From positions 1 to 64,000 of the IMG/VR virus record IMGVR_UViG_3300050821_005814: DNA of 64,000 nt; one strand, given 5' to 3'. Positions within the stretch are counted from its first letter, which is position 1. Every line of letters begins with the position of its first letter. The notes beneath the pieces are model-generated. The model was not told the DNA's origin and ran no database searches. It worked only from the letters and a program-made list of their open reading frames with translations. Of the stretch, positions 1-64,000 are shown one piece after another. The position numbers were made by a program, and so were the translations under genes. This DNA comes from a virus.

Positions 1-315
1 ATCTATGTTGCGCGCTGCGTGCACGATCAACACCTCATCCCCTACTGCGACAGGATATGTCGCCATGTACCCGCCGCCATGCTGCACAACAAGCGGGACA
101 TCGGGTATGATTGGCAGGTTCTGCAACCCGACAGTACCATCAGCCGATGCTACCTTCCCTTGGATAGCTGGCTGCACATCGACCGTGATCTTGCCGCCAA
201 GGTCGGACACCTTCGTGATCATGCCCGGCTGCGCTGTCCAAATCTGGACCTGCCGCCCATCCATGATCAATTGCAGCGCATCATGCTCGCTCGCAATGCG
301 TTCATAGAAGTCCAT
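1..315 (-). CDS. Baseplate spike, Gp138-like N-terminal domain (partial)
   Basis: This gene starts at ATG 315, sharing one base with the TAA of the upstream hub candidate, and runs off the left edge after 105 codons. The visible protein begins MDFYERIASEHDALQLIMDG. It has an OB-like stretch (PGMITKVSDLGGKITVDVQP, then LPIIPDVPLV, then YPVAVGDEVLIV) typical of the N-terminal domain of phage Gp138/gpV-type membrane-piercing spike proteins. That domain sits at the tip of contractile-tail baseplates. The family call rests on this pattern and on position last in the baseplate series. The C-terminal spike is outside the window. Confidence 0.75.
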   Translation of the reverse strand, partial: MDFYERIASEHDALQLIMDGRQVQIWTAQPGMITKVSDLGGKITVDVQPAIQGKVASADGTVGLQNLPIIPDVPLVVQHGGGYMATYPVAVGDEVLIVHAARNID

Positions 316-1385
316 TACGGGGGAATCCCCGTCGGTAGGTCCAGCACGGCCCCCGTGATTGGCACCTTCGCCGTTGGATCAATCGACAAGCACAGCATGT
401 CTGTGTACCAATCGTTCCCGCGGTTGTCGCCGGTGTGATCAACGAACAGCACCTTGTAGAAGCCATCAGCCTCCGTCGACGGGAAAAAGTTTACGGCGGT
501 AAACGCCATGTTGACAGGCGGCTGTTGGATCAGCGCATTGGCAATTTGCACGCGCCGACCAATGCCGATGTTGGGGTTGAGTAAGCAGCGCGCACGTACA
601 CCGTCTTGCGTCAACTCCGGCAAGCCGATCAGTCCCGTGTCAGAGCGCAGCACAATGGCAGGAAGGTCAAGGTAGCCAGTGCGCGGCACAAACTGAATGG
701 TGTTGTTGCCATCGAAGAACCATGAGTTGTCATGCGACGCAGCGACATCGCGCAACACGTCACGCCCCATACCGAACAGCGCACGTCCTCGAGGCGACGC
801 GGCGGGAGGTGTGACAGGCACAGCATTTGCAGCACCAGGGGACACGGCTGGCGGGTTGCCAAGCGTCACGCCAAACTGCCCGTTGCTCTTCGACTTCGCT
901 ACTGCATTCGCGACGTCTGTCTGACTGTAGCCGGCAGCAAGCGTCGCATTGACAATGCCCCAATTGTGCGGCGCGTCACTGCTGGACGCAAAGATGTCGC
1001 AGTAGGTCGTCGTCGCGTCTTCTTTGCCCGTCCGCGTGTAGCGAATGGTGCCACTGAATATGGTGCCATACGCTGCCGTCGTGTACCCAGCCTTGAGAAT
1101 GATCTGCCCATTGCTGGACGCATTCCCCGAATTGGCCAAGCCCCACTCAGACGGCGTTACGCCAAGCCCCTGGATGAACCTGACTGTGTTCTGCGCTGGG
1201 TTGTATAGGCGGACCTCCAGCGTGTCTGGCGTGCTGCTGACCCAATGGCGGACCTTGAAGTGCGCATGCAATGCCGTGCCTATTGCGTCATTGGGGACTA
1301 TGAGCTCACGCCCATTGCCTTGCTGGTCCGCGATGACCAGCGACATCTTGCGAATGAATTGCGCGCCTGCTGTGCTGCCGCTCAT
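315..1385 (-). CDS. Baseplate hub candidate
   Basis: A 356-residue protein between the plug-like protein and the Gp138-like spike, where contractile phages keep the baseplate hub (gp27-type) gene. The sequence is rich in beta-strand-like segments. A proline/alanine linker near residues 175-200 separates two halves that could be two hub domains. There is no signal peptide or membrane segment. The ATG overlaps the previous stop by four bases (ATGA), implying coupled translation. I recognise no specific motif, so the function is inferred from order and length. Confidence 0.6.
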   Translation of the reverse strand: MSGSTAGAQFIRKMSLVIADQQGNGRELIVPNDAIGTALHAHFKVRHWVSSTPDTLEVRLYNPAQNTVRFIQGLGVTPSEWGLANSGNASSNGQIILKAGYTTAAYGTIFSGTIRYTRTGKEDATTTYCDIFASSSDAPHNWGIVNATLAAGYSQTDVANAVAKSKSNGQFGVTLGNPPAVSPGAANAVPVTPPAASPRGRALFGMGRDVLRDVAASHDNSWFFDGNNTIQFVPRTGYLDLPAIVLRSDTGLIGLPELTQDGVRARCLLNPNIGIGRRVQIANALIQQPPVNMAFTAVNFFPSTEADGFYKVLFVDHTGDNRGNDWYTDMLCLSIDPTAKVPITGAVLDLPTGIPP

Positions 1386-1696
1386 GGGATTAGGAAGTAG
1401 AGTTGCGCATCAGCACCGAGATCCTCGAATGCTGCTACTTTGTTGGGGTCGGATCCGCATTGCAGGATGAGCAGGCCGCCAAAGCCCAAGTAGTCGTACT
1501 GCTCCAGCAGGTTCGTTGTCGGCACCATGCTTATGCCGCAGACGATCGGATTGCTTGCTTGGTCGTTGATGTCAAGCGTCCAACCAGCTTCGGGGTCGTC
1601 CATGTAGAAGATGTTGAGAACATAAGTCACGCCAACCAGCGTCACGCTCAATGTCTGCGGTGCTGCAATCAGGGGGATGAGAACAACGGTCGACAT
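1382..1696 (-). CDS. Baseplate plug protein-like
   Basis: A 104-residue protein lying between a Dit-like protein and the hub candidate. It opens with a short beta-rich segment (STVVLIPLIAAPQTLSVTLV), then YVLNIFYMDDPEAGWTLDI and a GLLILQCGSDPN stretch. This resembles the small plug protein described for the baseplate of cyanophage Pam3 (gp18), which closes the tube end. ATG 1696 was chosen because GGAGGGTGA lies upstream; a GTG at 1702 overlapping the previous stop is the alternative. The family match is from memory of the pattern. Confidence 0.6.
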   Translation of the reverse strand: MSTVVLIPLIAAPQTLSVTLVGVTYVLNIFYMDDPEAGWTLDINDQASNPIVCGISMVPTTNLLEQYDYLGFGGLLILQCGSDPNKVAAFEDLGADAQLYFLIP

Positions 1697-1698
1697 GC

Positions 1699-2358
1699 TC
1701 ACCCTCCCTGCACTGGTAGACCGAGACCGAGCGTCTCATTGAGGTGCACAAGGATACTTGGCCCTTGTGGTGTAGGCTGCTGTGGCCCCTGACTTTGGTT
1801 GGGGGATGTCTGCTGCGGAAATGTCTGCTGATCCTGCGATGGGACTTGCGTTGATTGCGTCGATACGATGATCACTTCCTGACAGACAGCAACGACCATG
1901 AGCGAGTTCTCAGTGTTCACATCGGTCACAACCATCAAGGATGGCATCGCCATATTCGTGTACATGCGCTTGCCGGTGAAGACGCTAAACAGCTTACCGC
2001 TGATACGCATCGCGAGCAGCTTCTTGTACACCTGCTGCACATAACCGTCGCCAAACAGTCCGCCGATCAAATTGGCGGGATCCAACTGCGTCAGGTCCGC
2101 TGCCCCCGACAGCAACGTCGCTGGCGATATGAGGATGGAATTGCTCCACGCCCAGCGCAGCGTAACTTCTGCCGGCATGACATACATGTGATCATTGACT
2201 GGCGCACCGAACTCGACTGGGTGCTGTGTGATCGTCATACGATCGACATGCCGCTCCTCAATCGCGCATCCAGGAATGATCGTGCCAATCGCGCGATGGG
2301 TCTGGAACAGTACGGTCGACAGTCCCGATAGGATGCCAGCTGCTGCGGAGAAGCTCAT
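1699..2358 (-). CDS. Dit-like tail protein
   Basis: A 219-residue protein just after the tape measure. The N-terminal region up to about residue 160 contains HRAIGTIIPGCAIEERHVDR, then ITQHPVEFGAPVNDHMYV and the LRWAWSNS segment. This is the usual opening of Dit-like (distal tail) proteins of contractile phages, which join tail tube to baseplate hub. Residues about 165-200 are low complexity and rich in Gln, Pro and Ser, probably a flexible linker. ATG 2358 overlaps the tape-measure stop (ATGA). Confidence 0.7.
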   Translation of the reverse strand: MSFSAAAGILSGLSTVLFQTHRAIGTIIPGCAIEERHVDRMTITQHPVEFGAPVNDHMYVMPAEVTLRWAWSNSILISPATLLSGAADLTQLDPANLIGGLFGDGYVQQVYKKLLAMRISGKLFSVFTGKRMYTNMAMPSLMVVTDVNTENSLMVVAVCQEVIIVSTQSTQVPSQDQQTFPQQTSPNQSQGPQQPTPQGPSILVHLNETLGLGLPVQGG

Positions 2359-4382
2359 CGCACAGCTCCTTGCGCTGTGCGTATCGCATTGCGTGTCGCG
2401 TCTTCATGTCCGCCGAGCACAAGCCCAGCGGCTGTACGCGCATCGCTCACGCCGCTAATGTTGATGGTCGTCTGCTGGTTGAGCGTCGCACCGCCACCCC
2501 CATCACCACTCCCGCCCCGCGGTAGCAATGCAGCCATATCGCGTGCAGCAGCAACATGCCCTGGACGGTCTCTCTCCATCAACGCAGACCCACCAGACTC
2601 AAATGGGAATGCTGCGTTGGCTTGCGCATCGATATCATAGCGCGGATCACGCAAATGCTCGAGCAGCGCGCGGAACTGCGGCGACCGCAACTCAGACAGC
2701 GTGTACTGATAGTCGACCTCCTCATTCGACATTCCAGGATGCGCAGCACCAAATGCATCACGCGCTACGCGACGATCACCTGTATCCTGCCAAATACCAA
2801 ATCCTGGGTGCGCCGTACCAGGGGGGTCGTGCTCAGCAGGTATGCTACGCAAGCCAGACTCCACATACCCCATGCCAACCATTGCAGCAGCACCCTCTGG
2901 CGACAGCCCTAAGTCCTGCATGAATCGCTGCATAAAGGTCTTTGCGCGCTCTTGCACAGGAGCCGATGGCGGCCCAGGTTTGCTCCCACCACCGCCGCCA
3001 GGCGCACCTCCCCCACCGCCGCCCCAGGAGAACCATGGCTTGACATTGAGATCCCACCATGACGGCCCATCTTTCGGGCGGGTATCAGGCGGTATTGGTG
3101 CGCCAGTCGTCTTATTGTCAATCCACTCCAGCACAGACGCAATTTGATGCAGCACCTCGCCCAGCCGCAGTATCGGGAACACTGCTTTCGCGAGACGCTC
3201 AGCTAGTCCAGGTCCCCACCTACTGACGGACTCTGAAAACTTGCTGAGAGCTGTCTCGATACCATTGGGTCCTACGACGAGATCGACGATGTGTTCGAGC
3301 GCTGCCCCAATATGCCCCAGCGCTGTAATCGCATTGTCAACGTCTGGTTGCCATTGCTCCCATGGTATGATGTGGGGCATCTGTTCACGGAATGCGCGGT
3401 AGTCGCTAAGGATTGTCAGGAACAACCCGCCGAAGAGCAATGCGCGGCCGAGGGGCGACGCGACAAATGAGCTATTGAGCAGAACCCATGCAGCACCCAA
3501 AGCGCCGACGATCTCAATGACGCGCTGTACTTCAGGTGGTAGTGATTGAAACCCAGCGATCAACCCATTGAACGCCCAACCGACAGTATCCGCCATCTTC
3601 TCAACGACATCCATTGCGGACAGAAAGGCGTGCGCGACGAACTCAATGGCAGCAGCGATACGTTCAAAGTTGTTCTCGAGGAACTCGCGGAAGTGCTGGA
3701 TGTCTTGCGTAACGCGTTGCGACAGCGCTTCGTTGACTTTGATGCGCAGCACATAGAATGCTGACCCAAGGAAGGTCAGTTCGTTTGTCAGCTTGTGCGC
3801 GTCGTCGGTCGCTTGCGTCAGATTGACATGCGCGCGGCGGAGCTGTTCGTTGAAGACCCCCTGGTTGCGCTGCAGATCAGGGTTCTCAATGGCTTGCAAC
3901 TCGCGGAAGCCAATACCCATCTGCTGCGCACGCGCAATCGCGAGGTACTGCGGCATTTGGCGGAAGCGGGCACCGAGTTGCGTGAGCGCCTGGGTGGGGT
4001 CTTGGTTTGGATTGACGCCAAGCGCGGACACAAGGCCCGCAGCTCCAGGCGAGCTTCGCAGGAACATGGCGAAGCTCTCAATAGCCGACCGCATACCACC
4101 GACAGAGCTGCCGACAGTGCTAGCCGCTTGCGACAATGTCAGGAGGTTTTGTGCAGCCGCGTTGGTGCGCTGCGATGCCCAGTAGAGATCGTTTAGCCCA
4201 TCGGCCATCTGCGAGACAGCAGCTACGACTGTGACGGCAGCCGCCTCCGCAGCCGCAGCCAACTGCGCAACGCGCAGCGTCGCTAGCGCAATGTGATCGA
4301 AGAACTGCCGGCTCTTGTTCTCATCGACCTTGAAGCCGAGTGAGATCAAAAACTCGCGCAGTACCTGGGCGTCGATCGCCAT
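2355..4382 (-). CDS. Tape measure protein with C-terminal tail lysozyme domain
   Basis: A 675-residue protein directly downstream of the tail assembly chaperones, the standard tape-measure position. It sets tail length and is ejected with the DNA. Residues about 1-420 are alanine-rich and helical with hydrophobic stretches near 35-60 and 285-320. A Gly/Pro linker at about 445-475 precedes a phage tail lysozyme-like domain at roughly 477-620. That domain has LSPEGAAAMVGMGYVESG and GFGIWQ motifs with Glu508 as candidate catalytic acid, and FESGG further on. The domain probably opens peptidoglycan locally. No other endolysin was recognised. The protein is short for a tape measure, so the tail is probably short to medium. 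Confidence 0.85.
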   Translation of the reverse strand: MAIDAQVLREFLISLGFKVDENKSRQFFDHIALATLRVAQLAAAAEAAAVTVVAAVSQMADGLNDLYWASQRTNAAAQNLLTLSQAASTVGSSVGGMRSAIESFAMFLRSSPGAAGLVSALGVNPNQDPTQALTQLGARFRQMPQYLAIARAQQMGIGFRELQAIENPDLQRNQGVFNEQLRRAHVNLTQATDDAHKLTNELTFLGSAFYVLRIKVNEALSQRVTQDIQHFREFLENNFERIAAAIEFVAHAFLSAMDVVEKMADTVGWAFNGLIAGFQSLPPEVQRVIEIVGALGAAWVLLNSSFVASPLGRALLFGGLFLTILSDYRAFREQMPHIIPWEQWQPDVDNAITALGHIGAALEHIVDLVVGPNGIETALSKFSESVSRWGPGLAERLAKAVFPILRLGEVLHQIASVLEWIDNKTTGAPIPPDTRPKDGPSWWDLNVKPWFSWGGGGGGAPGGGGGSKPGPPSAPVQERAKTFMQRFMQDLGLSPEGAAAMVGMGYVESGLRSIPAEHDPPGTAHPGFGIWQDTGDRRVARDAFGAAHPGMSNEEVDYQYTLSELRSPQFRALLEHLRDPRYDIDAQANAAFPFESGGSALMERDRPGHVAAARDMAALLPRGGSGDGGGGATLNQQTTINISGVSDARTAAGLVLGGHEDATRNAIRTAQGAVR

Positions 4383-4385
4383 TAG

Positions 4386-4990
4386 CTAGGGACTCTTGTT
4401 TGCGTCATGGTAGCGGGCTTCATTTTCATCCTGCACATCCAGCGCGTCATTCGCCTGCGCGATCTCCGCTATGGTGATCGCGCCATTAAAGAGGGACTCG
4501 CCCTTGAACACCCCGCGTAGGATTGGACGCCATATCCAATCCGTACCGTCAGCCATAGTCACCCATTTGACTACGCGCTTGGTTGCGGGGGGCCGTCTTG
4601 CGAAACTTGCTGCGGCAGGGCGGGAATAAAACCCGCGAAGTTGTCCATCAGGACAAAGTAGACTAGCTGCACCATCGTTGGCATGGTGATGTCCTGGAAC
4701 TGCATTGCTTTCGCGCTGCGGTTCCATATCGTGACCCAGACGCCATCCCTTTGCGTCTGGACATCTCCCAAGCACTTGTCAAACACGTACGCGCAGTCTT
4801 CGTCAGGCAAGCTCGAGATACCCTTGCCGATCTTGACTGCGAATTCCTCGACATCTCTCGTCGGTGATCGTGCTATCTCAGCGAGCGTGTCCATGAGCGG
4901 CATGAGCCGCTTCATGACATAGAACTGGTCCATCGCGGATAGCGTGCGCGATGATCTGTACTGCGCGTCATTCACGTTAACGTCGATCAA
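4386..4990 (-). CDS. Tail assembly chaperone, -1 frameshift fusion (gpGT-like)
   Basis: Predicted extended product. Ribosomes read the short chaperone to the CCCCCCG heptamer, slip back one base and continue in the -1 frame to the stop at 4386. This gives about 201 residues: 135 from the first frame plus 66 beginning ATKRVVKWVTMADGTDWIW. The second frame is open throughout the overlap. It could alternatively be translated alone from ATG 4556 (56 aa, MADGTDWIW), but only a weak GGGTG precedes that start. In known phages the extended form bridges the tape measure and tube protein. The frameshift is inferred from sequence architecture. Confidence 0.65.
4571..4990 (-). CDS. Tail assembly chaperone, short form (gpG-like)
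   Basis: A 139-residue helical protein between the tail tube and tape measure genes, the location of the tail assembly chaperone that coats the tape measure during tube polymerisation. The start is a TTG at 4990 with GGAG eight bases upstream; a GTG five codons later is possible. The protein ends in a Gln/Pro-rich tail (QQVSQDGPPQPSA). A run of six C residues just before the end forms a slippery heptamer leading into the overlapping -1 frame, as in lambda G/GT. Confidence 0.75.
   Translation of the reverse strand: MIDVNVNDAQYRSSRTLSAMDQFYVMKRLMPLMDTLAEIARSPTRDVEEFAVKIGKGISSLPDEDCAYVFDKCLGDVQTQRDGVWVTIWNRSAKAMQFQDITMPTMVQLVYFVLMDNFAGFIPALPQQVSQDGPPQPSA
4586..4592 (-). promoter_or_regulatory. 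Slippery heptamer CCCCCCG for -1 frameshifting
   Basis: On the minus strand the zero-frame codons read GGC CCC CCG, so the heptamer C CCC CCG fits the X XXY YYZ pattern of programmed -1 frameshift sites. Shifting here moves the ribosome into the frame that stays open to 4386. Confidence 0.6.
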
Positions 4991-5016
4991 GGTCCTGACT
5001 CCTTTGATCTATAGGT

Positions 5017-5466
5017 TCAGCCAAGCACGCTGTCGATGTAGCCGCAATTGAAAGCCCATTCGTTGACATTGCCGTTGGCGGCATATGTAATCCCTGGAAA
5101 GCGCCGGAACGCAACGCCCTGCGCAATCGTCGCATCGCCGCGCGCAACGTCGGCGATATGCAGGATGTTGTTACCCCATACTGCCGATGACACCGCTTGC
5201 GTGTCATACATCGCTTGCAGTAGCGCATTTGTCGGCGACGTTTTCAGTACGCGCACCGTGATCGTGCCGGACTTGTCCGCACGAAGACTGTGCATGGGGG
5301 TGCCGTCAGCGCCGATAGTCATGGTATCACGATCGCCGTTACGCTCGATCGTGATACCCTCTTCCGCGTCACCCGACCCTTCGCCGAGATTGACGTTCCC
5401 ACCAGGCCCCGTGATGTTTGCGACGACATCAAGGAACGAGTAGGTACCAGATGGCAGACCAGCCAT
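5017..5466 (-). CDS. Tail tube protein (DUF3277-like)
   Basis: A 149-residue protein immediately after the sheath gene, the usual tube position. It begins MAGLPSGTYSFLDVVANITG and carries ITIERNGDRDTMTIGADG, SLRADKSGTITVRVLKTSPTN and ending NVNEWAFNCGYIDSVLG, a layout I associate with the DUF3277 tail tube family. It forms the inner conduit for DNA. ATG 5466 is preceded by a strong AGGAGG site. A short linker of about 29 bases separates it from the sheath gene, consistent with co-expression. Confidence 0.85.
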   Translation of the reverse strand: MAGLPSGTYSFLDVVANITGPGGNVNLGEGSGDAEEGITIERNGDRDTMTIGADGTPMHSLRADKSGTITVRVLKTSPTNALLQAMYDTQAVSSAVWGNNILHIADVARGDATIAQGVAFRRFPGITYAANGNVNEWAFNCGYIDSVLG

Positions 5467-5495
5467 AGATCAAACCTCCTACTTACAAAAATGCC

Positions 5496-7034
5496 TCAGC
5501 GATTGACCTGGATACCCACATTGGCAAAGTGGATAGCGCCAGCAAGCTTGCATGCCACCTGGATGGGGACAGACTTCCGTGCCTCGCGATCAGCCTGCGC
5601 TTGCGAGGCAATAGGCGGGGCGTAGACGTAGAACCCAGCAGTAAGCGTGTCGCCAGTCTGCAAGGAACCAAACTGCAGTGCGCTCGTCCAGACGCCAGGT
5701 GCTACAAGCCCATTGTTGACAGCAGCGTTCATCGACGCTGCGATGTTCGTCACGATCTGCTGGTTACCAGCATCTGTCTGCGGAATCTTCGTTGGCGTCT
5801 GGTAGAAGAGATTCCACAGATTGGTCTGTACAAAATTCTGCAGCCAGTCGAGGCCGGTCACCTCATCGAAGAAGTAGCCATTACACATGACGCCCTGCTG
5901 AATGATCGAAGCGCCATTCTGGTAGGTCGCGTAGACGTTGCAGTTCTTCTGGTTGAGCGACGCAGCCTGCGACTCCGTGAGTACCTCTGGGATGACGCCC
6001 GGCTCCTGCTTGAACTTCATGGTGAGCGTACTGTTCTGCGCGGAGTAGTTCACCGTGAAGTCGCGACCGTAGAACGACGCAACGGCGTAGGGCGAGGTTG
6101 ACGAGTACTGAATAAAGCTTCGGAAGTAGCCAAGCGACTCCATCACGGACGCAAGGTCTGTGTTGATATTGCTCAGCAGGATGTTGCTCTCGTTGCTCGT
6201 GATGCCATAGATGTGGCTTGTGCCAAGCGCCTGAATCATCCCCCCGACTGCTTCATGCGATGCATCCGAGATATCCGTGATGTTGATCGGCGCGAACATG
6301 AAGCCATACACGGACTGGTTACCCAACGTCGACCCAAGCAACACATTCGCTGCTGTCAATGGTGTTTCAGCAGCGATGCCAGCGATCGGTGGGACAGCAC
6401 CAGACGCAGCGGTACCACCGATGAGGGCGGAGATGTCTGTGCCGCTCCCTGCTGTTGACAGGAAGCTCATGGTCGATGACGTGCCGGTTGTGCCAGACGT
6501 CATCACGAAGCGCGTATTGCTGTCTGGCGCATACACGCATGTCGTACCAGCAAGCGCAGCATTCAGCGCTGCCTGAATGATCGACGCTGCGCCGTTGAGA
6601 TTGGTGATGCCGGTAAAGTTCAACCCGGAGATCGTATGCAGCGACCCATTGATCGAGATGTTGAAGCTGCCAGTCGAGATCGCCTGCAGCGATGCAAGCA
6701 ATGCCACTTGTTGCGATGCAGACAGCAAAGCGCACTCAAGGATACCTGCTGTCGCCTGCTGCGCCCAACGCCCAATATAGAGGATGGCTGGCTGCGGGTT
6801 CTGCTCGAAGAACAACTGCGCTGCCTGATACTCTGGCGTTGTGCTGCCAAAGTCAGCTTGCACCCCGCTGAACTGCGAGTACTGCCTGATACGCTGACTG
6901 ACATCGATCACAGGCGAGGGGCCACCGATCAGCAACGCGCCGAAGTTACGCGTTCCCGTTGCAGTCGGCGAGATCGTGACGGCGACATTGATGACGTCTG
7001 AAACTGCCAAGCCGGACCCAGTGGTACCGCTCAT
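5496..7034 (-). CDS. Tail sheath protein (DUF3383-like)
   Basis: A 512-residue protein matching the DUF3383 sheath pattern: VINVAVTISPTATGTRNFGA at the start, the AQLFFEQNPQPAILYIGRW segment near residue 70-90, MKFKQEPGVIPEVLTESQA near the middle and a C-terminal AREARK-like helix (QADREARKSVPIQVACKLAG). The contractile sheath surrounds the tube and drives injection. It is the clearest evidence for a contractile tail. ATG 7034 has GAGGAAT upstream. Neighbours are the neck terminator upstream and tube downstream. Confidence 0.9.
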   Translation of the reverse strand: MSGTTGSGLAVSDVINVAVTISPTATGTRNFGALLIGGPSPVIDVSQRIRQYSQFSGVQADFGSTTPEYQAAQLFFEQNPQPAILYIGRWAQQATAGILECALLSASQQVALLASLQAISTGSFNISINGSLHTISGLNFTGITNLNGAASIIQAALNAALAGTTCVYAPDSNTRFVMTSGTTGTSSTMSFLSTAGSGTDISALIGGTAASGAVPPIAGIAAETPLTAANVLLGSTLGNQSVYGFMFAPINITDISDASHEAVGGMIQALGTSHIYGITSNESNILLSNINTDLASVMESLGYFRSFIQYSSTSPYAVASFYGRDFTVNYSAQNSTLTMKFKQEPGVIPEVLTESQAASLNQKNCNVYATYQNGASIIQQGVMCNGYFFDEVTGLDWLQNFVQTNLWNLFYQTPTKIPQTDAGNQQIVTNIAASMNAAVNNGLVAPGVWTSALQFGSLQTGDTLTAGFYVYAPPIASQAQADREARKSVPIQVACKLAGAIHFANVGIQVNR

Positions 7035-7069
7035 AGTACATTCCTCACAAGCTAAATGTGGTAGTCGAA

Positions 7070-7798
7070 CTAAACGCCGAAGCCAGGCTTACCTGTCTCA
7101 TCGGTTCCAGGGCGCCCTGAGTCGTCAATAGCCGGCACAAAGAGCGGCGGCGTTGGCGAGGGAGGTGCGCCAATCACAGGCACATCGAAAGGCTCTGCTG
7201 CGGGAGGCGTCTGGTCTGTGTTTAGCGTCCCTACCACATCGACCAGATACTCAATCGGGTAGGTCGTGATGATCTCGCGTGTCAGGTTGATCTCCAAGTC
7301 GACGCGTGAGATCCATTGCAGGTTAACGGCTTCGGGGACTGCACGAATGGTGCCGATGCCGCGCAGCTTGACGCCCTGCTTGTACAGGGGGTCAAGGTTT
7401 TGCTTGATCTGCAGGCTGCGGCGCAGGAGCGATGCATTGCCGCGCGCATGCGGACCATAGAACGATGCGAGCAAGCCGATTTCTTCATAGACCGCTTGGT
7501 TGAGCGAGCCAATCCCTTGCGGCGTTGCTAGCTCATACTCATAATCCCAACCATCCTGCGCTTGCGTCACAATGCCGATCGCGCACCAGTCGGTGCTGGG
7601 CGAAGGTTGCGTTGGCGGTAGGTTGGGATCGTTTGTCGGCGCTTGCCAACGCGGACGGACAAGCGATGGGGGAAGCGTCAATATGCCAGCGACGACGGAC
7701 TGAATGAGGTCAGCGAACGCGTCATCGTCAATGACAAGGTTTTGCGCTGGGAGAAGCGGCCCGCCAGTAGCAGATGTGTTGGAGTTCGTCTCGCTCAC
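7070..7798 (-). CDS. Neck/tail terminator protein, gp12-like
   Basis: A 242-residue protein just before the sheath gene. The core, residues about 20-190, contains LIQSVVAGILTLPPSLVRPRW, a conserved WCAIGIV segment and TREIITTYPIEYLVDVVGTL. This is like the neck terminator family of DUF3383-type myophages that caps the tail at the neck. The C-terminus is a proline-rich, probably disordered tail. The start is a GTG at 7798, shortly after the stop of the upstream gene. Confidence 0.65.
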   Translation of the reverse strand: MSETNSNTSATGGPLLPAQNLVIDDDAFADLIQSVVAGILTLPPSLVRPRWQAPTNDPNLPPTQPSPSTDWCAIGIVTQAQDGWDYEYELATPQGIGSLNQAVYEEIGLLASFYGPHARGNASLLRRSLQIKQNLDPLYKQGVKLRGIGTIRAVPEAVNLQWISRVDLEINLTREIITTYPIEYLVDVVGTLNTDQTPPAAEPFDVPVIGAPPSPTPPLFVPAIDDSGRPGTDETGKPGFGV

Positions 7799-7802
7799 TT
7801 AG

Positions 7803-8126
7803 TTAAGTCTGCACGTGTATTGTATGCGATCCATGCTGCTGCCCATGCTTACGTGCAGCATGAGTCGCTTCCTTGAAGGATCCGCTATGGAATGTCGTTT
7901 GCCCGTGTAGAGCACCCCCCTCATGCTTGAATGCCCAATTGCCTCTGCCGCGCGGCGCTTTACCATGCGTGAAACTATAATTGTTCTGCCCTCTAACCTC
8001 AGGCATCTTACGCTGACCCTTCTTCATGCCCGGCACGCCATAATCATGCGCTACGCGCTGGATAGCATCGGTTGCGGATGCGCCAAGCTTGCGCTGTGTT
8101 GCAAGTGCATCCAATGTCCTACTCAT
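7803..8126 (-). CDS. Small protein with GVPGMKKGQ motif, copy A
   Basis: A 107-residue basic protein, start ATG 8126 overlapping the upstream stop by eight bases. Its first 40 residues (SRTLDALATQRKLGAS, TDAIQRVAHDYGVPGMKKGQ) are nearly identical to those of the gene at 8541..8930, while the rest differs. The H-x-YGVPGMKKG segment resembles the short HHGVKGMKWG-type peptide found in many phage structural proteins. The C-terminal half is rich in His and Gly. It lies among head-tail joining genes, so a minor structural role is possible but not shown. Confidence 0.7.
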   Translation of the reverse strand: MSRTLDALATQRKLGASATDAIQRVAHDYGVPGMKKGQRKMPEVRGQNNYSFTHGKAPRGRGNWAFKHEGGALHGQTTFHSGSFKEATHAARKHGQQHGSHTIHVQT

Positions 8127-8541
8127 CGCAATCATCCTCTGCTTCATCGCCATCACTATCTTCGGGCTGCGACTGGTCGGTCAGGTCATGTAGCGTGCAG
8201 GTCGCGTTGATAAACCCCCTGCCCCATTGCGACCAGGGTTGCACATTCGACACGACATACCGCCGTCCTTCCCACAGCACTGTGTCCGCAGCACGCACAC
8301 CATCGTTGATGCGCAGCGGGTAGCGCGTGTAGATTGTCAGCGCACCTTCAACGCGAACGGAGTCTGGCAATAGCTGCAAGCCGCGTGGCGTTGCTGGCTG
8401 CACAGAACCGTGCGTCTTAATCGTTTTGTTCGTGAACGTCGCGCGACCATTGCTCCCAACTATCTCAATTGCCTGGACGACGCGGAACTCCATGTCGAAG
8501 TCGACGTCATCGACGATATCGCTGAGATCAATGGTCGCCAT
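8119..8541 (-). CDS. Head-tail adaptor or joining protein candidate
   Basis: A 140-residue protein flanked by the two GMKKG paralogues and situated between the tail completion protein and the neck terminator. Beta-rich segments such as VRVEGALTIYTRYPLRINDG, VLWEGRRYVVSNVQPW and a late Trp/Thr-rich strand fit a small head-tail connector, though I know no diagnostic motif. The tail is very acidic (residues about 125-140). The ATG shares one base with the upstream TAA. Confidence 0.5.
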   Translation of the reverse strand: MATIDLSDIVDDVDFDMEFRVVQAIEIVGSNGRATFTNKTIKTHGSVQPATPRGLQLLPDSVRVEGALTIYTRYPLRINDGVRAADTVLWEGRRYVVSNVQPWSQWGRGFINATCTLHDLTDQSQPEDSDGDEAEDDCDE

Positions 8542-8930
8542 TAACGCGCATTCCCCCGCCCGCGCCCAGTACCAGCTGTGCGCGAAGCTGAAACAAAGGC
8601 GGGCGTATGCATACCAATGCCCCGAATCTTACCCTTCTTTGTCACAGTTGCTGACGACTGACCCGATGGATGCAGATAGCTCGAACTCCCGCGGTTCGTT
8701 CCCTCAAACTTCCAACCTTCCTTCTCGAACTTGTTATGAATCTCCGAGTGGATAGGCTGTGAACGCGCATGAACGCGACTCTGAAAGTTAGCCTCATTAG
8801 ACCCACGTTTATGCTGACCCTTCTTCATACCAGGCACGCCATAATCATGCGCTACGCGCTGGATGGCGTCAGTTGACGACGCGCCCATACGACGCTGCGT
8901 CGCGATTGCGTCCAGTGTTCTACTTGCCAT
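8541..8930 (-). CDS. Small protein with GVPGMKKGQ motif, copy B
   Basis: A 129-residue basic protein whose first 40 residues are nearly the same as those of the gene at 7803..8126. It also ends in an Arg/Gly-rich tail (TAGTGRGRGNAR). ATG 8930 was preferred to the upstream in-frame start at 8939 because it aligns with the paralogue. The start overlaps the upstream gene by eleven bases. Function unknown. Duplication around the adaptor gene suggests two related minor virion components. Confidence 0.65.
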   Translation of the reverse strand: MASRTLDAIATQRRMGASSTDAIQRVAHDYGVPGMKKGQHKRGSNEANFQSRVHARSQPIHSEIHNKFEKEGWKFEGTNRGSSSYLHPSGQSSATVTKKGKIRGIGMHTPAFVSASRTAGTGRGRGNAR

Positions 8931-9510
8931 CGTTCCCATGCCTCCATCTCTGCGCAGGTAGCGAGCGGATCACAAAGGTGATCGACTGCCGCAACTGGCC
9001 GGTGTTAATCAACGTCGTCAGGTTGTTCTTGCCCCAGTAGACGAGATTCATCGTCTGCTGCTGCAAGCTCTTGAGCATCGCCGTCCCCTTACGCGTCCGA
9101 CGCAAGCGCGCCTTGACTGTGCTCTCCGCAAGCGGGGGAGGGATGTTAGATGAGATCTTAGAACGCACCGCATTTTGCGCCTTCACCCCTAGCGCTTGGA
9201 GCTTGCGTTGCACAGCAGGCTTGTCCCCGTCCAGCGCTAGGCGCCCTGCTATTAGCAGATCCGCCACGATCTCCTTCTGAATGCTCTCGACGCCAGGCAC
9301 AAGAAACGGGCGCGCTGGAACATTATGCCCAGGTTCGCCTGTCTCCATGACGTAACCTATGACCGCATTGCTGATCGGCGATCCGTCATTGCGTCCGGCA
9401 GCCGTGTCAGGGATGCCGACCATCACCTTCTGCGTTGTCATGTAGTCAATAGCCGCCACGACCTTTGGCAGATTGTCGATGATCTGCAGGTTGCTTGGCT
9501 TCTGCGCCAT
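8920..9510 (-). CDS. Tail completion protein, HK97 gp10-like
   Basis: A 196-residue protein with VMVGIPDTAAGRNDGSPISN, VIGYVMETGEPGHNVPARPF and LVPGVES. The pattern of a neighbour-identity segment followed by a PARPFL motif is typical of phage virion morphogenesis or tail-completion proteins (HK97 gp10/Mu G-like). A helical middle region is followed by STVKARLRRTRKGTAMLKSL and an INTGQLRQSITF ending, also typical. ATG 9510 follows the upstream TAG by one base. Confidence 0.7.
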   Translation of the reverse strand: MAQKPSNLQIIDNLPKVVAAIDYMTTQKVMVGIPDTAAGRNDGSPISNAVIGYVMETGEPGHNVPARPFLVPGVESIQKEIVADLLIAGRLALDGDKPAVQRKLQALGVKAQNAVRSKISSNIPPPLAESTVKARLRRTRKGTAMLKSLQQQTMNLVYWGKNNLTTLINTGQLRQSITFVIRSLPAQRWRHGNDGK

Positions 9511-9511
9511 T

Positions 9512-9871
9512 CTAAGGGCAGGTAATCTCGAACAGCTGCGTACCACTGCTATCTGTCACAAGGAATGGACGCGTGCCATGCTTGTAGCAAGTGATCACCG
9601 GCTTGAAGCTATCTGGCAGCACCAACGTGTTCTCCGCGTACCCTGGGATTGCAAGCTCACCAAACTGCATGCCTGTTCCCTTGCGCTGCTCACCAGGGTT
9701 TAGCTTACTGATGCTAAACAAAGTATCCCATGATAGCGGTAGTTTGCAGCCGGATTGCTCGTAGCAAGGCGGAATGTCACCACCGATAGTAACGCTTGCA
9801 GTCTGCGCATACGCAACAGCAGCAAGAGTAGGCGGGGCAATGAGCCCCGCCAGTAGCAGCAGTCGCAGCAT
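9512..9871 (-). CDS. Exported protein of unknown function
   Basis: A 119-residue protein with a clear Sec signal peptide: MLRLLLLAGLIAPPTLAAVA followed by a probable cleavage after AYA at residue 22. The mature part has four cysteines (two as CYEQSGC, one in ITCYKHG and one near the C-terminus), suggesting disulphide bonds in the periplasm. The ATG shares a base with the stop of the upstream exported protein, so the two are probably coupled. Not recognised. Confidence 0.7.
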   Translation of the reverse strand: MLRLLLLAGLIAPPTLAAVAYAQTASVTIGGDIPPCYEQSGCKLPLSWDTLFSISKLNPGEQRKGTGMQFGELAIPGYAENTLVLPDSFKPVITCYKHGTRPFLVTDSSGTQLFEITCP

Positions 9872-10335
9872 TACTGAAGCGGCGGCGGTTTGTCAGACGG
9901 ATCAAGCAGCGGGAAGATCTGCATGATCACGTTCGTGCCATAGACCTGACCAACAAGCTTCTTGACGACGACGATCTCACTCGCCGTGAGCGTCGCTGTC
10001 TTGTCGTCCTTGATGCGCTCAGCAAGCGCACCACGCGCCCACTTCTGTTCAGGCGATACGCTGCTGACACCCTGCGCATTCGTTTCGCTAGGCAAGTTCG
10101 CAAACAGCGCATTCGCGATTGCATGTCCGACTGTCAAGTTGCCGCATGCCGAGCAATCGATACCACCGGGCTTCGTAGCGTCCGCCTTGCCTTCCAACTG
10201 ATCGATGATCGGCTTGCCTTGCGGATCCTTGAGCACGACTGTCATATCGATGACGCGGGGCGGAGGTGTATCGGCTGCCATGCCGACCTGAATTCCGGCG
10301 AGCAGCAGCACGCCAGCAAGTACATAGGCTTTCAT
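9871..10335 (-). CDS. Exported protein of unknown function
   Basis: A 154-residue protein with a Sec signal peptide (MKAYVLAGVLLLAGIQVGMA, cleavage near residue 20). The mature region begins ADTPPPRVIDMTVVLKDPQG and contains a CSAC motif (IDCSACGNLTVGHAIANALF). It is the first gene after a promoter-like GGGTATATTATG element, about 40 bases upstream, and has AGGA before its ATG. It probably heads the transcript into the neck and tail genes. Function unknown. Confidence 0.7.
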   Translation of the reverse strand: MKAYVLAGVLLLAGIQVGMAADTPPPRVIDMTVVLKDPQGKPIIDQLEGKADATKPGGIDCSACGNLTVGHAIANALFANLPSETNAQGVSSVSPEQKWARGALAERIKDDKTATLTASEIVVVKKLVGQVYGTNVIMQIFPLLDPSDKPPPLQ

Positions 10336-10370
10336 TTCCTGACCTCATCTTAGGGTTGTAGGCTAGCGCG

Positions 10371-10382
10371 CATAATATACCC
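10371..10382 (-). promoter_or_regulatory. Promoter-like motif GGGTATATTATG
   Basis: Minus-strand copy of the recurring GGGTATATT motif, in the gap between the Tat-signal protein and the exported protein at 9871..10335. A CTAG lies about twenty bases upstream, as at two plus-strand copies (54766 and 60511). Confidence 0.5.
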
Positions 10383-10408
10383 GATCCGCTCGCGCGCTTT
10401 CTAGAGCG

Positions 10409-12484
10409 TCATGTCGTCGGGCTGATCATCCATTTCCAATCGGACCTGAATGAGGAGACGACGTTTGCATATGCAAGTTGCCCATTAAGGTAGCTTGTCG
10501 GATTGACAGACCCCGCAGTGCCTGCTGTGAAGCCCATCGCCATCCCGCAACGTAGAATGTTGAAGTACGGGTAAAACCCAGCAATGCCTGTACCCGTGTT
10601 GACGAGATGCGTGTTGTCGATTGGCGTGAACCCTTCTGTCGCGCCTGCTGTGTTTTGGAAGTTCCACTCATCAGGCCAATTCGTGACATTCGGTCCCCAT
10701 ACAAGCTGATTTACACCAGCCGCATGCGTGCTCGGTGCACTGAGATTCCAGACAGTCGCAGACGCGAAGCTCGTGATCGTATAGGTGTTACCAGCGATGA
10801 CGACGTTGAATGGAAACGTCGACGGGAAGATGGCGGAAGGCGCTGCTGTCGTCGGGTAGAGCCCGCCGCTCACTGCATTAGCGAATGCAAGTGCGCAACT
10901 TGGATTCAACGTGATCGTCGTGTCGCCTATATTGAGCGGCGTACTTGCATCAAGCGTTGCAATGCCCCCGACTGGCGCATCATACCAGTTGGGCATCGAC
11001 TTGTTCCACCCGCTCGTGCCATTCGTCCGGTTGACTGCACTTGTGATCAAGCCTGCTGCAAGCGTAAGGATGCCTGTCGGTACTGTCAGTACGCCATTCG
11101 TGTTCCAGTAGACGCCAAGGTTTGCTATGATTGTCTGATAGTCATTCTCCCATGGCGACACCACACCGACCAGCGGATCCGCTACGCTCGGCGTGTACAT
11201 ATTTAAGCCGGTCCACAAATTGCTGGGCGTTGTCGTCACCCACTGCGTAATCGTATTCCCATATTGCGTCAGGATGGTATTGACTTGCGTTTTTGACAGC
11301 AACCAATTTGGCGTACTGCTTCCAGTGCAAATCACTGCCATCATTGCAGTGCGAATCGGCCATGCCATATACCGGCCGGAGTTTGAGTAGCGAAACCCTT
11401 GTCCAAAGTTGAGCAGGTCCCTGTTCATCTGGAACTGGATGTTTTCCAGATAGTAGGGATCGCCAGTCATCATGAAAGCAAGATACGAGAAGTTCGGACT
11501 ATGCCCCGCATCGTAGGTCATGTTTGACCCGCCGACATACGGGTACTGGTAGACTGTCTGCACTAGCGTGCCGCCAGGCGACGCGCCTGACACTAAGCTT
11601 GCGCGTTGGAATGCACCAGTCGGCGTGCAATCAAGCGGCGCAAGCGTTCCCGTGAATGAGCCGCCAGATGCACGCGTATCGCGGTAGACCAGGTTCCAGC
11701 TACAGGCGGCCTCAGCGATCTGAAATATATTGCCGATCGCATTACCCGTGCAGAGGTAGTAAGCTTGCCACTCAGTGAAAGGTCCGATCTCTGGACGATT
11801 GCCGCCCTGGATCATCGGCTGAACCAGTCCCGCATTACCGAGGATCGTATAGGTCTCGGTCGTTGGTACTGTCGATCCAGCACCGCTCAGTCCCGATCCT
11901 GAGTACGGCGGCAGGTAGAAGTTAGCTAATAGTTGCGCAGCTGTTTGCGTTACGGGGCGTGGGTTGCCTATCGCCCATGTCCCGCCGTTTTGTGAGCATA
12001 CCCGCCAACGCGTGCACCATGGATGCGCAGCTACGGTTGTAGAATAAACTGTCGTACCGTTGTTAGTGATCGTTATCGTATAACCAGCAGCAATATCAAC
12101 AGCACCGCTCGTCGCACTACCGTCGCCATATTCAAGCCTGCATGCTGTGACGTTTTGTGTACCTGCTGTATCGACCTCGAAGTACAAACGGAAGTTAGCT
12201 AAGCCTGAATTTGTGATAAGCGTGGGGACCATCGTGAACTGGCTGCTACCGCCACGTCCCCAATCGGTATAAGACTGCTGCGCGGTGACGGTCTGACCGG
12301 AGCCACCAGCCATGGCATAGTTGTAGGTGCCTGCAAATGCACCGCTCGGCACAACGATCTGTGCTGCAAGCCCACTTGCTGCAACGACTGCTCCAACACC
12401 GCGAACAATCGCATGCGCTTTGCGCGCTGTCGCTGAAGCAACGGCACCTCCTAGGAAGCCTCGACGTGAGAGCTTATACGTCAT
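10409..12484 (-). CDS. Tat-signal protein, candidate polysaccharide-binding or depolymerase adhesin
   Basis: A 691-residue protein that starts with a twin-arginine signal: SRRGFLGG at residues 6-13, a long alanine-rich hydrophobic stretch and an AFA cleavage-like site near 51. The middle contains AGHSPNFSYLAFMMTGDPYY followed by LENIQFQMNRDLL. This resembles the H-x-P-x-x-x-Y-x-x-x-x-TGD-x-YY signature of alpha/alpha-toroid carbohydrate-active proteins. Many aromatic and Asn residues follow. It could be a folded-before-export depolymerase or surface protein. Its ATG overlaps the stop of the Gly-rich exported protein (TGATG). Confidence 0.7.
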   Translation of the reverse strand: MTYKLSRRGFLGGAVASATARKAHAIVRGVGAVVAASGLAAQIVVPSGAFAGTYNYAMAGGSGQTVTAQQSYTDWGRGGSSQFTMVPTLITNSGLANFRLYFEVDTAGTQNVTACRLEYGDGSATSGAVDIAAGYTITITNNGTTVYSTTVAAHPWCTRWRVCSQNGGTWAIGNPRPVTQTAAQLLANFYLPPYSGSGLSGAGSTVPTTETYTILGNAGLVQPMIQGGNRPEIGPFTEWQAYYLCTGNAIGNIFQIAEAACSWNLVYRDTRASGGSFTGTLAPLDCTPTGAFQRASLVSGASPGGTLVQTVYQYPYVGGSNMTYDAGHSPNFSYLAFMMTGDPYYLENIQFQMNRDLLNFGQGFRYSNSGRYMAWPIRTAMMAVICTGSSTPNWLLSKTQVNTILTQYGNTITQWVTTTPSNLWTGLNMYTPSVADPLVGVVSPWENDYQTIIANLGVYWNTNGVLTVPTGILTLAAGLITSAVNRTNGTSGWNKSMPNWYDAPVGGIATLDASTPLNIGDTTITLNPSCALAFANAVSGGLYPTTAAPSAIFPSTFPFNVVIAGNTYTITSFASATVWNLSAPSTHAAGVNQLVWGPNVTNWPDEWNFQNTAGATEGFTPIDNTHLVNTGTGIAGFYPYFNILRCGMAMGFTAGTAGSVNPTSYLNGQLAYANVVSSFRSDWKWMISPTT

Positions 12485-13497
12485 CAGTACGTAACACTGA
12501 TCTCGCCCGATGTGCCTAGTCCGCCAGTACCTGGCGTTGTTGCAGCTCCGCCACCGCCTCCACCACCGCCGCCATAGAGGCCGCCATTGCCGCCATTGCC
12601 TGCAGTAGTGCCTTTACCACCACCACCGCCACCGCCACCTGAACCCGACGTCGCAGACTCTTCTTCACCTATCGCGCCATTGCCGCCAGCACCAGCATTG
12701 GTCGTGCCGTTACCAAACCCACCGCCGCCGCCTGCACCGCCGAACGTCGCGGAGGGGGTGCCATTACCACCAGTCGGCGTAGCTGAAACGCCTGCTGTAC
12801 CACCGCCTGTTGCATTTGAGTTGTTACCACCAACGCCGCCATTCGTGCCATTGACAGCACCTGCTGTACCACCATCAGCTCCGCCGCCCCCGCCACCACT
12901 CGTCGCAGCAGATGACCCACCAAGGCCGCCATTCTTGCCTGTGCCAATTGCACCGCCTGCAGCACCACCACCACCACCCGCATTGCCTGTACCTGAACCG
13001 CCGCCTGACCCACCAGCATTTGCAGTGCCGCCAGTGCAGGTATTGGTCTGCGTACGACCGCCGGCCGTTGTGCCGACTGCTGATGCGCCATAGTCGCCAG
13101 TACCAATCGTCGCGTTCGTATCATCCTTCAGCAGCGTTGGCAGTGTGCCGCCATGCGTGCCAATCTGCACCGTCAAATGATCATTGGCGGCAATATGCGT
13201 AGGAGCCGTCAACTTGCAGTACCCGCCCCCCTGACCGCCAGCACCGCCAGCAGGAACGGTCGTCCCCGCTGATCCATCACCACTGCTACCCTTCATCGTC
13301 CAGACAGCTGTGCCGTTTAAGTAGTCGGACGGCACAATAAGCAGCGTACCGCTTGTCTGGATGCAGGTCTTGCTCGGCGAGCTGCCAGTACAAGTCATCG
13401 TTGTACCTGACGCCACGGTACCGCCAGCGCGCGGGGGCAACGCATCCGCGGGTATCGCTGCGATTAGGAGTGCTAGCAGTGCAATAGGCGTGCGCAT
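12484..13497 (-). CDS. Exported glycine-rich fibre/adhesin protein
   Basis: A 337-residue protein with a Sec signal peptide (MRTPIALLALLIAAIPADA, cleavage near 19). Residues about 85-335 are extremely glycine-rich, with repeated GGxGG and GGGGGG blocks. Such regions in phage adhesins can pack as polyglycine-II bundles. The mature N-terminus (LPPRAGGTVASG) resembles that of the next two proteins. The short segment around residues 30-80 looks like a small beta domain. It probably belongs to a receptor-binding or surface structure, but the function is inferred only. Confidence 0.7.
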   Translation of the reverse strand: MRTPIALLALLIAAIPADALPPRAGGTVASGTTMTCTGSSPSKTCIQTSGTLLIVPSDYLNGTAVWTMKGSSGDGSAGTTVPAGGAGGQGGGYCKLTAPTHIAANDHLTVQIGTHGGTLPTLLKDDTNATIGTGDYGASAVGTTAGGRTQTNTCTGGTANAGGSGGGSGTGNAGGGGGAAGGAIGTGKNGGLGGSSAATSGGGGGGADGGTAGAVNGTNGGVGGNNSNATGGGTAGVSATPTGGNGTPSATFGGAGGGGGFGNGTTNAGAGGNGAIGEEESATSGSGGGGGGGGKGTTAGNGGNGGLYGGGGGGGGGAATTPGTGGLGTSGEISVTY

Positions 13498-13506
13498 CAG
13501 ATACCT

Positions 13507-15867
13507 CTATGGCTGCGCAAACGGTGTGCCGGCGTCGTAGCGAGCCTTTGCAGGCAAGCCTGAGTAGGTTGTGCAGGGGCCTGGCCCAGAAGCAGCAGCG
13601 ACCTTTGTCGCGCCTTGTGAGTTGACCCACGGCCATGAGTAGCTGCAAGTCGCTCCTGCGCTGAAGTATGCAGGGGCGCTGGACAGGTATAGCGAGTTCG
13701 GTAGCGTTGTCGTGAAGCCTGTCGTTGAATCAAGCGCGTTGCGCACGTAATCAAAGTTCTGACTGCGAAAAATCCACTGTGGGCTGACCGCTGCTGTCAA
13801 GTTTGCATCCGGTGCAGGCCACTCACTACCAACCCATCCTGTCATCCAAAGACATTTATTGGTGCATCCGCTATGCGCGCTAAACGCACCCTGATACGAC
13901 CAACCATTCCCTGCTGTTGTAAGACCTGCAAGCCCAAGCACGTTTCCAATGTATGCGTAGAAAACATTCAATGCCATAGGACCGGCAGCACGACGCGGCC
14001 CAGGAGAAGTGGCAGGAGGCGTTGCTCCTCCGCCAGATCCCCACGCTATATCTGCTGCATCGTTAACAATGCGTCCTGTACTAGCTTCAGTCCAGGTTGA
14101 TCGCGTCGCTGTGCAGTTGTTGCGGAAGAATACGTGATACGCAGCGCTACCATGCGTCTCATCACCATCGCAGTTGTCTGCCCAGTTACCTTCGAACAGT
14201 ACGTGATTCGTGCCCGCATAGTGGCTGCTATTGAGCGACATGTCCTCCCAAGAAGGCCCTATGACACTCTGCATATACGCATGGTCGTCAACGTAGTTGT
14301 ACGAGATGACATTCGTTGTCGAGCCTCGACCGACCATTCCCTTGCCGCCGCGCAGGATGATGCTGTCTTGGACGAGAACTTGCGTCGACGCGGAGTCCAA
14401 CGCTACGGGGTACTCGACGCCATTGTTCTCGCAGTCGGTGCAGTCATGGGAGAACAGTTCATCGATTTCTACACGCGCTGAATACTCAATGTTGACGGCG
14501 CCTGAGATCCAATTACGCACCTCCACGTTCTTAACCCAGCTCAGAGCTGCGAACTCAAACGAAATCCCACCATTCGGTGGACGATCAATGTACAAGTTTT
14601 CGATGCCGGCTTGCTGCAAGAACGGGTTGGCGGACGGCCCCTGCACGGTCGGCCAGTAGACACGCGCGTCATGGCTGCCAGACTGGCGGAAACCATTCGA
14701 GAGGGGCGCATCAAACGTGAGAGTACCAGAACCAATGGACGTAATCTTATGGATTTCAGATGTCAGTCGATTCGGACTAAATGAATAAGTACTTGGTTCA
14801 TCTCCTCCCTCAAACCGTCCGACTTGCGGTGAGCCGACATTGCTAGACCACTCCGGTGAAGCGTTGATTGCAGCGCCGCCGGTTGGATTCGTTGTGCTTA
14901 CAACTGCGGGGTTCTCGTCAATCAGCGCATACATACCAACTGAGAAATTAGCAGTACTTGATACGCTAACAGTCGTAGCGCCCGCAGCAGCATCTGCAGT
15001 TAGCGTTGCCCCGCAGCCAGTCGGCGTCGTGCCGAGGAAGCATCCGGCCCAACCCCAATTGAATGTCCCAGACGGCGATACGAGAAAGACCGGGCCGCCC
15101 GAGCACGTGACAAGGTTTGTTGCTGAGGTGCCGCAGGTAACGCCCGCCTGCGTTGTGCTGACCCACCAATCAGGAATTGCGCCGTTGTCAACTGTGATCC
15201 CAGATGGCCAGCAAGGCACGCCAGTACCGAAGAAGATGTTGTCCCCGCTCGCGACGCCAGTGCCAGTCGCGTTACCGGATAGCGTGACGGTCGTGCTCGT
15301 AAAGCTTGCAACAGTCAAGCCAGTGATCACGCCGCTCGAGATGTTCGTTTTGTCTTGCACCGTCATCCCGACTGCAACTGTCGCTGGAACTGATGCAAAC
15401 GACAGGACGTTGTTTCCTGCTGCTGTTGCCGCGTTGGTAGTCACGCCTCCGCCAATAATGCCGCACGTACCTGTCGGCGATCCAGCCCCTCTGATTGTGA
15501 TTGCTTTGTTGAGCAAAATTGACGTTTCCGACATCGTGATGTGGAACGCGCCATTCAGCGAAACAACCTGCCCTGCTGTGCATGCCGCAATAGCAGCGGT
15601 GATCTTTGATGCATCATCGCCTGACGCTGGCGGCGTGATGCCGCTTGGCGTGACAGTCTGGCAGATCGTGTTGCGCGTGGGGATGCCGCTAATGCTTGCC
15701 AACCCAGCGTTGGGCCAATTCGTAGTCGACAGGTCATTGTATGCAGGCAGCACGGGCTGGCTTACTGCTACAATACCCGTGCCATGCGGCGGTGCTGCTA
15801 ATGCAAAGTCCGGTATGAACCATGCAAGCATCAGCAGCAGATTGAAGATGAAGCGGTATGTGCGCAT
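13507..15867 (-). CDS. Exported right-handed beta-helix protein, tailspike/depolymerase candidate
   Basis: A 786-residue protein starting at ATG 15867 (TGATG overlap with the upstream stop). It has a Sec signal peptide ending near residue 24 (FALA/APP). Residues about 80-140 (SKITAAIAACTAGQVVSLNG, then ITMSETSILLNKAITIRGAG) are the classic entry to a pectin-lyase-type parallel beta-helix. Later NGVEYPVALDS, QDSIILRGGKG and LFEGNWADNCDGDETHGSAA look like successive helix coils. Phage proteins of this fold often cleave capsular or exopolysaccharide. The export signal is atypical for a tailspike. Confidence 0.75.
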   Translation of the reverse strand: MRTYRFIFNLLLMLAWFIPDFALAAPPHGTGIVAVSQPVLPAYNDLSTTNWPNAGLASISGIPTRNTICQTVTPSGITPPASGDDASKITAAIAACTAGQVVSLNGAFHITMSETSILLNKAITIRGAGSPTGTCGIIGGGVTTNAATAAGNNVLSFASVPATVAVGMTVQDKTNISSGVITGLTVASFTSTTVTLSGNATGTGVASGDNIFFGTGVPCWPSGITVDNGAIPDWWVSTTQAGVTCGTSATNLVTCSGGPVFLVSPSGTFNWGWAGCFLGTTPTGCGATLTADAAAGATTVSVSSTANFSVGMYALIDENPAVVSTTNPTGGAAINASPEWSSNVGSPQVGRFEGGDEPSTYSFSPNRLTSEIHKITSIGSGTLTFDAPLSNGFRQSGSHDARVYWPTVQGPSANPFLQQAGIENLYIDRPPNGGISFEFAALSWVKNVEVRNWISGAVNIEYSARVEIDELFSHDCTDCENNGVEYPVALDSASTQVLVQDSIILRGGKGMVGRGSTTNVISYNYVDDHAYMQSVIGPSWEDMSLNSSHYAGTNHVLFEGNWADNCDGDETHGSAAYHVFFRNNCTATRSTWTEASTGRIVNDAADIAWGSGGGATPPATSPGPRRAAGPMALNVFYAYIGNVLGLAGLTTAGNGWSYQGAFSAHSGCTNKCLWMTGWVGSEWPAPDANLTAAVSPQWIFRSQNFDYVRNALDSTTGFTTTLPNSLYLSSAPAYFSAGATCSYSWPWVNSQGATKVAAASGPGPCTTYSGLPAKARYDAGTPFAQP

Positions 15868-17342
15868 CAGTGAAACGCCGCCGCTGCTGCGAAGCACGTC
15901 GACCCCGCGAAGGAGATCAACGTCCATGTCCAGTTCTCAGCAGCAGTCGTTGAGTTGTACAGAATGGCCATACCATCCCCATTGTTCATGAAATCAGCAT
16001 CCGCATCGCCTGTGTAATTGACGAGCGCATACTGCGCTCCTGCAGGCGATGTTACGCCAGTCGTGTAACTGCTTGGTGCAAAATGACCGATGACCAAACC
16101 ATTCGAGTGCGTTGGCGTGATGTTCGGCGCACCGCCAAACGATGTCACGCTTGAGCAGCTACCTGTCGGTGCAAGCGCCGCCCCGACATCAAACGCCGTT
16201 GCATTTAGTACATCAAACATGCGCACTGTCGTGTTAGGTGTCGTGTTAGCAGCGCTGCTGTAGTGCACCGTGACGAATGTGTTGCCCGTCGATGCTGCGC
16301 AGAAGCAGTACCATATGAATTTGTTGCTGTCAGCGGAAAGCCACGTGTTGCCGTCGCTATCCGTCACGGCTGGCGTCTGAAACGACCAACCAAAGCCTTG
16401 CAGGAACGACCCATCCATGATGCGCAGGTTGCCGGTGAACTGCGCTTGCAGCACCCAGTTAAAGTTTGCTGGCGCGATGGGCGCTGCTGTGAGGTCCAGG
16501 AGCTTGCGGACGTAGATAGTACTCGGCAGTGATCCGCCTGCTGATGCTACTTTCAGCGGGACCGTGATGACGTTGAAGTGGTCGCTCGTGTTCCCTGCAA
16601 TCGTCATGGACGGCGTTGTCGCTGCTGCCGTGCGCTGCAAGAACATCTGCGTCGCATGGTAGAACGACGTGTTCGAGTTCCATGCAGTATCCTGGTCGAC
16701 TTGCGTGTACCCACTTGCGGCCGTGTAGGATGTCGGGTTACCAGCGCCTGTACCACTCGCCATCGCTAGGTAGCTGTAGACGAGTGTGCCGCCAGCAGCA
16801 TCGTTGTTTGACGGCGTGAGTGAGCCTGGGTTGACGACACTCGTCCCAGCATTGATCGCCGAATTAGCAACGCATGAGGCCGTGCCATTGACAGGCGACG
16901 CTGTCGCTATGTTGTTGAACTCAACAAGCGTCATCTGGAAGGGACGCGTCAACGATGTCAAGTTGACTGTGACAAAGTCCCGTCCTGCAGGCATGGCAGG
17001 CACAAGCCAAACGGCTGTCGTGTAGTTGCCTACTCCCGCATCTGCTGTGCAGATAGGCGATCCAAACGTTGTACCATTCGTGTCCGTGATCGAAGAGAAT
17101 GTGCCGTGCGGGTAAGACACGCCGACATATAGCAGGTCATTCGCTTGGATCGCATTGGGTAGCTGGCGAACGTAGTTGTTGCCGTTAAACCCAGCGCCCC
17201 CTGGATTGACGGTTGTTGATGCCTGCTGAATGATCACAGGCGTTGGCGGACCACCCCCACTGACAATCCCCCCGCCATGCGGAAGGAATGCTAGTGCGGG
17301 ATGCGATAGCAGCAGCGCGAGAAGAACGAGCAGACGCTTCAT
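15867..17342 (-). CDS. Exported beta-sandwich repeat protein
   Basis: A 491-residue protein with a Sec signal peptide (MKRLLVLLALLLSHPALA). Two related halves follow: each starts with a YVR.L segment and a GN/DSNGNTW-like beta stretch (about residues 57-110 and 280-345), and both then show long Ser/Thr/Ala-rich strands. This suggests a duplicated adhesin domain. The mature N-terminus FLPHGGGIV matches APPHGTGIV of the beta-helix neighbour. ATG 17342 overlaps the upstream stop (ATGA). Exact function unknown. Confidence 0.7.
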   Translation of the reverse strand: MKRLLVLLALLLSHPALAFLPHGGGIVSGGGPPTPVIIQQASTTVNPGGAGFNGNNYVRQLPNAIQANDLLYVGVSYPHGTFSSITDTNGTTFGSPICTADAGVGNYTTAVWLVPAMPAGRDFVTVNLTSLTRPFQMTLVEFNNIATASPVNGTASCVANSAINAGTSVVNPGSLTPSNNDAAGGTLVYSYLAMASGTGAGNPTSYTAASGYTQVDQDTAWNSNTSFYHATQMFLQRTAAATTPSMTIAGNTSDHFNVITVPLKVASAGGSLPSTIYVRKLLDLTAAPIAPANFNWVLQAQFTGNLRIMDGSFLQGFGWSFQTPAVTDSDGNTWLSADSNKFIWYCFCAASTGNTFVTVHYSSAANTTPNTTVRMFDVLNATAFDVGAALAPTGSCSSVTSFGGAPNITPTHSNGLVIGHFAPSSYTTGVTSPAGAQYALVNYTGDADADFMNNGDGMAILYNSTTAAENWTWTLISFAGSTCFAAAAAFH

Positions 17343-18091
17343 GGAGCCGTAGGCGAGAAGAAGGATGCGAGAGCGGCTGGCGTTCCCCCGCCAGCAGCGA
17401 GAAGATTGAGACCAGCGCCAACGAGGTTCGTGTTGCCGCTGGCGTTATCTGTGAGGGTTGTCGTAGTCGTCGTGCTCAGCAGATAGTTCCCTGCGTCATT
17501 GATAGAAGCACCTGCCGTGTTGCTCCACAGTGACGTGCCATTCATCGTCATCGATGGGTCCGGCGAGTTGAACACTGCCGTGCACATATTGCCGTTGGCG
17601 CTCGTTATCGGAATCGAAATTGCCGCCGTGCTTGCTGGATTAGTAAGCGATGTGCCATTTGTACAGGGCGTAGACTGATTAACGCCAGAGAACTGCACTG
17701 CTATGTAGTCGACTTCTCCCGCCGTTCCTGTCCAACTGATGCTAAGCGTCTTGGCGCCTGTGGCGGGTGCGGCAAGACAGAACATCGCTACCTGCGACGA
17801 ACTTGCACCATCGTAAAGAGATGTGCCGGTGACTGCCGGGACGGTCACACCGTTCCAAGTTGCTGCATATGTCAGAGTTCCGCCCGAGCTTGCTGCAATG
17901 TAGACAACCAACGCTGAGTTGGCTGCACCTGTGACCGTCAGACTGGTATTGGTAAGCGGCGAAGTTGGAGATGCGTCATTAGTAGAAATTGTCCCCTTAG
18001 CTACAAAAGCAACTGCCGCCTCTGCTGTCTGACTAAGCGCGAACAGACAGCAGAGAATTACCAGGAAGTGCTTGAGTCTCTTCATGCTCAT
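17339..18091 (-). CDS. Exported beta-rich protein
   Basis: A 250-residue protein with a Sec signal peptide (MKRLKHFLVILCCLF, cleavage near residue 25 after AEA). The mature part consists of Ser/Thr/Ala/Gly-rich predicted strands like the repeats of the 491-residue neighbour, for example LTYAATWNGVTVPAVTGTSL and KTLSISWTGTAGEVDYIAVQ. It appears to be a single copy of that domain type. Its start overlaps the stop of the giant 2177-residue protein (ATGA). It is probably part of the same surface complex. Confidence 0.7.
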   Translation of the reverse strand: MSMKRLKHFLVILCCLFALSQTAEAAVAFVAKGTISTNDASPTSPLTNTSLTVTGAANSALVVYIAASSGGTLTYAATWNGVTVPAVTGTSLYDGASSSQVAMFCLAAPATGAKTLSISWTGTAGEVDYIAVQFSGVNQSTPCTNGTSLTNPASTAAISIPITSANGNMCTAVFNSPDPSMTMNGTSLWSNTAGASINDAGNYLLSTTTTTTLTDNASGNTNLVGAGLNLLAAGGGTPAALASFFSPTAP

Positions 18092-21000
18092 TGATCCGCC
18101 GATGCAAGGTATTTAGCCCCACCATTAACCCTTGAAATCGACAGCAGGTAAGACGCTGCGGCATGGCCAGTCTGTGTACCCGTACCAGCCGATCCAGCTG
18201 TTATGGCTGTGCCGCCAGGCGTTGCTGCGACCTGGATGTTCGTGCCACTCAAGCCGGTCGCAATCACATAGTAGACCGTGCCTGATGTGAAGTTTGTCGG
18301 CAGACCGCCGCCTGCATTGGTGAAGTAGACAGGTTGCCCGACTGACAGCGTGTTCGTCCAGCCAATGTTGGCTGACGCATTGGTGAATGTCGCTGTCGCT
18401 GTGCTCTTGTCAGCCGATGGGATCGTATCACCCGTGTTCGTCCCCTCTGCATTGAACCCGGAGAACGTGATCGTGCCGAACCCGCCGCCGAGGTAGACAC
18501 GCACCAAGCAACTACCATCGCTCGTCGGCGCAGCAATCGTCGAAGCACCAGCATCGACCATCCACTGACCGGGATTCTTACCGCAGTCAATCGTTGTCGT
18601 GCCGGTCGTGACGGTGCCAATGGAGAACGCCGTCAGGTTGAAGCCGCCAGATAGTGTCTGGTCAGCAGTATTCAGCGTCGCCATGTTTGCGGTGCAGCCG
18701 ATACCAGTGCCTGACGTATAGATCAAGGCACTTGATGCCGTCGAGCAACTCGGCATAGCAAAGGCTGTCGGCGAGGCTGAACCACTCGTGGCATTAGCTA
18801 GTACAGTGTTCGCAGCAATCGCCACAAGACCACCGGCAGGCAAGCCAGTAGCATTCGTCAGCGTCAAGGCGCTTGGCGTACCTCCTGCGCCATTGAAGGT
18901 CACGAAAGCGCCAGCGCTACCAACGTTGACCGCCAATGCCGTAACGACACCTGTGCCCAGCGCATCGCACGCCATGACTGTCGTCGCCGAATTGACGATT
19001 GCGCAAGGTGCTGTTGCGCCTGAGATCGTCGTTGTGCCGGGCGTGATCGTTGACGCTGATGCTGTGATAGCGACGCTTGCAGCAGCAGTGATCAACCCTT
19101 TCGCATTGACTGTGAACTGCCCGACATGCGTCGCGTCACCAAAGCTACCAACGTTGGCATTGACAGTCGCAAGCGTTGTGACAAGCGCGCCGGCAGTCGT
19201 GATGTCACCGCTCAGGTCACCAGCCGTTGCAGCGCCAGTACCATCGAGGAACTTCATCAGCGCGCCGCTTGTGATCGTGCCAAACCCAGGAAAGCCCCAT
19301 GCACTGATCTGGCTCGTCGTCGTGTTGAAGTTGTAGCCGTAGAACCCGCCAGTATGTAGGGATGTGCTAAGCGGCAGACCATTGACTGTCTGACTGTTGT
19401 TTGCAATCGTCAGCGTCGTCGCATTCTGGTCCGTGATAAATGCAGTCTGACCAGATGCAAGCGTCGCCAGCGTCGCTGTGATGCTTGAGCCGTTGTAGTC
19501 GTCTTCACCGCCAAGATTCGCTGTCGTCGCGCTGGTCGTGTGCGTCGTCGCTGCGGATGTCAGCAACGTTGAGGCGACAACACCGCACGACAGCACAGTC
19601 GTTGAAGGGTTCTGCAACACGCAAGGCGATGTCGCACCGACAACGGTCGTTGTGCCTGGTGTGATCGTAGTAGCTGAACCGCCGCTTGCTGTCAGCACAC
19701 CTGCACTAATTGTGATCGTCGTACCATCGGGACGCGAGCAACCAATCACCGATGCCGTTGCTGTCGTGCAGCTCAACGTCCCGGCTGAATTCGTCAGCGT
19801 AGCGCCGATTGCTGTGACAGCCGTTGCAGTCCAATTGTTGGAGGTTACAGCAGCAACGCCGTTGATGAACAACCCTGTCGCATTAACGGTGCCAGCTCCC
19901 TGCGCCCCGCCTGTTGGCGACCCGACCGTAACCCCCGCCCCAGCGTCCGTGATCGTCGAGGCGGCTGCTGCACCGCTGCCATCGAGAAACTTCATGACAG
20001 CATTGGTCGTGATCGTGCCAAACCCGGGGAATCCATACGCATCCCACGACGTTCCGTTGAATGTGTATGAGTAGAACCCATTGGTATGCAGTGACGTTGA
20101 CAACGCCAGTCCATTGACGGTCACGCTGTTGTTCGCGATCGTCAGCACTGTCGCGTTCTGATTGGTAATCAACTGCGTTGCGTTAGCGACTGGCGACGCG
20201 GGACCTGTTGCTGTGATGCTGGTCCCATTGTAGTTGTCTTGCCCGCCAGGGTTGGCAACAGCAGCACTGACAGTATGCGTTGAATCCGTGACGAGCGACG
20301 CAAGCGTGCCGCCGCTAATGCTGAAGGCTGAGCTCAATGCAACGCACTGCATCACCGTCGTCGCTGAGTTCGCAATCAAGCAAGGAGCTGTTGCACCGCT
20401 GACTGTCGTTGTCCCTGGCGTGATTGTAGTCGCAGACCCGCCGCTTGCTGTGATGACGCCTCCCGACGCCGTGATCGTTGTGCCGTCTACCTTGACCAAC
20501 CCAAAGGTCGACGCAGACCCCAAGGCAACGGCGGGTGATGCATCAGACCGCATGAACGTTGTTGCGGTACCATTGTTGGCGGTCGATCCTGCAGTCGCTG
20601 TCGGATTTGCAGCAGCAGCAGTGCTGACAGCTGTGCCACCGACCTGCAAGCCTGTGCAATTCCAATTCGTTGTGCCAGTAGCGACCGTGCAAACACTTGT
20701 GCCGCTCTTGTTGAACACGCTGATGTCATTCGTTGAGCCTTGCCCAATCAATGCTAGCCCACCAGTTGTGCTCAGCAGGTAGACATCACCCTCGCCATTC
20801 GCAGCAAGCGTAGGTGTCGTGATGCCGCCTGCAAGACCAAGCGTGCCAGCCGCTTGCGTTGGTGCAGCGCCCGTGATCGCAAGCGTTGCGCCACTACCGA
20901 CGACCATAGCTGCTGCAGTATTGGTGCCGCTCGTGATTGAGCTAAACGCTGGCGCACCCCCGCTTGCGGCCAGGGGACCGACAGTCGCTCCCGCAATGCG

Positions 21001-24000
21001 CACAAACAACCCAGACGCTGTCGTCCACAGATCACCATTGACAGGGGCCGTTGGTGCTGCGCCTTGCGGTAGATTCAGCCCAGCCGTTCCAGTAGCGGAC
21101 GCGACAGTCGTCAATTCGCCAGTCATTGTGCACGCTGCGAGCGCGCAGTCTGCTGACGCATGGCCTGTCAACGCACCGGTGATCGTCGCTACTGTGAAGC
21201 TTGGCACCGTACCAGTGAATGTCGGCGTAGCAATGGATGGGCTCGTCGCCTCGACAATCGTTCCGCTAGAACCTGTCACAGTGTTACCAAGGACCGTGAC
21301 AGTACCACTCGTTGAGGGTAGCGTGATGGTCGGGGACGAGGCGCTGGATGTTGGCACAAGCGTTGTAACGCCGCCTCCCAACGTTGCAAACGTGATAGTG
21401 CCTGTGGCTGTACCAGAGATACCTATGCTAATGATCGACGTGCCATCGAAGTTGAAGCCTGGCGAACCGCTAAGTGCGCCGCTCCCATTGAACAGCACGT
21501 TGTGGTTGGAGCCTGCTATCGTCAGCGCAGTAGCGCCGTTGATGAACAATCCCGTCGCATTGAGCGTACCTGCGCCTTGCGCACCGCCAGTCGGGGATCC
21601 AATAGTAACGCCTGCGCCTGCATCGGTGATGGTGGACGCTGTCGCAGCACCGCTACCATCGGCAAACTTCATGAGCGCGTTCGTCGTGATCGTCCCGAAG
21701 CCCGGGAAGCCGTATGCATCCCATGAGGTCCCATTGGACGTGTAGACATAGAACCCATTGGTACGGAGCGTTGTCGACAAGGCGAGGCCGTTCACAGTCA
21801 CGCTGTTGTTAGCAATCGTCAACGCGGACGCATTCTGATTGACGATCAACTGCGTGCTGTTTGCTGGCGGCGCTGCCAGGCCGGTCGCTGTGATGCTTGA
21901 GCCGTTGTAGTTGTCCTGACCACCCGCATTCGCGACTGACGCACTGACGGTATGCGTCGTGTCTGGCACAAGCGATGCAAGCGCACCACCGCTCATTGAG
22001 AACGTTGTGCCAAGCGTGATGCACGCGGACGTTGAGCCAGTCGAATTTGCGAGCAAGCAAGGCGACAGTCCACCTGAGATCGTGGTCGTACCTGGCGTGA
22101 TGGATGTCGCTGATCCGCCAACGGCTGAAATGACGCCAGCCGATGCTGTGATTGTCGTACCATCGACTTTCACAACGCCAAACGTCGAAGCGCTACCCAG
22201 CGCAACAGCAGGAGCAGCGTCAGACCGCATGAACGTTGTTGCACTGCCGTTCACTGCTGCTGAACCAGCCGTTGCAGTCGGGTTGGCTGCAGTTGCTGTG
22301 CTGACTGCAACGCCTCCCACCTGCAAGCCTGTGCAATTGAAGGTCGTTGTACCCGTCGGAACAACGCACACGTTGCTGCCCGCTTTGTTCAGGAGGGTCA
22401 GGTCATTCGTTGACCCCTGCCCAATAAGCGCAAGGCCGCCTGTTGTCGACAGCAGGTAGACATCACCTTCACCATTCGCGGCGAGTGTTGGCGATGTTAC
22501 ATTGCCTGCAATACCAAGCGTCCCCGCAGCTTGCGTTGGCAACGCGCCTGTATGCGAAACGGCACCACTGAAAATTGACGTCCCGCTGTACGTGTTGTTA
22601 CCATTTAGCAGCGGGACTGTAGCGCCGCTTGTACCGATGATGGAGAAGGTCAGCAAACCTGACGCTGCGTTGACAGCATTGGCCATAGCTGTGATCACGC
22701 TCGCGCTGATCGCATCGCAAGCCATGACCGTCGTGGCTGAGTTCACAATCGCGCAAGGTGCCGTTGCACCGGTGATCGTTGTCGTACCGGGAATGATCGT
22801 TGTCGCTGATCCGCCGCTTGCGCTGATCACGCCTGCTGATGCAGTGATCGTCGTACCATCGACCTTGACCAACCCGAACTGGCTAGCACTGCCAAGCTGG
22901 ATAGCAGGCGCGGCATCGGACCGCATGAATGTCGTAGCAACGCCATTGACCGCCGTGTTGCTCGCCGTTGCGCTAGGATTCGCGCCTGCGGGAGCGGCTG
23001 CTGGCGTTTGCCAATTAGCTGCGGTCCCGCTCGTCGCTGTCAGAACCTGCCCGGCACCAGGAGCCGTCGCCCCATTGACAACGATTGTCGTTGTCGCGGA
23101 GTTCAGCGCATTTGCTGTCGTCGCGATCCCCGCAGTCAAGCTCGCAGCCGTTCCAGTCGCATTTGTCAGCACGATTGAGCTTGGCGTGCCGCCTGCCCCA
23201 TTGAAGGTGACAAATGCGCCTGCATTCCCAACTGCAACTGCCAGCGCTGTCGCGACGTTTGCCCCCAAGCCTGTGAGCCCGCCCAACGCCATTGAGGCTG
23301 CTGTGATGGATGTGTTGCAGCTAAAGCCTGTGCCGCTTGTCCAGTTGAGCGCGCTGCCCGCAGTACTGCACGATGGGACTGCCAAGCCGCTTGGCGTTGT
23401 CGCAGTCAATGCACCGAGGAGCTGGTTCGCTGCGAGCGCTGGAAGCTGGCTGTAGGTCAAGCCTGTCAAGCCGCTGCCATTGCCATTGATCGCAAGGAGC
23501 GTTGCTGCGCCAGCGGGGAATGTGATCGCACCGCCGCCCGTTGCCGGCGCATGCAACACGACCTGTCCACTTGTCGACCCATTGAGCGCAAGCGAGCCAT
23601 CGTTATGCGCTTGCGTACCAGCCCACGTGTTGTTGCCGTTGAGCACGGGAACAAGCGCACCGCTTGTGCCAATGATGCTGAACGTCAGCAGTCCGCTTGC
23701 CGCATTGACTGCATTCGCCATGGCCGTGATGACGCCTGCATTGATTGCGTCGCAGACCATCGTTGTGCCAGCGCTATTAACGATTGCGCAGGGCGGCGTG
23801 CCTCCGCCAATCGTTGTCGTACCTGGGACAATGGATGTCGCTGAGCCGCCCACCGCTGTGATCACGCCGCCAGTAATGGTGATCGTCGCCCCGTCAGGAC
23901 GCACGCAACCCAATTGCCCTGTCGTCGCTGTCGTGCAGGAGATCACGCCTGCTGCATTGCTGATGGTCGACCCATCAGTCTCAACGAGACCGAACTGAAT

Positions 24001-24621
24001 GGCGCTAGCCTTCTGAATGGCTGGTGCACCGTCTGACCGCATATAGGTCGTGGCTGTGCCATTGATTGCAGTCGGTCCGGCCGTTGCCGTCGGGTTGGCT
24101 GCTGTCGGTGCCGTTGCAGGCGTCTGCCAGGTTGCTGCTGTGCTGCTCGTAGCCGTCAACACCTGCCCTGGACTGGGGGCTGTTGCAGCGCTGACGTTCA
24201 CGATGGTCGTCGCTGAGTTCAGCGCATTCGTTGACGTTGAAACGAGGTTGCCGGTGATGTTGGGACTGGGGATTGTCAACCCAGATGGCAAGGTCGTTGA
24301 AATCGTCGGGGCGCCTGACCCATTCGTCACCAGCACGCCATTGTTGGCAGTCGCTAGGTTAGCGACAACGCCAGCAAGGTTGTATAGCAGCCCATTGGTC
24401 GCACCGCCGCTGATCGTCGTTGTGCCGATGATGATTGCAGAGCTCCCGCTGCTCGAGCACGTCGGGCAGGAGATCTTGCGCAAGCCATACCCGGGGCCTG
24501 ATGGCGTCACGACTATCGGCGCGACGCCAACGATGTCAGGCGGTGGGGGGTTGGCTGCTACTGCGTTGTGCGCAATGACCAGCGCAAGCAGTATGGTAGC
24601 AATGGCTACAATGCGGCGCAT
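18088..24621 (-). CDS. Giant exported repetitive adhesin-like protein
   Basis: A 2177-residue protein with a Sec signal peptide (MRRIVAIATILLALVIAHNA, cleavage near 22). The rest is almost entirely Thr/Ser/Ala/Gly/Val. The unit SATTITPGTTTISG...PCAIVNS...V..CDA recurs about eight times, and blocks such as ATTFMRSDAAPA.QLGSAS and GFPGFGTITTNA recur two to three times. About 1 kb is duplicated in frame with an offset of 1,677 bases. This resembles long phage fibre or adhesin stalks built by repeat expansion. ATG 24621 has GGAGG upstream. The composition alone gives no receptor. Confidence 0.8.
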   Translation of the reverse strand: MRRIVAIATILLALVIAHNAVAANPPPPDIVGVAPIVVTPSGPGYGLRKISCPTCSSSGSSAIIIGTTTISGGATNGLLYNLAGVVANLATANNGVLVTNGSGAPTISTTLPSGLTIPSPNITGNLVSTSTNALNSATTIVNVSAATAPSPGQVLTATSSTAATWQTPATAPTAANPTATAGPTAINGTATTYMRSDGAPAIQKASAIQFGLVETDGSTISNAAGVISCTTATTGQLGCVRPDGATITITGGVITAVGGSATSIVPGTTTIGGGTPPCAIVNSAGTTMVCDAINAGVITAMANAVNAASGLLTFSIIGTSGALVPVLNGNNTWAGTQAHNDGSLALNGSTSGQVVLHAPATGGGAITFPAGAATLLAINGNGSGLTGLTYSQLPALAANQLLGALTATTPSGLAVPSCSTAGSALNWTSGTGFSCNTSITAASMALGGLTGLGANVATALAVAVGNAGAFVTFNGAGGTPSSIVLTNATGTAASLTAGIATTANALNSATTTIVVNGATAPGAGQVLTATSGTAANWQTPAAAPAGANPSATASNTAVNGVATTFMRSDAAPAIQLGSASQFGLVKVDGTTITASAGVISASGGSATTIIPGTTTITGATAPCAIVNSATTVMACDAISASVITAMANAVNAASGLLTFSIIGTSGATVPLLNGNNTYSGTSIFSGAVSHTGALPTQAAGTLGIAGNVTSPTLAANGEGDVYLLSTTGGLALIGQGSTNDLTLLNKAGSNVCVVPTGTTTFNCTGLQVGGVAVSTATAANPTATAGSAAVNGSATTFMRSDAAPAVALGSASTFGVVKVDGTTITASAGVISAVGGSATSITPGTTTISGGLSPCLLANSTGSTSACITLGTTFSMSGGALASLVPDTTHTVSASVANAGGQDNYNGSSITATGLAAPPANSTQLIVNQNASALTIANNSVTVNGLALSTTLRTNGFYVYTSNGTSWDAYGFPGFGTITTNALMKFADGSGAATASTITDAGAGVTIGSPTGGAQGAGTLNATGLFINGATALTIAGSNHNVLFNGSGALSGSPGFNFDGTSIISIGISGTATGTITFATLGGGVTTLVPTSSASSPTITLPSTSGTVTVLGNTVTGSSGTIVEATSPSIATPTFTGTVPSFTVATITGALTGHASADCALAACTMTGELTTVASATGTAGLNLPQGAAPTAPVNGDLWTTASGLFVRIAGATVGPLAASGGAPAFSSITSGTNTAAAMVVGSGATLAITGAAPTQAAGTLGLAGGITTPTLAANGEGDVYLLSTTGGLALIGQGSTNDISVFNKSGTSVCTVATGTTNWNCTGLQVGGTAVSTAAAANPTATAGSTANNGTATTFMRSDASPAVALGSASTFGLVKVDGTTITASGGVITASGGSATTITPGTTTVSGATAPCLIANSATTVMQCVALSSAFSISGGTLASLVTDSTHTVSAAVANPGGQDNYNGTSITATGPASPVANATQLITNQNATVLTIANNSVTVNGLALSTSLHTNGFYSYTFNGTSWDAYGFPGFGTITTNAVMKFLDGSGAAAASTITDAGAGVTVGSPTGGAQGAGTVNATGLFINGVAAVTSNNWTATAVTAIGATLTNSAGTLSCTTATASVIGCSRPDGTTITISAGVLTASGGSATTITPGTTTVVGATSPCVLQNPSTTVLSCGVVASTLLTSAATTHTTSATTANLGGEDDYNGSSITATLATLASGQTAFITDQNATTLTIANNSQTVNGLPLSTSLHTGGFYGYNFNTTTSQISAWGFPGFGTITSGALMKFLDGTGAATAGDLSGDITTAGALVTTLATVNANVGSFGDATHVGQFTVNAKGLITAAASVAITASASTITPGTTTISGATAPCAIVNSATTVMACDALGTGVVTALAVNVGSAGAFVTFNGAGGTPSALTLTNATGLPAGGLVAIAANTVLANATSGSASPTAFAMPSCSTASSALIYTSGTGIGCTANMATLNTADQTLSGGFNLTAFSIGTVTTGTTTIDCGKNPGQWMVDAGASTIAAPTSDGSCLVRVYLGGGFGTITFSGFNAEGTNTGDTIPSADKSTATATFTNASANIGWTNTLSVGQPVYFTNAGGGLPTNFTSGTVYYVIATGLSGTNIQVAATPGGTAITAGSAGTGTQTGHAAASYLLSISRVNGGAKYLASADQ
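19858..20870 (-). repeat. In-frame ~1 kb repeat within giant adhesin, copy 1
   Basis: This segment matches the segment starting 1,677 bases further right with the same offset at both ends (GCCGTTGATGAACAA at 19858 and 21535; TTGCGTTGG at 20854 and 22531). The encoded blocks share LAANGEGDVYLLSTTGGLAL and GTSWDAYGFPGFGTITTNA. A shorter third copy lies at about 19200-19480. Confidence 0.8.
21535..22547 (-). repeat. In-frame ~1 kb repeat within giant adhesin, copy 2
   Basis: Partner of the copy at 19858..20870. No net insertion or deletion separates the copies. Differences are scattered substitutions, so the duplication is not recent but has been kept in frame. Confidence 0.8.
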
Positions 24622-24626
24622 GTAAA

Positions 24627-25106
24627 TTAGCCTCCGATTGCGGAGATCTGAGCGGTACCGTTGTCGCAGATGGCGTTGATGACGGCTCCCGGTGCTGGCG
24701 GGGGGTCGACAGTGAACGAACCACCACCTGGATAGATCGGCGCACCGACACCTACCTGCGCAGCACTACCATCGACGGTGATCCACACGGTTCCCGGCGG
24801 ATCACCAGCCCCAGGGGACGTTGAAGTCGTTGTATTGAATATGGTCACAAGACGCGTGATCACGCCAGCAGCAACGATAGCGGTCGTCACGCCGCCAACT
24901 GTCGTTGCCTCCAGTATGGAGCCTTGCGGCAGGTAGGCGAGCGTGCCGTGCGATGTCGGTAGCGGGTTGGTCGGACCGACTGGCGCGCCATTGACGCGCT
25001 GCGCTGTCTGAAACGCAAGGTTACCGCTACTGTCTGCGACTGCTTGGAATGGACGCTCGTCTCCAAGGCCATCGATGACTTGAACCGTTGTGGTTGTATC
25101 AGCCAT
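24627..25106 (-). CDS. Small structural protein candidate, not exported
   Basis: A 159-residue protein between the two giant exported proteins and the only member of that block without a signal peptide (MADTTTTVQVIDGLGDERPF). Segments such as DSSGNLAFQTAQRVNGAPVG, GVITRLVTIFNTTT and GTVWITVDG suggest a small beta domain with a Pro/Gly-rich C-terminal stretch. It could be a virion decoration or chaperone-like partner of the fibres. ATG 25106 has GAGGTG upstream. Not recognised. Confidence 0.65.
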   Translation of the reverse strand: MADTTTTVQVIDGLGDERPFQAVADSSGNLAFQTAQRVNGAPVGPTNPLPTSHGTLAYLPQGSILEATTVGGVTTAIVAAGVITRLVTIFNTTTSTSPGAGDPPGTVWITVDGSAAQVGVGAPIYPGGGSFTVDPPPAPGAVINAICDNGTAQISAIGG

Positions 25107-25128
25107 GATGCAAACACCTCATATGAAT

Positions 25129-28100
25129 TTAGATTTGCGAGCTGCGCGTCATGGTGCAGCGTCCGCCAATATCCCATGTGTTCACGGTCGGCGTGATCTC
25201 GAGATCAATTGCGCCAAGCGTTGTGTCAGCAGCAGGTGCCGCAATGGAGATACGCCCGCCTGCACTCGATGTCGCGTAGTCCTGCGTCCATGATGTGGGG
25301 AGCCCTATGATTTGCGTTGTCGATGCTGTCGCACCCATCTGCGCACCAAATGCGACATGCCAACCAATCGCATCGCTACCACCGTGATTCAAGCTTGTAG
25401 CTGCGACAGTGCAGACAACGTTCACAGTCGAGTGCGGCGGGAAGTTAAGCGTGTTGCCTGCAATCTGCAGTGTGACCGTCGCGCCTGATCCCCCACCACC
25501 TGACACGGCTGCAGTCGCCTCTGCAACGCAACCCGTTCCTGGATTGTTGACGCCAATGTTGCCAAGCGTACCGCCAGCACCGAGATCACCATTGACGATG
25601 GCACCCGTGCAGCCAGTAACTGTGATCGTCGGTAACGACGTGTAGCCAGTACCGCCCAAAGGTCGGTAGACGTTATAGATGTAGGAGCTCGCTGCCTGCC
25701 CATTGCTTGTCAGGCGCGTGTTGCCCGTGATGCCTGTCGCCTGGATCGTGCAAGCGACTATATGCGGTGCGCGATAGTCACAATTGCTGAAGGTCGTCGA
25801 TGCGACATCAACAGCCGACCCAAGCGAGCTACCAGGGCCACCCTGCGACTGAATGATTGCGCCGAATGCATTGTTGGGGAACCCGCCATACTCCTGCCCC
25901 AAGCACATGATGCACTTGTAGCCTGTGACGACTACGCCCGACTGCTCCCCCCATACCAACCCAAGGTCTGGTCCCAAAGCACCGAGTGCAGCGTTTGGCG
26001 TTGAGCCGCCAATGTGAACGTATAGTCCTTGCGTGTTGCGCATGTAGGTGACGCCAGACACCGCAAGCAAGTCGTTCTCGTAGTTTGCGCAACCATGCAC
26101 AAACGATGTACCAGCTAACTCTTCGCAATAGGATCCATAGGTCGTGTGCGCTCCCTGGTAGACGGTTGCTGAACCGCCCTCATTGCTTTGGATCCAAATC
26201 GCCGTGTTGATCGCTTGGTCAATCCCAGGGTTGGTGTGCGTGCCAACTGCTGTCATGCTTTGCGAGCTAGCGCTGATTGACTGGCTTAGGTTGTAGGTGC
26301 CGTTCCCACCGGTGCCTGTACCAAATGACACGATCGTCAGCGGAACAGGTGCACCTGAATAGGTGATCGTCTGACCAATGAGGAGCGGTGACCCAGAGTA
26401 TGCGCTGACGGTCAAGAGACCGCTTGCTATGACGCCAGTAAACGTGCCGCGCGTCTGCGCATTGCCGAGGATGTTGACGAATGCATTGAGGCCAATGCGA
26501 TTGCCGACCGCGACCGAACCATTCGGCGCGATATCGTCCTCAAGGTTGAAGAGCTGCGGGGCGTTCGTTGAGGTCGACGTGAACGAATCGCTGATCCGCG
26601 CATTCCATGCGAATGCAGTGCCTGACGTGATCGATCCTGTCACAAAGCCTGTCTCGCTCAACCATGCGGTGGGATTGGCATTGGACAGCACAGCCCCATT
26701 TCCCGTACGCGCGATGGTCGGACCAGCCGCAATGTGCGCCCAGGTGCTCTCGCCAGCAAAGTTGGTTACCGCACTAGCGTTGCCGATGTTGGTCGCAGTC
26801 GCGCTGGTCGTGCCGACGCCAATGGCATTTGCAATTGCATAGGCAAAGTTTACCTGTGCGCCAGTGCCTGTGCCGCCAAGGAGCGTGACAGGATTGGTCG
26901 GCGCTGCGCTTGCGTAGTGACCAGGCGTGACGATTGTGTACCCAACGATCTGATTGCTGCCGTTCACTGAGATCGACAGTATCGTGCCTGTCGATGGGTC
27001 ATACAGGTGATCCGTCGATCGGTAGTTGGTCCCGGTGACACCGCTCGGTACTGTCGCAGCGTTGACCTCTCCCCCACCAACATCGATCGTCGCAGTCGAA
27101 CCGGACGTCGATATCTTCATAGACTGTACGAGGAGCTGCCCAAGGTTGCTGACCTTGAACCCGCCAGTCAAACGGAACGCTGAGTCCGTGAACTCAACGC
27201 CGGACAAGTCGATACCGCGGCCTGTCTGCGGATTCACATAGCTACCAAAGCCTGAGAACTGATCAGGCGCTCCCGGGTTGTACCCAAAGAGCGTGCCACC
27301 TGCAGTCGCTGCGAAGGTGTTTCCCCCGCCTACTGCGTACACAAGGTTGAAAGGAGCAGTGCCTCCCGTAACGGAGATAGCTTGGTCTATTTCGTTCCCT
27401 TGCAAGTTGCCGTACCCGACGACATGCAGACCATAGCGCGTCGCAGCCGATGCGCCTGTGTAAATGCCGACGTCAATCTCGCGCCCCGCGCATCCGGACA
27501 AGTTGGTAGCGCCAGCGAAGCACCACATCTGGTCGCCGCCAGCATATACGAAGCCGGCTGACGATCCGCCATTAGGTGCTGTGCCGCCTTGGTTAGCTGA
27601 GATCGCAGTCGTCAAAACCTGCGCTTGCCACTGACGACCAGTATCGGATGTGCTGCCGATGAACGACTGAATGTTGAGCGATACGTTCTGCGCAGAGCGC
27701 GAACCGCTACCATTCAAGCTGACGTAGTTCCAAGTGCAGGTACCGTCGGCAATGCCAGTACCGGTGCCTGTAGGACCTGTGCCGCTGCTGCTTGATGTGC
27801 AGGAGGCAGCAGTCTCTGTGTAGTAATTCCCATTGGCTGCGCGATTGTTCCCCGTCACATAAGCCGTGCTCTGCTGCCAGGGTGCGCCGCCATATGCACC
27901 GCCGATCAAAAACCACGTCGCACCTTGCGATGCATTCGGGATAGCAGAGATGTCCTGATTGATGACTATCTTGTTGGCTGCGATCGTGCCAGATGACACA
28001 GACCCCGCAAGATTAAGCGATTCGAGGAACCCATACTGCGTGCCGATACCAGCTTGCGTGCCAGAGAAGGTCAACGTCCCACCAACGCCTGCGTACAGCG

Positions 28101-30936
28101 AGTTCGTCTGGATCTGGCTGCTGCCGCCTGTGACTACGAACGTGCTCCCCGCATTGCTAAAGTTCATGACAGCAATGCTGCCGATACCATAGCTTGGGTC
28201 ACCGAACGTGATGTGCGTCCCGTTGCCGCCAGGCGACACGATTAAGTTCGTCGTATTAGCTGACTCAAATGCTGGTGCAAACGTCTTGTTCGCAATGGAT
28301 ATGACAGCGCTGCTGTTGCCAATGTTGATTGCAGTCGCAACGCCAGTACCAAGGTTCAACGTTGTAGGCGCACTCCAGGTCTCAGCAATCGTCAGCCCCG
28401 ATCCATGCCCATTGGATGCCGCATAGGTGCCTGAAGTCGTCGCACCATAACCAACATTCTTAAGCGCTATGCCGCCTGCTTGCACCACACCGCCAATGAC
28501 GTTGGTCAGGTTCCAGCTGTTGCCATTCGCGTCATACACATCCTCACCTTGGATGTAGTTGTTGCCGCCTGCGGCAACTGACGATGCAGTTAGCTGATTG
28601 CGCGTGACGTCAATCGTAGCGCCATTGGATAGCAGCGCGATGGTGAGCGCGCCCGATGACAACGCCCCTGTACCTGCGACATTGAACCCGGCTGATTGCA
28701 GGAAGTTACCCGTGAAGTGCACATCAGGCTGGCAATACCCGCAGGCGGATGCCATCGGCTTGAAGGGCACAGTGTTGTCAGAAGCGTTGGCCGTCTGGCG
28801 ATACTCGCCGATTTGCGTGCCGCCGGAATCACCGGGGTACTGTCCGTCCGGACGCCCAAACGCGACAAGATTCAAACCGCCGACAGTGCTACTCGCTGCG
28901 ACGTTGTTCTGACTTGAGATGCCGATGAAGGTGTCATACAGGCCGCCTTGAACCGCATCACCAGTCTCATTGATGAACGTCCTGATTGCCTTGTAGCTGA
29001 GCACTGATCCGCCAAGGACCTTGATATTGTCCTCGGCACCAAACGCGCCATAAGCTGTTGTGTTCGCAGCGACAACTGTCTGCACACCGCCTGCATAGTA
29101 CTTCGCTAATGGATTCGTGCATCCAGCACATCCAGCGAATAGCCAAGATGCTTGCGCGTTGATCGATGCGCCGCTGGCCATATTGCCGTTCTGGTTCATC
29201 TGTGAAAGGTTGCCGATGCGAGCACCAGCAAATGCACTGCCACCAAAGTTTGCATAGACAGCAGTATCGGCAATCGCTTGCACAGTTGAGTTCACGTTGT
29301 CTGTGGGGACCGTAAACTTCATGAAGGCATCCTGACCACCGCTATAGGTGCCTGTGAAGCTTGCGGAGAATAGCGCGGGGTAAGGAATGGTCGTGCTGCT
29401 CAGCGTATAGGTCGAGCCGGGCGAACGATAGAACTGCGCATTCAGTAGGTTGTTGACAGTAAGGACATGGCCGGTTGTACCATTGACGGGCAACCCAGCG
29501 GACGAGAAGGTCATCGTCGCTATGGAGCCAACGCCGAAGGACCCCGCGCCAAATTGAATGTTCTGATTCGTGCTACCAGGACTAATGATGAGCGCTTGAC
29601 CGCTTCCGCCTAGGATCGAGCCGTTAGACCCTGTCGCATTGAACGTCGCAACGCCGTTGAACGTGGCACCATTCGTTACGGTCAGCCCTGTGCCTGACCC
29701 CGTGAAGGATGCAGCACCATTCGCGGACAACGTAGTGAATGCGCCAGTCCCTGGCGCTACATTGCCGATCGGCAGGGGTGACGAGAAGAGCGCTGTAATC
29801 CCAGTGCCTGTTACAGCGCCGCTTGCAGTCAACGTTGTGACGTTCGCGGCTGCTGGTACGCTCCCGCCTAGCACTGCGTTGTCGATTGTGCCGCCAGACA
29901 TTGTTGGCACGCTAAGCGTGAGACCTGCGATCGTTGTCGTCGTCGCGCCCAGCGTCAATGCAGTGCTGCCAAGCGTCAACCCCGCATTCGCCAACCCTGC
30001 ATTCGCTAGCGACCCATTGGTCACATGCGATAGATTGCTCACTGTCAGGGCGCCTGCATTATTGAGCGATGCGTCACCCGTGACAGCAACAGGCGTTGCT
30101 ATACCGAAGTTGTTTCCGATGAGGATGTCCGCATTGGCAAGGGCGCTCCCTTGCGGCGTGTACCCCAATGCCCCTGTGACATCACCGGACGTCAGCGTCA
30201 CAGCTCCCATGCGGCCAAACACGCTGACGACGTTAGCTGCAAGGTTGCCAAGCGAGCTTGTAAGCCCAGCACCGACACTGAGTGTCGCAAGCGCGCCCAA
30301 CCCCGACACGTCGGCGGCAGTCGGTTGCGTCAAATGCGCGTTACCGGCCGTGTCAATGTACGCGACAAATTGATGGGTGACGGGCGCGATTGCTTCGATC
30401 CCGCCCAAGCTCGACAATGTCGGGAGCGGCAAGTCTGCGCCAACGAGCAAGCGGAAGCTAGGCGCGCCGCCAGACCCCGCCGGCGCTCCATAAAAGCTGT
30501 TCTGCGATTGCGCAGCGGACAGCGTCAATGATTGCGCTGTGATCGTCGTCGCTTTGATGGTGTTTGGCGTTGTGATGCCAAGGGGCGGCGGCGTTGCGAA
30601 ATAGTTGATAAAGCCTGCTCCGCTGACAACACCTGACGCGGACAGCAGCGTGAACAACCCTTGATTGGGAACTGATCCGCCGATGACGCCAGGCGATCCC
30701 CAGGTGCCGCCCTGCAATGTCGCAGCGTCAAATGATCCGCCAGCTATCGCGTCAGCGATTTGCTGCACCGTGAATGCGACTGTCAGCCCGTTCTGCGCCC
30801 CTTGGATCAAATCCTGCGGGTTCACAGTCGTGACACGCTGACACGTCTGCGGCCATGCGCCAGTGCACGAGGCTTCCGCCCCATGCGCCGCGCACAAGCC
30901 TGCTAGCACGATCAATGCTGCTCGCAACCAACGCAT
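25129..30936 (-). CDS. Giant exported fibre/adhesin-like protein
   Basis: A 1935-residue protein with a Sec signal peptide (MRWLRAALIVLAGLCAAHGA, cleavage near 22). The mature N-terminus SCTGAWPQTCQRVTTVNPQD leads into Ala/Gly/Thr-rich strands like those of the 2177-residue protein (VTNGSLANAGLANAGLTLGS, GSVPAAANVTTLTASGAVTG). Further on, less repetitive domains contain aromatic and Cys residues (FAGCAGCTNPLAKYYAGGV). GGNGTYNLSQSISASSQS is a motif common in long phage tail proteins. It is the first gene of the exported block and has an AAAGGGG site. Role as receptor-binding fibre is inferred. Confidence 0.8.
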   Translation of the reverse strand: MRWLRAALIVLAGLCAAHGAEASCTGAWPQTCQRVTTVNPQDLIQGAQNGLTVAFTVQQIADAIAGGSFDAATLQGGTWGSPGVIGGSVPNQGLFTLLSASGVVSGAGFINYFATPPPLGITTPNTIKATTITAQSLTLSAAQSQNSFYGAPAGSGGAPSFRLLVGADLPLPTLSSLGGIEAIAPVTHQFVAYIDTAGNAHLTQPTAADVSGLGALATLSVGAGLTSSLGNLAANVVSVFGRMGAVTLTSGDVTGALGYTPQGSALANADILIGNNFGIATPVAVTGDASLNNAGALTVSNLSHVTNGSLANAGLANAGLTLGSTALTLGATTTTIAGLTLSVPTMSGGTIDNAVLGGSVPAAANVTTLTASGAVTGTGITALFSSPLPIGNVAPGTGAFTTLSANGAASFTGSGTGLTVTNGATFNGVATFNATGSNGSILGGSGQALIISPGSTNQNIQFGAGSFGVGSIATMTFSSAGLPVNGTTGHVLTVNNLLNAQFYRSPGSTYTLSSTTIPYPALFSASFTGTYSGGQDAFMKFTVPTDNVNSTVQAIADTAVYANFGGSAFAGARIGNLSQMNQNGNMASGASINAQASWLFAGCAGCTNPLAKYYAGGVQTVVAANTTAYGAFGAEDNIKVLGGSVLSYKAIRTFINETGDAVQGGLYDTFIGISSQNNVAASSTVGGLNLVAFGRPDGQYPGDSGGTQIGEYRQTANASDNTVPFKPMASACGYCQPDVHFTGNFLQSAGFNVAGTGALSSGALTIALLSNGATIDVTRNQLTASSVAAGGNNYIQGEDVYDANGNSWNLTNVIGGVVQAGGIALKNVGYGATTSGTYAASNGHGSGLTIAETWSAPTTLNLGTGVATAINIGNSSAVISIANKTFAPAFESANTTNLIVSPGGNGTHITFGDPSYGIGSIAVMNFSNAGSTFVVTGGSSQIQTNSLYAGVGGTLTFSGTQAGIGTQYGFLESLNLAGSVSSGTIAANKIVINQDISAIPNASQGATWFLIGGAYGGAPWQQSTAYVTGNNRAANGNYYTETAASCTSSSSGTGPTGTGTGIADGTCTWNYVSLNGSGSRSAQNVSLNIQSFIGSTSDTGRQWQAQVLTTAISANQGGTAPNGGSSAGFVYAGGDQMWCFAGATNLSGCAGREIDVGIYTGASAATRYGLHVVGYGNLQGNEIDQAISVTGGTAPFNLVYAVGGGNTFAATAGGTLFGYNPGAPDQFSGFGSYVNPQTGRGIDLSGVEFTDSAFRLTGGFKVSNLGQLLVQSMKISTSGSTATIDVGGGEVNAATVPSGVTGTNYRSTDHLYDPSTGTILSISVNGSNQIVGYTIVTPGHYASAAPTNPVTLLGGTGTGAQVNFAYAIANAIGVGTTSATATNIGNASAVTNFAGESTWAHIAAGPTIARTGNGAVLSNANPTAWLSETGFVTGSITSGTAFAWNARISDSFTSTSTNAPQLFNLEDDIAPNGSVAVGNRIGLNAFVNILGNAQTRGTFTGVIASGLLTVSAYSGSPLLIGQTITYSGAPVPLTIVSFGTGTGGNGTYNLSQSISASSQSMTAVGTHTNPGIDQAINTAIWIQSNEGGSATVYQGAHTTYGSYCEELAGTSFVHGCANYENDLLAVSGVTYMRNTQGLYVHIGGSTPNAALGALGPDLGLVWGEQSGVVVTGYKCIMCLGQEYGGFPNNAFGAIIQSQGGPGSSLGSAVDVASTTFSNCDYRAPHIVACTIQATGITGNTRLTSNGQAASSYIYNVYRPLGGTGYTSLPTITVTGCTGAIVNGDLGAGGTLGNIGVNNPGTGCVAEATAAVSGGGGSGATVTLQIAGNTLNFPPHSTVNVVCTVAATSLNHGGSDAIGWHVAFGAQMGATASTTQIIGLPTSWTQDYATSSAGGRISIAAPAADTTLGAIDLEITPTVNTWDIGGRCTMTRSSQI

Positions 30937-30964
30937 GAAGCGCTGCCCCTTTAAGAAGAAAAGC

Positions 30965-31633
30965 TCAAACGATGAAGAACCCGGCTGCTAGTCCGCCAGG
31001 TTGAATTTGAATTGCACCTGCATCACCACCAAGCTGCCAACCACCAGCTCCCGCCATGCGCGCAAAGCGAATGAAACGGCGACCGAATGAGGTTGTGTTC
31101 CAATGCCCAGCGTTCGTTTCCATCGCGTCAGCGGAGAACGACACGGACGCACCCCCTAGCGACTTGCTTGAGATCGGCCCCGCATTAGTGTTCTGTCCGC
31201 GTTCGACACGCTCTGCATCGAGTTCATCGATCAGGAGGAAGTGCGCAGCGAACAGCTCCTGCCCCAATGTCCAGTAGTCCGCCCACACGTTTGCAGGCAG
31301 CACGTTACCGGCGAGTGTCAGGTACATGGAGAGCGTTGAGTCCTGATACTTCTCCGGATCCTTGAATGCAGGGAAGTCCTGGCGGAAGCGCGCGTTGCTT
31401 ATGTATGGTGAGCTCGGCGTCGCTGGATTCTGCAGCACCATTGCAGTCGGACTGGCAATCGTCTGCGCGATCGTGACGTGATAGGTGCCGGTCTCACCAT
31501 CAGCTGTCAAAAAGCCATCGATCTTTGTCGACGCTGCTGCACCTGACGTGATGGTCGCGCCGGCATAGATCTGACTGTCAGTCGCTGTGACAGTCAGCAC
31601 ATACTCTTGGATCGTGCCAGTGATGTTCGGCAT
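30965..31633 (-). CDS. Head-tail connector candidate (DUF4054-like)
   Basis: A 222-residue protein. Residues about 80-190 read FRQDFPAFKDPEKYQDSTLS, then WADYWTLGQELFAAHFLLID and SKSLGGASVSFS, which follows the DUF4054 pattern of small connector proteins that sit next to the capsid gene. The N-terminal 75 residues form an extra beta-rich domain. The C-terminus is glycine-rich. The ATG is directly adjacent to the upstream stop TAA. Confidence 0.7.
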   Translation of the reverse strand: MPNITGTIQEYVLTVTATDSQIYAGATITSGAAASTKIDGFLTADGETGTYHVTIAQTIASPTAMVLQNPATPSSPYISNARFRQDFPAFKDPEKYQDSTLSMYLTLAGNVLPANVWADYWTLGQELFAAHFLLIDELDAERVERGQNTNAGPISSKSLGGASVSFSADAMETNAGHWNTTSFGRRFIRFARMAGAGGWQLGGDAGAIQIQPGGLAAGFFIV

Positions 31634-32434
31634 TTAGGTAGCTCCGGCTGTCCAACCAGGCGCTGATCCAGGGGGCGGCGTACCACTCGGTTCTGCCCCC
31701 GCACCGCTTTCCATGTCGTCATCCTGTGCCTGGCGATGCCTGCGGATGGTATCGCGAATGCGCGCTACAGCATCAGCATTGATCGCGTAGCCCGTCGAGT
31801 TCTTCTTGTTGCCGAACCACGACTCAGCCCCAACGCTACTGGACTCACTACCCGCTGCATCCCACTCAGCATTATGCGTCGCGGGAATGCTGCCCCAGGT
31901 GCCGCCCTTCATGCTGCCGAGCGCATCACGAATGCGATCACGTCCCTTACTGCGGCGCAACCGATCACGCAGTAGCTTGATGCCGCTACCCTTCGTGAAC
32001 ACGTCGAGTAGTCCTGTGCGATAGAAAATTGGACCTTCGCGTCCCCCTTCCCATGACATCTCGAGCGCGGGATTTGATCCCCAGTTGCTACCTTCCCTTA
32101 TCATCGGCGGGTCGATATCACGCGTACGACGGTCGCCAGTACCAAATGCCGCTTGCGGGTTGTCTTCGCGCGAACCCTCCTGCATATCATCCTGCATACG
32201 CTTCGCACGCTTCAGGAATGCATCACACATTGCTGCTGTCGACGCGGACGGGGGAGGACCTGCGACGAGATCACCAAGCAAGCTCTGCCACAGCGCCCAA
32301 GGACCGCCCTGCGAGTCGACGCCAGTGATCGTCCCCTTGTTCTTCGATGCGTAGAACACGGACGTGCCTTCCTTCTCGCCATACTGGCTGCGCATGGATC
32401 GAAGTATCTTACGTCCCTTGGCTGACAATGGCAT
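31634..32434 (-). CDS. Head-associated protein with YGEKEGTSVFYASKNKG motif
   Basis: A 266-residue protein. The N-terminus LSAKGRKILRSMRSQYGEKE continuing SVFYASKNKGTITGV is a short module I have seen at the start of many phage structural proteins. The remainder is charged and Gly/Ser-rich with no clear domain, and includes an Arg-rich segment near residues 150-165 (LLRDRLRRSKGRDRIRD). The C-terminus is Pro/Gly-rich. Position between capsid and connector suggests a minor head role. It follows a terminator hairpin, so it may be made at a lower level than the capsid. Confidence 0.65.
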   Translation of the reverse strand: MPLSAKGRKILRSMRSQYGEKEGTSVFYASKNKGTITGVDSQGGPWALWQSLLGDLVAGPPPSASTAAMCDAFLKRAKRMQDDMQEGSREDNPQAAFGTGDRRTRDIDPPMIREGSNWGSNPALEMSWEGGREGPIFYRTGLLDVFTKGSGIKLLRDRLRRSKGRDRIRDALGSMKGGTWGSIPATHNAEWDAAGSESSSVGAESWFGNKKNSTGYAINADAVARIRDTIRRHRQAQDDDMESGAGAEPSGTPPPGSAPGWTAGAT

Positions 32435-32451
32435 CGCTCTATTCCCTCAAA

Positions 32452-32482
32452 GGAAAAACTGCGCCAGTCTCCCAGCGCAGTT
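32452..32482 (-). terminator. Rho-independent terminator after gene 32487..33047
   Basis: Minus-strand stem AACTGCGC/GCGCAGTT (8 bp, 10-base loop) followed by TTTTTCC. It lies five bases past the stop of the upstream gene, inside the head operon, and would reduce read-through from the capsid genes. Confidence 0.75.
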
Positions 32483-32486
32483 GTAC

Positions 32487-33047
32487 TCAGGTGTTGGTGA
32501 AGTTGGAGTCGCTCTCCTCCAACGCCACGCGCGTTCGCTTTTGACGATTGCGCTTCAGGTCGTCAGCGGCCTGAATCTCCTCTTGATCAAGCGCTGCCTG
32601 AATGCGCTGCCGTCGCGTCGCCTCATGCCGCTTCTCTTCCTGGTCCTTGATCGTGCCAGGCGCGGGAGGAATTGGCGGGGGAGGGTTGTCGGTATGCGCG
32701 AGTAGGTAGAAGTGACTCGCGTCCTTCTCCGACACGTCATAGTAACCCGGCAACCCGCAGTTCGTTCCCTTGGGATCGAACAACTCCTGCGTATGGTCCT
32801 CCCTGTTCAGCATGAAGCGCGAGACAATATGCACGCGCGTCATGCCCTCTGGCGTTGGGACCTGATCAGCAGGCACCTCCTGCTCCTGCGCAGCGTCTTG
32901 CGCGCTCTCAGAGGCGGTAGCGGCAGCGTTTGCCGCATTGCCTGCACCAGCCTGGGGGTCCGGCTGCGTCTGCACCGCGGGATCACCTCCCCCCTCATTG
33001 GGCGGCGCTCCACCCTGACCTGCGCCGCCCTGCGGTTCGTCTGCCAT
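32487..33047 (-). CDS. Capsid-adjacent protein of unknown function
   Basis: A 186-residue protein directly after the major capsid gene. Residues 1-65 are Gly/Ala/Pro/Gln-rich and probably disordered. Residues about 68-125 form a small domain (TRVHIVSRFMLNREDHTQEL, GYYDVSEKDASHFYLLAHTD). The rest is a charged helix (KDQEEKRHEATRRQRIQAAL). Such a layout could serve as a head accessory protein. ATG 33047 has AAAGGAG upstream. A terminator follows the gene. Confidence 0.65.
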   Translation of the reverse strand: MADEPQGGAGQGGAPPNEGGGDPAVQTQPDPQAGAGNAANAAATASESAQDAAQEQEVPADQVPTPEGMTRVHIVSRFMLNREDHTQELFDPKGTNCGLPGYYDVSEKDASHFYLLAHTDNPPPPIPPAPGTIKDQEEKRHEATRRQRIQAALDQEEIQAADDLKRNRQKRTRVALEESDSNFTNT

Positions 33048-33076
33048 GCTCGTTACTCCTTTCGCAGTTTGACCCC

Positions 33077-34156
33077 TCAGATGCCGTCCGCGTACTGCAT
33101 CGTCTCAGGGTACACGAGCTCGATGACGCCCAAGCGGCCCCAGTACTCAACGACCTGATGAAGGCCGCGGAACTGAATGGGGGTACGCTGTAGCGGCACG
33201 AGCGGATAGCGCACACGGTCCTTGTCCTTCGTGTACGCGACCATGCGGTTGGTACCGCCAGCCCCTAGGCCCGGCAGCCATTTGACTGGCTGAATGTCCA
33301 GCTCGCGCCCATAAGAAGAGTTGGTGATGCTGTTCTTCTTGATGTACTCGATGATGGAGATATTGCCGGCGTTCGACACCTTCTGCGACGACAAGGTGCT
33401 GAAGTGGATCGGCGGCAGTCGCAGGTGCGTGGGGATCAACGCATATCCAGCGTTCGTCCAAGCCTGCGTCAACAGGAAGTTTACGTCGGCGACGATTTCG
33501 TCTGGCGACTTTGTGATCACACCAGTCGCTGTCACCCACGTCGTTACGCCTTGTGTGCCAAGCGGCACGTTGTAGGGCGTCACGAGCGCGCTGTTGAACA
33601 TGCCCGTCTTGTTGTAGTCGGTATCACCGACATACACCATCTGGTCGATGTCCATCTGGTACTTGAGCTTCATGCCCGCGTACTTCTGCTGATCAACCGG
33701 ACGACCGGTCTTCTCAGCCGACTGCAGTTCGGGCAACGTCCACTTCAGTTCGGTGCCCCACAGCAGCAGCGGGTTGACGACCTTGCCGATGTCCAGCGAG
33801 ATGCCGGAGATCGCAGTCGACTCCTTGCCGATCCAGTTCTTACCGGCCGGGTTGATACCACCAGGCGCGGCGAAGGTCGAGATCGTGTAGGACGAAAACT
33901 CGTCCGCTGCTGTCACGTCTTCCCGCAGATCGATGTCACGACCCCAGGAGACCTGAACGAGGGGCTCATGCAGAGTCTGGTCGAGCCGCTCAAGTTCGCC
34001 GATGAGAAACGCACCCGTACTGTCGATCGTCATCTGGGTGGCTGCATCGTAAGTCATCATCTGGTCCTTCGTGAACTGTCGCACACGAGGACGGATGATT
34101 GCTGGGCGTGAAAGCATGGTCGTATCCGCATACTCAATGCGGCGGAGATTGCTCAT
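33077..34156 (-). CDS. Major capsid protein (DUF2184-like)
   Basis: A 359-residue protein with the layout of the DUF2184 capsid family: an N-arm, then HEPLVQVSWGRDIDLREDV, GGINPAGKNWIGKESTAISG, LPELQSAEKTGRPVDQQKYA, then QMDIDQMVYVGDTDYNKTG, and a C-terminal TPIQFRGLHQVVEYWGRLGV. It forms the icosahedral shell. It follows the decoration protein and the protease-scaffold gene, a standard head order. ATG 34156 has a GAGAGGT site. Expected to be among the most abundant virion proteins. Confidence 0.9.
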   Translation of the reverse strand: MSNLRRIEYADTTMLSRPAIIRPRVRQFTKDQMMTYDAATQMTIDSTGAFLIGELERLDQTLHEPLVQVSWGRDIDLREDVTAADEFSSYTISTFAAPGGINPAGKNWIGKESTAISGISLDIGKVVNPLLLWGTELKWTLPELQSAEKTGRPVDQQKYAGMKLKYQMDIDQMVYVGDTDYNKTGMFNSALVTPYNVPLGTQGVTTWVTATGVITKSPDEIVADVNFLLTQAWTNAGYALIPTHLRLPPIHFSTLSSQKVSNAGNISIIEYIKKNSITNSSYGRELDIQPVKWLPGLGAGGTNRMVAYTKDKDRVRYPLVPLQRTPIQFRGLHQVVEYWGRLGVIELVYPETMQYADGI

Positions 34157-34217
34157 AACCTTTACCTCTCAATGACTGTTGGACGAAACGACTGCCGCTC
34201 AAGCAGCCAAGGTTGAA

Positions 34218-34745
34218 TTACGGGATACGACCGTTGAAGCTGATCTCCGTGAAGCCGCTTGCATCAGCCGGCCCCATGAAGGTGCAGCCATCGACTGCGA
34301 AACCACTGCCGCCAGGGTTCGCAGCCTCCCAACCGCCGGTGATATGCGTACCAGACGGCGCAGCGGTCCAGACATAGACCTGACCGCCTTTCACGGCGGC
34401 TGTCGACCCTGACAGCAGCACGCTGATGTACCCCTCGCGCAGAATGTCGCAGGGACCCTGCAAGCCAGGCGGCGACCCACCACCGAAGCCATCCTGCGGC
34501 CATGCCGACGACTGCGTCGGATAGGGACGCGCAAGAATGCCATAGACATGCGTGTCAGCAGCCTGCAGCGTGCGCATGTTGCCGACATTGCCTGCCGTCG
34601 CGTCGACAACCATTGGTACGCCATAGCCCGTCGGCGCACCAGTCGTACCTGCTGGCGTGATGACCTGCGCCTCAATCGTCGCAGCCCAAACGCGATTCAC
34701 TTCGCCAACGATGCCCGCTGGCATGCGAGTCAAAAATGCAGTCAT
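34218..34745 (-). CDS. Head decoration/cement protein candidate
   Basis: A 175-residue protein between the protease-scaffold and capsid genes, where DUF2184-type phages carry a cement or decoration protein. It is beta-rich with GYGVPMVVDATAGNVGNMRT, VYGILARPYPTQSSAW and ILREGYISVLLSG, resembling capsid cement proteins such as gp24/gp53 types. There is no signal peptide. The assignment combines position and pattern and is moderately secure. Confidence 0.65.
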   Translation of the reverse strand: MTAFLTRMPAGIVGEVNRVWAATIEAQVITPAGTTGAPTGYGVPMVVDATAGNVGNMRTLQAADTHVYGILARPYPTQSSAWPQDGFGGGSPPGLQGPCDILREGYISVLLSGSTAAVKGGQVYVWTAAPSGTHITGGWEAANPGGSGFAVDGCTFMGPADASGFTEISFNGRIP

Positions 34746-34795
34746 GATCCTTACCTACTCTCCAATGAATGTGAAGACTCGTAGCCGCGGTAGTC

Positions 34796-36400
34796 TCAGG
34801 CGGTGCCGTATGCCTTTCTGTTCATCTCGTTGATGGATGCGACAGTCTTGGCAGCAGTGTCAGCAGTACGACCGCCGCCGAACGTGTGCGCTGAGTTCTG
34901 CATGCCAGCCATCGTTGACGCTGCATTGAATGCGATCGAAATCGCGTCACACGTCCATGCAGTGTCATTGAACGCCGGACGGCGCGTGCCGATGACATCC
35001 TTGACGACCTGCTGCGTCTTCTCCGCCTTGTAGGCAGCATCGAGCACGCGACGCTTGAAGCTGCACATTGCGTCGAATGTCTTGTTGGCAGCCGCGTCCG
35101 CAACAAACGTCGGGAACGTCATGCCTGGCACAAGCTTCTCCGCTTTGGAGACCATGTCATCGAATGGTGCGCGCAGGTTGGTCGAATCACCGACCGCTGC
35201 CCGGCGACGGCGATCGCTTGTACCGCTTGCACGCGGCAAGCTTGGTATATGGCGACCATAGGCTTCGCTGACATCGATCTCGGTCCAACCTTCGGAGTCT
35301 TCCGCCTCCTCCTTGTTGCGCTCACGCCGACGACCGGACTCTTCTTCGCCCTCGAGCTCGCTCTCCGACTCGTCACGCATGCGCGCATCGCGGCTGCGAC
35401 GGTCACGCGTGCGCCGACTGCGATCACGCGTACGCCGGCGATCGCCCATCTCTTCGCGATCGCCGTCCTCGTCATCGTCGTCGTCGGGTTCCGCCCCTTC
35501 CTCCTGCGCGAGCATCGTCAGGATCTTCTCGATCGCATCGAGACGCTGCAAGACATTCGCCATGGGGTCACCGCCAGCAGCAGCGCCGCCTGCGGCAGCA
35601 CCGCCACCTTCCTCGGCATCGTCAGCAGGACGCTCAACAGCACCCCCGCCATTATGCAGGTGCACGTGAACCCCGCCCCCGCTCTCGCCGCCCATCATCT
35701 CATCCGAGATGATCTCACCAAGCATCTCAGGGTCGTGCTCAGCCTCTGTCACGGCAGCGAGGGCGTCGACAACGCTACCCCGCTTGACAGCCCTGCGAAA
35801 CCGATCCATGAAACGCGCACGCTGAACAGACTTTGGAAGTGCCATAGCTTGATCTCCAATTGCACAATGAGGACCGCACCGCCCCCTGTCGACGAGTGCG
35901 ACGTGGTTGCCGACAATGTTGAGGCAGCGTGCGCGGCCGGGCCCAAGCTGCTCATACTCTGCGTCGTATCCGGCCGAAATCTCCTTCTTGCCTGAGTTGA
36001 TTGCCTCAATCGCCTTCTTGTTGGTGACCAGGATGTCACCGAACATGAAGTCGTTGTCATACTGCAGCCCATCGCCACGACGGGGATTGAGGATGGTCCC
36101 CATTTGATAGTCGTGGCAGTTGTCGGGCGTCAGCATACCAATGGGAGGGTGGTCGTCAACGAACGGTTTCCCATTGTAGCTCGCAAGCGTCTGAGGCGCG
36201 AACACCTCCTCCGCATCGCGTTCGACTATAATCAGCCCATCCTTCCCAGCCTCGACTGCCGGGAGTTCATTTGCTGCATAGACTTGTGTGCCAATGCGCG
36301 CGATTGGCACATCCGTGATCAGCAAGAACCCCTCAGGCGTCAGAGCCCTATGGTCGGAGAGCGTCGAGGTTACATAGAACCTCTGCGTTGGCCCTGCCAT
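34796..36400 (-). CDS. Prohead protease (DUF2213-like) fused to scaffold region
   Basis: A 534-residue protein. Residues 1-180 match DUF2213 prohead proteases: VDDHPPIGMLTPDN (His84), GKKEISAGYDAEYE (Ser142) and IVGNHVALVDRGRCG (His166) are the candidate catalytic residues. Residues about 220-400 are highly charged and probably disordered, with a run of Asp/Glu then Arg/Asp repeats, as in a scaffold. The C-terminal 110 residues form a helical domain. The protease would mature the capsid and digest the scaffold. ATG 36400 follows the preceding stop by one base. Confidence 0.8.
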   Translation of the reverse strand: MAGPTQRFYVTSTLSDHRALTPEGFLLITDVPIARIGTQVYAANELPAVEAGKDGLIIVERDAEEVFAPQTLASYNGKPFVDDHPPIGMLTPDNCHDYQMGTILNPRRGDGLQYDNDFMFGDILVTNKKAIEAINSGKKEISAGYDAEYEQLGPGRARCLNIVGNHVALVDRGRCGPHCAIGDQAMALPKSVQRARFMDRFRRAVKRGSVVDALAAVTEAEHDPEMLGEIISDEMMGGESGGGVHVHLHNGGGAVERPADDAEEGGGAAAGGAAAGGDPMANVLQRLDAIEKILTMLAQEEGAEPDDDDDEDGDREEMGDRRRTRDRSRRTRDRRSRDARMRDESESELEGEEESGRRRERNKEEAEDSEGWTEIDVSEAYGRHIPSLPRASGTSDRRRRAAVGDSTNLRAPFDDMVSKAEKLVPGMTFPTFVADAAANKTFDAMCSFKRRVLDAAYKAEKTQQVVKDVIGTRRPAFNDTAWTCDAISIAFNAASTMAGMQNSAHTFGGGRTADTAAKTVASINEMNRKAYGTA

Positions 36401-36401
36401 C

Positions 36402-36797
36402 TCAGCTATTCGCTACGACAGCAATGGGATTCGTCAGGTTGGCAACGCTCGCCGCACCATTGACGATTGAAATCTTGAGGCTCTGCGCAACGACAGTCAG
36501 CTTCGTGTCGCTGATGAATGCTGTCGCCGCTACGAGCGCTGCTGTGATTGCTGCGCCGTTGTTGATGTTGCCCAACACATCTAAGCACGGCTGGATGGTA
36601 AGCGTCCCCGCATTCGACAGCGTGCCGCCAATCGCAATGTGCGGGTTGCCGCCAGTAGCAACGACAACAGGGCCGAAGGTGCCGCTCGCCGCAATCGTCG
36701 CTGGCCAGGGGATGACGCCGGGTGCCGCGACAGTACCGCTATTCAATTGAATAGCAGCAGCGCTCGCGATCAAGCGCGCTGAAACCGATTCGCTCAT
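36402..36797 (-). CDS. Small beta-rich virion protein candidate
   Basis: A 131-residue protein rich in Ala, Val, Thr and Gly, with strands such as TFGPVVVATGGNPHIAIGG and LTIQPCLDVLGNINNGAA and no signal peptide. It lies between an exported protein and the protease-scaffold gene and is separated from the former by a strong terminator hairpin. ATG 36797 has GGGTGAG upstream. Probably structural, but not recognised. Confidence 0.6.
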   Translation of the reverse strand: MSESVSARLIASAAAIQLNSGTVAAPGVIPWPATIAASGTFGPVVVATGGNPHIAIGGTLSNAGTLTIQPCLDVLGNINNGAAITAALVAATAFISDTKLTVVAQSLKISIVNGAASVANLTNPIAVVANS

Positions 36798-36816
36798 GGA
36801 ATGCTCACCCTATGGT

Positions 36817-36866
36817 GAAAAGAGGAGGGGTAGCGTGACGGGTGCCGCTAACCCGCACTACCCCTC
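36817..36866 (-). terminator. Rho-independent terminator in head operon
   Basis: Minus-strand stem GAGGGGTAG/CTACCCCTC (9 bp) with an inner CGGG/CCCG extension, followed by CTCTTTTC. A second hairpin (ACCCCGA/TCGGGGT) lies just upstream at about 36883-36903. It would end or attenuate transcripts from the gene at 36994..37599. Confidence 0.8.
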
Positions 36867-36993
36867 AGAAGCGGCGTGGCAACCCCCGAGTATCGATCGG
36901 GGTAGTCGAGGAAGGAGAAAACAGGACGCCAGCAGCATGCAGGTGCCGTGCAACCCACTGCTGACTAAGACCACGGCTTCAGCGTAGGATGCG

Positions 36994-37599
36994 TTAGGTC
37001 GGACGCTCTGTCCAGACGACCTCGCACCCAATGGACGACCCAGCTTGGAACGACGTGGCTGCGCCGTTGATCGCAAGGAAGTTGCCGGGCTTGATGATGA
37101 TGTCCTTGTCGGTCGCTGAGTCCCGCGCCATGTCGAAGATTGCTGCATTGGACGGGCCGGACGACGCGAGCACAGTTGTGCCAAGCAGACCAGCGCGCAC
37201 GATGCCGAGTGATGTGCCAAGCGACGCAGGGTTGGCCGTGTACTTCGCGACGGTTGCAGTCGATGTCGGATCACGCGAGTCATAAGGCGTTGGCGTGACG
37301 GCAGCCGATGTACCACCGGTATTTGCCGTGCTGCGCAGGATGAGCTCAACGAGGTCCGCGCCGTTTGCCGTCGACGCACCAAAGCATGACACATGCCGCA
37401 CATGCACGAACAACGACGGGTTGGACGATCCGGACAATGTCAGGATGTCAGTCGGGGACGCAGCAGGCGTCAAGCCGGTGAAGATCGCCGAGTATGTCGG
37501 GTAGGACGATGGGATGGTGACGACGTTGTCATACGCCATTGCTGGCAGCGCAACAGCGACTGCCAATGCAGCAACGGCTCCGAGGAGGAAACGCCTCAT
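36994..37599 (-). CDS. Exported protein encoded within the head genes
   Basis: A 201-residue protein with a strong Sec signal peptide (MRRFLLGAVAALAVAVALPA, cleavage after AMA near residue 22). The mature domain (YDNVVTIPSSYPTYSAIFTG to GCEVVWTERPT) is beta-rich with two cysteines and resembles a capsid-decoration-like sandwich, though no family is recognised. ATG 37599 has AAGGAG nine bases upstream, which argues against the in-frame TTG two codons earlier. A terminator follows. An exported product in a head operon is unexpected. Confidence 0.7.
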   Translation of the reverse strand: MRRFLLGAVAALAVAVALPAMAYDNVVTIPSSYPTYSAIFTGLTPAASPTDILTLSGSSNPSLFVHVRHVSCFGASTANGADLVELILRSTANTGGTSAAVTPTPYDSRDPTSTATVAKYTANPASLGTSLGIVRAGLLGTTVLASSGPSNAAIFDMARDSATDKDIIIKPGNFLAINGAATSFQAGSSIGCEVVWTERPT

Positions 37600-37627
37600 G
37601 ATCAAAGCTCCTTATGAAAGTTGGTAG

Positions 37628-37990
37628 TCAACGTGAGATCAGAGGGATCTCCCCTCGTAGTTCTGCAAGCGCCCCCGCGATACCCGTCCCTGTCGAATAG
37701 CCATCGGACGGACCAAGAGGCGGCACAGCAGCACCAAACCCCTCCCATGTCTTGATGACCTTAGGAGGGAGTAACGATGAATCGACTGGATAGTCGCCGA
37801 GCTCCTTGACTGCCTCAAGGGCAGTCATCGGCTCAATGCGACCATCCTGGATCAGGCGCATGATTGAATCGACTGTCATCTGCAGTCGATTAGCTTGCAC
37901 AAGCGCGACTACCTGCGCCGGACCGATGAACTCAAGGACCCACACCCGCCGCGCTTGCTCTACTGTCAGCTCCATCAGAAGTTCGTCCAT
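37628..37990 (-). CDS. Small head-operon protein of unknown function
   Basis: A 120-residue, mostly helical protein (VEQARRVWVLEFIGPAQVVA, VDSIMRLIQDGRIEPMTALE) with a proline-rich C-terminal third. It lies after the zinc-motif protein and before the exported head-operon protein. ATG 37990 has GGGGGAT upstream. No membrane segment or known motif. Confidence 0.65.
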   Translation of the reverse strand: MDELLMELTVEQARRVWVLEFIGPAQVVALVQANRLQMTVDSIMRLIQDGRIEPMTALEAVKELGDYPVDSSLLPPKVIKTWEGFGAAVPPLGPSDGYSTGTGIAGALAELRGEIPLISR

Positions 37991-37999
37991 GCTATCCCC

Positions 38000-38332
38000 C
38001 TATGTTCCGCGAAAGATACCGTCTGTCAGCCACCCATGCCATTTGCATCCATGCGTACGCAAAATAGATGGTGTAGTCGTTGGCTTGTCTTCACTTCCGT
38101 TCCATGCCCATGCCTTCCCATATGCAGGATTGACTGTGACCGCTGCGATAGCGCCGCACCCGCATGGACATGTGAACCACAACGACGCAATCTTACCATC
38201 CGATCCGCGCATCCAGACGCCTGTGCCAGGTTCTAAGTCGCGACGGTAGTATACGCCATCTTCATAGTGCCGCTCCTCGTACTCGAGAAACAGCACTCGA
38301 TAGTCGACAAGCTTGAGCGGCACATCCGCCAT
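38000..38332 (-). CDS. DUF6527-like zinc-motif protein, copy 1
   Basis: A 110-residue protein with WFTCPCGCGAIAAVTV followed later by TTTPSILRTHGCKWHGWLTDGIF. The CPCGCG block and the C-x2-H near the C-terminus look like a zinc site and match the DUF6527 pattern of small phage and bacterial proteins of unknown function. The gene at 44013..44384 is a diverged relative. Start taken as ATG 38332 (TGATG overlap); a GTG three bases upstream is possible. Confidence 0.65.
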   Translation of the reverse strand: MADVPLKLVDYRVLFLEYEERHYEDGVYYRRDLEPGTGVWMRGSDGKIASLWFTCPCGCGAIAAVTVNPAYGKAWAWNGSEDKPTTTPSILRTHGCKWHGWLTDGIFRGT

Positions 38333-38571
38333 CACACACCCTTGTGAAAGTGAATGTGTATGCCGCGCTTTGGCTTGAGCTTTTTGACTGCAGGCGCAGC
38401 AGTCGCTGCTTCATCATCATCAGCAGCAAGCGGATCAAAGCCAAGCAACGCGACTACATCGTCTGGCGTCTTCGCTAGCGGCTCATCATCATCCGAACTG
38501 TCATCTTCGGACGGCATCACCTGCTGCTCGCTGATTGCGCCAACATGCACGTCAGGTAGGTCGTCAGACAT
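38332..38571 (-). CDS. Small acidic protein with His-rich C-terminus
   Basis: A 79-residue protein. The middle is strongly acidic (EDDSSDDDEPLAKTPDDVVA, ADDDEAAT) and the end is basic and His-rich (KKLKPKRGIHIHFHKGV). The start overlaps the topoisomerase stop by eight bases; an ATG two codons earlier is also possible. The strand-like IHIHFH tail resembles VHVHLHNGG in the neighbouring protease-scaffold protein. Function unknown. Confidence 0.6.
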   Translation of the reverse strand: MSDDLPDVHVGAISEQQVMPSEDDSSDDDEPLAKTPDDVVALLGFDPLAADDDEAATAAPAVKKLKPKRGIHIHFHKGV

Positions 38572-39535
38572 TTGCATTGCCCCACGGCGCAAACACGACA
38601 GGCGAGATGTAGCTTTGCAGCGCGACGGTTGGCGTGTTGCCAAGCTTCGCTGCGACGACTTTCGCTACCTGCATGACAGCCTTCTTGTAGCCCGTCGCAT
38701 TTGCAGGCGGTGCGACCTTCGTGACTTCCTTCATCGCAGTCTTGGTGCCAACGAGTGTGCGAAAGTCTTTCGTCTTGAACCCGCCGCCGAATGAGTGCAC
38801 GTAGTCGAGCAAGCTCTTCTGATTGACGTTACCAAACAGGCGGCCGTTGTTTCCCGCTGCCTGCTTACGCTCGCGCAGCATCTTGCTGAGCGATGGGTCT
38901 TCAACTGGTAGGTCCAACGCAACGCCCTTCTTACCAACAAACTTGAGCGACACCTTATTACCCATGACGACTACATGCTGCCCCTCAAGTGTCGTCGCAC
39001 CATATGCCTTCACCTTCGCCTGCGTGTCCGTGTCCGACCCAGGACGCACGCCCATATCCATGATGAGCGCTGTAACATCGCCCAATGCACGATGCGTCGG
39101 GTTGCTGGACTTACGCATCTTCTCATTCTGCAAGCGAATGGTAGACAGCTTCGCGTCAAGTGTCTTGATGCGTGCGAACTTAGCAGCCGCCTGCTTCGCT
39201 GCATGCGACTCGGAGTAGACGTATTGCGTGCGTCCCGCCGCATCCTTGCCCGTCACCTGCAACGGCGCCTGGGGGTCTTCACTATAGGTGACATCCTTCC
39301 ATGCGGGAGGGATGCGTAGCTTGGCTATGTGCGCTGGCAGCTCACCGCCACCCTTCGCCTTGAAGCCGTTGGGGGTCTTCTCCGCTGACGTGTGCCCGCT
39401 AGCACCGCCGCCTTTGGGTGCAAACTCGCCAGCGTTCTCCGGTTGACCCCGCGGATGCTGCGACGACTCCCATGAGACGTCGACAACATGCACAAGCGAT
39501 CCCTTACTATCTAGCCAGAGGTGCACGCTAGGCAT
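38564..39535 (-). CDS. Type IB DNA topoisomerase-like protein
   Basis: A 323-residue protein. Residues about 60-315 follow poxvirus/bacterial topoisomerase IB: LRIPPAWKDV (74-82), GKDAAGRTQYVYS, KFARI, MGVRPGSDT (Arg164), LKFVGKKGV (Lys202), KDFRTLVGT (Arg259), LGNTP (Asn300) and SYISPVV with Tyr309 as the nucleophile. All catalytic positions appear filled. The first 55 residues are extra: VHLWLDSKG, then HPRGQPENAGEFAPKGGG, a linker type seen in phage head polyproteins. It may relax packaged or injected DNA. The ATG overlaps the MuF stop by eight bases. Confidence 0.85.
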   Translation of the reverse strand: MPSVHLWLDSKGSLVHVVDVSWESSQHPRGQPENAGEFAPKGGGASGHTSAEKTPNGFKAKGGGELPAHIAKLRIPPAWKDVTYSEDPQAPLQVTGKDAAGRTQYVYSESHAAKQAAAKFARIKTLDAKLSTIRLQNEKMRKSSNPTHRALGDVTALIMDMGVRPGSDTDTQAKVKAYGATTLEGQHVVVMGNKVSLKFVGKKGVALDLPVEDPSLSKMLRERKQAAGNNGRLFGNVNQKSLLDYVHSFGGGFKTKDFRTLVGTKTAMKEVTKVAPPANATGYKKAVMQVAKVVAAKLGNTPTVALQSYISPVVFAPWGNANV

Positions 39536-40322
39536 TTGGAATGACAGGCTCCGGATAGCAGCGACAGTTGTAGATAGCACCGGGATGCGCGCGTTCGCCG
39601 TTGCTACCAGCGATTGGCGGGGCATCCCAGCGATGAAACGTACCCTCAAGCTTCTTATGCAGCGGACGCACATTCCAGTCGTGGGCCGTACGCCAGATAT
39701 ATCCCTCAGACCCGATCTGCTTAGCGCGCGCTTGCGTGAGCGTTGTCGCAGCGCGAGTCGTTTCAGTGCGCGCTATCGTGTCAGCGCGCGACTTAGCAAC
39801 CTCACCCGACAACATGATCTGCTTTGCAAGTACTTCTGCCCGCTGACCGCTATAGAGCTGACCCGTCGCAATGGCTTGCACACGCTTCGCTGCTTCAAGG
39901 GGCAGCGATGTGATCAAGTCAACCTGCTCATCAAGCAACTGCCGCATGATCTCGCCAGTCGGCGTTTCAGCGAGCTCCTTGCGCAGCTCAAGCCCCATGA
40001 AGCGCGCGTACTGCGCCCATGCTTTCTCATCGCGACGTGACACGTCAGCAAGTAGTGACGCGGATATCGCGCGCGCCCAGGGACGCAGGATGACGGAATA
40101 CCGATCAAGCAAACGCGTCAATGTGTCCAGGTCATGCGGACTACCGCTCGCCATACCCTTGACGAGATCGCCTATGTGCTTTGCAACGCTGCGTAACTGC
40201 ACCGTGAACTTAACCTCAGCATTGCGTACTCTAGCAAATGCCTCGCGCTCCTTGCGCGTATCCCGCCGCGCGTCACCCACTCTAGCTGCGGGCAACGACA
40301 ACGGCGGGAGAGCATCAGGCAT
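39528..40322 (-). CDS. MuF-like head morphogenesis protein
   Basis: A 264-residue protein of the SPP1 gp7/Mu F type. The N-terminal two thirds are helical. The C-terminal domain has the hallmarks ADTIARTETTRAATTLTQAR, IWRTAHDWNVRPLHKKLEGT and the ending HPGAIYNCRCYPEP. These proteins bind the portal and affect DNA delivery. It lies two small genes downstream of the portal, the normal order, and directly before the topoisomerase gene with an eight-base overlap. Confidence 0.88.
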   Translation of the reverse strand: MPDALPPLSLPAARVGDARRDTRKEREAFARVRNAEVKFTVQLRSVAKHIGDLVKGMASGSPHDLDTLTRLLDRYSVILRPWARAISASLLADVSRRDEKAWAQYARFMGLELRKELAETPTGEIMRQLLDEQVDLITSLPLEAAKRVQAIATGQLYSGQRAEVLAKQIMLSGEVAKSRADTIARTETTRAATTLTQARAKQIGSEGYIWRTAHDWNVRPLHKKLEGTFHRWDAPPIAGSNGERAHPGAIYNCRCYPEPVIPNA

Positions 40323-40331
40323 CGCTTGACT

Positions 40332-40703
40332 TTACGCAGCGGCCGGGGGCGGAGGCGGAGGCGTCGCTGCTGCCACAGCCGCATTGAGGTCATTTGTCAA
40401 CGTCGAGAGCTGACTGGACAGCGATGCCATCTGCGCGAGCTGGGCTGGCGTTGCAGTACCGCCACCTGACGCGACTTCCTGCTGCAAGGTGACGACCTGC
40501 GCAGCAAGCGAAGAGATCTCAGTAGCAGCTCCAGTCACGGCAGTCGTCAGCGTCGCAACGTTTGCCGCTTCAGTCGTCAGTTCGTTCTGCAAGTTGTCGG
40601 ACATCTGTATCACCTTCTGTAGTTGCTGTTGAAGGTTGGCCACCTCCCCCTGGACTATGGCCAACTGTGCAGGTGTCGCCCAGGGTAGTCTAAATAGAGG
40701 CAT
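40332..40703 (-). CDS. Coiled-coil protein with polyproline tail
   Basis: A 123-residue protein. Residues about 12-110 are heptad-like and Gln/Leu/Val/Thr-rich (QGEVANLQQQLQKVIQMSDN, SLAAQVVTLQQEV), and residues 113-120 are consecutive prolines followed by alanines. It sits between portal and MuF genes. ATG 40703 has AGGAG upstream. Possible minor head or scaffold-like protein; not recognised. Confidence 0.65.
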   Translation of the reverse strand: MPLFRLPWATPAQLAIVQGEVANLQQQLQKVIQMSDNLQNELTTEAANVATLTTAVTGAATEISSLAAQVVTLQQEVASGGGTATPAQLAQMASLSSQLSTLTNDLNAAVAAATPPPPPPAAA

Positions 40704-40728
40704 CGGCGATCTCCTCTGCCACTAACCT

Positions 40729-41025
40729 CTATCTGATCGATGGCGTAGGCACGCGATCACAGAGCAGTGACTCAAGCTCTAGCATACGCTTGTGCGAGTC
40801 ATTCAAAAGCTCGGTGAGAGTACGAGCACGATGCTGCACAGTAGGTTGCGCCGCTTTCTTCTCGCTAACGCTGCTCACAGCTTGCAAATGCGTGCCGCGC
40901 ACTTCAACAAGAAGTGTGTCCAACCGATCGCGCAGATTCGATGCGGACATGAGCTGCTCAGACAGCTCTTCCGCAAGGTTGAATGCGCGATCTTCTGTTT
41001 GTCCGGCTTGGTTCATCTGGTTCAT
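40729..41025 (-). CDS. Small helical protein next to portal
   Basis: A 98-residue, predominantly helical, charged protein (DRAFNLAEELSEQLMSASNL, RARTLTELLNDSHKRMLELE). It is encoded 15 bases after the portal gene, and its ATG has GGAGGGAG upstream. No membrane segment or known motif. It may form coiled-coil contacts with portal or scaffold. Confidence 0.65.
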   Translation of the reverse strand: MNQMNQAGQTEDRAFNLAEELSEQLMSASNLRDRLDTLLVEVRGTHLQAVSSVSEKKAAQPTVQHRARTLTELLNDSHKRMLELESLLCDRVPTPSIR

Positions 41026-41040
41026 GCTACTCTCCCTCCT

Positions 41041-43098
41041 CTACTTCACGGCGCGAACTGGCGGCTCACCTCGCCCATAGCGATGGTTGTCAAGCCATCC
41101 CTTGAGCGCTGCGACAGTCATCTGGCGAATAGTGCCGATGCGGTCTGATCCCCGACCATCAGAGAACGCTGCTTTGTATGCAGTCAGCGCTTGCTCGCGC
41201 GACGAGAAGCGCAGCATGCACTTGTGCTCATCGAACACACCGCTATCTGGGTTCAATTGCTCGATCACCCAACACTGCTCCTGCTTCTCGTCGTCGCCGA
41301 TGAAGCAATCCATTTGCTCGCGAGGACCTTCAGCCGATGATGTGCCACTAATATACCCATAATGCGCAGGCATCACTGTCGACCAGCCATACCCTTTGCG
41401 CGCCTCGCCTTTCGGCGTCTCGATGATGCATGTCAGCGGCCCGACATCGACCATGCTGAGCGCATCCATCTGCCGCGCGCGAATGATGTGGCGCAGGAGT
41501 AGCGCATTGCCTGACAACGGGATGCCTTGATCGTCTGTGTCGTCGGGTTTCTCGCTTTCAGCCTGCGGTCCCTCGAGCAGCGGTTCTGTGTTCTCACCAG
41601 CAGCGGGGGTCTGGGTGCTTTCAGGCATCGCGGGAGCAGCGCCGCTCATGCCTGGACCTCCCTGCATTGGCATCCCTGTCTGCGGATCGACCTCTGGCTG
41701 TCCAGGCAGAGGCGCTAATGCGTCGGCCTGTTCCGCCATGTCGAGATCTTCGTCCGTGATGTTGCTGCCAAACCCTGTGATGCGCGAGGACTGGCGAATC
41801 TCCATCATAGCGGTCTTCAGCGTGAAGACGCGATCCTGCAGTAGATTGCTCGTCGCACCTGCGATCGTGCCGGCGATCTGCGACTTCTCGAGCTCAGTCA
41901 ACTGCCATAGCGGCGCAAACTTGTAGTTGAACCCATCTGGCAGCGGTTCACCAAAATGCGACTGATGCGTGATGTGGAATAGGCGTGTGACAAACCGCCG
42001 CAAGCGCGCTTCCTGTTGGCTGCGCGTACCATCATAGTAATTGCGCAGGTCGCTATCGCCAGTCGAGTTCAGTCCTGCAGGCGACTGCGCGAACAAGCGC
42101 GTCATGGGAATGTCAGCGGCACCCGCGACCTGCTGCCCGAATTGCAGCATCATGTCGGACAGCCCAGCAAACGTGTATGACTGCGACTCAAAGTCGTCGG
42201 CTTTGTCAAGGACCGTCATGCCCTCAATCGACTGCATGACACGTATGAGCTGCATGAACTGCTTGACAGCATCCGCCATCTTGCCGCCAGCAGCGATGAT
42301 CTCCCGCAGGTTCTCAATCTTGAGTACGCGTAGGTGCGCTTTGTAGATGAGCTGCGCAGCGCCTTGCGTTGACGAGTCGAATGCGATCATGCGATCGAAC
42401 ACCGGCTCGATCACCGACGCACCCCAACCATTCTCAGTGATCAACTGCCAGTAGGGCAGCTCAATGCCATCCAAGCGTATGCAACGCGAATGGTGAATCT
42501 TCATATTGGGGATTGACCGCGCATCAGCGACCGTGTCATAGAACTTTGGCATACCAAAGTCAGGCCCGAAGTCAGTCACGGGGTTTTCGATATGCGGCCA
42601 TACCATCCAGCGATCGAGGACGAGTATTCCCTTGAACTGATTTTTGCTGACAGTCTCAACGCGCAAGGGGGTTGAGATGTCCTGCCCCTCAATCATGATG
42701 ACGCCAAGCGCACCGCCATACAGGCGCGACCACTTGAGCACACTATTGAGCCGCGACCAAATCTGCAAGTCGTTCCAATACTGGTTCAGCGAGTCAATGC
42801 GGTCGGGCGGCATGTCCGACTCAATGTTGACCCCTTCCCGCGTCATGTCGTCAGCGACTACGTCAACGACCTTGCGCACGAGCCATGCGCCACGATACAT
42901 CCACTCGAGTAGCGTATGGTTGCGGCTGAGCGGATTAAACCCATAGGTCGACGCGGACGAAAGGTTGTTCGTGCCATACCCAAGGTTAGCAGCAAAGTTC
43001 TGGAAGCTGTCTGCTGTACGCACACGCGCGATGGAGTCGCTCGTGTATGCCTGCACGCGCACGCGCGGCTTGATAGGTGCGATAGGCGCGTCACTCAC
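41041..43098 (-). CDS. Portal protein (DUF1073-like) fused to inorganic pyrophosphatase-like domain
   Basis: A 685-residue protein from GTG 43098, which overlaps the previous stop (GTGA). Residues about 1-470 are a DUF1073 portal: YGFNPLSRNHTLLEWMYRGA, VVDDVADDMTRE-type helix, IPMTRLFAQSPAGLNSTGDS and RNYYDGTRSQQEARLRRFV. A Pro/Gly/Gln-rich linker (about 475-535) leads to a C-terminal domain at about 555-670: VMPAHYGYISGT, MDCFIGDD, SGVFDEHKCMLRF and IRQMTVAALKGWL. This matches the pyrophosphatase-like domain seen in phage head polyproteins. The portal is the packaging and ejection vertex. The enzyme's role is unknown. Confidence 0.88.
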   Translation of the reverse strand: MSDAPIAPIKPRVRVQAYTSDSIARVRTADSFQNFAANLGYGTNNLSSASTYGFNPLSRNHTLLEWMYRGAWLVRKVVDVVADDMTREGVNIESDMPPDRIDSLNQYWNDLQIWSRLNSVLKWSRLYGGALGVIMIEGQDISTPLRVETVSKNQFKGILVLDRWMVWPHIENPVTDFGPDFGMPKFYDTVADARSIPNMKIHHSRCIRLDGIELPYWQLITENGWGASVIEPVFDRMIAFDSSTQGAAQLIYKAHLRVLKIENLREIIAAGGKMADAVKQFMQLIRVMQSIEGMTVLDKADDFESQSYTFAGLSDMMLQFGQQVAGAADIPMTRLFAQSPAGLNSTGDSDLRNYYDGTRSQQEARLRRFVTRLFHITHQSHFGEPLPDGFNYKFAPLWQLTELEKSQIAGTIAGATSNLLQDRVFTLKTAMMEIRQSSRITGFGSNITDEDLDMAEQADALAPLPGQPEVDPQTGMPMQGGPGMSGAAPAMPESTQTPAAGENTEPLLEGPQAESEKPDDTDDQGIPLSGNALLLRHIIRARQMDALSMVDVGPLTCIIETPKGEARKGYGWSTVMPAHYGYISGTSSAEGPREQMDCFIGDDEKQEQCWVIEQLNPDSGVFDEHKCMLRFSSREQALTAYKAAFSDGRGSDRIGTIRQMTVAALKGWLDNHRYGRGEPPVRAVK

Positions 43099-43394
43099 TT
43101 GCTTGACATCTCCTGCTGCTGCTGACGTAGTAATGCCAGCGCTTGGCTCAGCTTGCTGCTGCACTCGTCAAGGCGGTCGGCAGTCAGCGCACGCACATCC
43201 TCGTTCTTGTTAGCGTACTCAATGATGGAGTCGAAGGTCCGGGGTTGTTTAGGCTTCACGATAGCAGCGGGATGCGGCGCGCACCCCTGCTCGAGATCTG
43301 CAGGAAGGTGCATGTAAGGCGCAGTCGTTGCTTGCTGCGGCGCATGCGTGCAGCAGCTAAACATCATCAACAGGCTTGCAGGAACCAGACGCAA
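43095..43394 (-). CDS. Putative lipoprotein, possible outer-membrane spanin
   Basis: A 99-residue protein from a TTG start. The N-terminus (MRLVPASLLMMFSCC) is a short hydrophobic signal ending in an S-C step compatible with lipid attachment. The rest contains Pro-rich and charged segments and a C-terminal coiled coil (ECSSKLSQALALLRQQQQEM). Directly upstream lies a membrane-anchored coiled-coil protein, so the pair could be a two-component spanin. The lipobox is not canonical and no endolysin lies next to it. Confidence 0.5.
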   Translation of the reverse strand: MRLVPASLLMMFSCCTHAPQQATTAPYMHLPADLEQGCAPHPAAIVKPKQPRTFDSIIEYANKNEDVRALTADRLDECSSKLSQALALLRQQQQEMSSK

Positions 43395-43397
43395 GGA

Positions 43398-43895
43398 TCA
43401 GTGCCCTCTGCCAGTCAGCGGTGTGTTGCTTGCCTTCTCAATCTGCTCAACGCGTACCTCGTGATTGACGTCATGCTGTTCAAGCGTATTGAGGCGCTTG
43501 CTTGATTCGCCCTGCTCCGCCTGCAGTGACGCAATCTGCTGACGCAAGACATCCAGCTGATCAGCGCGCGGACCAGCACCAACGGCTGCTGCTAGTGCTT
43601 GTGTCTGCTTTGCGAGCTCTTGCATTGAGGCTGTCACCATAGTCACACGCTCATTGATCGTCTGCACCTGCGCGGCCGTCTTCGCGGCATTGACGTCATC
43701 CCGCGAGAACACGCCAGACAAGCCAAGGATGAGCGTCAGCGTCGCAGCAGCAGCGCCAATGATGATTGCGACCGCTTGCCATGCCGACGCGTTACGTTCG
43801 AAATGTTGCCGAGCTCCATCAACCACTTTTTTGCCCCATGTCTTTGGCTCGCGGTTAACTACCTCATCAAGTTTGATGATCGACGCCAGTTGCAT
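43398..43895 (-). CDS. Membrane-anchored coiled-coil protein, possible inner-membrane spanin
   Basis: A 165-residue protein. A single membrane segment (WQAVAIIIGAAAATLTLILG, about residues 39-60) is preceded by a basic, soluble stretch and followed by a long coiled coil (AAQVQTINERVTMVTASMQE, LDVLRQQIASLQAEQGESSK). This resembles either an inner-membrane spanin or a signal-anchor holin-like protein. The next gene is a putative lipoprotein. ATG 43895 has AAGGAGG upstream. Confidence 0.6.
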   Translation of the reverse strand: MQLASIIKLDEVVNREPKTWGKKVVDGARQHFERNASAWQAVAIIIGAAAATLTLILGLSGVFSRDDVNAAKTAAQVQTINERVTMVTASMQELAKQTQALAAAVGAGPRADQLDVLRQQIASLQAEQGESSKRLNTLEQHDVNHEVRVEQIEKASNTPLTGRGH

Positions 43896-43922
43896 CGGAA
43901 GCCTCCTTCAGCATTGGGTTGA

Positions 43923-44000
43923 GCGAGCAACAAAAATGCTGCTCGCCGCTCGCGTTGCTTAAATGATAGCTCCCGGACCTTAGCGCCCCAAAGCGGGGCG
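43923..44000. other. Intergenic hairpins
   Basis: Two stems lie in the 117-base gap: GCGAGCA/TGCTCGC (43923-43946, 7 bp) and CGCCCC/GGGGCG (43984-44000, 6 bp). Neither has a proper T-run after it on the minus strand, so terminator function is doubtful. Confidence 0.4.
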
Positions 44001-44012
44001 ACATATTGCTAG

Positions 44013-44384
44013 CTAATGCAGGTCGCTAAGAATTGACTCCTTGTGCGTGATCCGAGGCTGGATCATGCCAAAGAACATGCCTTGAATCAGCGTGCCGTAC
44101 CAATGCCAGATGCCTGCCTCGCTTACCGGAGATACAAACACAGGCGTGTTGAGAGTGACATTAGGCCATTCCCCGCGCACTGTCCACTCAGGACGTCCGC
44201 GCCCATGACCAACAAAATGTATAAGACCGTGCCGACCACAACCACACGGGCATGCAAAGCGGACAGCGGATGGCGTTTCATCGTCATCCCAGTACAAGAA
44301 GTGGAACGCACCCGGCTGGCGCTTGATGATGTCTGTCGACGTCGCTGGCACCTCGAACGCTTGCACTTGTAAGCCAGTCCTCAT
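44013..44384 (-). CDS. DUF6527-like zinc-motif protein, copy 2
   Basis: A 123-residue protein from ATG 44384, with GGGGGGAT upstream. It has PGAFHFLYWDDDETPSAVRF, then ACPCGCGRHGLIHFVGHGRG and a C-terminal WHWYGTLIQGMFFG. It parallels the protein at 38000..38332 but lacks the C of the C-x2-H motif near the end. The gene overlaps the upstream HTH-like gene by 101 bases in another frame, which is long for this genome. Function unknown. Confidence 0.6.
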   Translation of the reverse strand: MRTGLQVQAFEVPATSTDIIKRQPGAFHFLYWDDDETPSAVRFACPCGCGRHGLIHFVGHGRGRPEWTVRGEWPNVTLNTPVFVSPVSEAGIWHWYGTLIQGMFFGMIQPRITHKESILSDLH

Positions 44385-44718
44385 TTGATCCCCCCTCAGA
44401 AGGCAGCAATGGTACGGTGCGCGTGCCGAAAGGTATCTCGCCGCGCACACGATCAACCATCTCATTGCTATTGGGCGGCAAGTACATGCGCTTCCAGTCA
44501 GGCGTTGTCGGGGGCGGCGCGGCATTAGCTGCCAATGCTTGCGTGATCTGAGTATGACTCGGTAATCCCAAGCGTAAGCGGCGGTCAGCAATCGTGTGTA
44601 CGTTGATACCCATGCGTTCAGCTATGTCAGTGTTACGCAGGGGCGGGCGGAGATTGCAGAGAGCTATTAGCTCAGCATCACGCTTAGGCCAGTACAAAGA
44701 CGATCCACGTATAGGCAT
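44284..44718 (-). CDS. GcrA/HTH-like DNA-binding protein candidate
   Basis: A 144-residue protein. Residues about 8-52 (LYWPKRDAELIALCNLRPPL, then RNTDIAERMGINVHTIADRR ending LRLGLPS) resemble the N-terminal helix-turn-helix of GcrA-type and SANT-like regulators, with IAERMG as the first helix and HTIADRRLRLGL as recognition helix. The C-terminal part is proline-rich. The last 100 bases overlap the next gene. It may regulate transcription of the phage or host. Confidence 0.55.
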   Translation of the reverse strand: MPIRGSSLYWPKRDAELIALCNLRPPLRNTDIAERMGINVHTIADRRLRLGLPSHTQITQALAANAAPPPTTPDWKRMYLPPNSNEMVDRVRGEIPFGTRTVPLLPSEGGSNEDWLTSASVRGASDVDRHHQAPAGCVPLLVLG

Positions 44719-44730
44719 TAGCGCGCATCC

Positions 44731-45057
44731 CTAAGGCACTTTCGCAATCGCATGGCATATATCGCCAACCTCATACCAGACCATCCAAGCACGCGTGCCG
44801 TTCGCTAGCAGCACTTGCTTTGAGCAGGATGAGTAGTCGCCTTCCTGCTGATGCTTGATAGTCGGATCAGCAACCAATTGCGGCGCAAACGGTGCGACAT
44901 GGTCATCGAGAAACTGCACAGTCCATGCGCCGCAGAAGAATAGCACCATGAGCGCTATGGTTGTGATCAACGCCCAAAGACCGCGCGGCGCATGCTTCTC
45001 ATTGATGATAGGCGGCAGCACGCGTTGCAGTTTGCCGTGTCGATGCACATACATCAT
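44731..45057 (-). CDS. Membrane protein, relative of 45377..45652
   Basis: A 108-residue protein with one membrane segment (LWALITTIALMVLFFCGAWT, about residues 28-50) after a cytoplasmic basic stretch. The outer domain ends CSKQVLLANGTRAWMVWYEV followed by GDICHAIAKVP. This matches CAGEALLSDGT, IVWAEAGDTCHELAEV in the protein two genes upstream, so the two are paralogues with paired cysteines. The ATG overlaps the previous stop (ATGA). Function unknown. Confidence 0.6.
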   Translation of the reverse strand: MMYVHRHGKLQRVLPPIINEKHAPRGLWALITTIALMVLFFCGAWTVQFLDDHVAPFAPQLVADPTIKHQQEGDYSSCSKQVLLANGTRAWMVWYEVGDICHAIAKVP

Positions 45058-45377
45058 TGCGTACCCATCTTGAGCGCCTCAGCAAGCGTGAGTTCACCCC
45101 ATGTGCAATCAACGCCATACCCTTCGCCGCGTTCAACTGCTTGCCGCGCATTAGCATGCGCAAACATCACATAGGCTTTAGCGGCACCATGCGCGTAGGC
45201 ATACCGCCCACCTTGAGGAGGCGTGCGAAGTTGCATGCCTCGCGGCGAGTACATGCGAAACACATCACCCGCCTTGAGATCACGCACCTCAACATACGAC
45301 CACTTCTCGGACACACGGTCGTAGCGCATAGCGTACGTCCGCTCATCTTTCGGCGTCTCCGGCCACTCGTCATCCAT
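45054..45377 (-). CDS. Small soluble protein of unknown function
   Basis: A 107-residue protein from ATG 45377, sharing one base with the stop of the upstream membrane paralogue (TGATG). It contains YDRVSEKWSYVEVRDLKAGD, a beta-type segment like VFRMYSPRG, and an alanine-rich helix (HGAAKAYVMFAHANARQAVE). The VRDLKAGDVFRM phrase is reminiscent of hedgehog/intein-like or SH3-like modules in phage proteins, but this is weak. It lies between two related membrane proteins. Confidence 0.6.
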   Translation of the reverse strand: MDDEWPETPKDERTYAMRYDRVSEKWSYVEVRDLKAGDVFRMYSPRGMQLRTPPQGGRYAYAHGAAKAYVMFAHANARQAVERGEGYGVDCTWGELTLAEALKMGTQ

Positions 45378-45652
45378 CAGCGCGGCTTCACTTCTGCGAG
45401 CTCGTGACAAGTATCACCCGCCTCAGCCCAGACGATCTCGGCGACAGTACCATCAGACAGCAGCGCTTCACCAGCGCATGCGACCTTGCCGCTACTCCTG
45501 CCAATCGTAGCAGGCGGCGCTGACGAACGTACTATGGCTGACAGCACAGACGCATGCACAGGCGGCGGATCATCGACTGCGCTCACGAACATTACTATAG
45601 ATGCGCCGCCTAGCAGCGCTACCACGACCCACGTGAGCAGCGCGCGGATCAT
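45377..45652 (-). CDS. Membrane-anchored small protein, relative of 44731..45057
   Basis: A 91-residue protein with an N-terminal hydrophobic segment (MIRALLTWVVVALLGGASIV) that acts as anchor or signal, then a Ser/Pro/Ala-rich linker, and the C-terminal motif CAGEALLSDGT...VWAEAGDTCHEL shared with 44731..45057. Two cysteines are conserved between the pair. ATG 45652 overlaps the stop of the preceding 48-codon gene (ATGA). Confidence 0.6.
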   Translation of the reverse strand: MIRALLTWVVVALLGGASIVMFVSAVDDPPPVHASVLSAIVRSSAPPATIGRSSGKVACAGEALLSDGTVAEIVWAEAGDTCHELAEVKPR

Positions 45653-45795
45653 AACCGGTACCGGACATAGCTCATCCGCCGCCCCAGCCGATACTCATTC
45701 CATTGCTGATGCCAGAGCGCACTTGCTTCCTGCGATGTCGTGATGCAGATCTCCCACCTGCCATCGCGGAACATGTAGACTGTATAGCGTATCAT
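45649..45795 (-). CDS. Short basic protein after large terminase
   Basis: A 48-residue reading frame, MIRYTVYMFRDGRWEICITT then QEASALWHQQWNEYRLGRRM, ending SYVRYRL. It starts at ATG 45795, overlapping the terminase stop by four bases (ATGA), and its own stop overlaps the next start the same way. The continuous chain of overlaps supports a real gene despite its length. It is aromatic and Arg-rich; function unknown. Confidence 0.6.
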   Translation of the reverse strand: MIRYTVYMFRDGRWEICITTSQEASALWHQQWNEYRLGRRMSYVRYRL

Positions 45796-47123
45796 CCTGC
45801 CAATTTCTCCCAAACGCCAAGACCACCACGCTTGGTAATATACCCGTCAAGCGAGTAACCGACCGCATCCCACCCATGGTTGTGCGCGTCGACTACTATC
45901 GGCAGTATCAGCGGCTGCTTTGTGACTGGATCAATACGCTTCTCGTCAGTCTTGTAGGAATAGAGCCTCGCCTCCTGCGCCATACCGACGCAGCGCTCGT
46001 GAATGTGAATCTTGCCAAAGCCCTTCAGGTGCGAGATGCGGTCTTCAACGCACCCCTGCCACTTGAGTGCAGCAGACATGTTGATGCCTTGCCGCAATAC
46101 ATAGCTGATCGTCTCCGGCCGCGCGTTGTCCGCCTTCACCGGCCAGTCAGTGATACCAGGAATGCCCTCGTACTGCATGCCGCTGATTGGTGCGCGGCCG
46201 CCCTTCAGCGCGTAGGGGATGTCTTCCAACTCAACGCCAACGCCGAAGAACTCATGCGTGATCCACAAGTCGTTGTTGTGGATGTAGCTGCGTATGCCGC
46301 ACAGCGGATCGTTCGCAAAGCCAAAGTCGACGCCGTAGAAGTACTTGTCGACGATCTCAGGTTCCTCGAACCCTTCGATCGCATAGCGGTCCTTGAAGAT
46401 AGCTGCTGACGAAATATGCCGGCACATACCCTCCCACACCCAGTCGTACGCGTCTGCGTCTGTCAGCATCATTTGCTTGCGCAGACGATTGAGCGACTCA
46501 GGGAACCATGGATTGTCCTGCCAGCCTACCTTCTCGACGAGTGCGTCTGTCGAATGACCTGTGACAAACGTCGCATACATGTAGTCGTCGGGATCAACGG
46601 CATTGAAGCTGATCCAAATCTCCGGGTTGATACCGCCACGCTCGCCTCTGATCGTTGGGTCGAGGAGCAGCATGGACTCGCGTGATGTCGTCTGCCCTTC
46701 CTCAATCCAGCAAATCGTCACACCTTCAAGCGATCGTATCTCAGCGATGTTACGCTTGAGTCCGCGGAAGATGAACTCACTACCCGTCAGCTTGCATCGT
46801 ATCGTGCGGTCGGTGATCTCGAAGAACGCTGCTAGTCCGAGTGCGCGTATCTGACCTGCAATGACACGATGCACGCTGTCAGCGATACTCGTCTGGAACT
46901 CACGCGTGCAGAGTATCAAATGTTTCTGCACCATCGCACGCCCAATTGCCGCACGTGCAAATGATCGGCTCTTAGCCCCGCCTCGACCGCCCCAGGCGAC
47001 CCGATATCTTACCGCCTCACCCGCGTCGGTCGTGCTCGCGGATAACAGCTTGCGAAAGCGCGGCGGGAAGCGGATGCGAAGAGGACCAGGACCTTCTGAA
47101 TCTGTGAGAGCGTCGAGAGGCAT
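45792..47123 (-). CDS. terL: Terminase large subunit (PBSX/XtmB type)
   Basis: A 443-residue packaging ATPase and nuclease. Walker A is WGGRGGAKS (residues 44-52), Walker B plus catalytic Glu is VTICWIEE (135-142) and the coupling motif is ISFNAVDP (171-178). The nuclease domain has GVDFGFAND (Asp266), VKADNARPETI (Asp332) and DAHNHGWDAVGY (Asp412, Asp419). It pumps DNA into the prohead at the portal and cuts genome-length pieces. The length is typical. It is separated from the small subunit by ten small genes, unlike the usual adjacent arrangement. Confidence 0.95.
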   Translation of the reverse strand: MPLDALTDSEGPGPLRIRFPPRFRKLLSASTTDAGEAVRYRVAWGGRGGAKSRSFARAAIGRAMVQKHLILCTREFQTSIADSVHRVIAGQIRALGLAAFFEITDRTIRCKLTGSEFIFRGLKRNIAEIRSLEGVTICWIEEGQTTSRESMLLLDPTIRGERGGINPEIWISFNAVDPDDYMYATFVTGHSTDALVEKVGWQDNPWFPESLNRLRKQMMLTDADAYDWVWEGMCRHISSAAIFKDRYAIEGFEEPEIVDKYFYGVDFGFANDPLCGIRSYIHNNDLWITHEFFGVGVELEDIPYALKGGRAPISGMQYEGIPGITDWPVKADNARPETISYVLRQGINMSAALKWQGCVEDRISHLKGFGKIHIHERCVGMAQEARLYSYKTDEKRIDPVTKQPLILPIVVDAHNHGWDAVGYSLDGYITKRGGLGVWEKLAG

Positions 47124-47126
47124 GAC

Positions 47127-47624
47127 TCAATTGCCTTGCGCCTCTTGGCCATACGACTTCCCCGACAACCATATATGTCTGGGGTCGCTATTGAGATACC
47201 CTGACGACAACCCATCGATCGTTGTCATGTAGATGCGGAAGTCGTAGATGTCCTCGCCATTCGCATAGTCACAGCCACAATTGATGACTGCCCCCGAGTT
47301 GACGAATGTGTCGTAGGCCTCGCCGCCAAGCGCTGCCCAAAAGTCGACGCCATTCTTATGCACAGATAGCACGAGGTTGAGATTGACCATTAGCGGCGCG
47401 CCAAAGTTCATGACCCAACCCTGTGCGCACCAGTCAATATGACCGGCTTGCGGCTTCCACTGGAAGTTGACGTTGTCCCACTCGCCGCCTGTGTCATAGC
47501 CCTTCACGCCAGCAAAGTTGAAGTCAGTGCGGCCCTGCATCTTCGTGTAGCCGCCGACAGGACCGTGGGGGATGCCCATCTGCGACAAACTACCATTGGG
47601 TCCAGCACGAAAGCTATTGATCAT
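47127..47624 (-). CDS. C1q/TNF-like jelly-roll surface protein candidate
   Basis: A 165-residue protein: RTDFNFAGVKGYDTGGEWDN, FQWKPQAGHIDWCAQGWVMN, LVLSVHKNGVDF and the ending DPRHIWLSGKSYG. The spacing (Tyr-Asp-x-Gly, Pro-x-Ala-Gly, strand, Lys-Asn-Gly, C-terminal LSG) resembles C1q-type beta-jelly-rolls. The protein at 55026..55598 shows the same pattern on the other strand. It has five Trp residues and no signal peptide. Possibly a virion decoration. Located just before large terminase. Confidence 0.55.
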   Translation of the reverse strand: MINSFRAGPNGSLSQMGIPHGPVGGYTKMQGRTDFNFAGVKGYDTGGEWDNVNFQWKPQAGHIDWCAQGWVMNFGAPLMVNLNLVLSVHKNGVDFWAALGGEAYDTFVNSGAVINCGCDYANGEDIYDFRIYMTTIDGLSSGYLNSDPRHIWLSGKSYGQEAQGN

Positions 47625-47646
47625 TCGTCCTATGTTCCTTGCAAGT

Positions 47647-47736
47647 GCAGAGGCTGAGCGCCGGTTCGGGACCTTCAGTCGTCAGGGGAGCCGGGGGAGG
47701 AACGCCAGCGCGACCAAAGGGTCGCTCAGCCTCTGC
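47647..47736. repeat. 14-bp perfect inverted repeat with inner hairpin
   Basis: GCAGAGGCTGAGCG at 47647-47660 and its exact complement CGCTCAGCCTCTGC at 47723-47736 enclose 62 bases. Within or overlapping the right arm is a second stem GCGACC/GGTCGC (47710-47725). The two stems cannot form together. The element fills the gap before the C1q-like gene. Confidence 0.7.
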
Positions 47737-47759
47737 TTCGTTGAGCGCTTAGCTGCGCC

Positions 47760-48101
47760 TTATAGTGACTCGCGCTTGATGCGCGCACGTTGTTCGACTT
47801 TTGCATGACGCACTGCATGGAGTAGTTCAAACAATGACGCATGCGCTAACCAAGAAGCGAAGTCGCGCTTGCGCACACCATCCGACTCCGCATACATCAT
47901 CAACCCAAGCGTCTGCACATCGCTGCCTTCACGCACTACCATGTGCTGCAAGTCAGCGCGCGGCACAAAGCCTGCTTTCGCCCACTCAACGCGAATTGCG
48001 CGACGCATGCGATAGGTAGCGACATGCGTGATCTCTTTGTCTTCATCCGTGCGCGGCGGCCGATGCCAGCTCACTTGTACGTCGCCCATGGATGCGAGCA
48101 T
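47760..48101 (-). CDS. Small protein of unknown function
   Basis: A 113-residue protein (or 109 if starting at the second ATG, 48089). It is charged and helical, with EITHVATYRMRRAIRVEWAK and FASWLAHASLFELLHAVRHA. It overlaps the end of the exported protein upstream by about 30 bases. An inverted-repeat region follows. Nothing recognised; no membrane segment. Confidence 0.55.
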   Translation of the reverse strand: MLASMGDVQVSWHRPPRTDEDKEITHVATYRMRRAIRVEWAKAGFVPRADLQHMVVREGSDVQTLGLMMYAESDGVRKRDFASWLAHASLFELLHAVRHAKVEQRARIKRESL

Positions 48102-48364
48102 GGATCAGTCGTCGGCCAGTAGTTCTTCTCAACGGCAATGTTCACGCCGTTCTCGCACTCAATGAGCATCGTGCGTGATGGAGGTGCGGTCGTCAGCACT
48201 GACCCAGCAGGCGGGGAATTCTGCTGAGGCCAAGGCGGATCGTTCAACGCCCCCTCATCGCACAGCGTGATCATACCCTTGACATTATCCCACACCATAG
48301 TGCATTCCGGCGCAGGCGACGCAGCAATCGTCAGGAGAGCGGCAAGCAAAGCTAGTGCGCGCAT
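48071..48364 (-). CDS. Small exported protein
   Basis: A 97-residue protein with a Sec signal peptide (MRALALLAALLTIAASPAPE, cleavage near residue 16-18). The mature part has four cysteines (ECTMVWDNVKGMITLCDEGA, IECENG, PCSH), suggesting two disulphides in the periplasm. Its start overlaps the upstream gene by 13 bases. It belongs to the chain of short genes between the terminase subunits. Function unknown. Confidence 0.6.
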   Translation of the reverse strand: MRALALLAALLTIAASPAPECTMVWDNVKGMITLCDEGALNDPPWPQQNSPPAGSVLTTAPPSRTMLIECENGVNIAVEKNYWPTTDPCSHPWATYK

Positions 48365-48648
48365 TTGACTACATCCTGCAACGCATCCAATGGCAGCGAG
48401 TAACGCTCATGCACGAGACGAACGAACTTGTCCGCATCCCACTTGAACGTCAGCACCATCGAGTAGCGCTGCGCCTTCTGCGCATCGGTTGGCTCGTCCG
48501 CGTCGCACGTGTAGCACTCAAGCGCAATGTCCGCGAGATCATCGACTGCTGATGCAGGCATCGATGTGAAAGTCGTCAGCGCCTTTGCGGCGCCCTCGAT
48601 CACCGCATGTATGCGGTTGATGCCAGCACCCTTCGAGTAGGTGACCAT
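48352..48648 (-). CDS. Small soluble protein of unknown function
   Basis: A 98-residue helical protein (INRIHAVIEGAAKALTTFTS, ASAVDDLADIALECYTCDAD, WDADKFVRLVHERYSLPLDA). It is neither membrane-bound nor exported. ATG 48648 shares a base with the upstream TAA (TAATG). Part of the chain of overlapping small genes. Not recognised. Confidence 0.6.
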   Translation of the reverse strand: MVTYSKGAGINRIHAVIEGAAKALTTFTSMPASAVDDLADIALECYTCDADEPTDAQKAQRYSMVLTFKWDADKFVRLVHERYSLPLDALQDVVKCAH

Positions 48649-48818
48649 TATCGTGTCTTCTCAGCCCCCATCACAAAGCAGTGCGCTGATGCTAGCTGCG
48701 TCGCTTGTATCCACTGCGCTGCTAGATCACACGCCTGCAGGTTTGCCCAACCATCCTTGATGGCAACCCCATGGCTGCTCACCGTGATCAGGACTATACC
48801 TGCAAGCAAGCCGCGCAC
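48648..48818 (-). CDS. Short exported protein, GTG start
   Basis: A 56-residue frame starting at GTG 48818, two bases past the preceding stop, with AAGGA eight bases upstream. The first 18 residues (RGLLAGIVLITVSSHGVA) form a signal peptide or anchor. The rest is short with two cysteines (QACDLAAQWIQATQLASAHC). A start further upstream would run through the preceding gene. Function unknown. Confidence 0.5.
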   Translation of the reverse strand: MRGLLAGIVLITVSSHGVAIKDGWANLQACDLAAQWIQATQLASAHCFVMGAEKTR

Positions 48819-48819
48819 G

Positions 48820-49008
48820 CTACTTGTCCTTGAAGAAGGCACCCAAGAGCGAGTTGATGAAGCTGCCATCGCCTTTCGGTAGCATCAAACCAGTCACCTC
48901 ACGCAACGTGCGCGGTCCAATGCCGCCAAGCTTACCGTTGGAGCGTGTGCGGCGCATGCTATTGCGACGTTCAGCGCGATAGCGGCGTAGGCTATTCCCT
49001 TTCGGCAT
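48820..49008 (-). CDS. Short Arg-rich protein
   Basis: A 62-residue protein whose N-terminal half is very basic (NSLRRYRAERRNSMRRTRSN) and could bind nucleic acid. The C-terminal half is hydrophobic and glycine-containing (GDGSFINSLLGAFFKDK). ATG 49008 overlaps the previous stop by one base. No family recognised. Confidence 0.55.
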   Translation of the reverse strand: MPKGNSLRRYRAERRNSMRRTRSNGKLGGIGPRTLREVTGLMLPKGDGSFINSLLGAFFKDK

Positions 49009-49187
49009 CAGATCAGTCCCTTCTCTCGCGCGATCCCAGTTGGGATGGTATATACATCGCCGTCACGCTCAACGAGCGCCTTAGGTAACCATACCTTCTT
49101 ATCGCCATCGCTCACGAGCCATGCAAGATCGGTCTCGTGAACGTAGTCCAAGGTGAGATCAACGATCTCGTCACCCTTCTGCGGCAT
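49008..49187 (-). CDS. Short 59-residue protein of unknown function
   Basis: The frame from ATG 49187 reads MPQKGDEIVDLTLDYVHETD, LAWLVSDGDKKVWLPKALVE and RDGDVYTIPTGIAREKGLI. It has the look of a small SH3-like or DNA-mimic domain (LAWLVSDG...WLPKALVE). GGGAGAG lies upstream, and a promoter-like GGGTATATGC motif is about 24 bases before the start. The stop overlaps the next start (TGATG). Real by context; function unknown. Confidence 0.65.
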   Translation of the reverse strand: MPQKGDEIVDLTLDYVHETDLAWLVSDGDKKVWLPKALVERDGDVYTIPTGIAREKGLI

Positions 49188-49509
49188 TTGACTCTCCCTC
49201 AGCTAAGGGAGCATATACCCGACGTTCAACGCATGTCCGCACTATGCTGCACATGGCGGGATAGAGACAGGCGCCGCGTAGTGAGCACTGGTAACGATAG
49301 GCAATGGCCTCGGGCGCAGGGGACGCATCATGACACGCACTAGCCCAGCCGATCATATTCGCCTGCGCGATCGCTGCGTTGCGCCTATGCGCTCGACGCA
49401 AGCACGTGTTGTACCTAGCGCGCCACCAGCGGTATTGCGTGTCAGCGGTAAGCCTGCGCGTCGCACGTTCGCGCTCCATGAGCGTCCACGCTGCGACAAA
49501 TGCTTTCAT
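49171..49509 (-). CDS. Small Arg/Cys-rich protein
   Basis: A 112-residue basic protein with many Arg, Ala and Cys residues (MERERATRRLTADTQYRWWR, NTCLRRAHRRN, CSLRGACLYPAMCSIVRTCV). The cysteine spacing could bind a metal. ATG 49509 overlaps the previous stop (ATGA). The promoter-like motif at 49211..49220 lies inside its 3' end, so expression of downstream genes may be independent. Not recognised. Confidence 0.5.
   Translation of the reverse strand: MKAFVAAWTLMERERATRRLTADTQYRWWRARYNTCLRRAHRRNAAIAQANMIGWASACHDASPAPEAIAYRYQCSLRGACLYPAMCSIVRTCVERRVYAPLAEGESNAAEG
49211..49220 (-). promoter_or_regulatory. Promoter-like motif GGGTATATGC
   Basis: Minus-strand copy of the recurring GGGTATATT-type element, inside the 3' end of the gene at 49171..49509 and about 24 bases before the start at 49187. 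It has the same GGGTATATGCT core as the copy at 54041..54056. Confidence 0.4.
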
Positions 49510-49691
49510 TTTGGCAGCAAGTGCGCGACAACGTGCGTACGATTGCCCATACGTTTCTTCGACATGACCTTGTAAGGATGCCCTTTTGGCACATGCAGCT
49601 CCATGGTGCCTGGATCAGCATAATCAGTATGCCCTTCAGCTACTGCATGCTTAAGGCTAGTCGCATCTAACCACACGTGCACCTCAACCAT
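49506..49691 (-). CDS. Short protein of unknown function
   Basis: A 61-residue protein from ATG 49691 (TGATG overlap). It begins MVEVHVWLDATSLKHAVAEG and continues DPGTMELHVPKGHPYKVMSK. The VHVWLD opening is similar to SVHLWLDSKG at the start of the topoisomerase-like protein, perhaps chance. It is basic at the C-terminus. No family recognised. Confidence 0.55.
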   Translation of the reverse strand: MVEVHVWLDATSLKHAVAEGHTDYADPGTMELHVPKGHPYKVMSKKRMGNRTHVVAHLLPK

Positions 49692-49900
49692 CACGCACAC
49701 TTCCAGGCAGCAAGACCTAGCCCAACGCCTTCATAGAAAGAGCTATCCAAGGCATGCACAAAGTCGTGCTTGATAAAGCAGTCGAAAACAACGTTGGCTG
49801 CTACCAGCGATCCCCACAAGATCAACATGTCAATGCGACGCTTGCGGCGCTGCTCACGCACAACGCGTGTGATGGTCTCGAGCAATTGCTCGCTAGTCAT
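49691..49900 (-). CDS. Small membrane protein
   Basis: A 69-residue protein with a basic helix (VVREQRRKRRIDMLILWGSL) followed by a membrane segment (IDMLILWGSLVAANVVFDCF, about residues 23-43) and a second weaker hydrophobic stretch. ATG 49900 overlaps the small-terminase stop (ATGA). It could be a holin-like or regulatory membrane protein, without further support. Confidence 0.55.
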   Translation of the reverse strand: MTSEQLLETITRVVREQRRKRRIDMLILWGSLVAANVVFDCFIKHDFVHALDSSFYEGVGLGLAAWKCA

Positions 49901-50469
49901 GTCTCTTCAAACTCACCATCGAGGATCTCACCCTGCGCCGGACCATTGAAGTCAAAGATCAGCGTAGGTGGCGGACGCAGATTACCATCTGGGTTGTTGA
50001 TGTCGACCTGACCGCGCTTCTTCCACGTATCCTTCTGACGGTTGGTCAGCCACAACTCAATAGCACCGACATCAGGCGGGTAATGCTCTATGTACGAGGC
50101 ACGCTTGATATCACCCGTCTTACTGTCGTACCAAAGCTTCTCCGCCGCATGCTCATACCCCTTGGCACGATGGTAGAGCGCATGCGCTACAACACCATCA
50201 GCGAGGTCACCACCTTCATTCCAACTACTCGCGAATTCTGCGATACTACTACGCCAGTCTTCTATCGTCTGCGGACTGACTTCAAAGATCTCACATATGC
50301 GCTGGTGGGATAAGCCGCACATGCGTAACTTGCGTACAAGATCCGCATACCCCTCGCGATACAATGTAGGGCGCCCCACAGGACGCTCCTTCATCTCGTA
50401 CTTGCGCTTGCGGCCGAAATGCCCCTTGGGGTACTTACCCGCCATGCGCGGCAGTGATTGACGCTTCAT
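49897..50469 (-). CDS. terS: Terminase small subunit
   Basis: A 190-residue protein from ATG 50469. After a basic N-terminus comes RPVGRPTLYREGYADLVRKL and an HTH (LSHQRICEIFEVSPQTIEDW, about residues 53-72), then SSIAEFASSWNEGGDLADGV, HRAKGYEHAAEKLW and IELWLTNRQKDTWKKR. This is the standard outline of HTH-type phage terminase small subunits that select the packaging site. The order VGRPT...I..W...W is diagnostic. The large subunit lies 2.8 kb further along. Confidence 0.88.
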   Translation of the reverse strand: MKRQSLPRMAGKYPKGHFGRKRKYEMKERPVGRPTLYREGYADLVRKLRMCGLSHQRICEIFEVSPQTIEDWRSSIAEFASSWNEGGDLADGVVAHALYHRAKGYEHAAEKLWYDSKTGDIKRASYIEHYPPDVGAIELWLTNRQKDTWKKRGQVDINNPDGNLRPPPTLIFDFNGPAQGEILDGEFEET

Positions 50470-50491
50470 AGTCCATAGTCCCGCAAAGGCT

Positions 50492-50779
50492 TTAGGGTGC
50501 TGCCATCGCCGTTGGATGGTCGAGGAAGGAGAACACTGGCGTGATCTCAATGCGGAGCTGGTTGCTTGCCCCACCATCCCATGACGCTTGGCTGCCTGAT
50601 GCATCAACCTGCACTGGCATCATCGGCGGATATGCATCGAGTGCTGCCTCGATGATGTCAACGGCTTTCAGCATGATGGACTGTTCAGGTTCAGCCATCT
50701 TCATCGATGATGCTTGCCGCTTGATCTCCGCCATGACGAGTGGCGGCCGGCCGGTTACCTTGTAGAAGCTCCACGACAT
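50492..50779 (-). CDS. Small soluble protein of unknown function
   Basis: A 95-residue protein. It begins MSWSFYKVTGRPPLVMAEIK and has a helix MLKAVDIIEAALDAYPPMMP then strand-like QVDASGSQASWDG and LRIEITPVFSFL. ATG 50779 has a GGGGGAG site. It lies immediately upstream of the small terminase. Its fold could be ferredoxin-like but nothing specific is seen. Confidence 0.6.
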   Translation of the reverse strand: MSWSFYKVTGRPPLVMAEIKRQASSMKMAEPEQSIMLKAVDIIEAALDAYPPMMPVQVDASGSQASWDGGASNQLRIEITPVFSFLDHPTAMAAP

Positions 50780-50794
50780 AGTCGATACTCCCCC

Positions 50795-50905
50795 TTAGTG
50801 AATGCAGCGCCAAAGCACTGCTAGCAACATGATGGCGCAACCAATGCCGAATACCGTAGCGAATGACTGCGCGAACAGATCCAAGTATGCGCGTAGTGTC
50901 TTCAT
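50795..50905 (-). CDS. Very short membrane protein
   Basis: A 36-residue frame, MKTLRAYLDLFAQSFATVFG then IGCAIMLLAVLWRCIH, with a single membrane segment near residues 13-32. ATG 50905 overlaps the stop of the upstream two-span protein by four bases (ATGA), supporting coupled translation. Too short to judge by composition alone. Confidence 0.45.
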   Translation of the reverse strand: MKTLRAYLDLFAQSFATVFGIGCAIMLLAVLWRCIH

Positions 50906-51114
50906 CGCAGCAGCGGCAAGCTGTGAATGGTGCCGCCAACCAAATTGAGTAGCATGAGAATGACTATCAAGCACGCAATCACGACGACAACAACGCGTGC
51001 AGCAGTAGCGAAAGGTTGAGGTAGCGGGATTTGCTGCAACACCCACAGGACGAGCCCGACAAGCAGTCCGACAATGAGTAGATAGATCAGCAGGTAGATC
51101 AACTCGTTGATCAT
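50902..51114 (-). CDS. Small two-span membrane protein
   Basis: A 70-residue protein with two membrane segments (INELIYLLIYLLIVGLLVGL at about 2-25, and VVVVVIACLIVILMLLNLVG at about 41-61), separated by a Pro-rich loop. GGGAG lies upstream of ATG 51114. Its size and two spans fit a class II holin, but it is not next to an endolysin, so this remains a guess. Confidence 0.6.
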   Translation of the reverse strand: MINELIYLLIYLLIVGLLVGLVLWVLQQIPLPQPFATAARVVVVVIACLIVILMLLNLVGGTIHSLPLLR

Positions 51115-51127
51115 GACGTCACACTCC

Positions 51128-51637
51128 CTATTGCACGAGCTCAACATTGGCTCGATCAAACATCAGCACGACCTCGCGCTGCATCCAACTCATGAGCAGC
51201 GCTACCCGTTGCTGATCGGTCCATGTGACGAACCCCTCGCGCAGCATACCAGTCTGATGATCGACTGCGAATGCTCCCTTTAGTATGCGTACCCTGCACC
51301 CCTCGAACAGAATAGGGCGCTCGGGATCGTCCATATTGGACATGGACTTGATCTCGTCGATCGCGCCAGGCGGCAGTGCGACGGGACAGTTCTCGCTGTG
51401 GGAGAACAACTGGCGTACGCCGCGCGTTGATACTATCTTCTTCCATGGATCGGACAGCAGGTCGAATGCAACAAAAGCGTACCGCGAGAACAATGGCTTA
51501 ATCGCTGGCGCCTTCTTACTCGTGTAGCGCCGCAGGTAGGTCGGGCAGAACGCCTCAAACCCCTGCTGCATCATATGCGCGACAGCTAGGAACTCGGATC
51601 TAGGCAGCGTGTATACGCAATACCATTCGATCGCCAT
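51128..51637 (-). CDS. NusG/RfaH-like transcription factor
   Basis: A 169-residue protein. Residues about 1-110 match the NusG N-terminal domain: EWYCVYTLPRSEFLAVAHMM, GFEAFCPTYLRR, then PLFSRYAFVAFDLLSDPWKK and VRQLFSHSENCPVALPPGAI. The rest (CRVRILKGAFAVDHQTGMLR to MFDRANVELVQ) resembles a KOW domain. NusG-type proteins bind elongating RNA polymerase. Specialised paralogues such as RfaH or LoaP suppress termination in long operons. Placed at the head of a long operon containing internal terminators, it may be an antiterminator. Confidence 0.8.
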   Translation of the reverse strand: MAIEWYCVYTLPRSEFLAVAHMMQQGFEAFCPTYLRRYTSKKAPAIKPLFSRYAFVAFDLLSDPWKKIVSTRGVRQLFSHSENCPVALPPGAIDEIKSMSNMDDPERPILFEGCRVRILKGAFAVDHQTGMLREGFVTWTDQQRVALLMSWMQREVVLMFDRANVELVQ

Positions 51638-51729
51638 GCAGCACTATCCCCCGTCCGACAGCTAAGTAGCTGCCGCAGACCACAGCGGTACGACCGACTG
51701 TAGCCCCGCCAAGCTGTGAACGGGGGAAC

Positions 51730-51759
51730 CTTATAGCGACCATTTTGGTTTGGCTGCAA
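51730..51759 (-). promoter_or_regulatory. Sigma70-like promoter before NusG-like gene
   Basis: Minus strand TTGCAG (51754-51759), 18-base spacer, TATAAG (51730-51735), about 93 bases before ATG 51637. A hairpin GCTGCA/TGCAGC overlaps the -35 region. The gap 51638..51815 contains no other coding signal. Confidence 0.5.
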
Positions 51760-51815
51760 CGCTTTGTTTTTGGTGCAGCATTTACTACGCCTGCATACTG
51801 CTAGTGCTAGTCTGA

Positions 51816-51980
51816 CTATAGCTTGAAGTAGATCGCGACTAGCATCCAAAAGATAGCCATGAGAAAGCCTCCTTTGGCTACATCATAATAGCGGGTGAAA
51901 GTCGCGATGAAGCACCCGCTCAAGTAGAAGCTACCCCCCAGTATGAGGAAGGGAATGGATGGTGCAGACAGATCTATCAC
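51816..51980 (-). CDS. Small two-span membrane protein, GTG start
   Basis: A 54-residue frame from GTG 51980, whose GTGA overlaps the stop of the upstream gene. The product reads MIDLSAPSIPFLILGGSFYL, SGCFIATFTRYYDVAKGGFL and MAIFWMLVAIYFKL, giving two hydrophobic segments around residues 9-27 and 38-53. A strong AAAGGAGG precedes the internal ATG at residue 41, which could give a 14-residue peptide as well. Holin-like size, unproven. Confidence 0.55.
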   Translation of the reverse strand: MIDLSAPSIPFLILGGSFYLSGCFIATFTRYYDVAKGGFLMAIFWMLVAIYFKL

Positions 51981-52540
51981 GTCTGCGGACCGATGAAGTG
52001 CCCATCCTTCAACTCGCCGACCTTCTCATAGTCCATACCGTGAATCACATGGTAGGCGTAGCCATCGCTGTTGTGCGATAGTGCGAGATACTCGCCGCGC
52101 TCCTTACGCTCGAGCACGACCGTCAGGTGATTCTGCAGGTCGTCAGGCAGTGCGTTGCGCGCAAGCAACACGTCACCGACCTGATAGCTTGTGCCGGTCG
52201 TGTAACGTCGCGTCGCAGTCAGGAGGGGCTCAATGAGTACGCGCTGCCCCTTGATCATGACGGATGCAACAGGCGGTTGCTGCTTTGGACCTACGGCAGG
52301 GCGCGGCTTGATCTCGACGAGATCGAGGTACTCTTCAGTCAACCAGCAGCGAATGTCGCCGATCGAAGGGATTTGGAACAGTACGCTCCATGTGTTCGTC
52401 TGTGGGTCGAGACGCTCAAGCATACCTATCTCCTGGCGCTGCGCGAGCATGACCAAATGACGGTTCTGCTGCATGCCGCCAACGGGATTTGGCGGGACTT
52501 CCTTGATTGTGACGCGTGAACCTGCTCTGAAGTCAGACAT
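51977..52540 (-). CDS. Soluble protein with SH3-like segments
   Basis: A 187-residue protein. ATG 52540 was chosen because AAGGAG lies upstream; an ATG at 52597 overlapping the previous stop is the alternative. MSDFRAGSRVTIKEVPPNPV, SVLFQIPSIGDIRCWLTEEY, KGQRVLIEPLLTAT and YQVGDVLLARNALP resemble small barrel or RNA-binding-type modules, repeated loosely. Function unknown. It is part of the leader genes before the NusG-like protein. Confidence 0.6.
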   Translation of the reverse strand: MSDFRAGSRVTIKEVPPNPVGGMQQNRHLVMLAQRQEIGMLERLDPQTNTWSVLFQIPSIGDIRCWLTEEYLDLVEIKPRPAVGPKQQPPVASVMIKGQRVLIEPLLTATRRYTTGTSYQVGDVLLARNALPDDLQNHLTVVLERKERGEYLALSHNSDGYAYHVIHGMDYEKVGELKDGHFIGPQT

Positions 52541-52593
52541 GGGGATCTCCTTGCGATTGTCGTAGCCGAAGTGAACGATTGGTGGCCAGGGGC

Positions 52594-52770
52594 TCATGGT
52601 TGCCAGCTATGTAGTGCTCGCGCCTCTTGATGCGCGAAAGCGCGCAAGCGGTCCGCCTCATCATCGGTAAGCCCTTGGATTCGGCCGCTCTCAGGCGAGT
52701 AGTGCTTCGCGAGCAACGCGGCATAGATACTGGCTGCTACCAACAGCAGCACATCCCTGAAATCATCCAT
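52594..52770 (-). CDS. Small membrane protein
   Basis: A 58-residue protein, start ATG 52770 overlapping the stop of the upstream PEP-CTERM-like gene by eight bases. It begins MDDFRDVLLLVAASIYAALL, giving one membrane segment near residues 7-24, then a soluble acidic helix (GLTDDEADRLRAFAHQEARA). No family recognised. Confidence 0.5.
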   Translation of the reverse strand: MDDFRDVLLLVAASIYAALLAKHYSPESGRIQGLTDDEADRLRAFAHQEARALHSWQP

Positions 52771-53335
52771 GATGTACCCGCCGCACAAGCGCTAGCGCGC
52801 CAAGCGCTAATGCTAGTATGAACGCACTGCGCGGTTCAGGCGTGCCAATTGAAGGCGGGAGAGGAGTACCCTCAACGCATTCGTGCAGCGCAGCATCCCA
52901 ATGATGAGCTGGTTGACACGGATGATCCTCGACAGGCGTTGTCTCAATGGCGACAATACCTGGCGTGATTATGCCGAACAGCGGGAATGCTGGTATGAAC
53001 GCGCCCCCTGGTAACTCCCCGCCGCCAAACCCGAAGGGTGCTTGCGGTACAGGGAATCCAAATGGCGGCCACCATGCTGCGTTGCCATTGTCTGCATTGG
53101 ACAAGGGAGGCGGCGCAGCCATACCTACTGGTGGGACAGGAGGTGTTGGGAACTGTGCTGTTGCTGGTGGTGGGCATGCAACAACGAGTGCCAGCACAAT
53201 GGTGGCTGGCAATGGTGGGGTTCCTGCATGCCATGCAGCAGCTCCCCATCTGGCGATCACTTCAGCTTTCGTATAGGCATGCTTGGCAACTAACACGATG
53301 CAATCACTGGCACTCGGCATCTCCTGACACTCCAT
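52763..53335 (-). CDS. PEP-CTERM-like exported protein
   Basis: The reading frame is open up to 53428; the start is uncertain. ATG 53335 was chosen because it lies just below a promoter-like motif; ATG 53320 and GTG 53260 are alternatives. A hydrophobic signal with a V-V-A-C step (TIVLALVVACPPPATA) may be a lipoprotein signal. The middle is Pro/Gly-rich (PVGMAAPPPLSNADNGNAAW). The end TPEPRSAFILALALGALALV then RRVHHG has PEP, a membrane span and a basic tail, the layout of PEP-CTERM sorting signals recognised by exosortase. Such signals are rarely seen on phage proteins. Confidence 0.6.
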   Translation of the reverse strand: MECQEMPSASDCIVLVAKHAYTKAEVIARWGAAAWHAGTPPLPATIVLALVVACPPPATAQFPTPPVPPVGMAAPPPLSNADNGNAAWWPPFGFPVPQAPFGFGGGELPGGAFIPAFPLFGIITPGIVAIETTPVEDHPCQPAHHWDAALHECVEGTPLPPSIGTPEPRSAFILALALGALALVRRVHHG

Positions 53336-53340
53336 AGGCT

Positions 53341-53356
53341 CGCATGCAATATACCC
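53341..53356 (-). promoter_or_regulatory. Promoter-like motif GGGTATATTGCATGCG
   Basis: Minus-strand copy of the recurring element, immediately upstream of the PEP-CTERM-like gene's chosen start. It may drive the leftward operon. Confidence 0.5.
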
Positions 53357-53382
53357 CTGTCCCCACCAATACCAATACGCTG

Positions 53383-53406
53383 GCGACGGGGCGCTTGCCC
53401 CGTCGC
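53383..53406. other. 9-bp hairpin
   Basis: GCGACGGGG and CCCCGTCGC flank a six-base loop (CGCTTG). The stem is perfect and GC-rich but no T-run follows. It directly abuts the palindrome pair at 53407..53459. Confidence 0.6.
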
Positions 53407-53459
53407 ATGTTCCGAAGCGTATACGCAAGCGAAGCGCAGCGTATACGCGAAAGGAACAT
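53407..53459. promoter_or_regulatory. Operator-like nested inverted repeat with two GCGTATACGC palindromes
   Basis: Two identical 10-bp palindromes GCGTATACGC lie at 53417-53426 and 53439-53448, 22 bp apart centre to centre, about two helical turns. They are enclosed by ATGTTCC (53407-53413) and its complement GGAACAT (53453-53459). The symmetry suggests cooperative binding of a dimeric repressor or activator upstream of the leftward promoter. Confidence 0.65.
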
Positions 53460-54040
53460 CGTCATGCATGCGTGTGCTAGTAGTAGGTCTAGCGGCCTAG
53501 ACATGGTACCCCCTACATCCAGTCTCGGTAGCCAAACCGACCCCCATTGTCACTGCGCTGCGCTTCGCTCCGCTTGTTCGTGGGGACCTGCACGACCTTG
53601 CAGGTCGTGCGTCCAGTCATTGGTTGTCTAAGCATGAGTTGCGGTAGCTGAAGGGATCGTTCAAACGATTCCAAAGCTATCAGGACACACGTACCCCATG
53701 CCGGAGTACGTAGTATCCCGCAGGACAGTAGTGCCAAGCCCCTCCTTGTGCAGGTCAGCGGTCTCACAAGTCGATACATCTCCCCGCGGTTTCTGCCGCG
53801 TTGCAAGTGGGAGGGAGTCCGGTGGGAGCAGTACGTATCTGACGGCGCAAGAACAACCGGACACTACCCGCCTGTCCTTGCTCTGGGTTGCTTTCTCTCA
53901 GAGCCCAGATCACTGAGGCATAGTCAAAGCCTCCATTCAGCTAATGTGCTCTAGGACAGTCGAGGCACCCAGTCCTGTATTCTGGATCGACCCCGCTAGC
54001 GATATGGTCCTGAGGCGGCAGCGCCGCTCGCATACATCAG

Positions 54041-54056
54041 CCCTTAGCATATACCC
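54041..54056 (-). promoter_or_regulatory. Promoter-like motif GGGTATATGCTAAGGG
   Basis: Minus-strand copy of the recurring element. Transcription from here would cross about 700 bases of structured non-coding sequence before the first leftward gene. Confidence 0.45.
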
Positions 54057-54129
54057 GACATTGCATTCATATTGCCAGTTGGTAGCGGTGCATTGGCGTT
54101 AAGCGCTTGATCTCATTGCAATCACGCCT

Positions 54130-54145
54130 GTCAGAATTATCTGAC
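54130..54145. promoter_or_regulatory. Operator-like inverted repeat GTCAGAATTATCTGAC
   Basis: Two 6-bp half-sites (GTCAGA and TCTGAC) around ATTA, located about 85 bases before the rightward promoter-like motif. It may be a binding site for a repressor. Confidence 0.4.
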
Positions 54146-54227
54146 TTGCGCACAACCGCCTGCATTGACTATGTACTGGACTGTTTGAAACAGGGAAAGG
54201 GCATACTGCACGATGCTATGCGCGCCA

Positions 54228-54238
54228 GGTATAGTAAG
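54228..54238 (+). promoter_or_regulatory. Promoter-like motif GGTATAGTAAG
   Basis: Plus-strand variant of the recurring element, about 37 bases before ATG 54275. Confidence 0.4.
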
Positions 54239-54274
54239 AAGCGTAGCTAGCACCCCGTGCGGATCCATAGGACC

Positions 54275-54766
54275 ATGGCAGAGAAGGCGACTCTCGATGA
54301 ACTGATAGCGGCGCTGTCTCAGCGCGACGCGCTCAGGATCCATAAGCAGCTCCTTCATCGATTCGATGCCAAGCAAGGCAAGGTCGCCCCATTCACATCA
54401 CAGGAAGACGACTTCTACACGGCCCTGCACCGCGTGATGAATGGGCGGTTGTTGCCAAAGCTTGAGCTCGCGACGCACAAGAAAATCCATGGGCGGAACG
54501 GTTACAAGCGTGCGGCTACGCAGCTATTCACGACGTTGAAGAATGGTAGTGACGGTACGCTGCGGCGGCCGCAAATGCTGGCGCTTGCCTACGAGGCGCT
54601 TAGCTGTCTTGCGGAGGCGATGGAGGAATGGGGCATCCCTGTCTCCGCCGCCAACTTGATTATGCAGATCGACAACAACCTTGAGCATGCCCTTAACGAA
54701 GCGTACCCGGGGTATCTCGAGAACCGCATGTTGCACTACCTAGCTCCGATGCTCGAGGCTGCATAG
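54275..54766 (+). CDS. Early protein of unknown function
   Basis: A 163-residue protein, first gene of the rightward operon. It starts at ATG 54275 with AGGA close upstream; a GTG six codons earlier is possible. It is largely helical (LDELIAALSQRDALRIHKQL, RPQMLALAYEALSCLAEAME, NLIMQIDNNLEHALNEAYPG) with a basic middle (KKIHGRNGYKRAATQLFTTL). No known motif. Its stop codon is overlapped by a promoter-like motif for the next region. Confidence 0.65.
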   Translation: MAEKATLDELIAALSQRDALRIHKQLLHRFDAKQGKVAPFTSQEDDFYTALHRVMNGRLLPKLELATHKKIHGRNGYKRAATQLFTTLKNGSDGTLRRPQMLALAYEALSCLAEAMEEWGIPVSAANLIMQIDNNLEHALNEAYPGYLENRMLHYLAPMLEAA

Positions 54767-54776
54767 GGTATATTGG
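54766..54776 (+). promoter_or_regulatory. Promoter-like motif GGGTATATTGG
   Basis: Plus-strand copy of the recurring element overlapping the stop of the gene before it. A CCTAGCTC lies about 22 bases upstream, as at 60511..60525. Confidence 0.5.
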
Positions 54777-54960
54777 CTATTGTCTGCGCTGGTGGGAAAT
54801 GAGTGGTGTGCTGATGAACCCTCCCGCCAGCACGGATCGGATCGCTGTGCCCCCCAAAGGCAGTGATCCGTGGCGGCTCTTGTGCTTCCGTGAGAGTCGC
54901 TAAGGAGAAGGGTGCGTAGGGCCGCAACAGCCCGACTGTACGCTACGCACCCTTCACTCC
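54777..54960 (+). ncRNA. Structured non-coding RNA or leader with alternative stems
   Basis: Downstream of the promoter-like motif, GCTGGTGGGA (54788-54797) can pair with TCCCGCCAGC (54822-54831). The same right arm can instead pair with GATCCGTGGCGG (54865-54876) as CCGCCA/CGGATC with a three-base bulge. A further stem lies inside. A 13-bp hairpin GAAGGGTGCGTAG/CTACGCACCCTTC follows (54907-54955). Mutually exclusive stems followed by a strong hairpin are typical of attenuators or riboregulators. No gene is evident in 54767..55025. Confidence 0.5.
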
Positions 54961-55025
54961 CTCTAGCAGTTGGTAGTGCAGTGCCCGGTCCAGATCCCCT
55001 TAGCTTAACACGCCGCAATACAGTC

Positions 55026-55598
55026 ATGGGACTCGCACTATGCGGGTTCGGCAATCCGCGCGCTGACTGCAATGCGTATGCAGGAGACTACAGTATGCTT
55101 GTCGGCTTCAGTGCGCATCTCGATGGTGTCAACCAAATGGGATGCATGAACCTTGCGTATACGGCAGTCGGTATGCGCAACACGGACTTCAATGACGCAG
55201 GCTATGACCTTGCCAACAACTGGTGGATGCCGCCAGCCGTCGGGCTAGTCATCATGGCATTCAATGTGTGGATCAACGCTAACGCATGCGCGCCTATCAT
55301 GGCGGACTCAGCAGGGCGTGTCACGTTTCCGCCTGGCGAAGGGTTTGCGCAGTGCGGCAAGATACACTCGAGCCGCGATCGAGGCGCATCCTGGCAGCAG
55401 GTCAAAGCAGCGCCGGGGTTCAACCCCGCTGGATACCCCGGCACAGGTGGTTCTGGGAATGCCGGCATTCTCGCAAAGGCAGATGGCATGACAGCATTTC
55501 GACTGTTCATGTATACGACATCCGCTGACGGTAAGGATGAGTGCGTGATCGATGGCAATCCCGCACACACATGGTTCACAGGGTTCTATGCGCAATGA
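55026..55598 (+). CDS. C1q-like jelly-roll protein candidate
   Basis: A 190-residue protein from ATG 55026; a GTG at 54912 after AAGGAG would add 38 residues lying in the hairpin. Its pattern (NTDFNDAGYDLANNWWMPPA, then VGLVIMAFNVWINANACAPI, and the ending AHTWFTGFYAQ) resembles C1q-type jelly-rolls and the minus-strand gene 47127..47624. Six cysteines are present. The role is unknown; it may be a virion surface or host-binding protein made early. Confidence 0.55.
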   Translation: MGLALCGFGNPRADCNAYAGDYSMLVGFSAHLDGVNQMGCMNLAYTAVGMRNTDFNDAGYDLANNWWMPPAVGLVIMAFNVWINANACAPIMADSAGRVTFPPGEGFAQCGKIHSSRDRGASWQQVKAAPGFNPAGYPGTGGSGNAGILAKADGMTAFRLFMYTTSADGKDECVIDGNPAHTWFTGFYAQ

Positions 55599-55981
55599 GT
55601 GAATGGGAAGCTGCGGCTAAGGCCGCGTTGCAGCGGCGGGAACGCGAGATGGGTCGCGCTGAAGTCACTGAAGCAGAGATTGCCGAGAAGATTGCAGCTG
55701 ATCCTGTTGCCGCTGCCGCAGTCCTATGCCGGCAGGAAGACAAGTTAATCGCAGCAGAGAAGGAGTTGCGCAACCTACTATCCGCCATGGACGAGTCTCT
55801 TTGGCATCGTCACGCCGAAATGGGCAAGAGAGTCAAACGCATCTGCATCACGGAAGATGCTATCGCTCGTATCCGCGTGATTGTTGGAGATAACGCATGT
55901 GATCATCCTAACTACGCCTTCTCCGAACACGGTAGATGCTGCCCTCACTGCGGCACATTCATGGTGGACTTCGGAGATTGA
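55595..55981 (+). CDS. Helical protein with C-terminal zinc ribbon
   Basis: A 128-residue protein from ATG 55595 overlapping the previous stop (ATGA). Residues 1-90 are helical and charged (SEWEAAAKAALQRREREMGR, LIAAEKELRNLLSAMDESLW). The end CDHPNYAFSEHGRCCPHCGT has C-x-H and C-x2-C spacing of a small zinc-binding knuckle. It lies two genes before the primase. Function unknown. Confidence 0.65.
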   Translation: MSEWEAAAKAALQRREREMGRAEVTEAEIAEKIAADPVAAAAVLCRQEDKLIAAEKELRNLLSAMDESLWHRHAEMGKRVKRICITEDAIARIRVIVGDNACDHPNYAFSEHGRCCPHCGTFMVDFGD

Positions 55982-55983
55982 AA

Positions 55984-56214
55984 ATGGCCAACGGTAAAAC
56001 TAATACGACCGACCCTCTCGATATGCCCCTACCGTGTGAAATCCGGGTGCCTGGAATGCGGTTCAGCAAGGGCGTGAAACTTCGTGTGTTTGTGGAGGCA
56101 GCGGCGCGTTGGAAGGCTATGGCTGATCGGCCAACGCAGAAGATGAACACGCAAGAGGTCGCCAGATTTCTCGAAAGGCTGCATCGGAAGGAAAATCTAC
56201 GTGGCGAAAATTGA
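55984..56214 (+). CDS. Small protein upstream of primase
   Basis: A 76-residue protein starting at ATG 55984, two bases past the previous stop, with GGAGATTG before it. It contains LPCEIRVPGMRFSKGVKLRV and a helix FVEAAARWKAMADRPTQKMN, ending in NTQEVARFLERLHRKENL. Not recognised. Probably co-transcribed with the primase. Confidence 0.6.
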   Translation: MANGKTNTTDPLDMPLPCEIRVPGMRFSKGVKLRVFVEAAARWKAMADRPTQKMNTQEVARFLERLHRKENLRGEN

Positions 56215-56230
56215 AACGACCGTTTAGGTC

Positions 56231-57238
56231 ATGCCCTACGATTGGCGCTCTCTGCTGGACCAAGCGCGCATCCCCTGGCGCGTGAAAGGTCCCAACACAT
56301 CCAAAGGGAATGTGTCAATCGAGTGCCCATTTTGCGGCGACGATCCAAGCTTTCATTTCCAGCTTAGCGAAACGTTTGATGGCTACCGTTGCCTACGCGA
56401 CAGCAGGCACAACGGCTCGCATATGGTGCGCCTACTGGTCGCCTTAGGATATAGCCGCACCGAAGCGCAAGTACTCCTGCATGAGCATAAGCTGGACAAG
56501 AAGCCGCTCCCGCCAAAGCCGCGCGCCATTGAAGACCTGACCGACATCTGGCAGCGCTTCCCGCCAGCCGAAGACGCACCGCATAGCATGCGCTACCTGA
56601 AAGGGCGCGGCTTCACTAATCCCATGCAGACAGCTATTGACTACGATTTGCGCTATGCCAGGGCGGGCGATTGGGCGCAGCGTGTGCTCATACCATTTGC
56701 AGTTGATGGGATAGTCGTCAGTTGGGCTGGGCGCGCGACTACGAGTTACCTACGTCCTCGCTATCGTATGTATGATCCAAGTCCTCCTGGATTGATCTAT
56801 GTGCCGCGCGTCATCACGACTGAACAGACCGTTGTGATCGTCGAAGGGCAATTCGATGCACTCAAGATCGCAGTTGCAACAGAACGCGATTCCGTCGGTG
56901 TGATCGGCCTGAGCGGTAAGAACCTTGACAGCGCAGACCGTCTATTGCGCCTAGCACATGTGCTCGGCAAAAGCAGAAGGCTAATCTTGCTTGCGCTTGA
57001 TCCTGATGTCTCTGTTGGCGTTGCCAGCCATTCTATTATGCTGGTTGCGCAAGCATTGCGCTGGTGCTATGTTGCGCGCCTTCATGTGCCCGTCGGTCAG
57101 GAAGATCCAGGGGCAATGTCTTTGGGGGACGCGCAGAAGTGGATCCAAAACGCAATACGCGCAAACGCGCGAGTCTTTATGTCGGGCCGCAGTGGTCAGG
57201 CACATTCGAGGAATACGCCCGCAAGTACGCGCGCATAA
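56231..57238 (+). CDS. DNA primase with zinc-binding and Toprim domains
   Basis: A 335-residue protein. The N-terminal zinc motif is ECPFCGDDPSFHFQ then YRCLRDSRHNGS (Cys32, Cys35, Cys54, His60). A linker follows, then a Toprim fold with VVIVEGQFDALKIA (Glu205) and LILLALDPDVS (Asp257, Asp259), which bind the metal for RNA primer synthesis. No helicase domain is attached, so it is a stand-alone primase like DnaG-core or a gp4A-like half. The next gene begins inside its 3' end. The start has only a weak ribosome site. Confidence 0.85.
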   Translation: MPYDWRSLLDQARIPWRVKGPNTSKGNVSIECPFCGDDPSFHFQLSETFDGYRCLRDSRHNGSHMVRLLVALGYSRTEAQVLLHEHKLDKKPLPPKPRAIEDLTDIWQRFPPAEDAPHSMRYLKGRGFTNPMQTAIDYDLRYARAGDWAQRVLIPFAVDGIVVSWAGRATTSYLRPRYRMYDPSPPGLIYVPRVITTEQTVVIVEGQFDALKIAVATERDSVGVIGLSGKNLDSADRLLRLAHVLGKSRRLILLALDPDVSVGVASHSIMLVAQALRWCYVARLHVPVGQEDPGAMSLGDAQKWIQNAIRANARVFMSGRSGQAHSRNTPASTRA

Positions 57239-57720
57239 ACTACTGGAAGGTGCGCAAGCATTGCGAGACAGTGCAAGACGCTGAGCAGGAGTGCGCGATG
57301 GTCTTCGCCGACTGCTACAAGCGCTATGCGCACAAGGTCAACAATGATGCATGGTTCATGGCGCTGTACAAGCGCATGCTAGCAACGCATTGGATCAAGC
57401 TCGCCGAGAAGGGCCAGCGTCGATGTCTACTACCGATCATTGAAGAGCAGCCCGACGACTCGCTCGCGCTACTCGTAGCTGACCCTCAGGCAGAGGATAA
57501 CGTCGCAGGCGCGGCTGAGATCGCAGTCGCCTGGTCCCGTGCATCGTCCGAAGCGAAAGCAGTACTGCGCATAATTGCGGACGCGCCGGCGGAAGTCCTG
57601 CAAGAGCTGCTCAACAATAGGATCTCCGACACGCGGCGCAATCGCAGGTTTCGCCGCTGGGCCAATCTGCCTGGTAAGCCTGACATTCTCGGGGAGCTGC
57701 GTGCGTTACTACACGCATAG
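57139..57720 (+). CDS. Possible sigma-like protein
   Basis: A 193-residue protein if GTG 57139 is used (upstream GGGGG about ten bases away); an in-frame ATG at 57064 is possible. It overlaps the primase by 100 bases. Residues about 20-90 (WSGTFEEYARKYARINYWKV, DAEQECAMVFADCYKRYAHK, DAWFMALYKRMLATHWIKLA) are arranged like sigma region 2 of ECF-type factors. The C-terminus (LQELLNNRISDTRRNRRFRR) may be a HTH. The link to sigma factors is weak, and another DNA-binding role is possible. Confidence 0.6.
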   Translation: MDPKRNTRKRASLYVGPQWSGTFEEYARKYARINYWKVRKHCETVQDAEQECAMVFADCYKRYAHKVNNDAWFMALYKRMLATHWIKLAEKGQRRCLLPIIEEQPDDSLALLVADPQAEDNVAGAAEIAVAWSRASSEAKAVLRIIADAPAEVLQELLNNRISDTRRNRRFRRWANLPGKPDILGELRALLHA

Positions 57721-57730
57721 GTAGCAATGT

Positions 57731-57740
57731 GGGTATAATG
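57731..57740 (+). promoter_or_regulatory. Promoter-like motif GGGTATAATG
   Basis: Plus-strand copy of the recurring element, eleven bases past the previous stop and about 25 bases before ATG 57765. Its TATAAT matches a sigma70 -10 box exactly. Confidence 0.55.
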
Positions 57741-57764
57741 CCTCTGTAGTCAGGAGGCACACCC

Positions 57765-58274
57765 ATGGTCAGACTAACGCCGAAGATGGTCGCGCCGACC
57801 GTCGCTATCAAGTTACGCGATGAGGTCATCGCCGAGATAGGCGATTGGCTGCTAATCATGCCAGACGACCAAGTTGTCGTCATGAACGATGCAGACGTGC
57901 GGGCAGTCTACACGCAGATCAAAGAGACTCATGCACCGGCAGGCAAAAAGTCCAAATACACGCGCGTTGTTGGCGTTTCGCCAAGATCATTTGCCGCCAT
58001 AATCAACGGCAAACCTGTGCGCGTCGGGGCGCAGACTATCCGCACATTGTCAGCCCTAAACGAGCTCCCTTTTGCACGCGGGACCACATCACAAGTAGCA
58101 AATAGGCTTACGCATCCTGATGATGCGCAGGTTTCAGCCCGCATGCTTGATGCAATCAGGTTTGAGTGCGTGCAATTGGATAAGTTCAATCGGCCCTTCA
58201 TATACCAACTCACGCCCGCAGGTGCGGAGGTCGTGCACCAATTCGGCAAGGAAGCAGGCAGAAAGGAATTCTGA
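57765..58274 (+). CDS. Winged-helix-like protein candidate
   Basis: A 169-residue protein with AGGAGG before ATG 57765. Residues about 95-160 (LNELPFARGTTSQVANRLTH, ARMLDAIRFECVQLDKFNRP, FIYQLTPAGAEVVHQFG) look like a winged helix: helices then a wing ending in the YQLTPAG strand common in MarR/PadR-like domains. The N-terminal half is a separate small domain. It is the first gene of the cluster leading to QueC. Function is inferred only. Confidence 0.6.
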   Translation: MVRLTPKMVAPTVAIKLRDEVIAEIGDWLLIMPDDQVVVMNDADVRAVYTQIKETHAPAGKKSKYTRVVGVSPRSFAAIINGKPVRVGAQTIRTLSALNELPFARGTTSQVANRLTHPDDAQVSARMLDAIRFECVQLDKFNRPFIYQLTPAGAEVVHQFGKEAGRKEF

Positions 58275-58276
58275 CT

Positions 58277-59041
58277 ATGGCTGAAATGATCACCTCGAAT
58301 CGCGCTGGCCCCCTCGCTAAGCGCGTATTGCTCTACTCAGGCGGCATGGATAGCGTCTGCTTTGACAACCTGCTCTTGCCTGACGTTTGCCTGTATGTGC
58401 GCAACAAAGCGCCCTATGCTGCATGCGAAGACTACTGCGTCGAGAAACTCGAGGCGCAGGACAAGATCAAAGGTGAGCTTGTGACACTCGATGCCAATGT
58501 GCTCGATCTCTCGCAATGGGAGCGCGATGACGCAATCGTGCCCAACCGCAATGCGCATCTCGTCCTACTCGCAAGCAACTATGGCGACCAGATCTATCTC
58601 AGTTCGGTCTATGGCGATCGATCCAACGACAAGGATGAGAAGTTCTACCGCCTGATGGAAATGCTACTCGGGCATATGTGGGATGAGCAGCATTGGACAA
58701 AGCGCCGGCGCTTCCGTATCTCAAGTCCCTTCAAGATGTGGACGAAATCAACGCTTGTCGACCGCTACTTGTCTCGCGGAGGTGACCACCTTGCGCTGCT
58801 GACATCCTACTCCTGCTACCGCGGGCAACCCAAGCATTGCGGCATCTGCAAGCCTTGCTTCCGCAAACGCGTCGCGCTCGAGAACAACTATATCGAAGTG
58901 CCGCGGGGTTACTTCGAGGATGACTTCTGGCGCCAAGACTGGTTTCATGAACTGCTGCCGCGCATGCAGGAAGGCAAGTATCGAGGCGATGAGGACAAGG
59001 ATGTACTCAAGTTCCTGCGGCTAAGGAATTTGCTTGCATAG
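58277..59041 (+). CDS. queC: QueC-like 7-cyano-7-deazaguanine (preQ0) synthase
   Basis: A 254-residue ATP pyrophosphatase. The PP-loop is LLYSGGMDSVC (Ser21-Ser26), followed by VPNRNAHLVLLASNYG and a C-terminal zinc site: Cys180, and CGICKPC (Cys188, Cys191, Cys194). QueC converts carboxy-deazaguanine to preQ0 using ATP and ammonia. The only three-base gap to the upstream gene suggests coupled expression. With FolE and DpdA downstream, the product would serve DNA modification. Host enzymes would supply the missing QueD and QueE steps if they are not elsewhere in the phage. Confidence 0.85.
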   Translation: MAEMITSNRAGPLAKRVLLYSGGMDSVCFDNLLLPDVCLYVRNKAPYAACEDYCVEKLEAQDKIKGELVTLDANVLDLSQWERDDAIVPNRNAHLVLLASNYGDQIYLSSVYGDRSNDKDEKFYRLMEMLLGHMWDEQHWTKRRRFRISSPFKMWTKSTLVDRYLSRGGDHLALLTSYSCYRGQPKHCGICKPCFRKRVALENNYIEVPRGYFEDDFWRQDWFHELLPRMQEGKYRGDEDKDVLKFLRLRNLLA

Positions 59042-59042
59042 C

Positions 59043-59070
59043 GCTGCGCATAGCTACTAGCTTGCGCAGC
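59043..59070 (+). other. 8-bp hairpin after QueC
   Basis: GCTGCGCA and TGCGCAGC enclose TAGCTACTAGCT, which can itself fold. No T-run follows. It may protect or process the mRNA between queC and the next gene. Confidence 0.4.
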
Positions 59071-59090
59071 CTAATGGGAGAACAGTAATC

Positions 59091-59321
59091 ATGGTTGCGA
59101 GCGTAAGCTCAATTGAGGCAGTCGTACGCATAGTGCGAAAGCATGTCTCAGATGAGAAGTTTCAGGTCATCGTGTCTGAGTTGATCGATGTGCCTGGTAA
59201 TGCATCGTTCCGCGAGTCGGTCATGCGCCTCGCCGACCTTGCTAACATTGGGCTTGATGGGCGGCCAACGCATGTGCGGCAGATCCGCAAGCGCGTGCGG
59301 CTTGTGCGGGTGAAGCTATGA
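59091..59321 (+). CDS. Small protein of unknown function
   Basis: A 76-residue protein, charged and helical (SSIEAVVRIVRKHVSDEKFQ, RESVMRLADLANIGLDGRPT), ending in a basic stretch (RQIRKRVRLVRVKL) that could touch nucleic acid. GGGAG lies upstream of ATG 59091. Its stop overlaps the next start (ATGA). No family recognised. Confidence 0.6.
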   Translation: MVASVSSIEAVVRIVRKHVSDEKFQVIVSELIDVPGNASFRESVMRLADLANIGLDGRPTHVRQIRKRVRLVRVKL

Positions 59322-59647
59322 CCGACACATCTCATGACTTCAGCGGCAAGTACGATGCATGGGAACTGCGCGTGTTCGATAGCGCGACAAGCTTCTCATG
59401 CGTCACGGTCTATGGCGGTGGTAGACGCGATAGGGCGGTGTTCTCCGATCTGCCCAGCGCCTTTAACGCAGCGCGCGACATGCAGCGCACATGCGTGTAT
59501 GCAGTGTCAGGCTTTGGTCACGGCATCTGCCTCGACCGCAAGCTATGGGATGTCTGGTTAGAGCGCTGGAACGAGAACCAACTGAGTAAGAAGATCACGC
59601 CGCGGCCTGTCAAGCGCCGCCGACGCGAGGCACTTGCATCTACCTAA
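59318..59647 (+). CDS. Small protein of unknown function
   Basis: A 109-residue protein starting at ATG 59318 in an ATGA overlap. It is aromatic-rich in the core (ELRVFDSATSFSCVTVYGGG, CVYAVSGFGHGICLDRKLWD) with a basic C-terminal tail (ITPRPVKRRRREALAST). Possibly a small nucleic-acid-associated protein. Not recognised. Confidence 0.6.
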   Translation: MTDTSHDFSGKYDAWELRVFDSATSFSCVTVYGGGRRDRAVFSDLPSAFNAARDMQRTCVYAVSGFGHGICLDRKLWDVWLERWNENQLSKKITPRPVKRRRREALAST

Positions 59648-59674
59648 GCAAGTGCACTAGGACGACCTGTGCTT

Positions 59675-59688
59675 GGTATATTGCTAAG
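59675..59688 (+). promoter_or_regulatory. Promoter-like motif GGTATATTGCTAAG
   Basis: Plus-strand copy of the recurring element, 27 bases after the previous stop and about 30 before the H1-like gene. Confidence 0.55.
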
Positions 59689-59718
59689 TCGGGAACACAA
59701 TGAGTCAGGAGCTAAGCG

Positions 59719-60351
59719 ATGGCTAACAAGACTGTCTACGACCTGCTGCTCGCCTTCGTGAAGGAGCAGGATGCTGACTTCGAGGAGCGCACCGAGAAGG
59801 AGACCGACCAGAAGTATCTCGCGCGCATGATGACCGTCATCTCGGAAGCAGACGAGGAAGTCTGGAACGGGCTCGACGAAGACGCGCAGAGCTGGTTCAA
59901 CGACGCGGCGATCGCGCGCAAAAAGCGGAAGGATGTCGACCTGCCAGACGGTTACGAGGCAGCGCCTGTGCCGGAGAAGGCAGCGCGCAAGAAGTCCGGT
60001 GCTGAGGCACTCGCTGAGACGACCGCCAAGAAGGCGGCTGGCAAGAAGGCGGCTGCACCTGCAAAGAAGGAAGCAGCTAAAAAGCAGGCTGCCCCGGCGA
60101 AGAAGGCGGCTGCCAAGAAGGAAGCTGCACCGAAGAAGGCTGCTGCTGCGACGAAGCCGAAGAAGGAACTGTCGGCTGCGCAGTTCATGCGGCAACTCGT
60201 CATCAAAAAGCACAACATCACAAACGAGGAAGTCGCGGAGAAGGTCGCCGCCAAGTTCGAGGACATCAGTGCAGCCACAATCGCCGCAACCGCGGGATTC
60301 ACGCGAAGCGTCATTCGCGACATGATCGAGATGGGCGTGCTATCGAGTTAA
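59719..60351 (+). CDS. H1-like Lys/Ala-rich DNA-binding protein
   Basis: A 210-residue protein in three parts. Residues 1-85 are an acidic helical domain (LLLAFVKEQDADFEERTEKE). Residues about 85-150 are tandem Lys/Ala repeats (AAKK, AKKEAA, PAKK motifs), like histone H1 tails and bacterial H1-like proteins. Residues about 153-210 are a small HTH-like domain (LVIKKHNITNEEVAEKVAAK, GFTRSVIRDMIEMGVLSS). It may compact phage DNA or regulate genes. It has its own promoter-like motif and a strong terminator right after it, so it is probably transcribed alone and abundantly. Confidence 0.75.
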   Translation: MANKTVYDLLLAFVKEQDADFEERTEKETDQKYLARMMTVISEADEEVWNGLDEDAQSWFNDAAIARKKRKDVDLPDGYEAAPVPEKAARKKSGAEALAETTAKKAAGKKAAAPAKKEAAKKQAAPAKKAAAKKEAAPKKAAAATKPKKELSAAQFMRQLVIKKHNITNEEVAEKVAAKFEDISAATIAATAGFTRSVIRDMIEMGVLSS

Positions 60352-60397
60352 CCTCCGCGTCTCTAGTTCTCCCAGGACAGCGTAGAGGTTGGCGGGA

Positions 60398-60434
60398 GGG
60401 GGCGGTCCTTGAGCGAGGCCGCCCCCTTTCTTTT
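60398..60434 (+). terminator. Rho-independent terminator after H1-like gene
   Basis: Stem GGGGGCGG/CCGCCCCC (60398-60405 with 60419-60426) followed by TTTCTTTT. It is 46 bases past the stop of the H1-like gene. The remainder up to 60510 shows no other signal. Confidence 0.9.
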
Positions 60435-60510
60435 GCAGCCTACCCCTAGCATGACAGCGCCCCTAATGCTGGAAGCTGCGGAGCCCCCCGTCCTAGCTCG
60501 CTCGCGATGG

Positions 60511-60525
60511 GGGTATATTGCTTAG
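60511..60525 (+). promoter_or_regulatory. Promoter-like motif GGGTATATTGCTTAG
   Basis: Best example of the recurring element: after a terminator, about 25 bases before ATG 60550, with CCTAGCTC about 20 bases upstream. It would drive folE, the OMP decarboxylase-like gene and dpdA. Confidence 0.6.
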
Positions 60526-60549
60526 CTGGACCCCATTTGCAGGACCGTC

Positions 60550-61176
60550 ATGTCAATGCACCCCGATGACTTCGCGCTCCCGCTTGAGCGCTCGCTTGAG
60601 CGCCCTTCCAAGTTTGACGCGCTAGCCGCTATGCGCACCATACTGCGTTACATAGGCGAAGACCCCTTGCGACCAGGCTTGCTTGAAACGCCAGACCGCG
60701 TGTTGCGCGCATGGGAACGCGAATGGGGGCGCGGGTATCGTGAAGACCCCAGCAAGTTTGCCCGGCTGTTCGAGGAAGAGCAGCCCTTCTATGACTCCAT
60801 GGTCATCGTGCGACACATTCGTGTGCGCAGCATGTGCGAGCACCACATGGCACCATTCATCGGCTACGCGCATGTCGGCTACCTGCCGAAAGACGCGCGA
60901 CATGTCGTTGGCATCTCGAAGCTTGCGCGCATCGTTGATCACTTCTCCCGCCGCTTGCAGGTGCAGGAACGCCTGACCTACGAGATCGTAGACTTCATCA
61001 TGGACAAGATCACCGATCTCGGGGCTGGCGTCATCATATGTGCCAAGCATACCTGCATGTGTACGCGTGGCGTGAATGAGGCGGAGGCTGAGACCGTTAC
61101 GTCAGCGCTGAAGGGGGCATTCTTTGACAACCCTGAAACGCGGTCCGAGTTCCTGCGCTTAGCGCATCCTAAATAG
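60550..61176 (+). CDS. folE: GTP cyclohydrolase I
   Basis: A 208-residue enzyme converting GTP to dihydroneopterin triphosphate, the first step of folate and of 7-deazaguanine synthesis. It has the folE signatures: ETPDRVLRAW, RVRSMCEHHMAPFIGYAHVG (Cys96, His99), then GISKLARIVDHFSRRLQVQE and KHTCMCTRG (Cys169), which complete the zinc site. Its length is typical for the core enzyme. AGGA precedes ATG 60550. In this setting it most likely feeds preQ0 synthesis for DNA modification. Confidence 0.92.
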   Translation: MSMHPDDFALPLERSLERPSKFDALAAMRTILRYIGEDPLRPGLLETPDRVLRAWEREWGRGYREDPSKFARLFEEEQPFYDSMVIVRHIRVRSMCEHHMAPFIGYAHVGYLPKDARHVVGISKLARIVDHFSRRLQVQERLTYEIVDFIMDKITDLGAGVIICAKHTCMCTRGVNEAEAETVTSALKGAFFDNPETRSEFLRLAHPK

Positions 61177-61185
61177 GAGAGCACT

Positions 61186-61830
61186 ATGAGTAAGCTTGTA
61201 ATCTCCATTGACGACAACATCATCTTCAAGCTGTTTCAGCAATCGAGCCTGATGCCTCCATGCATGTTGAAGATCGGTTGGTTGCAGGTGCTTGCTGCGA
61301 CCGCTGCGACGACGTTCGCTGGCCACATGCTGGATGTCAAGCTGTTCGATACGCCAGACAAGGTCTATAAGATTGTCAGCGATTTGACGCACCACTTTGA
61401 ACCCGCCTTTCTGTCTGTGCATGCGGCAGGAGGGCGCGAGATGCTCAATGCTGCATATGCCGCGGCGGCGGGGACGAACACGGAGCTGTTCGCAGTTGGC
61501 GTAATGACAACCGATCATGCAGCAAGAGGGATTGAGGAACTATCGCGCAATGTCGAGCTTGCTACGATGGCGCTGGAGACAGGTATCAACTATCTAAGTT
61601 GCAGTATGGATTCTGTGCATTTCCTGAAGACGATGTTCCCGGCGCTCAAGCTAATCGTGCCCGGCATCCGCATGGGCAACAGCGACCTTCGTATGGTCAA
61701 GGACCATGCGCGCGTGCACGAACCGACAGACCGACGTGTCGACTACTACGTCGTCGGGCGACCTATCACGCAATCGGCAGCACCCTTTGTGGAGGCGAAG
61801 CGTTACTTCGATGTGATCGATGCCCTCTAA
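61186..61830 (+). CDS. Orotidine-5'-phosphate decarboxylase-like protein
   Basis: A 214-residue protein of the OMP decarboxylase/KGPDC superfamily. The signature D-x-K-x-x-D is complete (LDVKLFD, Asp50, Lys52, Asp55), with Asp9 (SIDDN), Lys29 (LKIGW), VPGIRMG and VVGRPIT (Gly191, Arg192) as substrate and phosphate loops. OMP decarboxylase makes UMP. It is encoded nine bases after folE and overlaps dpdA by eleven bases, tying it to the base-modification genes. It may supply pyrimidines or act on a modified nucleotide. AGGAG precedes ATG 61186. Confidence 0.8.
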   Translation: MSKLVISIDDNIIFKLFQQSSLMPPCMLKIGWLQVLAATAATTFAGHMLDVKLFDTPDKVYKIVSDLTHHFEPAFLSVHAAGGREMLNAAYAAAAGTNTELFAVGVMTTDHAARGIEELSRNVELATMALETGINYLSCSMDSVHFLKTMFPALKLIVPGIRMGNSDLRMVKDHARVHEPTDRRVDYYVVGRPITQSAAPFVEAKRYFDVIDAL

Positions 61831-62884
61831 GCGCAAGGCGGGCACGCCGAAAGTCTGCATGCTCATAGATAGCGGCGCCTACTCAGCGTGGCGATTGAAG
61901 AAGCCAGTCAACCTCGATCAGTACTGCGACTTCTTGAAAGCCAATCTCGACTGGATCAACGGCTATGTCAACATGGATGTCATCATCCCGGAAGACCCTG
62001 AGAAGGCAGCAGCAGCAGGCTTCGAGAACTTTAAGTGCATGCGGCGCAAGGGACTCAATCCCATCCCTGTTGTGCACGCAGGCGAGGACATCAAGTGGAC
62101 CTATCGCTATCTCGATGCGAAGTGTGACTACCTGGGGATTTCCTCATCCATGTTAGGGCATCGTCCAGGCGGCATGGCGGACGACTGGTATGCGGAGGTC
62201 TGGTCGCATCTCGTTGACAGTCAGGGTAATCCCATCGTCAAGACGCATGCGTTCGGCGAGGGGCGGCAGGAAGCTATGCAGCGCTTCCCCTGGTACTCCG
62301 CTGACAGCGCGAGCTGGATTTATGCGTCGCAGCGCAGCGGACGTGTCAAGCTTATTGGCGGGCGTGATGTGCAGTTCCGTGCTGACGGTCTGCATACCGA
62401 ACGCGAACCCGACATCCTATCACTCGCCAAACATGATCACGGCGAGTTTAGCCGCATACTGGCAGACGAAGGGATTGACTGGGAAAGCTTCAAGGAGCGT
62501 TCAGGTCGCCCCGCCTACACCATTCGCACCTATTTGACCTGCAAGTACTTCCTTTGGTTGGAGAAGTACATACGCGGCATGCAGCCGATTGCTTTCCATC
62601 CGACATCCTTGTTTGGGCGCCCAAAGGTGAAGCTGCCGGGCATTCGGCTTAACGCATTCAACCTGCATCTCGTGCTTGGCGGCAATGCGTCAGCGCAAGC
62701 TGTGTTTGCGCATGCAGGCGGGACAAACGCCCTTGTGTCATTCTTTCACATCCTCGAGTTTGCGCACTACGCGACACTTCGCGACTTCGTGTATAATCCT
62801 CTCAAGACCTGTCAAACAGCAGAGCATCTGAAAGGGTACTACGATGTCATCGACAAGCTCGTTAAAGCGCCGGCAGCAGCGTAA
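61820..62884 (+). CDS. dpdA: DpdA-like DNA-guanine transglycosylase
   Basis: A 354-residue protein resembling the phage DpdA branch of tRNA-guanine transglycosylases. It has MLIDSGAYSAWRLKKPVNLD (Asp17), WINGYVNMDVIIPEDP (Asp53), NPIPVVHAGEDIKW, YLGISSSMLGH and the later TRED-like THAFGEGRQEAM to WYSADSASWIYASQRSGRV region. DpdA swaps guanine in DNA for preQ0 or a derivative, which protects phage DNA from restriction. Asp17 and Asp53 are candidate catalytic residues by analogy. The start overlaps the previous gene by eleven bases. Confidence 0.8.
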   Translation: MPSKRKAGTPKVCMLIDSGAYSAWRLKKPVNLDQYCDFLKANLDWINGYVNMDVIIPEDPEKAAAAGFENFKCMRRKGLNPIPVVHAGEDIKWTYRYLDAKCDYLGISSSMLGHRPGGMADDWYAEVWSHLVDSQGNPIVKTHAFGEGRQEAMQRFPWYSADSASWIYASQRSGRVKLIGGRDVQFRADGLHTEREPDILSLAKHDHGEFSRILADEGIDWESFKERSGRPAYTIRTYLTCKYFLWLEKYIRGMQPIAFHPTSLFGRPKVKLPGIRLNAFNLHLVLGGNASAQAVFAHAGGTNALVSFFHILEFAHYATLRDFVYNPLKTCQTAEHLKGYYDVIDKLVKAPAAA

Positions 62885-63272
62885 GAGCAGCGCGAACATG
62901 CAGCGCTTGTTGCATGCGCGTAAAGTGATGGAGCAGGTGCGTGATGAGCAGCGGCCATTCAATATGGCGACGTGGTTTGCGCCATCTGATCCAGAGTATG
63001 CGCATGACTGCCAGACTGCCGCTTGCTTTGGCGGTTGGTGCGCGCGAGATCCGCTGTTTCAGGCTGAGGGACTCGGAATCTTTATGGAGATGCCAGCTTA
63101 CAGCGACAGGGTAGGGTCAGTCGCACTAGCGAACTTCTTCAACATTAAGCTGCCCGACGCCAAGTTCCTGACGCTGCCGCGTAATTATGAGGAGCTCGTC
63201 GGCACCGCTGACAGAATCCAACCGCAACACGTCATCGACCATCTCGACATAGTCATAAAGAGGTACTCATGA
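62844..63272 (+). CDS. Small protein with C-x-T-x2-C-x2-GWC motif
   Basis: A 142-residue protein from ATG 62844, overlapping dpdA by 41 bases with AAAGGG upstream; ATG 62898 is an alternative. It contains FNMATWFAPSDPEYAHDCQT then AACFGGWC, a cysteine motif seen in a widespread phage and bacterial family of unknown function. The first 20 residues are basic. The stop overlaps the next start (ATGA). Confidence 0.65.
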   Translation: MSSTSSLKRRQQRKSSANMQRLLHARKVMEQVRDEQRPFNMATWFAPSDPEYAHDCQTAACFGGWCARDPLFQAEGLGIFMEMPAYSDRVGSVALANFFNIKLPDAKFLTLPRNYEELVGTADRIQPQHVIDHLDIVIKRYS

Positions 63273-64000
63273 ATAGCTCTGAGCTCAATGCAGCTCTCAA
63301 GCCGTTTCGGCAGATCGCAAACAACAATGCGCTCTCGCCAATCTACCGCTCCCTCGCTGTGTCAGCGAAGCGCATACGAGGAGAAGCAAGCTTCGCGCAT
63401 TTGGATGCAGCAGTCGACTTGCCGCTTGAACGCGAGATCTGCGTTGACACACGTATCTTCCTTGCAGTTGTCGACTCGCTGCCAAGCAACAGCGACCTGA
63501 CGCTTGAAGCCAACGAGAACGTCCTCGCATGGAAGTGCGGTTCGGCGTCCGGCCGCCTAGCACTCGCTGCAATCGACATCCCAAAGGTCCCCTGGCCGCG
63601 CACAGGTAATGCAGCGTTCACACCAACAGACGCATTCAAGCAAGCACTCGAACTTGGTGCGCTCTCATGCGCTGACCAGACTACGGACTCGTCAGGACTG
63701 CGGGGCGTTGTCATTGACAACCGCGGCGACCTGACTATCGCGTCGTCAGACGCAACGACGCTCAGCGTTGCAAGCCTAGACCTTGGGTTCAAGGACTGGC
63801 CGGATCTCGTGACGATGCCGCCAGACGGTATGCGCTTGCTCGCGAGCGTGATCACGGCAGATGAGGGTGATCTCGCATTCCAAGCGGCGGGTAAAGCAGG
63901 CGACCCAGCGCACATGTACTACTCTGACACGAAGCTGCGCTGCGCTATCCCGCAAGCGAAAGCATTGACGCGTGATCTCGCTAAGACCGTGAAGGAGTAC
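63269..64000 (+). CDS. Sliding clamp (DNA polymerase processivity)-like protein, partial
   Basis: 244 codons from ATG 63269 (ATGA overlap) to the right edge, still open. The fold pattern is that of DnaN/PCNA-type clamps: ELNAALKPFRQIANNNALSP, YRSLAVSAKRIRGEASF, REICVDTRIFLAVVDSLPSN, LTLEANENVLAWKCGSASGR and a second repeat RGVVIDNRGDLTIASSDATT. Clamps tether the polymerase to DNA. The last part is cut off, so the final domain and any DNA polymerase partner cannot be seen. Confidence 0.6.
   Translation, partial: MNSSELNAALKPFRQIANNNALSPIYRSLAVSAKRIRGEASFAHLDAAVDLPLEREICVDTRIFLAVVDSLPSNSDLTLEANENVLAWKCGSASGRLALAAIDIPKVPWPRTGNAAFTPTDAFKQALELGALSCADQTTDSSGLRGVVIDNRGDLTIASSDATTLSVASLDLGFKDWPDLVTMPPDGMRLLASVITADEGDLAFQAAGKAGDPAHMYYSDTKLRCAIPQAKALTRDLAKTVKEY

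Follow-up and report, generated by a model that had tools for sequence, protein, structure and literature searches.

Nine of ten consecutive genes of a contractile-tailed phage carry export-type N-termini and may encode secreted adhesins or glycan-active proteins

Tailed phages are not known to make or fold any of their fibres outside the cytoplasm. Superinfection-exclusion lipoproteins form a class that carries a lipobox with a cysteine at +1. Phage lysis proteins such as Sec-exported endolysins are exported by the host, according to the available portion of PMC6116005; the available portions of that source and of PMC3556154, PMC3765740, PMC9144972, PMC9206674, PMC7696170 and PMC12923769 do not describe export signals on tail fibres, which does not prove that these are absent from print. 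Two named phages provide single cases in which we call a signal: gp19 of Burkholderia phage BcepC6B, annotated as a tail fiber protein, and ORF35 of Xanthomonas phage PBR31, annotated as a putative structural protein. Both are short proteins adjoining lysis genes, with a C-terminal tip (~140 aa) that corresponds to phrog_11393; the tip of gp19 is also akin to signal-less fibres of Klebsiella and Pectobacterium phages, and BcepC6B has a separate signal-less spike, gp18. The tandem tail fibres of Bcep22-like phages were considered as a precedent and rejected, since gp58, gp59 and gp61 of BcepIL02 carry no signal and that of gp62, which is similar to them, is an artefact of our caller.

Here, we analysed a window of 64,000 nt (positions 1 to 64,000 of IMG/VR record IMGVR_UViG_3300050821_005814) from a phage recorded in a metagenome. 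A closely packed run of ten genes spans ~21 kb (9512-30936) on the minus strand, with intergenic gaps of -4 to 73 bases, amid particle-building genes. The DUF4054 head-completion gene (30965..31633) borders this block upstream, the Neck1/tail-completion gene (8920..9510) downstream, and a contractile tail sheath of the DUF3383 type lies at 5496..7034, all on the minus strand. In all 65 relatives showing both DUF4054 and Neck1, the two are at most 1.1 kb apart. Unlike the usual tail fibre and tailspike genes of Caudoviricetes, the block does not follow baseplate genes. The canonical tail fibres of the phage do lie after them, at record positions 102179-103950; they belong to phrog_11303 (one with Gly_rich_2), hold 2 and 0 cysteines and are not signal-called. 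An endolysin-type gene is also elsewhere in the genome. Four loci found on other contigs of IMG/VR (three contigs, one sample) agree with the window at 99.99-100%, and megablast of 9000-31500 against annotated phages gave no match. The ten open reading frames of the preliminary description are real; only 13507..15927 needs a new start, the Met at 15867, whose codon overlaps the stop upstream.

Signals were called with a rule-based caller of our own, which is no substitute for SignalP 6. Two E. coli K-12 stretches with 85 CDS served as a benchmark, of which 76 were used once cut and very small ones had been excluded; with assumed localisation labels, it flagged 7/8 secreted, 8/19 membrane and 0/49 cytoplasmic proteins; its false positives include BcepIL02 gp62 and a tail-tip-like gene in locus L152. 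By this caller, export-type N-termini are indeed found in nine of the ten block proteins, as had been proposed: eight combine an n-region, an h-region and an AxA-type site and are called Sec/SPase I, and one further protein has a twin-arginine start. Nothing is called in 24627-25106, which had been singled out as the sole signal-less gene. All eight Sec calls lack a lipobox, which sets them apart from superinfection-exclusion lipoproteins. Elsewhere in the phage only 5 of 92 genes are signal-called (Fisher p = 2.4e-7 against 8 of 10 in the block; control genes of at least 100 aa), and antisense ORFs within the block give 2/17. With an extra filter against further membrane segments, 77/1356 genes of sheath relatives and 12/165 genes of five reference phages were called; in motif-selected loci, the count was 21/587 (first 80 among the matches listed, loci below 4000 bases skipped). 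Under the same filter, ten neighbouring genes held at most 3 signal genes in sheath relatives, 3 in reference phages and 4 in motif loci (among the matches listed). A 201-aa protein of the head-gene region (36994..37599, minus strand), outside the block and without a PHROG family, has a strong Sec signal and is a possible further member of the exported set.

Fibre-type or structural relations support the description of the block proteins as virion-like for two giants; for most of the remaining proteins they do not. The first giant is a 1935-aa fibre-like protein (25129..30936, minus strand; MRWLRAALIVLAGLCAAHGAEA^S) with 20 locally paired cysteines after the cut. It has no PHROG or Pfam family and no tblastn match in phages; its fibre-type relation is indirect, residues 1078-1173 being related to a signal-bearing protein (5589-7082; pairwise E 2e-8) of IMG/VR contig 3300028800_000137, hereafter L017, which of the 80 sheath relatives kept is the closest. 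The second, a 2177-aa repeat-rich fibre-like protein (18088..24621, minus strand; ..HNAVA^ANPPPPD; 30 mature cysteines), has direct relations: a virion-structural PHROG matches at residues 199-264 (E 5e-6), shaft segments are common to it and phage fibre ORFs, and its motif PSCST..SAL..T.GTG..C recurs in BcepC6B gp19 (pairwise E 5e-4), with which it aligns meaningfully only in the cysteine-pair segment. Neither giant matches phrog_11393, no block protein matches the Klebsiella and Pectobacterium fibres, and the position between DUF4054 and Neck1 differs from that of gp19 and ORF35. The signal-less protein of 159 aa (24627..25106, minus strand) has a signal-less relative in L017 (34% over 119 aa, pairwise E 4e-8), whose gene stands ahead of the signal-bearing ones there.

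Fibre-type relations of the other block proteins, all on the minus strand, are absent or weak. For the 250-aa protein at 17339..18091 (..SQTAEA^AVAF), matches are limited to weak ones with minor-tail PHROGs (E 0.02, 0.06); the 491-aa protein at 15867..17342 (MKRLLVLLALLLSHPALA^F) has a single weak match among PHROGs (E 0.07) and none in Pfam. The 786-aa Sec-signal protein at 13507..15867, with 16 mature cysteines, has a right-handed beta-helix match below the Pfam cut-off; its predicted structure has a mean pLDDT of 28 (two-sequence alignment), tblastn of 13507-15927 found nothing in phages, and, paired with its homologue on contig L006, it matched PDB sequences at chance level only. The 337-aa glycine-rich protein at 12484..13497 (MRTPIALLALLIAAIPADA^L) could not be related to the glycine-rich tail fibre that the phage itself encodes, and the idea that it is an exported copy of that fibre's tip was dropped for lack of evidence. 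In the 691-aa protein at 10409..12484, the Tat-like N-terminus (SRRGFLGG) fails the Sec rule and, by eye, charged residues break the hydrophobic stretch that follows. About 100 of its residues are akin to the C-terminal half of gp39 from EBPR siphovirus 1, a protein that lacks a signal and matches PcRGLX_1st in its N-terminal part; tblastn against phages gave a single weak match and PDB sequences none. The last two, of 154 aa (9871..10335; ..IQVGMA^ADTPP) and 119 aa (9512..9871; called cut ..TLAAVA^YAQ; 4 cysteines), also have Sec signals. PHROGs and Pfam recognised no virion-anchor family at the N-termini, no catalytic family above the cut-off and, in contrast with Sec-exported endolysins and secreted lysis proteins, no peptidoglycan-degrading, muralytic or spanin family in the ten proteins. 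Contig scans with short peptide patterns (25129-30936 and the beta-helix pair) gave no relatives and pointed to no host or bacterial source.

A search of other DUF3383-type phages for similar blocks had been suggested, and L017 contains one, with four signal-bearing genes in a row. Like the window phage, it combines this run with a signal-less partner gene and with a canonical signal-less phrog_11303 fibre located elsewhere. Its block is smaller and placed after the neck genes, between neck and sheath genes, and its first signal-bearing fibre possesses a GDSL esterase domain above the cut-off, whereas the window block has no such catalytic match. In another contractile-tailed phage, four signal-bearing genes cluster after the baseplate genes, and one of the four proteins matches tail-collar/tail-fibre PHROGs. 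The beta-helix protein has a homologue (59% identity) on a different phage contig, L006, with its own signal peptide in different letters; no DUF3383 sheath or DUF4054 was found on this contig, and a plasmid search with the homologue gave no match. By eye, its gene context also differs. Tblastn of the second L017 fibre and of the L119 fibre against phages returned no match.

The preliminary view that phage fibres normally lack export signals is right for roughly 90% of one class, but 12 of 106 fibres picked by motif irrespective of signals bear one, among the matches listed. The caller had flagged 14 of the 106; by eye, L127, L158 and L159 were recounted as signal-less (internal starts) and L152 was added, the start codons having been picked by us among several, some GTG or TTG. 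As the sample holds near-duplicate loci (L178 and L188 are near-identical, L128 and L160 close, and several signal-less loci also near-duplicates), 12/106 does not count independent origins. The fibre motif of L017 and L150 begins directly past the signal. This arrangement is not general: the motif lies within 45 residues in 1/12 signal-bearing and 1/94 signal-less fibres, among the matches listed. Signal-bearing fibres recur as a minority and are not peculiar to the window phage.

The signal proteins of the block are also rich in cysteine, with a mean of 1.71 per 100 aa, where 38 other structural genes average 0.72 (p 5.6e-4); the excess is smaller against all 92 other genes (1.08). Cysteines are locally paired in both giants (p at the 5e-5 floor), 18088-24621 having 15 local pairs, and in the beta-helix protein (p 0.02). 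The internal repeats of 18088-24621 mean that its 15 pairs are not independent. No pairing is apparent in four of the seven proteins tested, namely those starting at 10409 (p 0.80, nine cysteines), 12484 (0.20), 15867 (0.28) and 9512 (0.34), and in two of three tested in L017; 9871-10335 and 17339-18091 have too few cysteines for the test. Conservation could be assessed for 13507-15867 alone: 14 of its 16 cysteines are common to the L006 homologue and two lie opposite gaps, so that at 59% identity all 14 facing a residue are kept. In the motif-chosen fibres, signal-bearing members hold 0.91 cysteines per 100 aa (n=12) and signal-less ones 0.29 (n=94; p 4.3e-4), among the matches listed.

Altogether, we favour, at a probability of about 0.5, the reading that the block, 24627-25106 apart, consists of true secretory proteins, adhesins and probably glycan-active ones, that would act on the envelope or on surface polymers and would not be assembled into virions in the cytoplasm. 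The export proposed in the preliminary description is made more credible by the signal retained in the L006 homologue though its letters differ, by cysteines that are in excess, paired and conserved in some of the proteins, and by the recurrence of signal-gene clusters in L017 and another contractile-tailed phage and of single signal genes in BcepC6B and PBR31. The block, its signals, synteny, recurrence and cysteine pattern can be read directly from the sequence; export itself, late timing, the disulphides and, above all, the function are inferred. Adhesins resembling fibres or tailspikes, probably together with glycan-active proteins, would be synthesised late, alongside head and neck proteins; host Sec would export eight and one would probably leave by Tat, and disulphides would form in the periplasm for part of the set. 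Released at lysis at the latest, they may coat or trim glycans, which would help progeny to escape and hamper adsorption by later phages. Hints of glycan activity come from the sub-cut-off beta-helix of 13507-15867 and the GDSL esterase domain of L017. Export by itself offers no explanation for passage of the outer membrane without lysis.

Exported fibres could also attach to virions, at lysis or later, by way of a signal-less neck partner such as 24627-25106, a reading that we regard as less probable; no anchor domain or docking motif was found. The location in the head-to-neck gene run and the virion-structural PHROG in 18088-24621 fit virion parts better than lysis helpers. The signal-less partner accompanies signal genes in both the window phage and L017, albeit with modest similarity, and the tail-collar/tail-fibre match after baseplate genes in the other contractile-tailed phage points the same way; gene order by itself, however, puts no protein in the virion. 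That Sec-exported adhesins would fold with disulphides in the periplasm and be gained by virions outside through a neck docking protein is rather doubtful. Improbable, in our view, are ordinary virion fibres whose N-termini only resemble signals, as membrane-interacting tips or relics of fusion with secreted bacterial genes. The fibre-like and structural relations, the false positives of the caller and the cysteine-rich signal-less spike BcepC6B gp18 (9 cysteines, 1.41 per 100 aa, exceeding signal-bearing gp19) would suit them, but not the combined n-region, h-region and AxA-type site of eight proteins, the signal retained despite divergence, or the excess of cysteines and their pairing in some of the proteins. 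Scarcely probable are cargo genes (morons) of bacterial origin altering the host surface, unconnected with particle assembly or lysis: the other gene context of the L006 homologue would agree with this, but the block is tightly packed within a structural run, it shows no excess of promoter-like or terminator-like sites over shuffles (12000-31700 only), and some of its proteins have fibre-type relations.

If, as in the favoured reading, a noticeable minority of fibre-type proteins is exported (12/106, among the matches listed) and some need disulphides, phages would own an extracellular arm of adhesins and enzymes, which annotation would be filing as 'tail fiber' or 'hypothetical'. This would bear on host-range prediction, superinfection, biofilm escape and catalogues of receptor-binding proteins. 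Should virions instead acquire such proteins from outside, tailed phages would have a second, extracytoplasmic assembly line.

The virus record is 106,805 bases long, of which the window covers bases 1-64,000, and the minus strand of the window is a myovirus structural run ordered as terminase, portal, head morphogenesis, protease, major head protein, DUF4054, the block of ten genes (9512-30936), Neck1, sheath and tape measure. From DUF4054 to Neck1, neighbouring genes are separated by -4 to 73 bases, and neither promoter-like (4 vs 7.9 in shuffles) nor terminator-like sites (11 vs 14.1) are enriched in 12000-31700. The block ORFs come from an ORF set with one corrected start; the gene caller had missed 15867-17342 and shifted the start of 25129-30936 inward. 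The remainder of the record holds genes resembling, by eye, replication genes; baseplate genes lie on the minus strand at its far end, together with two canonical tail fibres and an endolysin-type gene. Also by eye, a number of small plus-strand ORFs at ~8089-16500 of locus L008 (90 to 98.5 kb of the record) begin with a similar leader (translated ~..ALVQDNGRTNM), which suggests a repeated translation-start or promoter element. In the portal ORF (41041-43164), C-terminal residues ~572-694 resemble giant phage proteins, with matches to DarB-like and endolysin-labelled PHROGs; the portal looks as though it had gained a shared domain by fusion.

The preliminary description held that nine of the ten block genes bear export signals, eight of Sec and one of Tat type. 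This was confirmed, the Tat case as a Tat-like start: our rule-based caller finds Sec/SPase I signals in 8/10 proteins, a Tat-like SRRGFLGG start in one and no signal in one. Applied to two stretches of E. coli K-12 (76 of their 85 CDS), the caller flags 7/8 secreted, 0/49 cytoplasmic and 8/19 membrane proteins. Among the other genes of the same phage encoding at least 100 aa, 5/92 are called (Fisher p = 2.4e-7 vs 8/10 in the block), as are 2/17 antisense ORFs used as a control. When genes with additional membrane segments are filtered out, the caller retains 77/1356 genes of loci matching the DUF3383-type sheath, 21/587 in the first 80 loci of a fibre-motif scan (loci below 4000 bases skipped) and 12/165 in five reference phages. 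Outside the block, the head genes include one whose protein has a strong Sec signal (36994-37599), and a small 97-aa protein near the terminase genes (48071-48364) has a signal-like start.

The synteny set comprised 85 loci: 80 IMG/VR sheath relatives, one being this same phage, and five reference loci. DUF4054 and Neck1 are both present in 65, separated by -3 to 1058 bases (no more than 60 in 55/65) vs 21.4 kb in this phage; since locus flanks were at most 10 kb, a gap that large could not have shown in this search. Of the ten gaps above 60 bases, some contain one or two genes, and in the 20 loci lacking the pair the sequence starts at most 4 kb upstream of the sheath.

The search for similar blocks proposed earlier among DUF3383-type sheath relatives did yield a run of four consecutive signal-bearing genes, between neck genes and sheath, in IMG/VR contig 3300028800_000137 (L017), the closest non-identical sheath relative among the 80 kept (55%). 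A signal-less relative of 24627-25106 precedes the run. The first protein of the run (3766-5592) combines a fibre motif, a signal peptide and, above Pfam cut-offs, Ig-like and GDSL esterase domains, and is possibly an exported deacetylase fused to a fibre; the second is related to 25129-30936. Elsewhere, this contig also encodes a signal-less fibre of phrog_11303, the PHROG of the canonical fibres of our phage. Scanning IMG/VR for the fibre motif D[LV]xxxxTARTNLG, blind to signals, gave at least 121 motif ORFs in at least 120 loci. Among the matches listed, 106 have a closed N-terminus and 12 of these are signal-bearing (the caller flagged 14; by eye, three were dropped and one added). One belongs to a further phage with a contractile tail (sheath phrog_165), in which the baseplate genes are followed by four signal-bearing genes with a single signal-less tail-fibre gene among them. 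Of these four signal-bearing proteins, one has tail-collar and tail-fibre PHROG matches (E 4e-14), and the 977-aa one has no PHROG match. Two loci, L195:6398-8583 and L208:11501-13908, each hold two adjacent signal-bearing genes, one encoding a fibre-motif protein. Among annotated isolates, the fibre-type or structural proteins gp19 of Burkholderia phage BcepC6B and ORF35 of Xanthomonas phage PBR31 are called signal-bearing. The C-terminal tip of gp19 also occurs in fibres of Klebsiella and Pectobacterium phages, which are not called so. The tandem fibres of BcepIL02 have no credible signal, which counts against recurrence.

Cysteine content averages 1.71 per 100 aa (1.05-4.12) in the block proteins with a signal vs 0.72 in 38 other structural genes of the phage (Mann-Whitney p = 5.6e-4), a contrast that holds mainly against structural proteins, because all 92 other genes average 1.08. 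For L017, the values after the signal are 1.02, 0.84, 0 and 1.0 Cys per 100 aa for the signal-bearing genes, vs 0.28 for its 17 other genes pooled. Among the matches listed, motif fibres reach 0.91 when signal-bearing (n = 12) vs 0.29 when signal-less (n = 94; p = 4.3e-4). Of the signal-bearing proteins with at least one cysteine, 16/19 have an even number (binomial p = 0.002, counting near-duplicates) vs 25/60 signal-less ones. The BcepC6B spike gp18 is a counter-example: it lacks a signal but contains 9 cysteines (1.41 per 100 aa).

The mature form of 18088-24621 contains 30 cysteines, each of which belongs to a neighbouring pair (15 pairs, partner spacing 3-25 residues); the internal repeats of this protein are not independent. 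For both this protein and 25129-30936, the pairing test gives its lowest attainable p-value (5e-5); it gives p = 0.02 for 13507-15867 and is not significant for the block proteins with first coordinates 9512, 10409, 12484 and 15867, nor for two of the three L017 proteins tested. Lack of pairing in the Tat-like protein (10409-12484) is what its export by Tat in the folded state would predict. Pairing reaches p < 0.05 in 5/6 signal-bearing vs 2/10 signal-less listed motif fibres with at least four cysteines, and in 1/27 other proteins of this phage. Aligned with the homologue in L006 (59% identity), 13507-15867 has 14 of its 16 cysteines in common with it and the other two opposite gaps; the homologue has eight extra cysteines, six opposite other residues (two of these six in the leader). 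Both proteins are called signal-bearing, with differing signal letters. Near the signal-bearing beta-helix homologue in L006, 10272-11431 holds, by eye, a lipoprotein-like gene and another with a signal-like start. Judged from sequence, we treat the cysteine pattern of part of the set as a sign of export independent of the signals.

Most likely, the block proteins would be made late, alongside the structural genes, and exported by Sec (one by Tat); part of the set would fold with disulphides in the periplasm, and the proteins would be set free at lysis and may act on surface glycans or receptors. The main rival is an outside-in assembly, in which exported proteins would join virions via a signal-less docking partner; it is favoured by the position of the block within the head-neck gene order and by the structural-family matches. 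Sec-secreted endolysins and a secreted antiholin are among the exported phage proteins already described (PMC6116005), and the passages covered by our literature search hold no description of export signals on tail fibres. Fibre-type proteins as such are a known kind; a multi-gene, signal-bearing and partly cysteine-paired set alongside canonical signal-less fibres is a new form of it.

Follow-up and report, generated by a model that had tools for sequence, protein, structure and literature searches.

The window, the 64,000-nucleotide stretch of viral DNA analysed here, is a portion of a 106.8-kb virus record and encodes what appears to be a full, catalytically competent topoisomerase IB (TopIB) of the bacterial/poxvirus type. 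The enzyme is intact, its active site is conserved, and its gene lies among head genes. Relatives are fused to portal or MuF proteins, and its N-terminal tag recurs in other head-region proteins. These features suggest that TopIB is packaged in the phage head and probably ejected, which would add a new kind of cargo to the 'polyvalent' head-effector strategy already known.

The enzyme and its place in the head operon

The TopIB gene occupies the position given in a preliminary description of this DNA, 38564-39535, and reads on the minus strand from an ATG at 39535 down to 38564 (323 aa). Its claimed coupling to the MuF gene was also borne out: the TopIB start falls within the last codons of MuF, and the MuF stop and TopIB start share the 8 nt ATGCCTAG. 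A start yielding 369 aa was dropped because it reads through the MuF coding sequence. On the minus strand, TerL, portal-InPase, two small ORFs and MuF precede TopIB, which is followed by small ORFs, the DUF2213 protease, a cement protein and the major capsid protein. The features are as follows.

45792..47123, minus strand: terminase large subunit (TerL)
41041..43164, minus strand: portal protein with C-terminal InPase domain (Phage_portal_3 1.5e-108, InPase 9.8e-29)
39528..40322, minus strand: MuF-like minor head protein (Phage_Mu_F 1.6e-16; phrog_324)
39528..39535, minus strand: 8 nt shared by the end of MuF (stop) and the beginning of TopIB (start)
38564..39535, minus strand: topoisomerase IB gene, 323 aa (Pfam, phmmer, AlphaFold, Foldseek)
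39404..39472, minus strand: tag-linker, aa 22-44, WESSQHPRGQPENAGEFAPKGGG
38621..39331, minus strand: enzyme part, Top1B_N_bact (aa 69-98) and Topoisom_I core (aa 114-305) (Pfam)
39044..39046, minus strand: Arg164 codon, catalytic (alignment to 2f4q and homologues)
38930..38932, minus strand: Lys202 codon, catalytic (alignment to 2f4q and homologues)
38759..38761, minus strand: Arg259 codon, catalytic (alignment to 2f4q and homologues)
38636..38638, minus strand: codon of Asn300, a residue that is His in poxviruses and Asn in most bacterial relatives
38609..38611, minus strand: Tyr309 codon, expected nucleophile (alignment to 2f4q and homologues)
34796..36400, minus strand: head maturation protease (DUF2213) whose C-terminal part is acidic
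34218..34745, minus strand: structural cement/minor capsid protein (PF23982, PF22758)
33077..34156, minus strand: major capsid protein

Like polyvalent head proteins, the window TopIB is encoded among portal, terminase and head genes. It is a solo protein joined to no head protein, and Pfam finds one enzyme domain in it, where polyvalent proteins have at least two per polypeptide. The window's own portal (41041-43164) is fused to an inorganic pyrophosphatase domain, and that junction lacks the HPR tag described below.

Pfam scores for the window protein were well above the cut-offs, both for Topoisom_I (85 bits against 23.7) and for Top1B_N_bact (37.6 bits against 27). Searching with phmmer retrieved the Deinococcus radiodurans TopIB structure 2f4q (E=1.5e-31) as well as variola TopIB, and the D. 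radiodurans and variola enzymes were also the best PDB matches in Foldseek. The AlphaFold model underlying the latter search, built with 41 homologues, has a mean pLDDT of 80, with residues 1-55 below 50. The two-domain fold and the catalytic residues are common to the phage enzyme and its bacterial and poxvirus counterparts (D. radiodurans 2f4q, 3m4a; variola 2h7f). Enzymes of this class relax supercoiled DNA via a 3'-phosphotyrosyl intermediate.

The five active-site residues named in the preliminary description, Arg164, Lys202, Arg259, Asn300 and Tyr309, all align with those of 2f4q and make up the Arg-Lys-Arg-His/Asn-Tyr set of bacterial/poxvirus-type TopIB. They are invariant in 46/46 phage sequences (the window TopIB and its 45 IMG/VR homologues), down to ~38% identity. 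Asn300 was considered as the mark of an odd or damaged enzyme and dismissed, because Asn occupies this site in 36/37 rows from cellular-genome collections; these rows comprise 31 bacterial loci and three phage-like MAG loci, each of the latter counted twice. Asn in place of His is thus usual in this bacterial clade, and D. radiodurans and most bacterial TopIB share it with the phage enzyme.

Relatives in other phages

Type IB enzymes had been described beforehand as rare in phages. This holds for isolates, as tblastn against 50,697 phage records gave one weak TopIB match, but not for uncultivated phages, since IMG/VR contained 45 loci with the topoisomerase domain (including the near-copy pairs L014/L016, L027/L028, L030/L031 and L009/L012). 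The IMG/VR contigs are genome fragments, and some of these loci are incomplete. In the isolated Bacteroides phage BS162P1 (OP172706), a type IB enzyme of 254 aa is annotated as top1E; it shares 31% identity with the window TopIB over 46% of the query. This short solo enzyme (L251, 1827-2591) lies outside any annotated head region, and we found neither a tag on it nor an annotated head gene adjoining it. The C-terminal part of PHROG 23460, catalogued without annotation as a family of unknown function, also matches the window TopIB. We found no phage-head type IB topoisomerase in the literature.

TopIB and a head protein form one polypeptide in 18/45 IMG/VR loci. The partner is a Phage_portal_3-type portal in 15 loci, a lambda-type portal in L026, a Mu portal in L041 and MuF in L042. 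An Elusimicrobia MAG contig (L215) carries a further portal-TopIB fusion. Relatives such as L006, L017, L022, L025, L038 and L039 have the two or more domains per polypeptide of polyvalent proteins. The MuF part of the L042 polypeptide (5619-8771) contains an intein splicing domain match below the Pfam cut-off. An AlphaFold prediction of the full portal-TopIB fusion L046 from a single sequence reached a pLDDT of 36 and was set aside. Among the non-fused loci, portal, MuF, protease, capsid or terminase genes adjoin TopIB in 24/27 of the fetched stretches, with L014 counted on the strength of its near-identity to L016; no recognised head gene was present in the stretches fetched around TopIB for L027, L028 and L029. 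This gene context, together with the portal and MuF fusions, lends good support to the virion or head role suggested in the preliminary description.

In a tree of 74 sequences, phage and bacterial TopIB were separated with a support of 100/100, and the phage enzymes formed one clade. The phage enzymes further differ from bacterial and poxvirus TopIB in their disordered, tagged N-terminus and in their location in a head operon or portal fusion. Within the phage clade, TopIB must have switched between fused and solo forms at least 12 times; well-supported branches force 6 to 7 of these changes. The tree thus indicates that phage TopIB has repeatedly joined or left head proteins while retaining its head-region location.

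The N-terminal tag and what it joins

The added N-terminus noted earlier, and the stretch HPRGQPENAGEFAPKGGG within it, were both found in the window TopIB. This region, which contains the tag-linker, is predicted to be disordered. The window tag reads WESSQHPR, with its Glu one place off the family consensus WxExxHPR. When IMG/VR was searched with the window TopIB, unrelated proteins sharing the tag stretch alone were also returned, and a degenerate DNA pattern for E..HPRD..GKF detected at least 120 stretches in IMG/VR. This pattern-based survey covers a sample of IMG/VR and was made without using TopIB. Among the matches listed, all tag-pattern stretches are in frame, and an aromatic residue, which the pattern did not demand, stands two places ahead of the Glu in 123/125 distinct copies. 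The 241 copies among the matches listed define the motif [WF]-x-E-x-x-H-P-R-x(n)-G-[KEQ]-F, and half of the ten residues that follow it are Gly or Ser.

The tag regex had 258 matches in tag-bearing ORFs and none after these ORFs were shuffled; as judged by this result and by the 46/46 retention of all five catalytic residues, the conservation is not due to chance. Codons at the invariant tag residues were identical in 211/420 comparisons against 189 expected, and hence vary nearly as freely as the codon usage of the ORFs permits. Selection therefore appears to act on the tag peptide, and the idea of a DNA-level recombination repeat is unsupported.

Among the matches listed, the segment before the first tag is a portal in 28/52 cases, representing four Pfam portal families, MuF in 4/52 and DUF2213 in 1/52. 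The 141 segments after a tag, again among the matches listed, include ART (11), ART-PolyVal (3), Zeta toxin (10), Topoisom_I (5), Nudix (5), DUF2213 (4), and LPD3, RelA/SpoT, GNAT and PI3/4-kinase (3 each); PBECR, SAM lyase, ParB and InPase are less frequent. As many as four tags can occur in one protein, set between its modules. The tag is N-terminal in the window TopIB and many solo proteins, and internal in fusions. By sequence, the added stretch belongs to a recurring module, [WF]xExxHPR..G[EKQ]F followed by a Gly/Ser linker, through which many effector domains are connected to a portal, MuF or protease. In L059 (7416-9035) and L061 (3294-8573), tag and effector modules directly follow the DUF2213 protease and replace its usual acidic C-terminal region.

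The HPR tag is located directly ahead of the topoisomerase in 27/42 TopIB loci in which the upstream flank is present. Other TopIB leaders carry SRDEEGKWSGGGG, GHEFHGNQWTEGGGG or a GMKWG motif (Pfam DUF7211 in L040), and some relatives have leader motifs of another kind, or none that we recognised. The short leaders comprise GMKWG/DUF7211, GHEFHGNQW, GSGN[FY]GH, GSGRHPEG and SRDEEGKW, and non-HPR motifs occur in L040 (6009-8774), L045 (7263-8819), L037, L043, L030, L027 and L033. Perhaps these form a family of alternative head tags.

A cultured-phage case was reached through portal relatives. Burkholderia phage BgManors32 has the gene order portal, MuF, a tagged 177-aa LPD3 protein (UEW68637.1, tag stretch WNESAHPRAANGEF), DUF2213 protease and a presumed capsid gene, so that the tagged LPD3 gene occupies the same slot as the window TopIB. 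Phage WC36-2 has a relative that bears the tag, and in a Helicobacter prophage the tag and an LPD3-like segment stand at the end of a portal-like ORF. These three occurrences, the last of them fused, argue that tag and cargo move as a block for LPD3, as for TopIB. Searches of isolated phages with the bare tag (23-26 aa) gave one chance-level match or none, tblastn being insensitive at that length, and we did not find the motif in papers.

The packaging or cleavage tag suggested in the preliminary description is a reasonable reading of a motif that is widespread at module boundaries. However, neither the capsid protein nor the protease of the window contains the motif, which argues against a general head maturation site. 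Other copies of the tag were absent from the window and from the three stretches of the virus genome that were read.

A proposed head-packaged enzyme and its alternatives

We consider it reasonably likely that TopIB is a cargo protein, incorporated into the phage head and delivered along with the DNA. Expressed from the head operon in coupling with MuF, the enzyme would be brought into the head interior by its N-terminal tag, a task that covalent fusion to portal or MuF may serve in relatives. The tag-linker would then separate the enzyme from the part that anchors it in the head. It would probably be recognised while the head assembles, and may serve for docking or targeting or else be a site at which the head protease acts; between docking and processing we see the chances as about even. 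After ejection, TopIB could relax the incoming phage DNA or alter host DNA topology early in infection. Packaging, tag processing, ejection, relaxation activity and the place and time of TopIB action are all inferred here from sequence. Presence of the window TopIB in the virion is the step we regard as highly probable; if it is there, action mainly after ejection seems fairly probable.

One alternative is that TopIB works within the head or at the portal, swivelling DNA during packaging or freeing torsion on exit, and is never meant for the host cell. Portal C-termini generally point into the capsid, and repeated fusions join TopIB to portals of three different families, as such a role would have it. 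However, ART, Zeta-type kinase, RelA/SpoT and Nudix domains stand behind the same tag and have host-cell rather than capsid substrates, which favours action after injection, and most phages with related portals lack such an enzyme. We therefore regard a purely in-head function as unlikely. Still lower is the probability that TopIB is an ordinary late enzyme, absent from the virion, that untangles replicated DNA before packaging, the head operon merely setting its time of expression. The enzyme is without a recognised head domain in the window and in about 24 IMG/VR loci, and a Pfam search of the virus record, which may be a fragment, found no type IA or type IIA topoisomerase. Against this, at least 18 loci encode TopIB and a portal or MuF protein as a single polypeptide, and the enzyme carries the same tag as other head-region effectors. 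Finally, the tag might be a mere flexible, shuffling-friendly linker without a role in recognition, as its position between many different domains and the Gly/Ser-rich residues behind it would allow. This, too, is quite improbable: HPR, GxF, the aromatic residue and Glu are conserved far too strongly (the aromatic in 123/125 copies among the matches listed), the tag also occurs at the extreme N-terminus of solo proteins, and codon choice gives no sign of a DNA-level repeat.

Delivery of TopIB as head cargo has parallels in known systems. Multidomain 'polyvalent' proteins, and enzymes fused to portal or MuF, have been described by Iyer and colleagues as effectors that are packaged in the head and injected (PMC5512222, PMC9503650). 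These share with the present case the head-gene context, the portal and MuF fusions, and InPase, ART, RelA/SpoT, PBECR and LPD domains, whereas the window TopIB is solo. Most companion domains of the tag fit this picture, but TopIB and the shared tag are absent from its searched text; that of PMC5512222 has 'topoisomerase' once, and 'linker' and 'HPR' nowhere. The tag may also be compared with the capsid targeting sequences of phage T4, which offers an experimental precedent: short N-terminal peptides direct Alt and the internal proteins into the prohead and are removed by the head protease (PMC9026906). Its aromatic-x-Glu start loosely recalls the hydrophobic-x-Glu logo of the T4 protease. 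However, the tag is longer, with HPR and GxF, and often internal between domains, and the protease belongs to a different family. In giant phage SPN3US, a protease removes propeptides from head proteins, one of which is an ejected protein (PMC7411985).

The finding adds a DNA-topology enzyme to the apparent head cargo of phages, and with a head TopIB the effect of torsion on phage DNA during packaging and entry could be tested directly. If the tag is a targeting or processing signal, sequence alone would suffice to recognise head-packaged proteins in unrelated phages; BgManors32, a cultured phage in which the tag occupies the corresponding gene slot, renders the tag testable now. More tentatively, and with some doubt on our part, [WF]xExxHPR..GxF-(G/S)n could be a general code in phages with unrelated portal families, marking head-packaged enzymes and releasing or docking them, with TopIB as one of the commoner cargoes. 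Poxvirus topoisomerase IB is packaged in the virion, and under such a code phages would have a counterpart of this virion-borne viral topoisomerase. Poxviruses and mimivirus carry the same enzyme type (PMC2621148), but they are unrelated viruses whose enzymes lack such a tag and are delivered differently.

Elsewhere in the virus, QueC-like, FolE, DpdA-like and QueE-like ORFs (window 58277-59041, 60550-61176 and 61820-62884; L254, 671-1501) probably point to 7-deazaguanine DNA modification; the QueC-like match is weak and below cut-off, and the DpdA-like and QueE-like radical-SAM ORFs were called by eye. An orotidine-5'-phosphate decarboxylase-like ORF (61186-61830), below curated cut-offs, lies between FolE and the DpdA-like gene.
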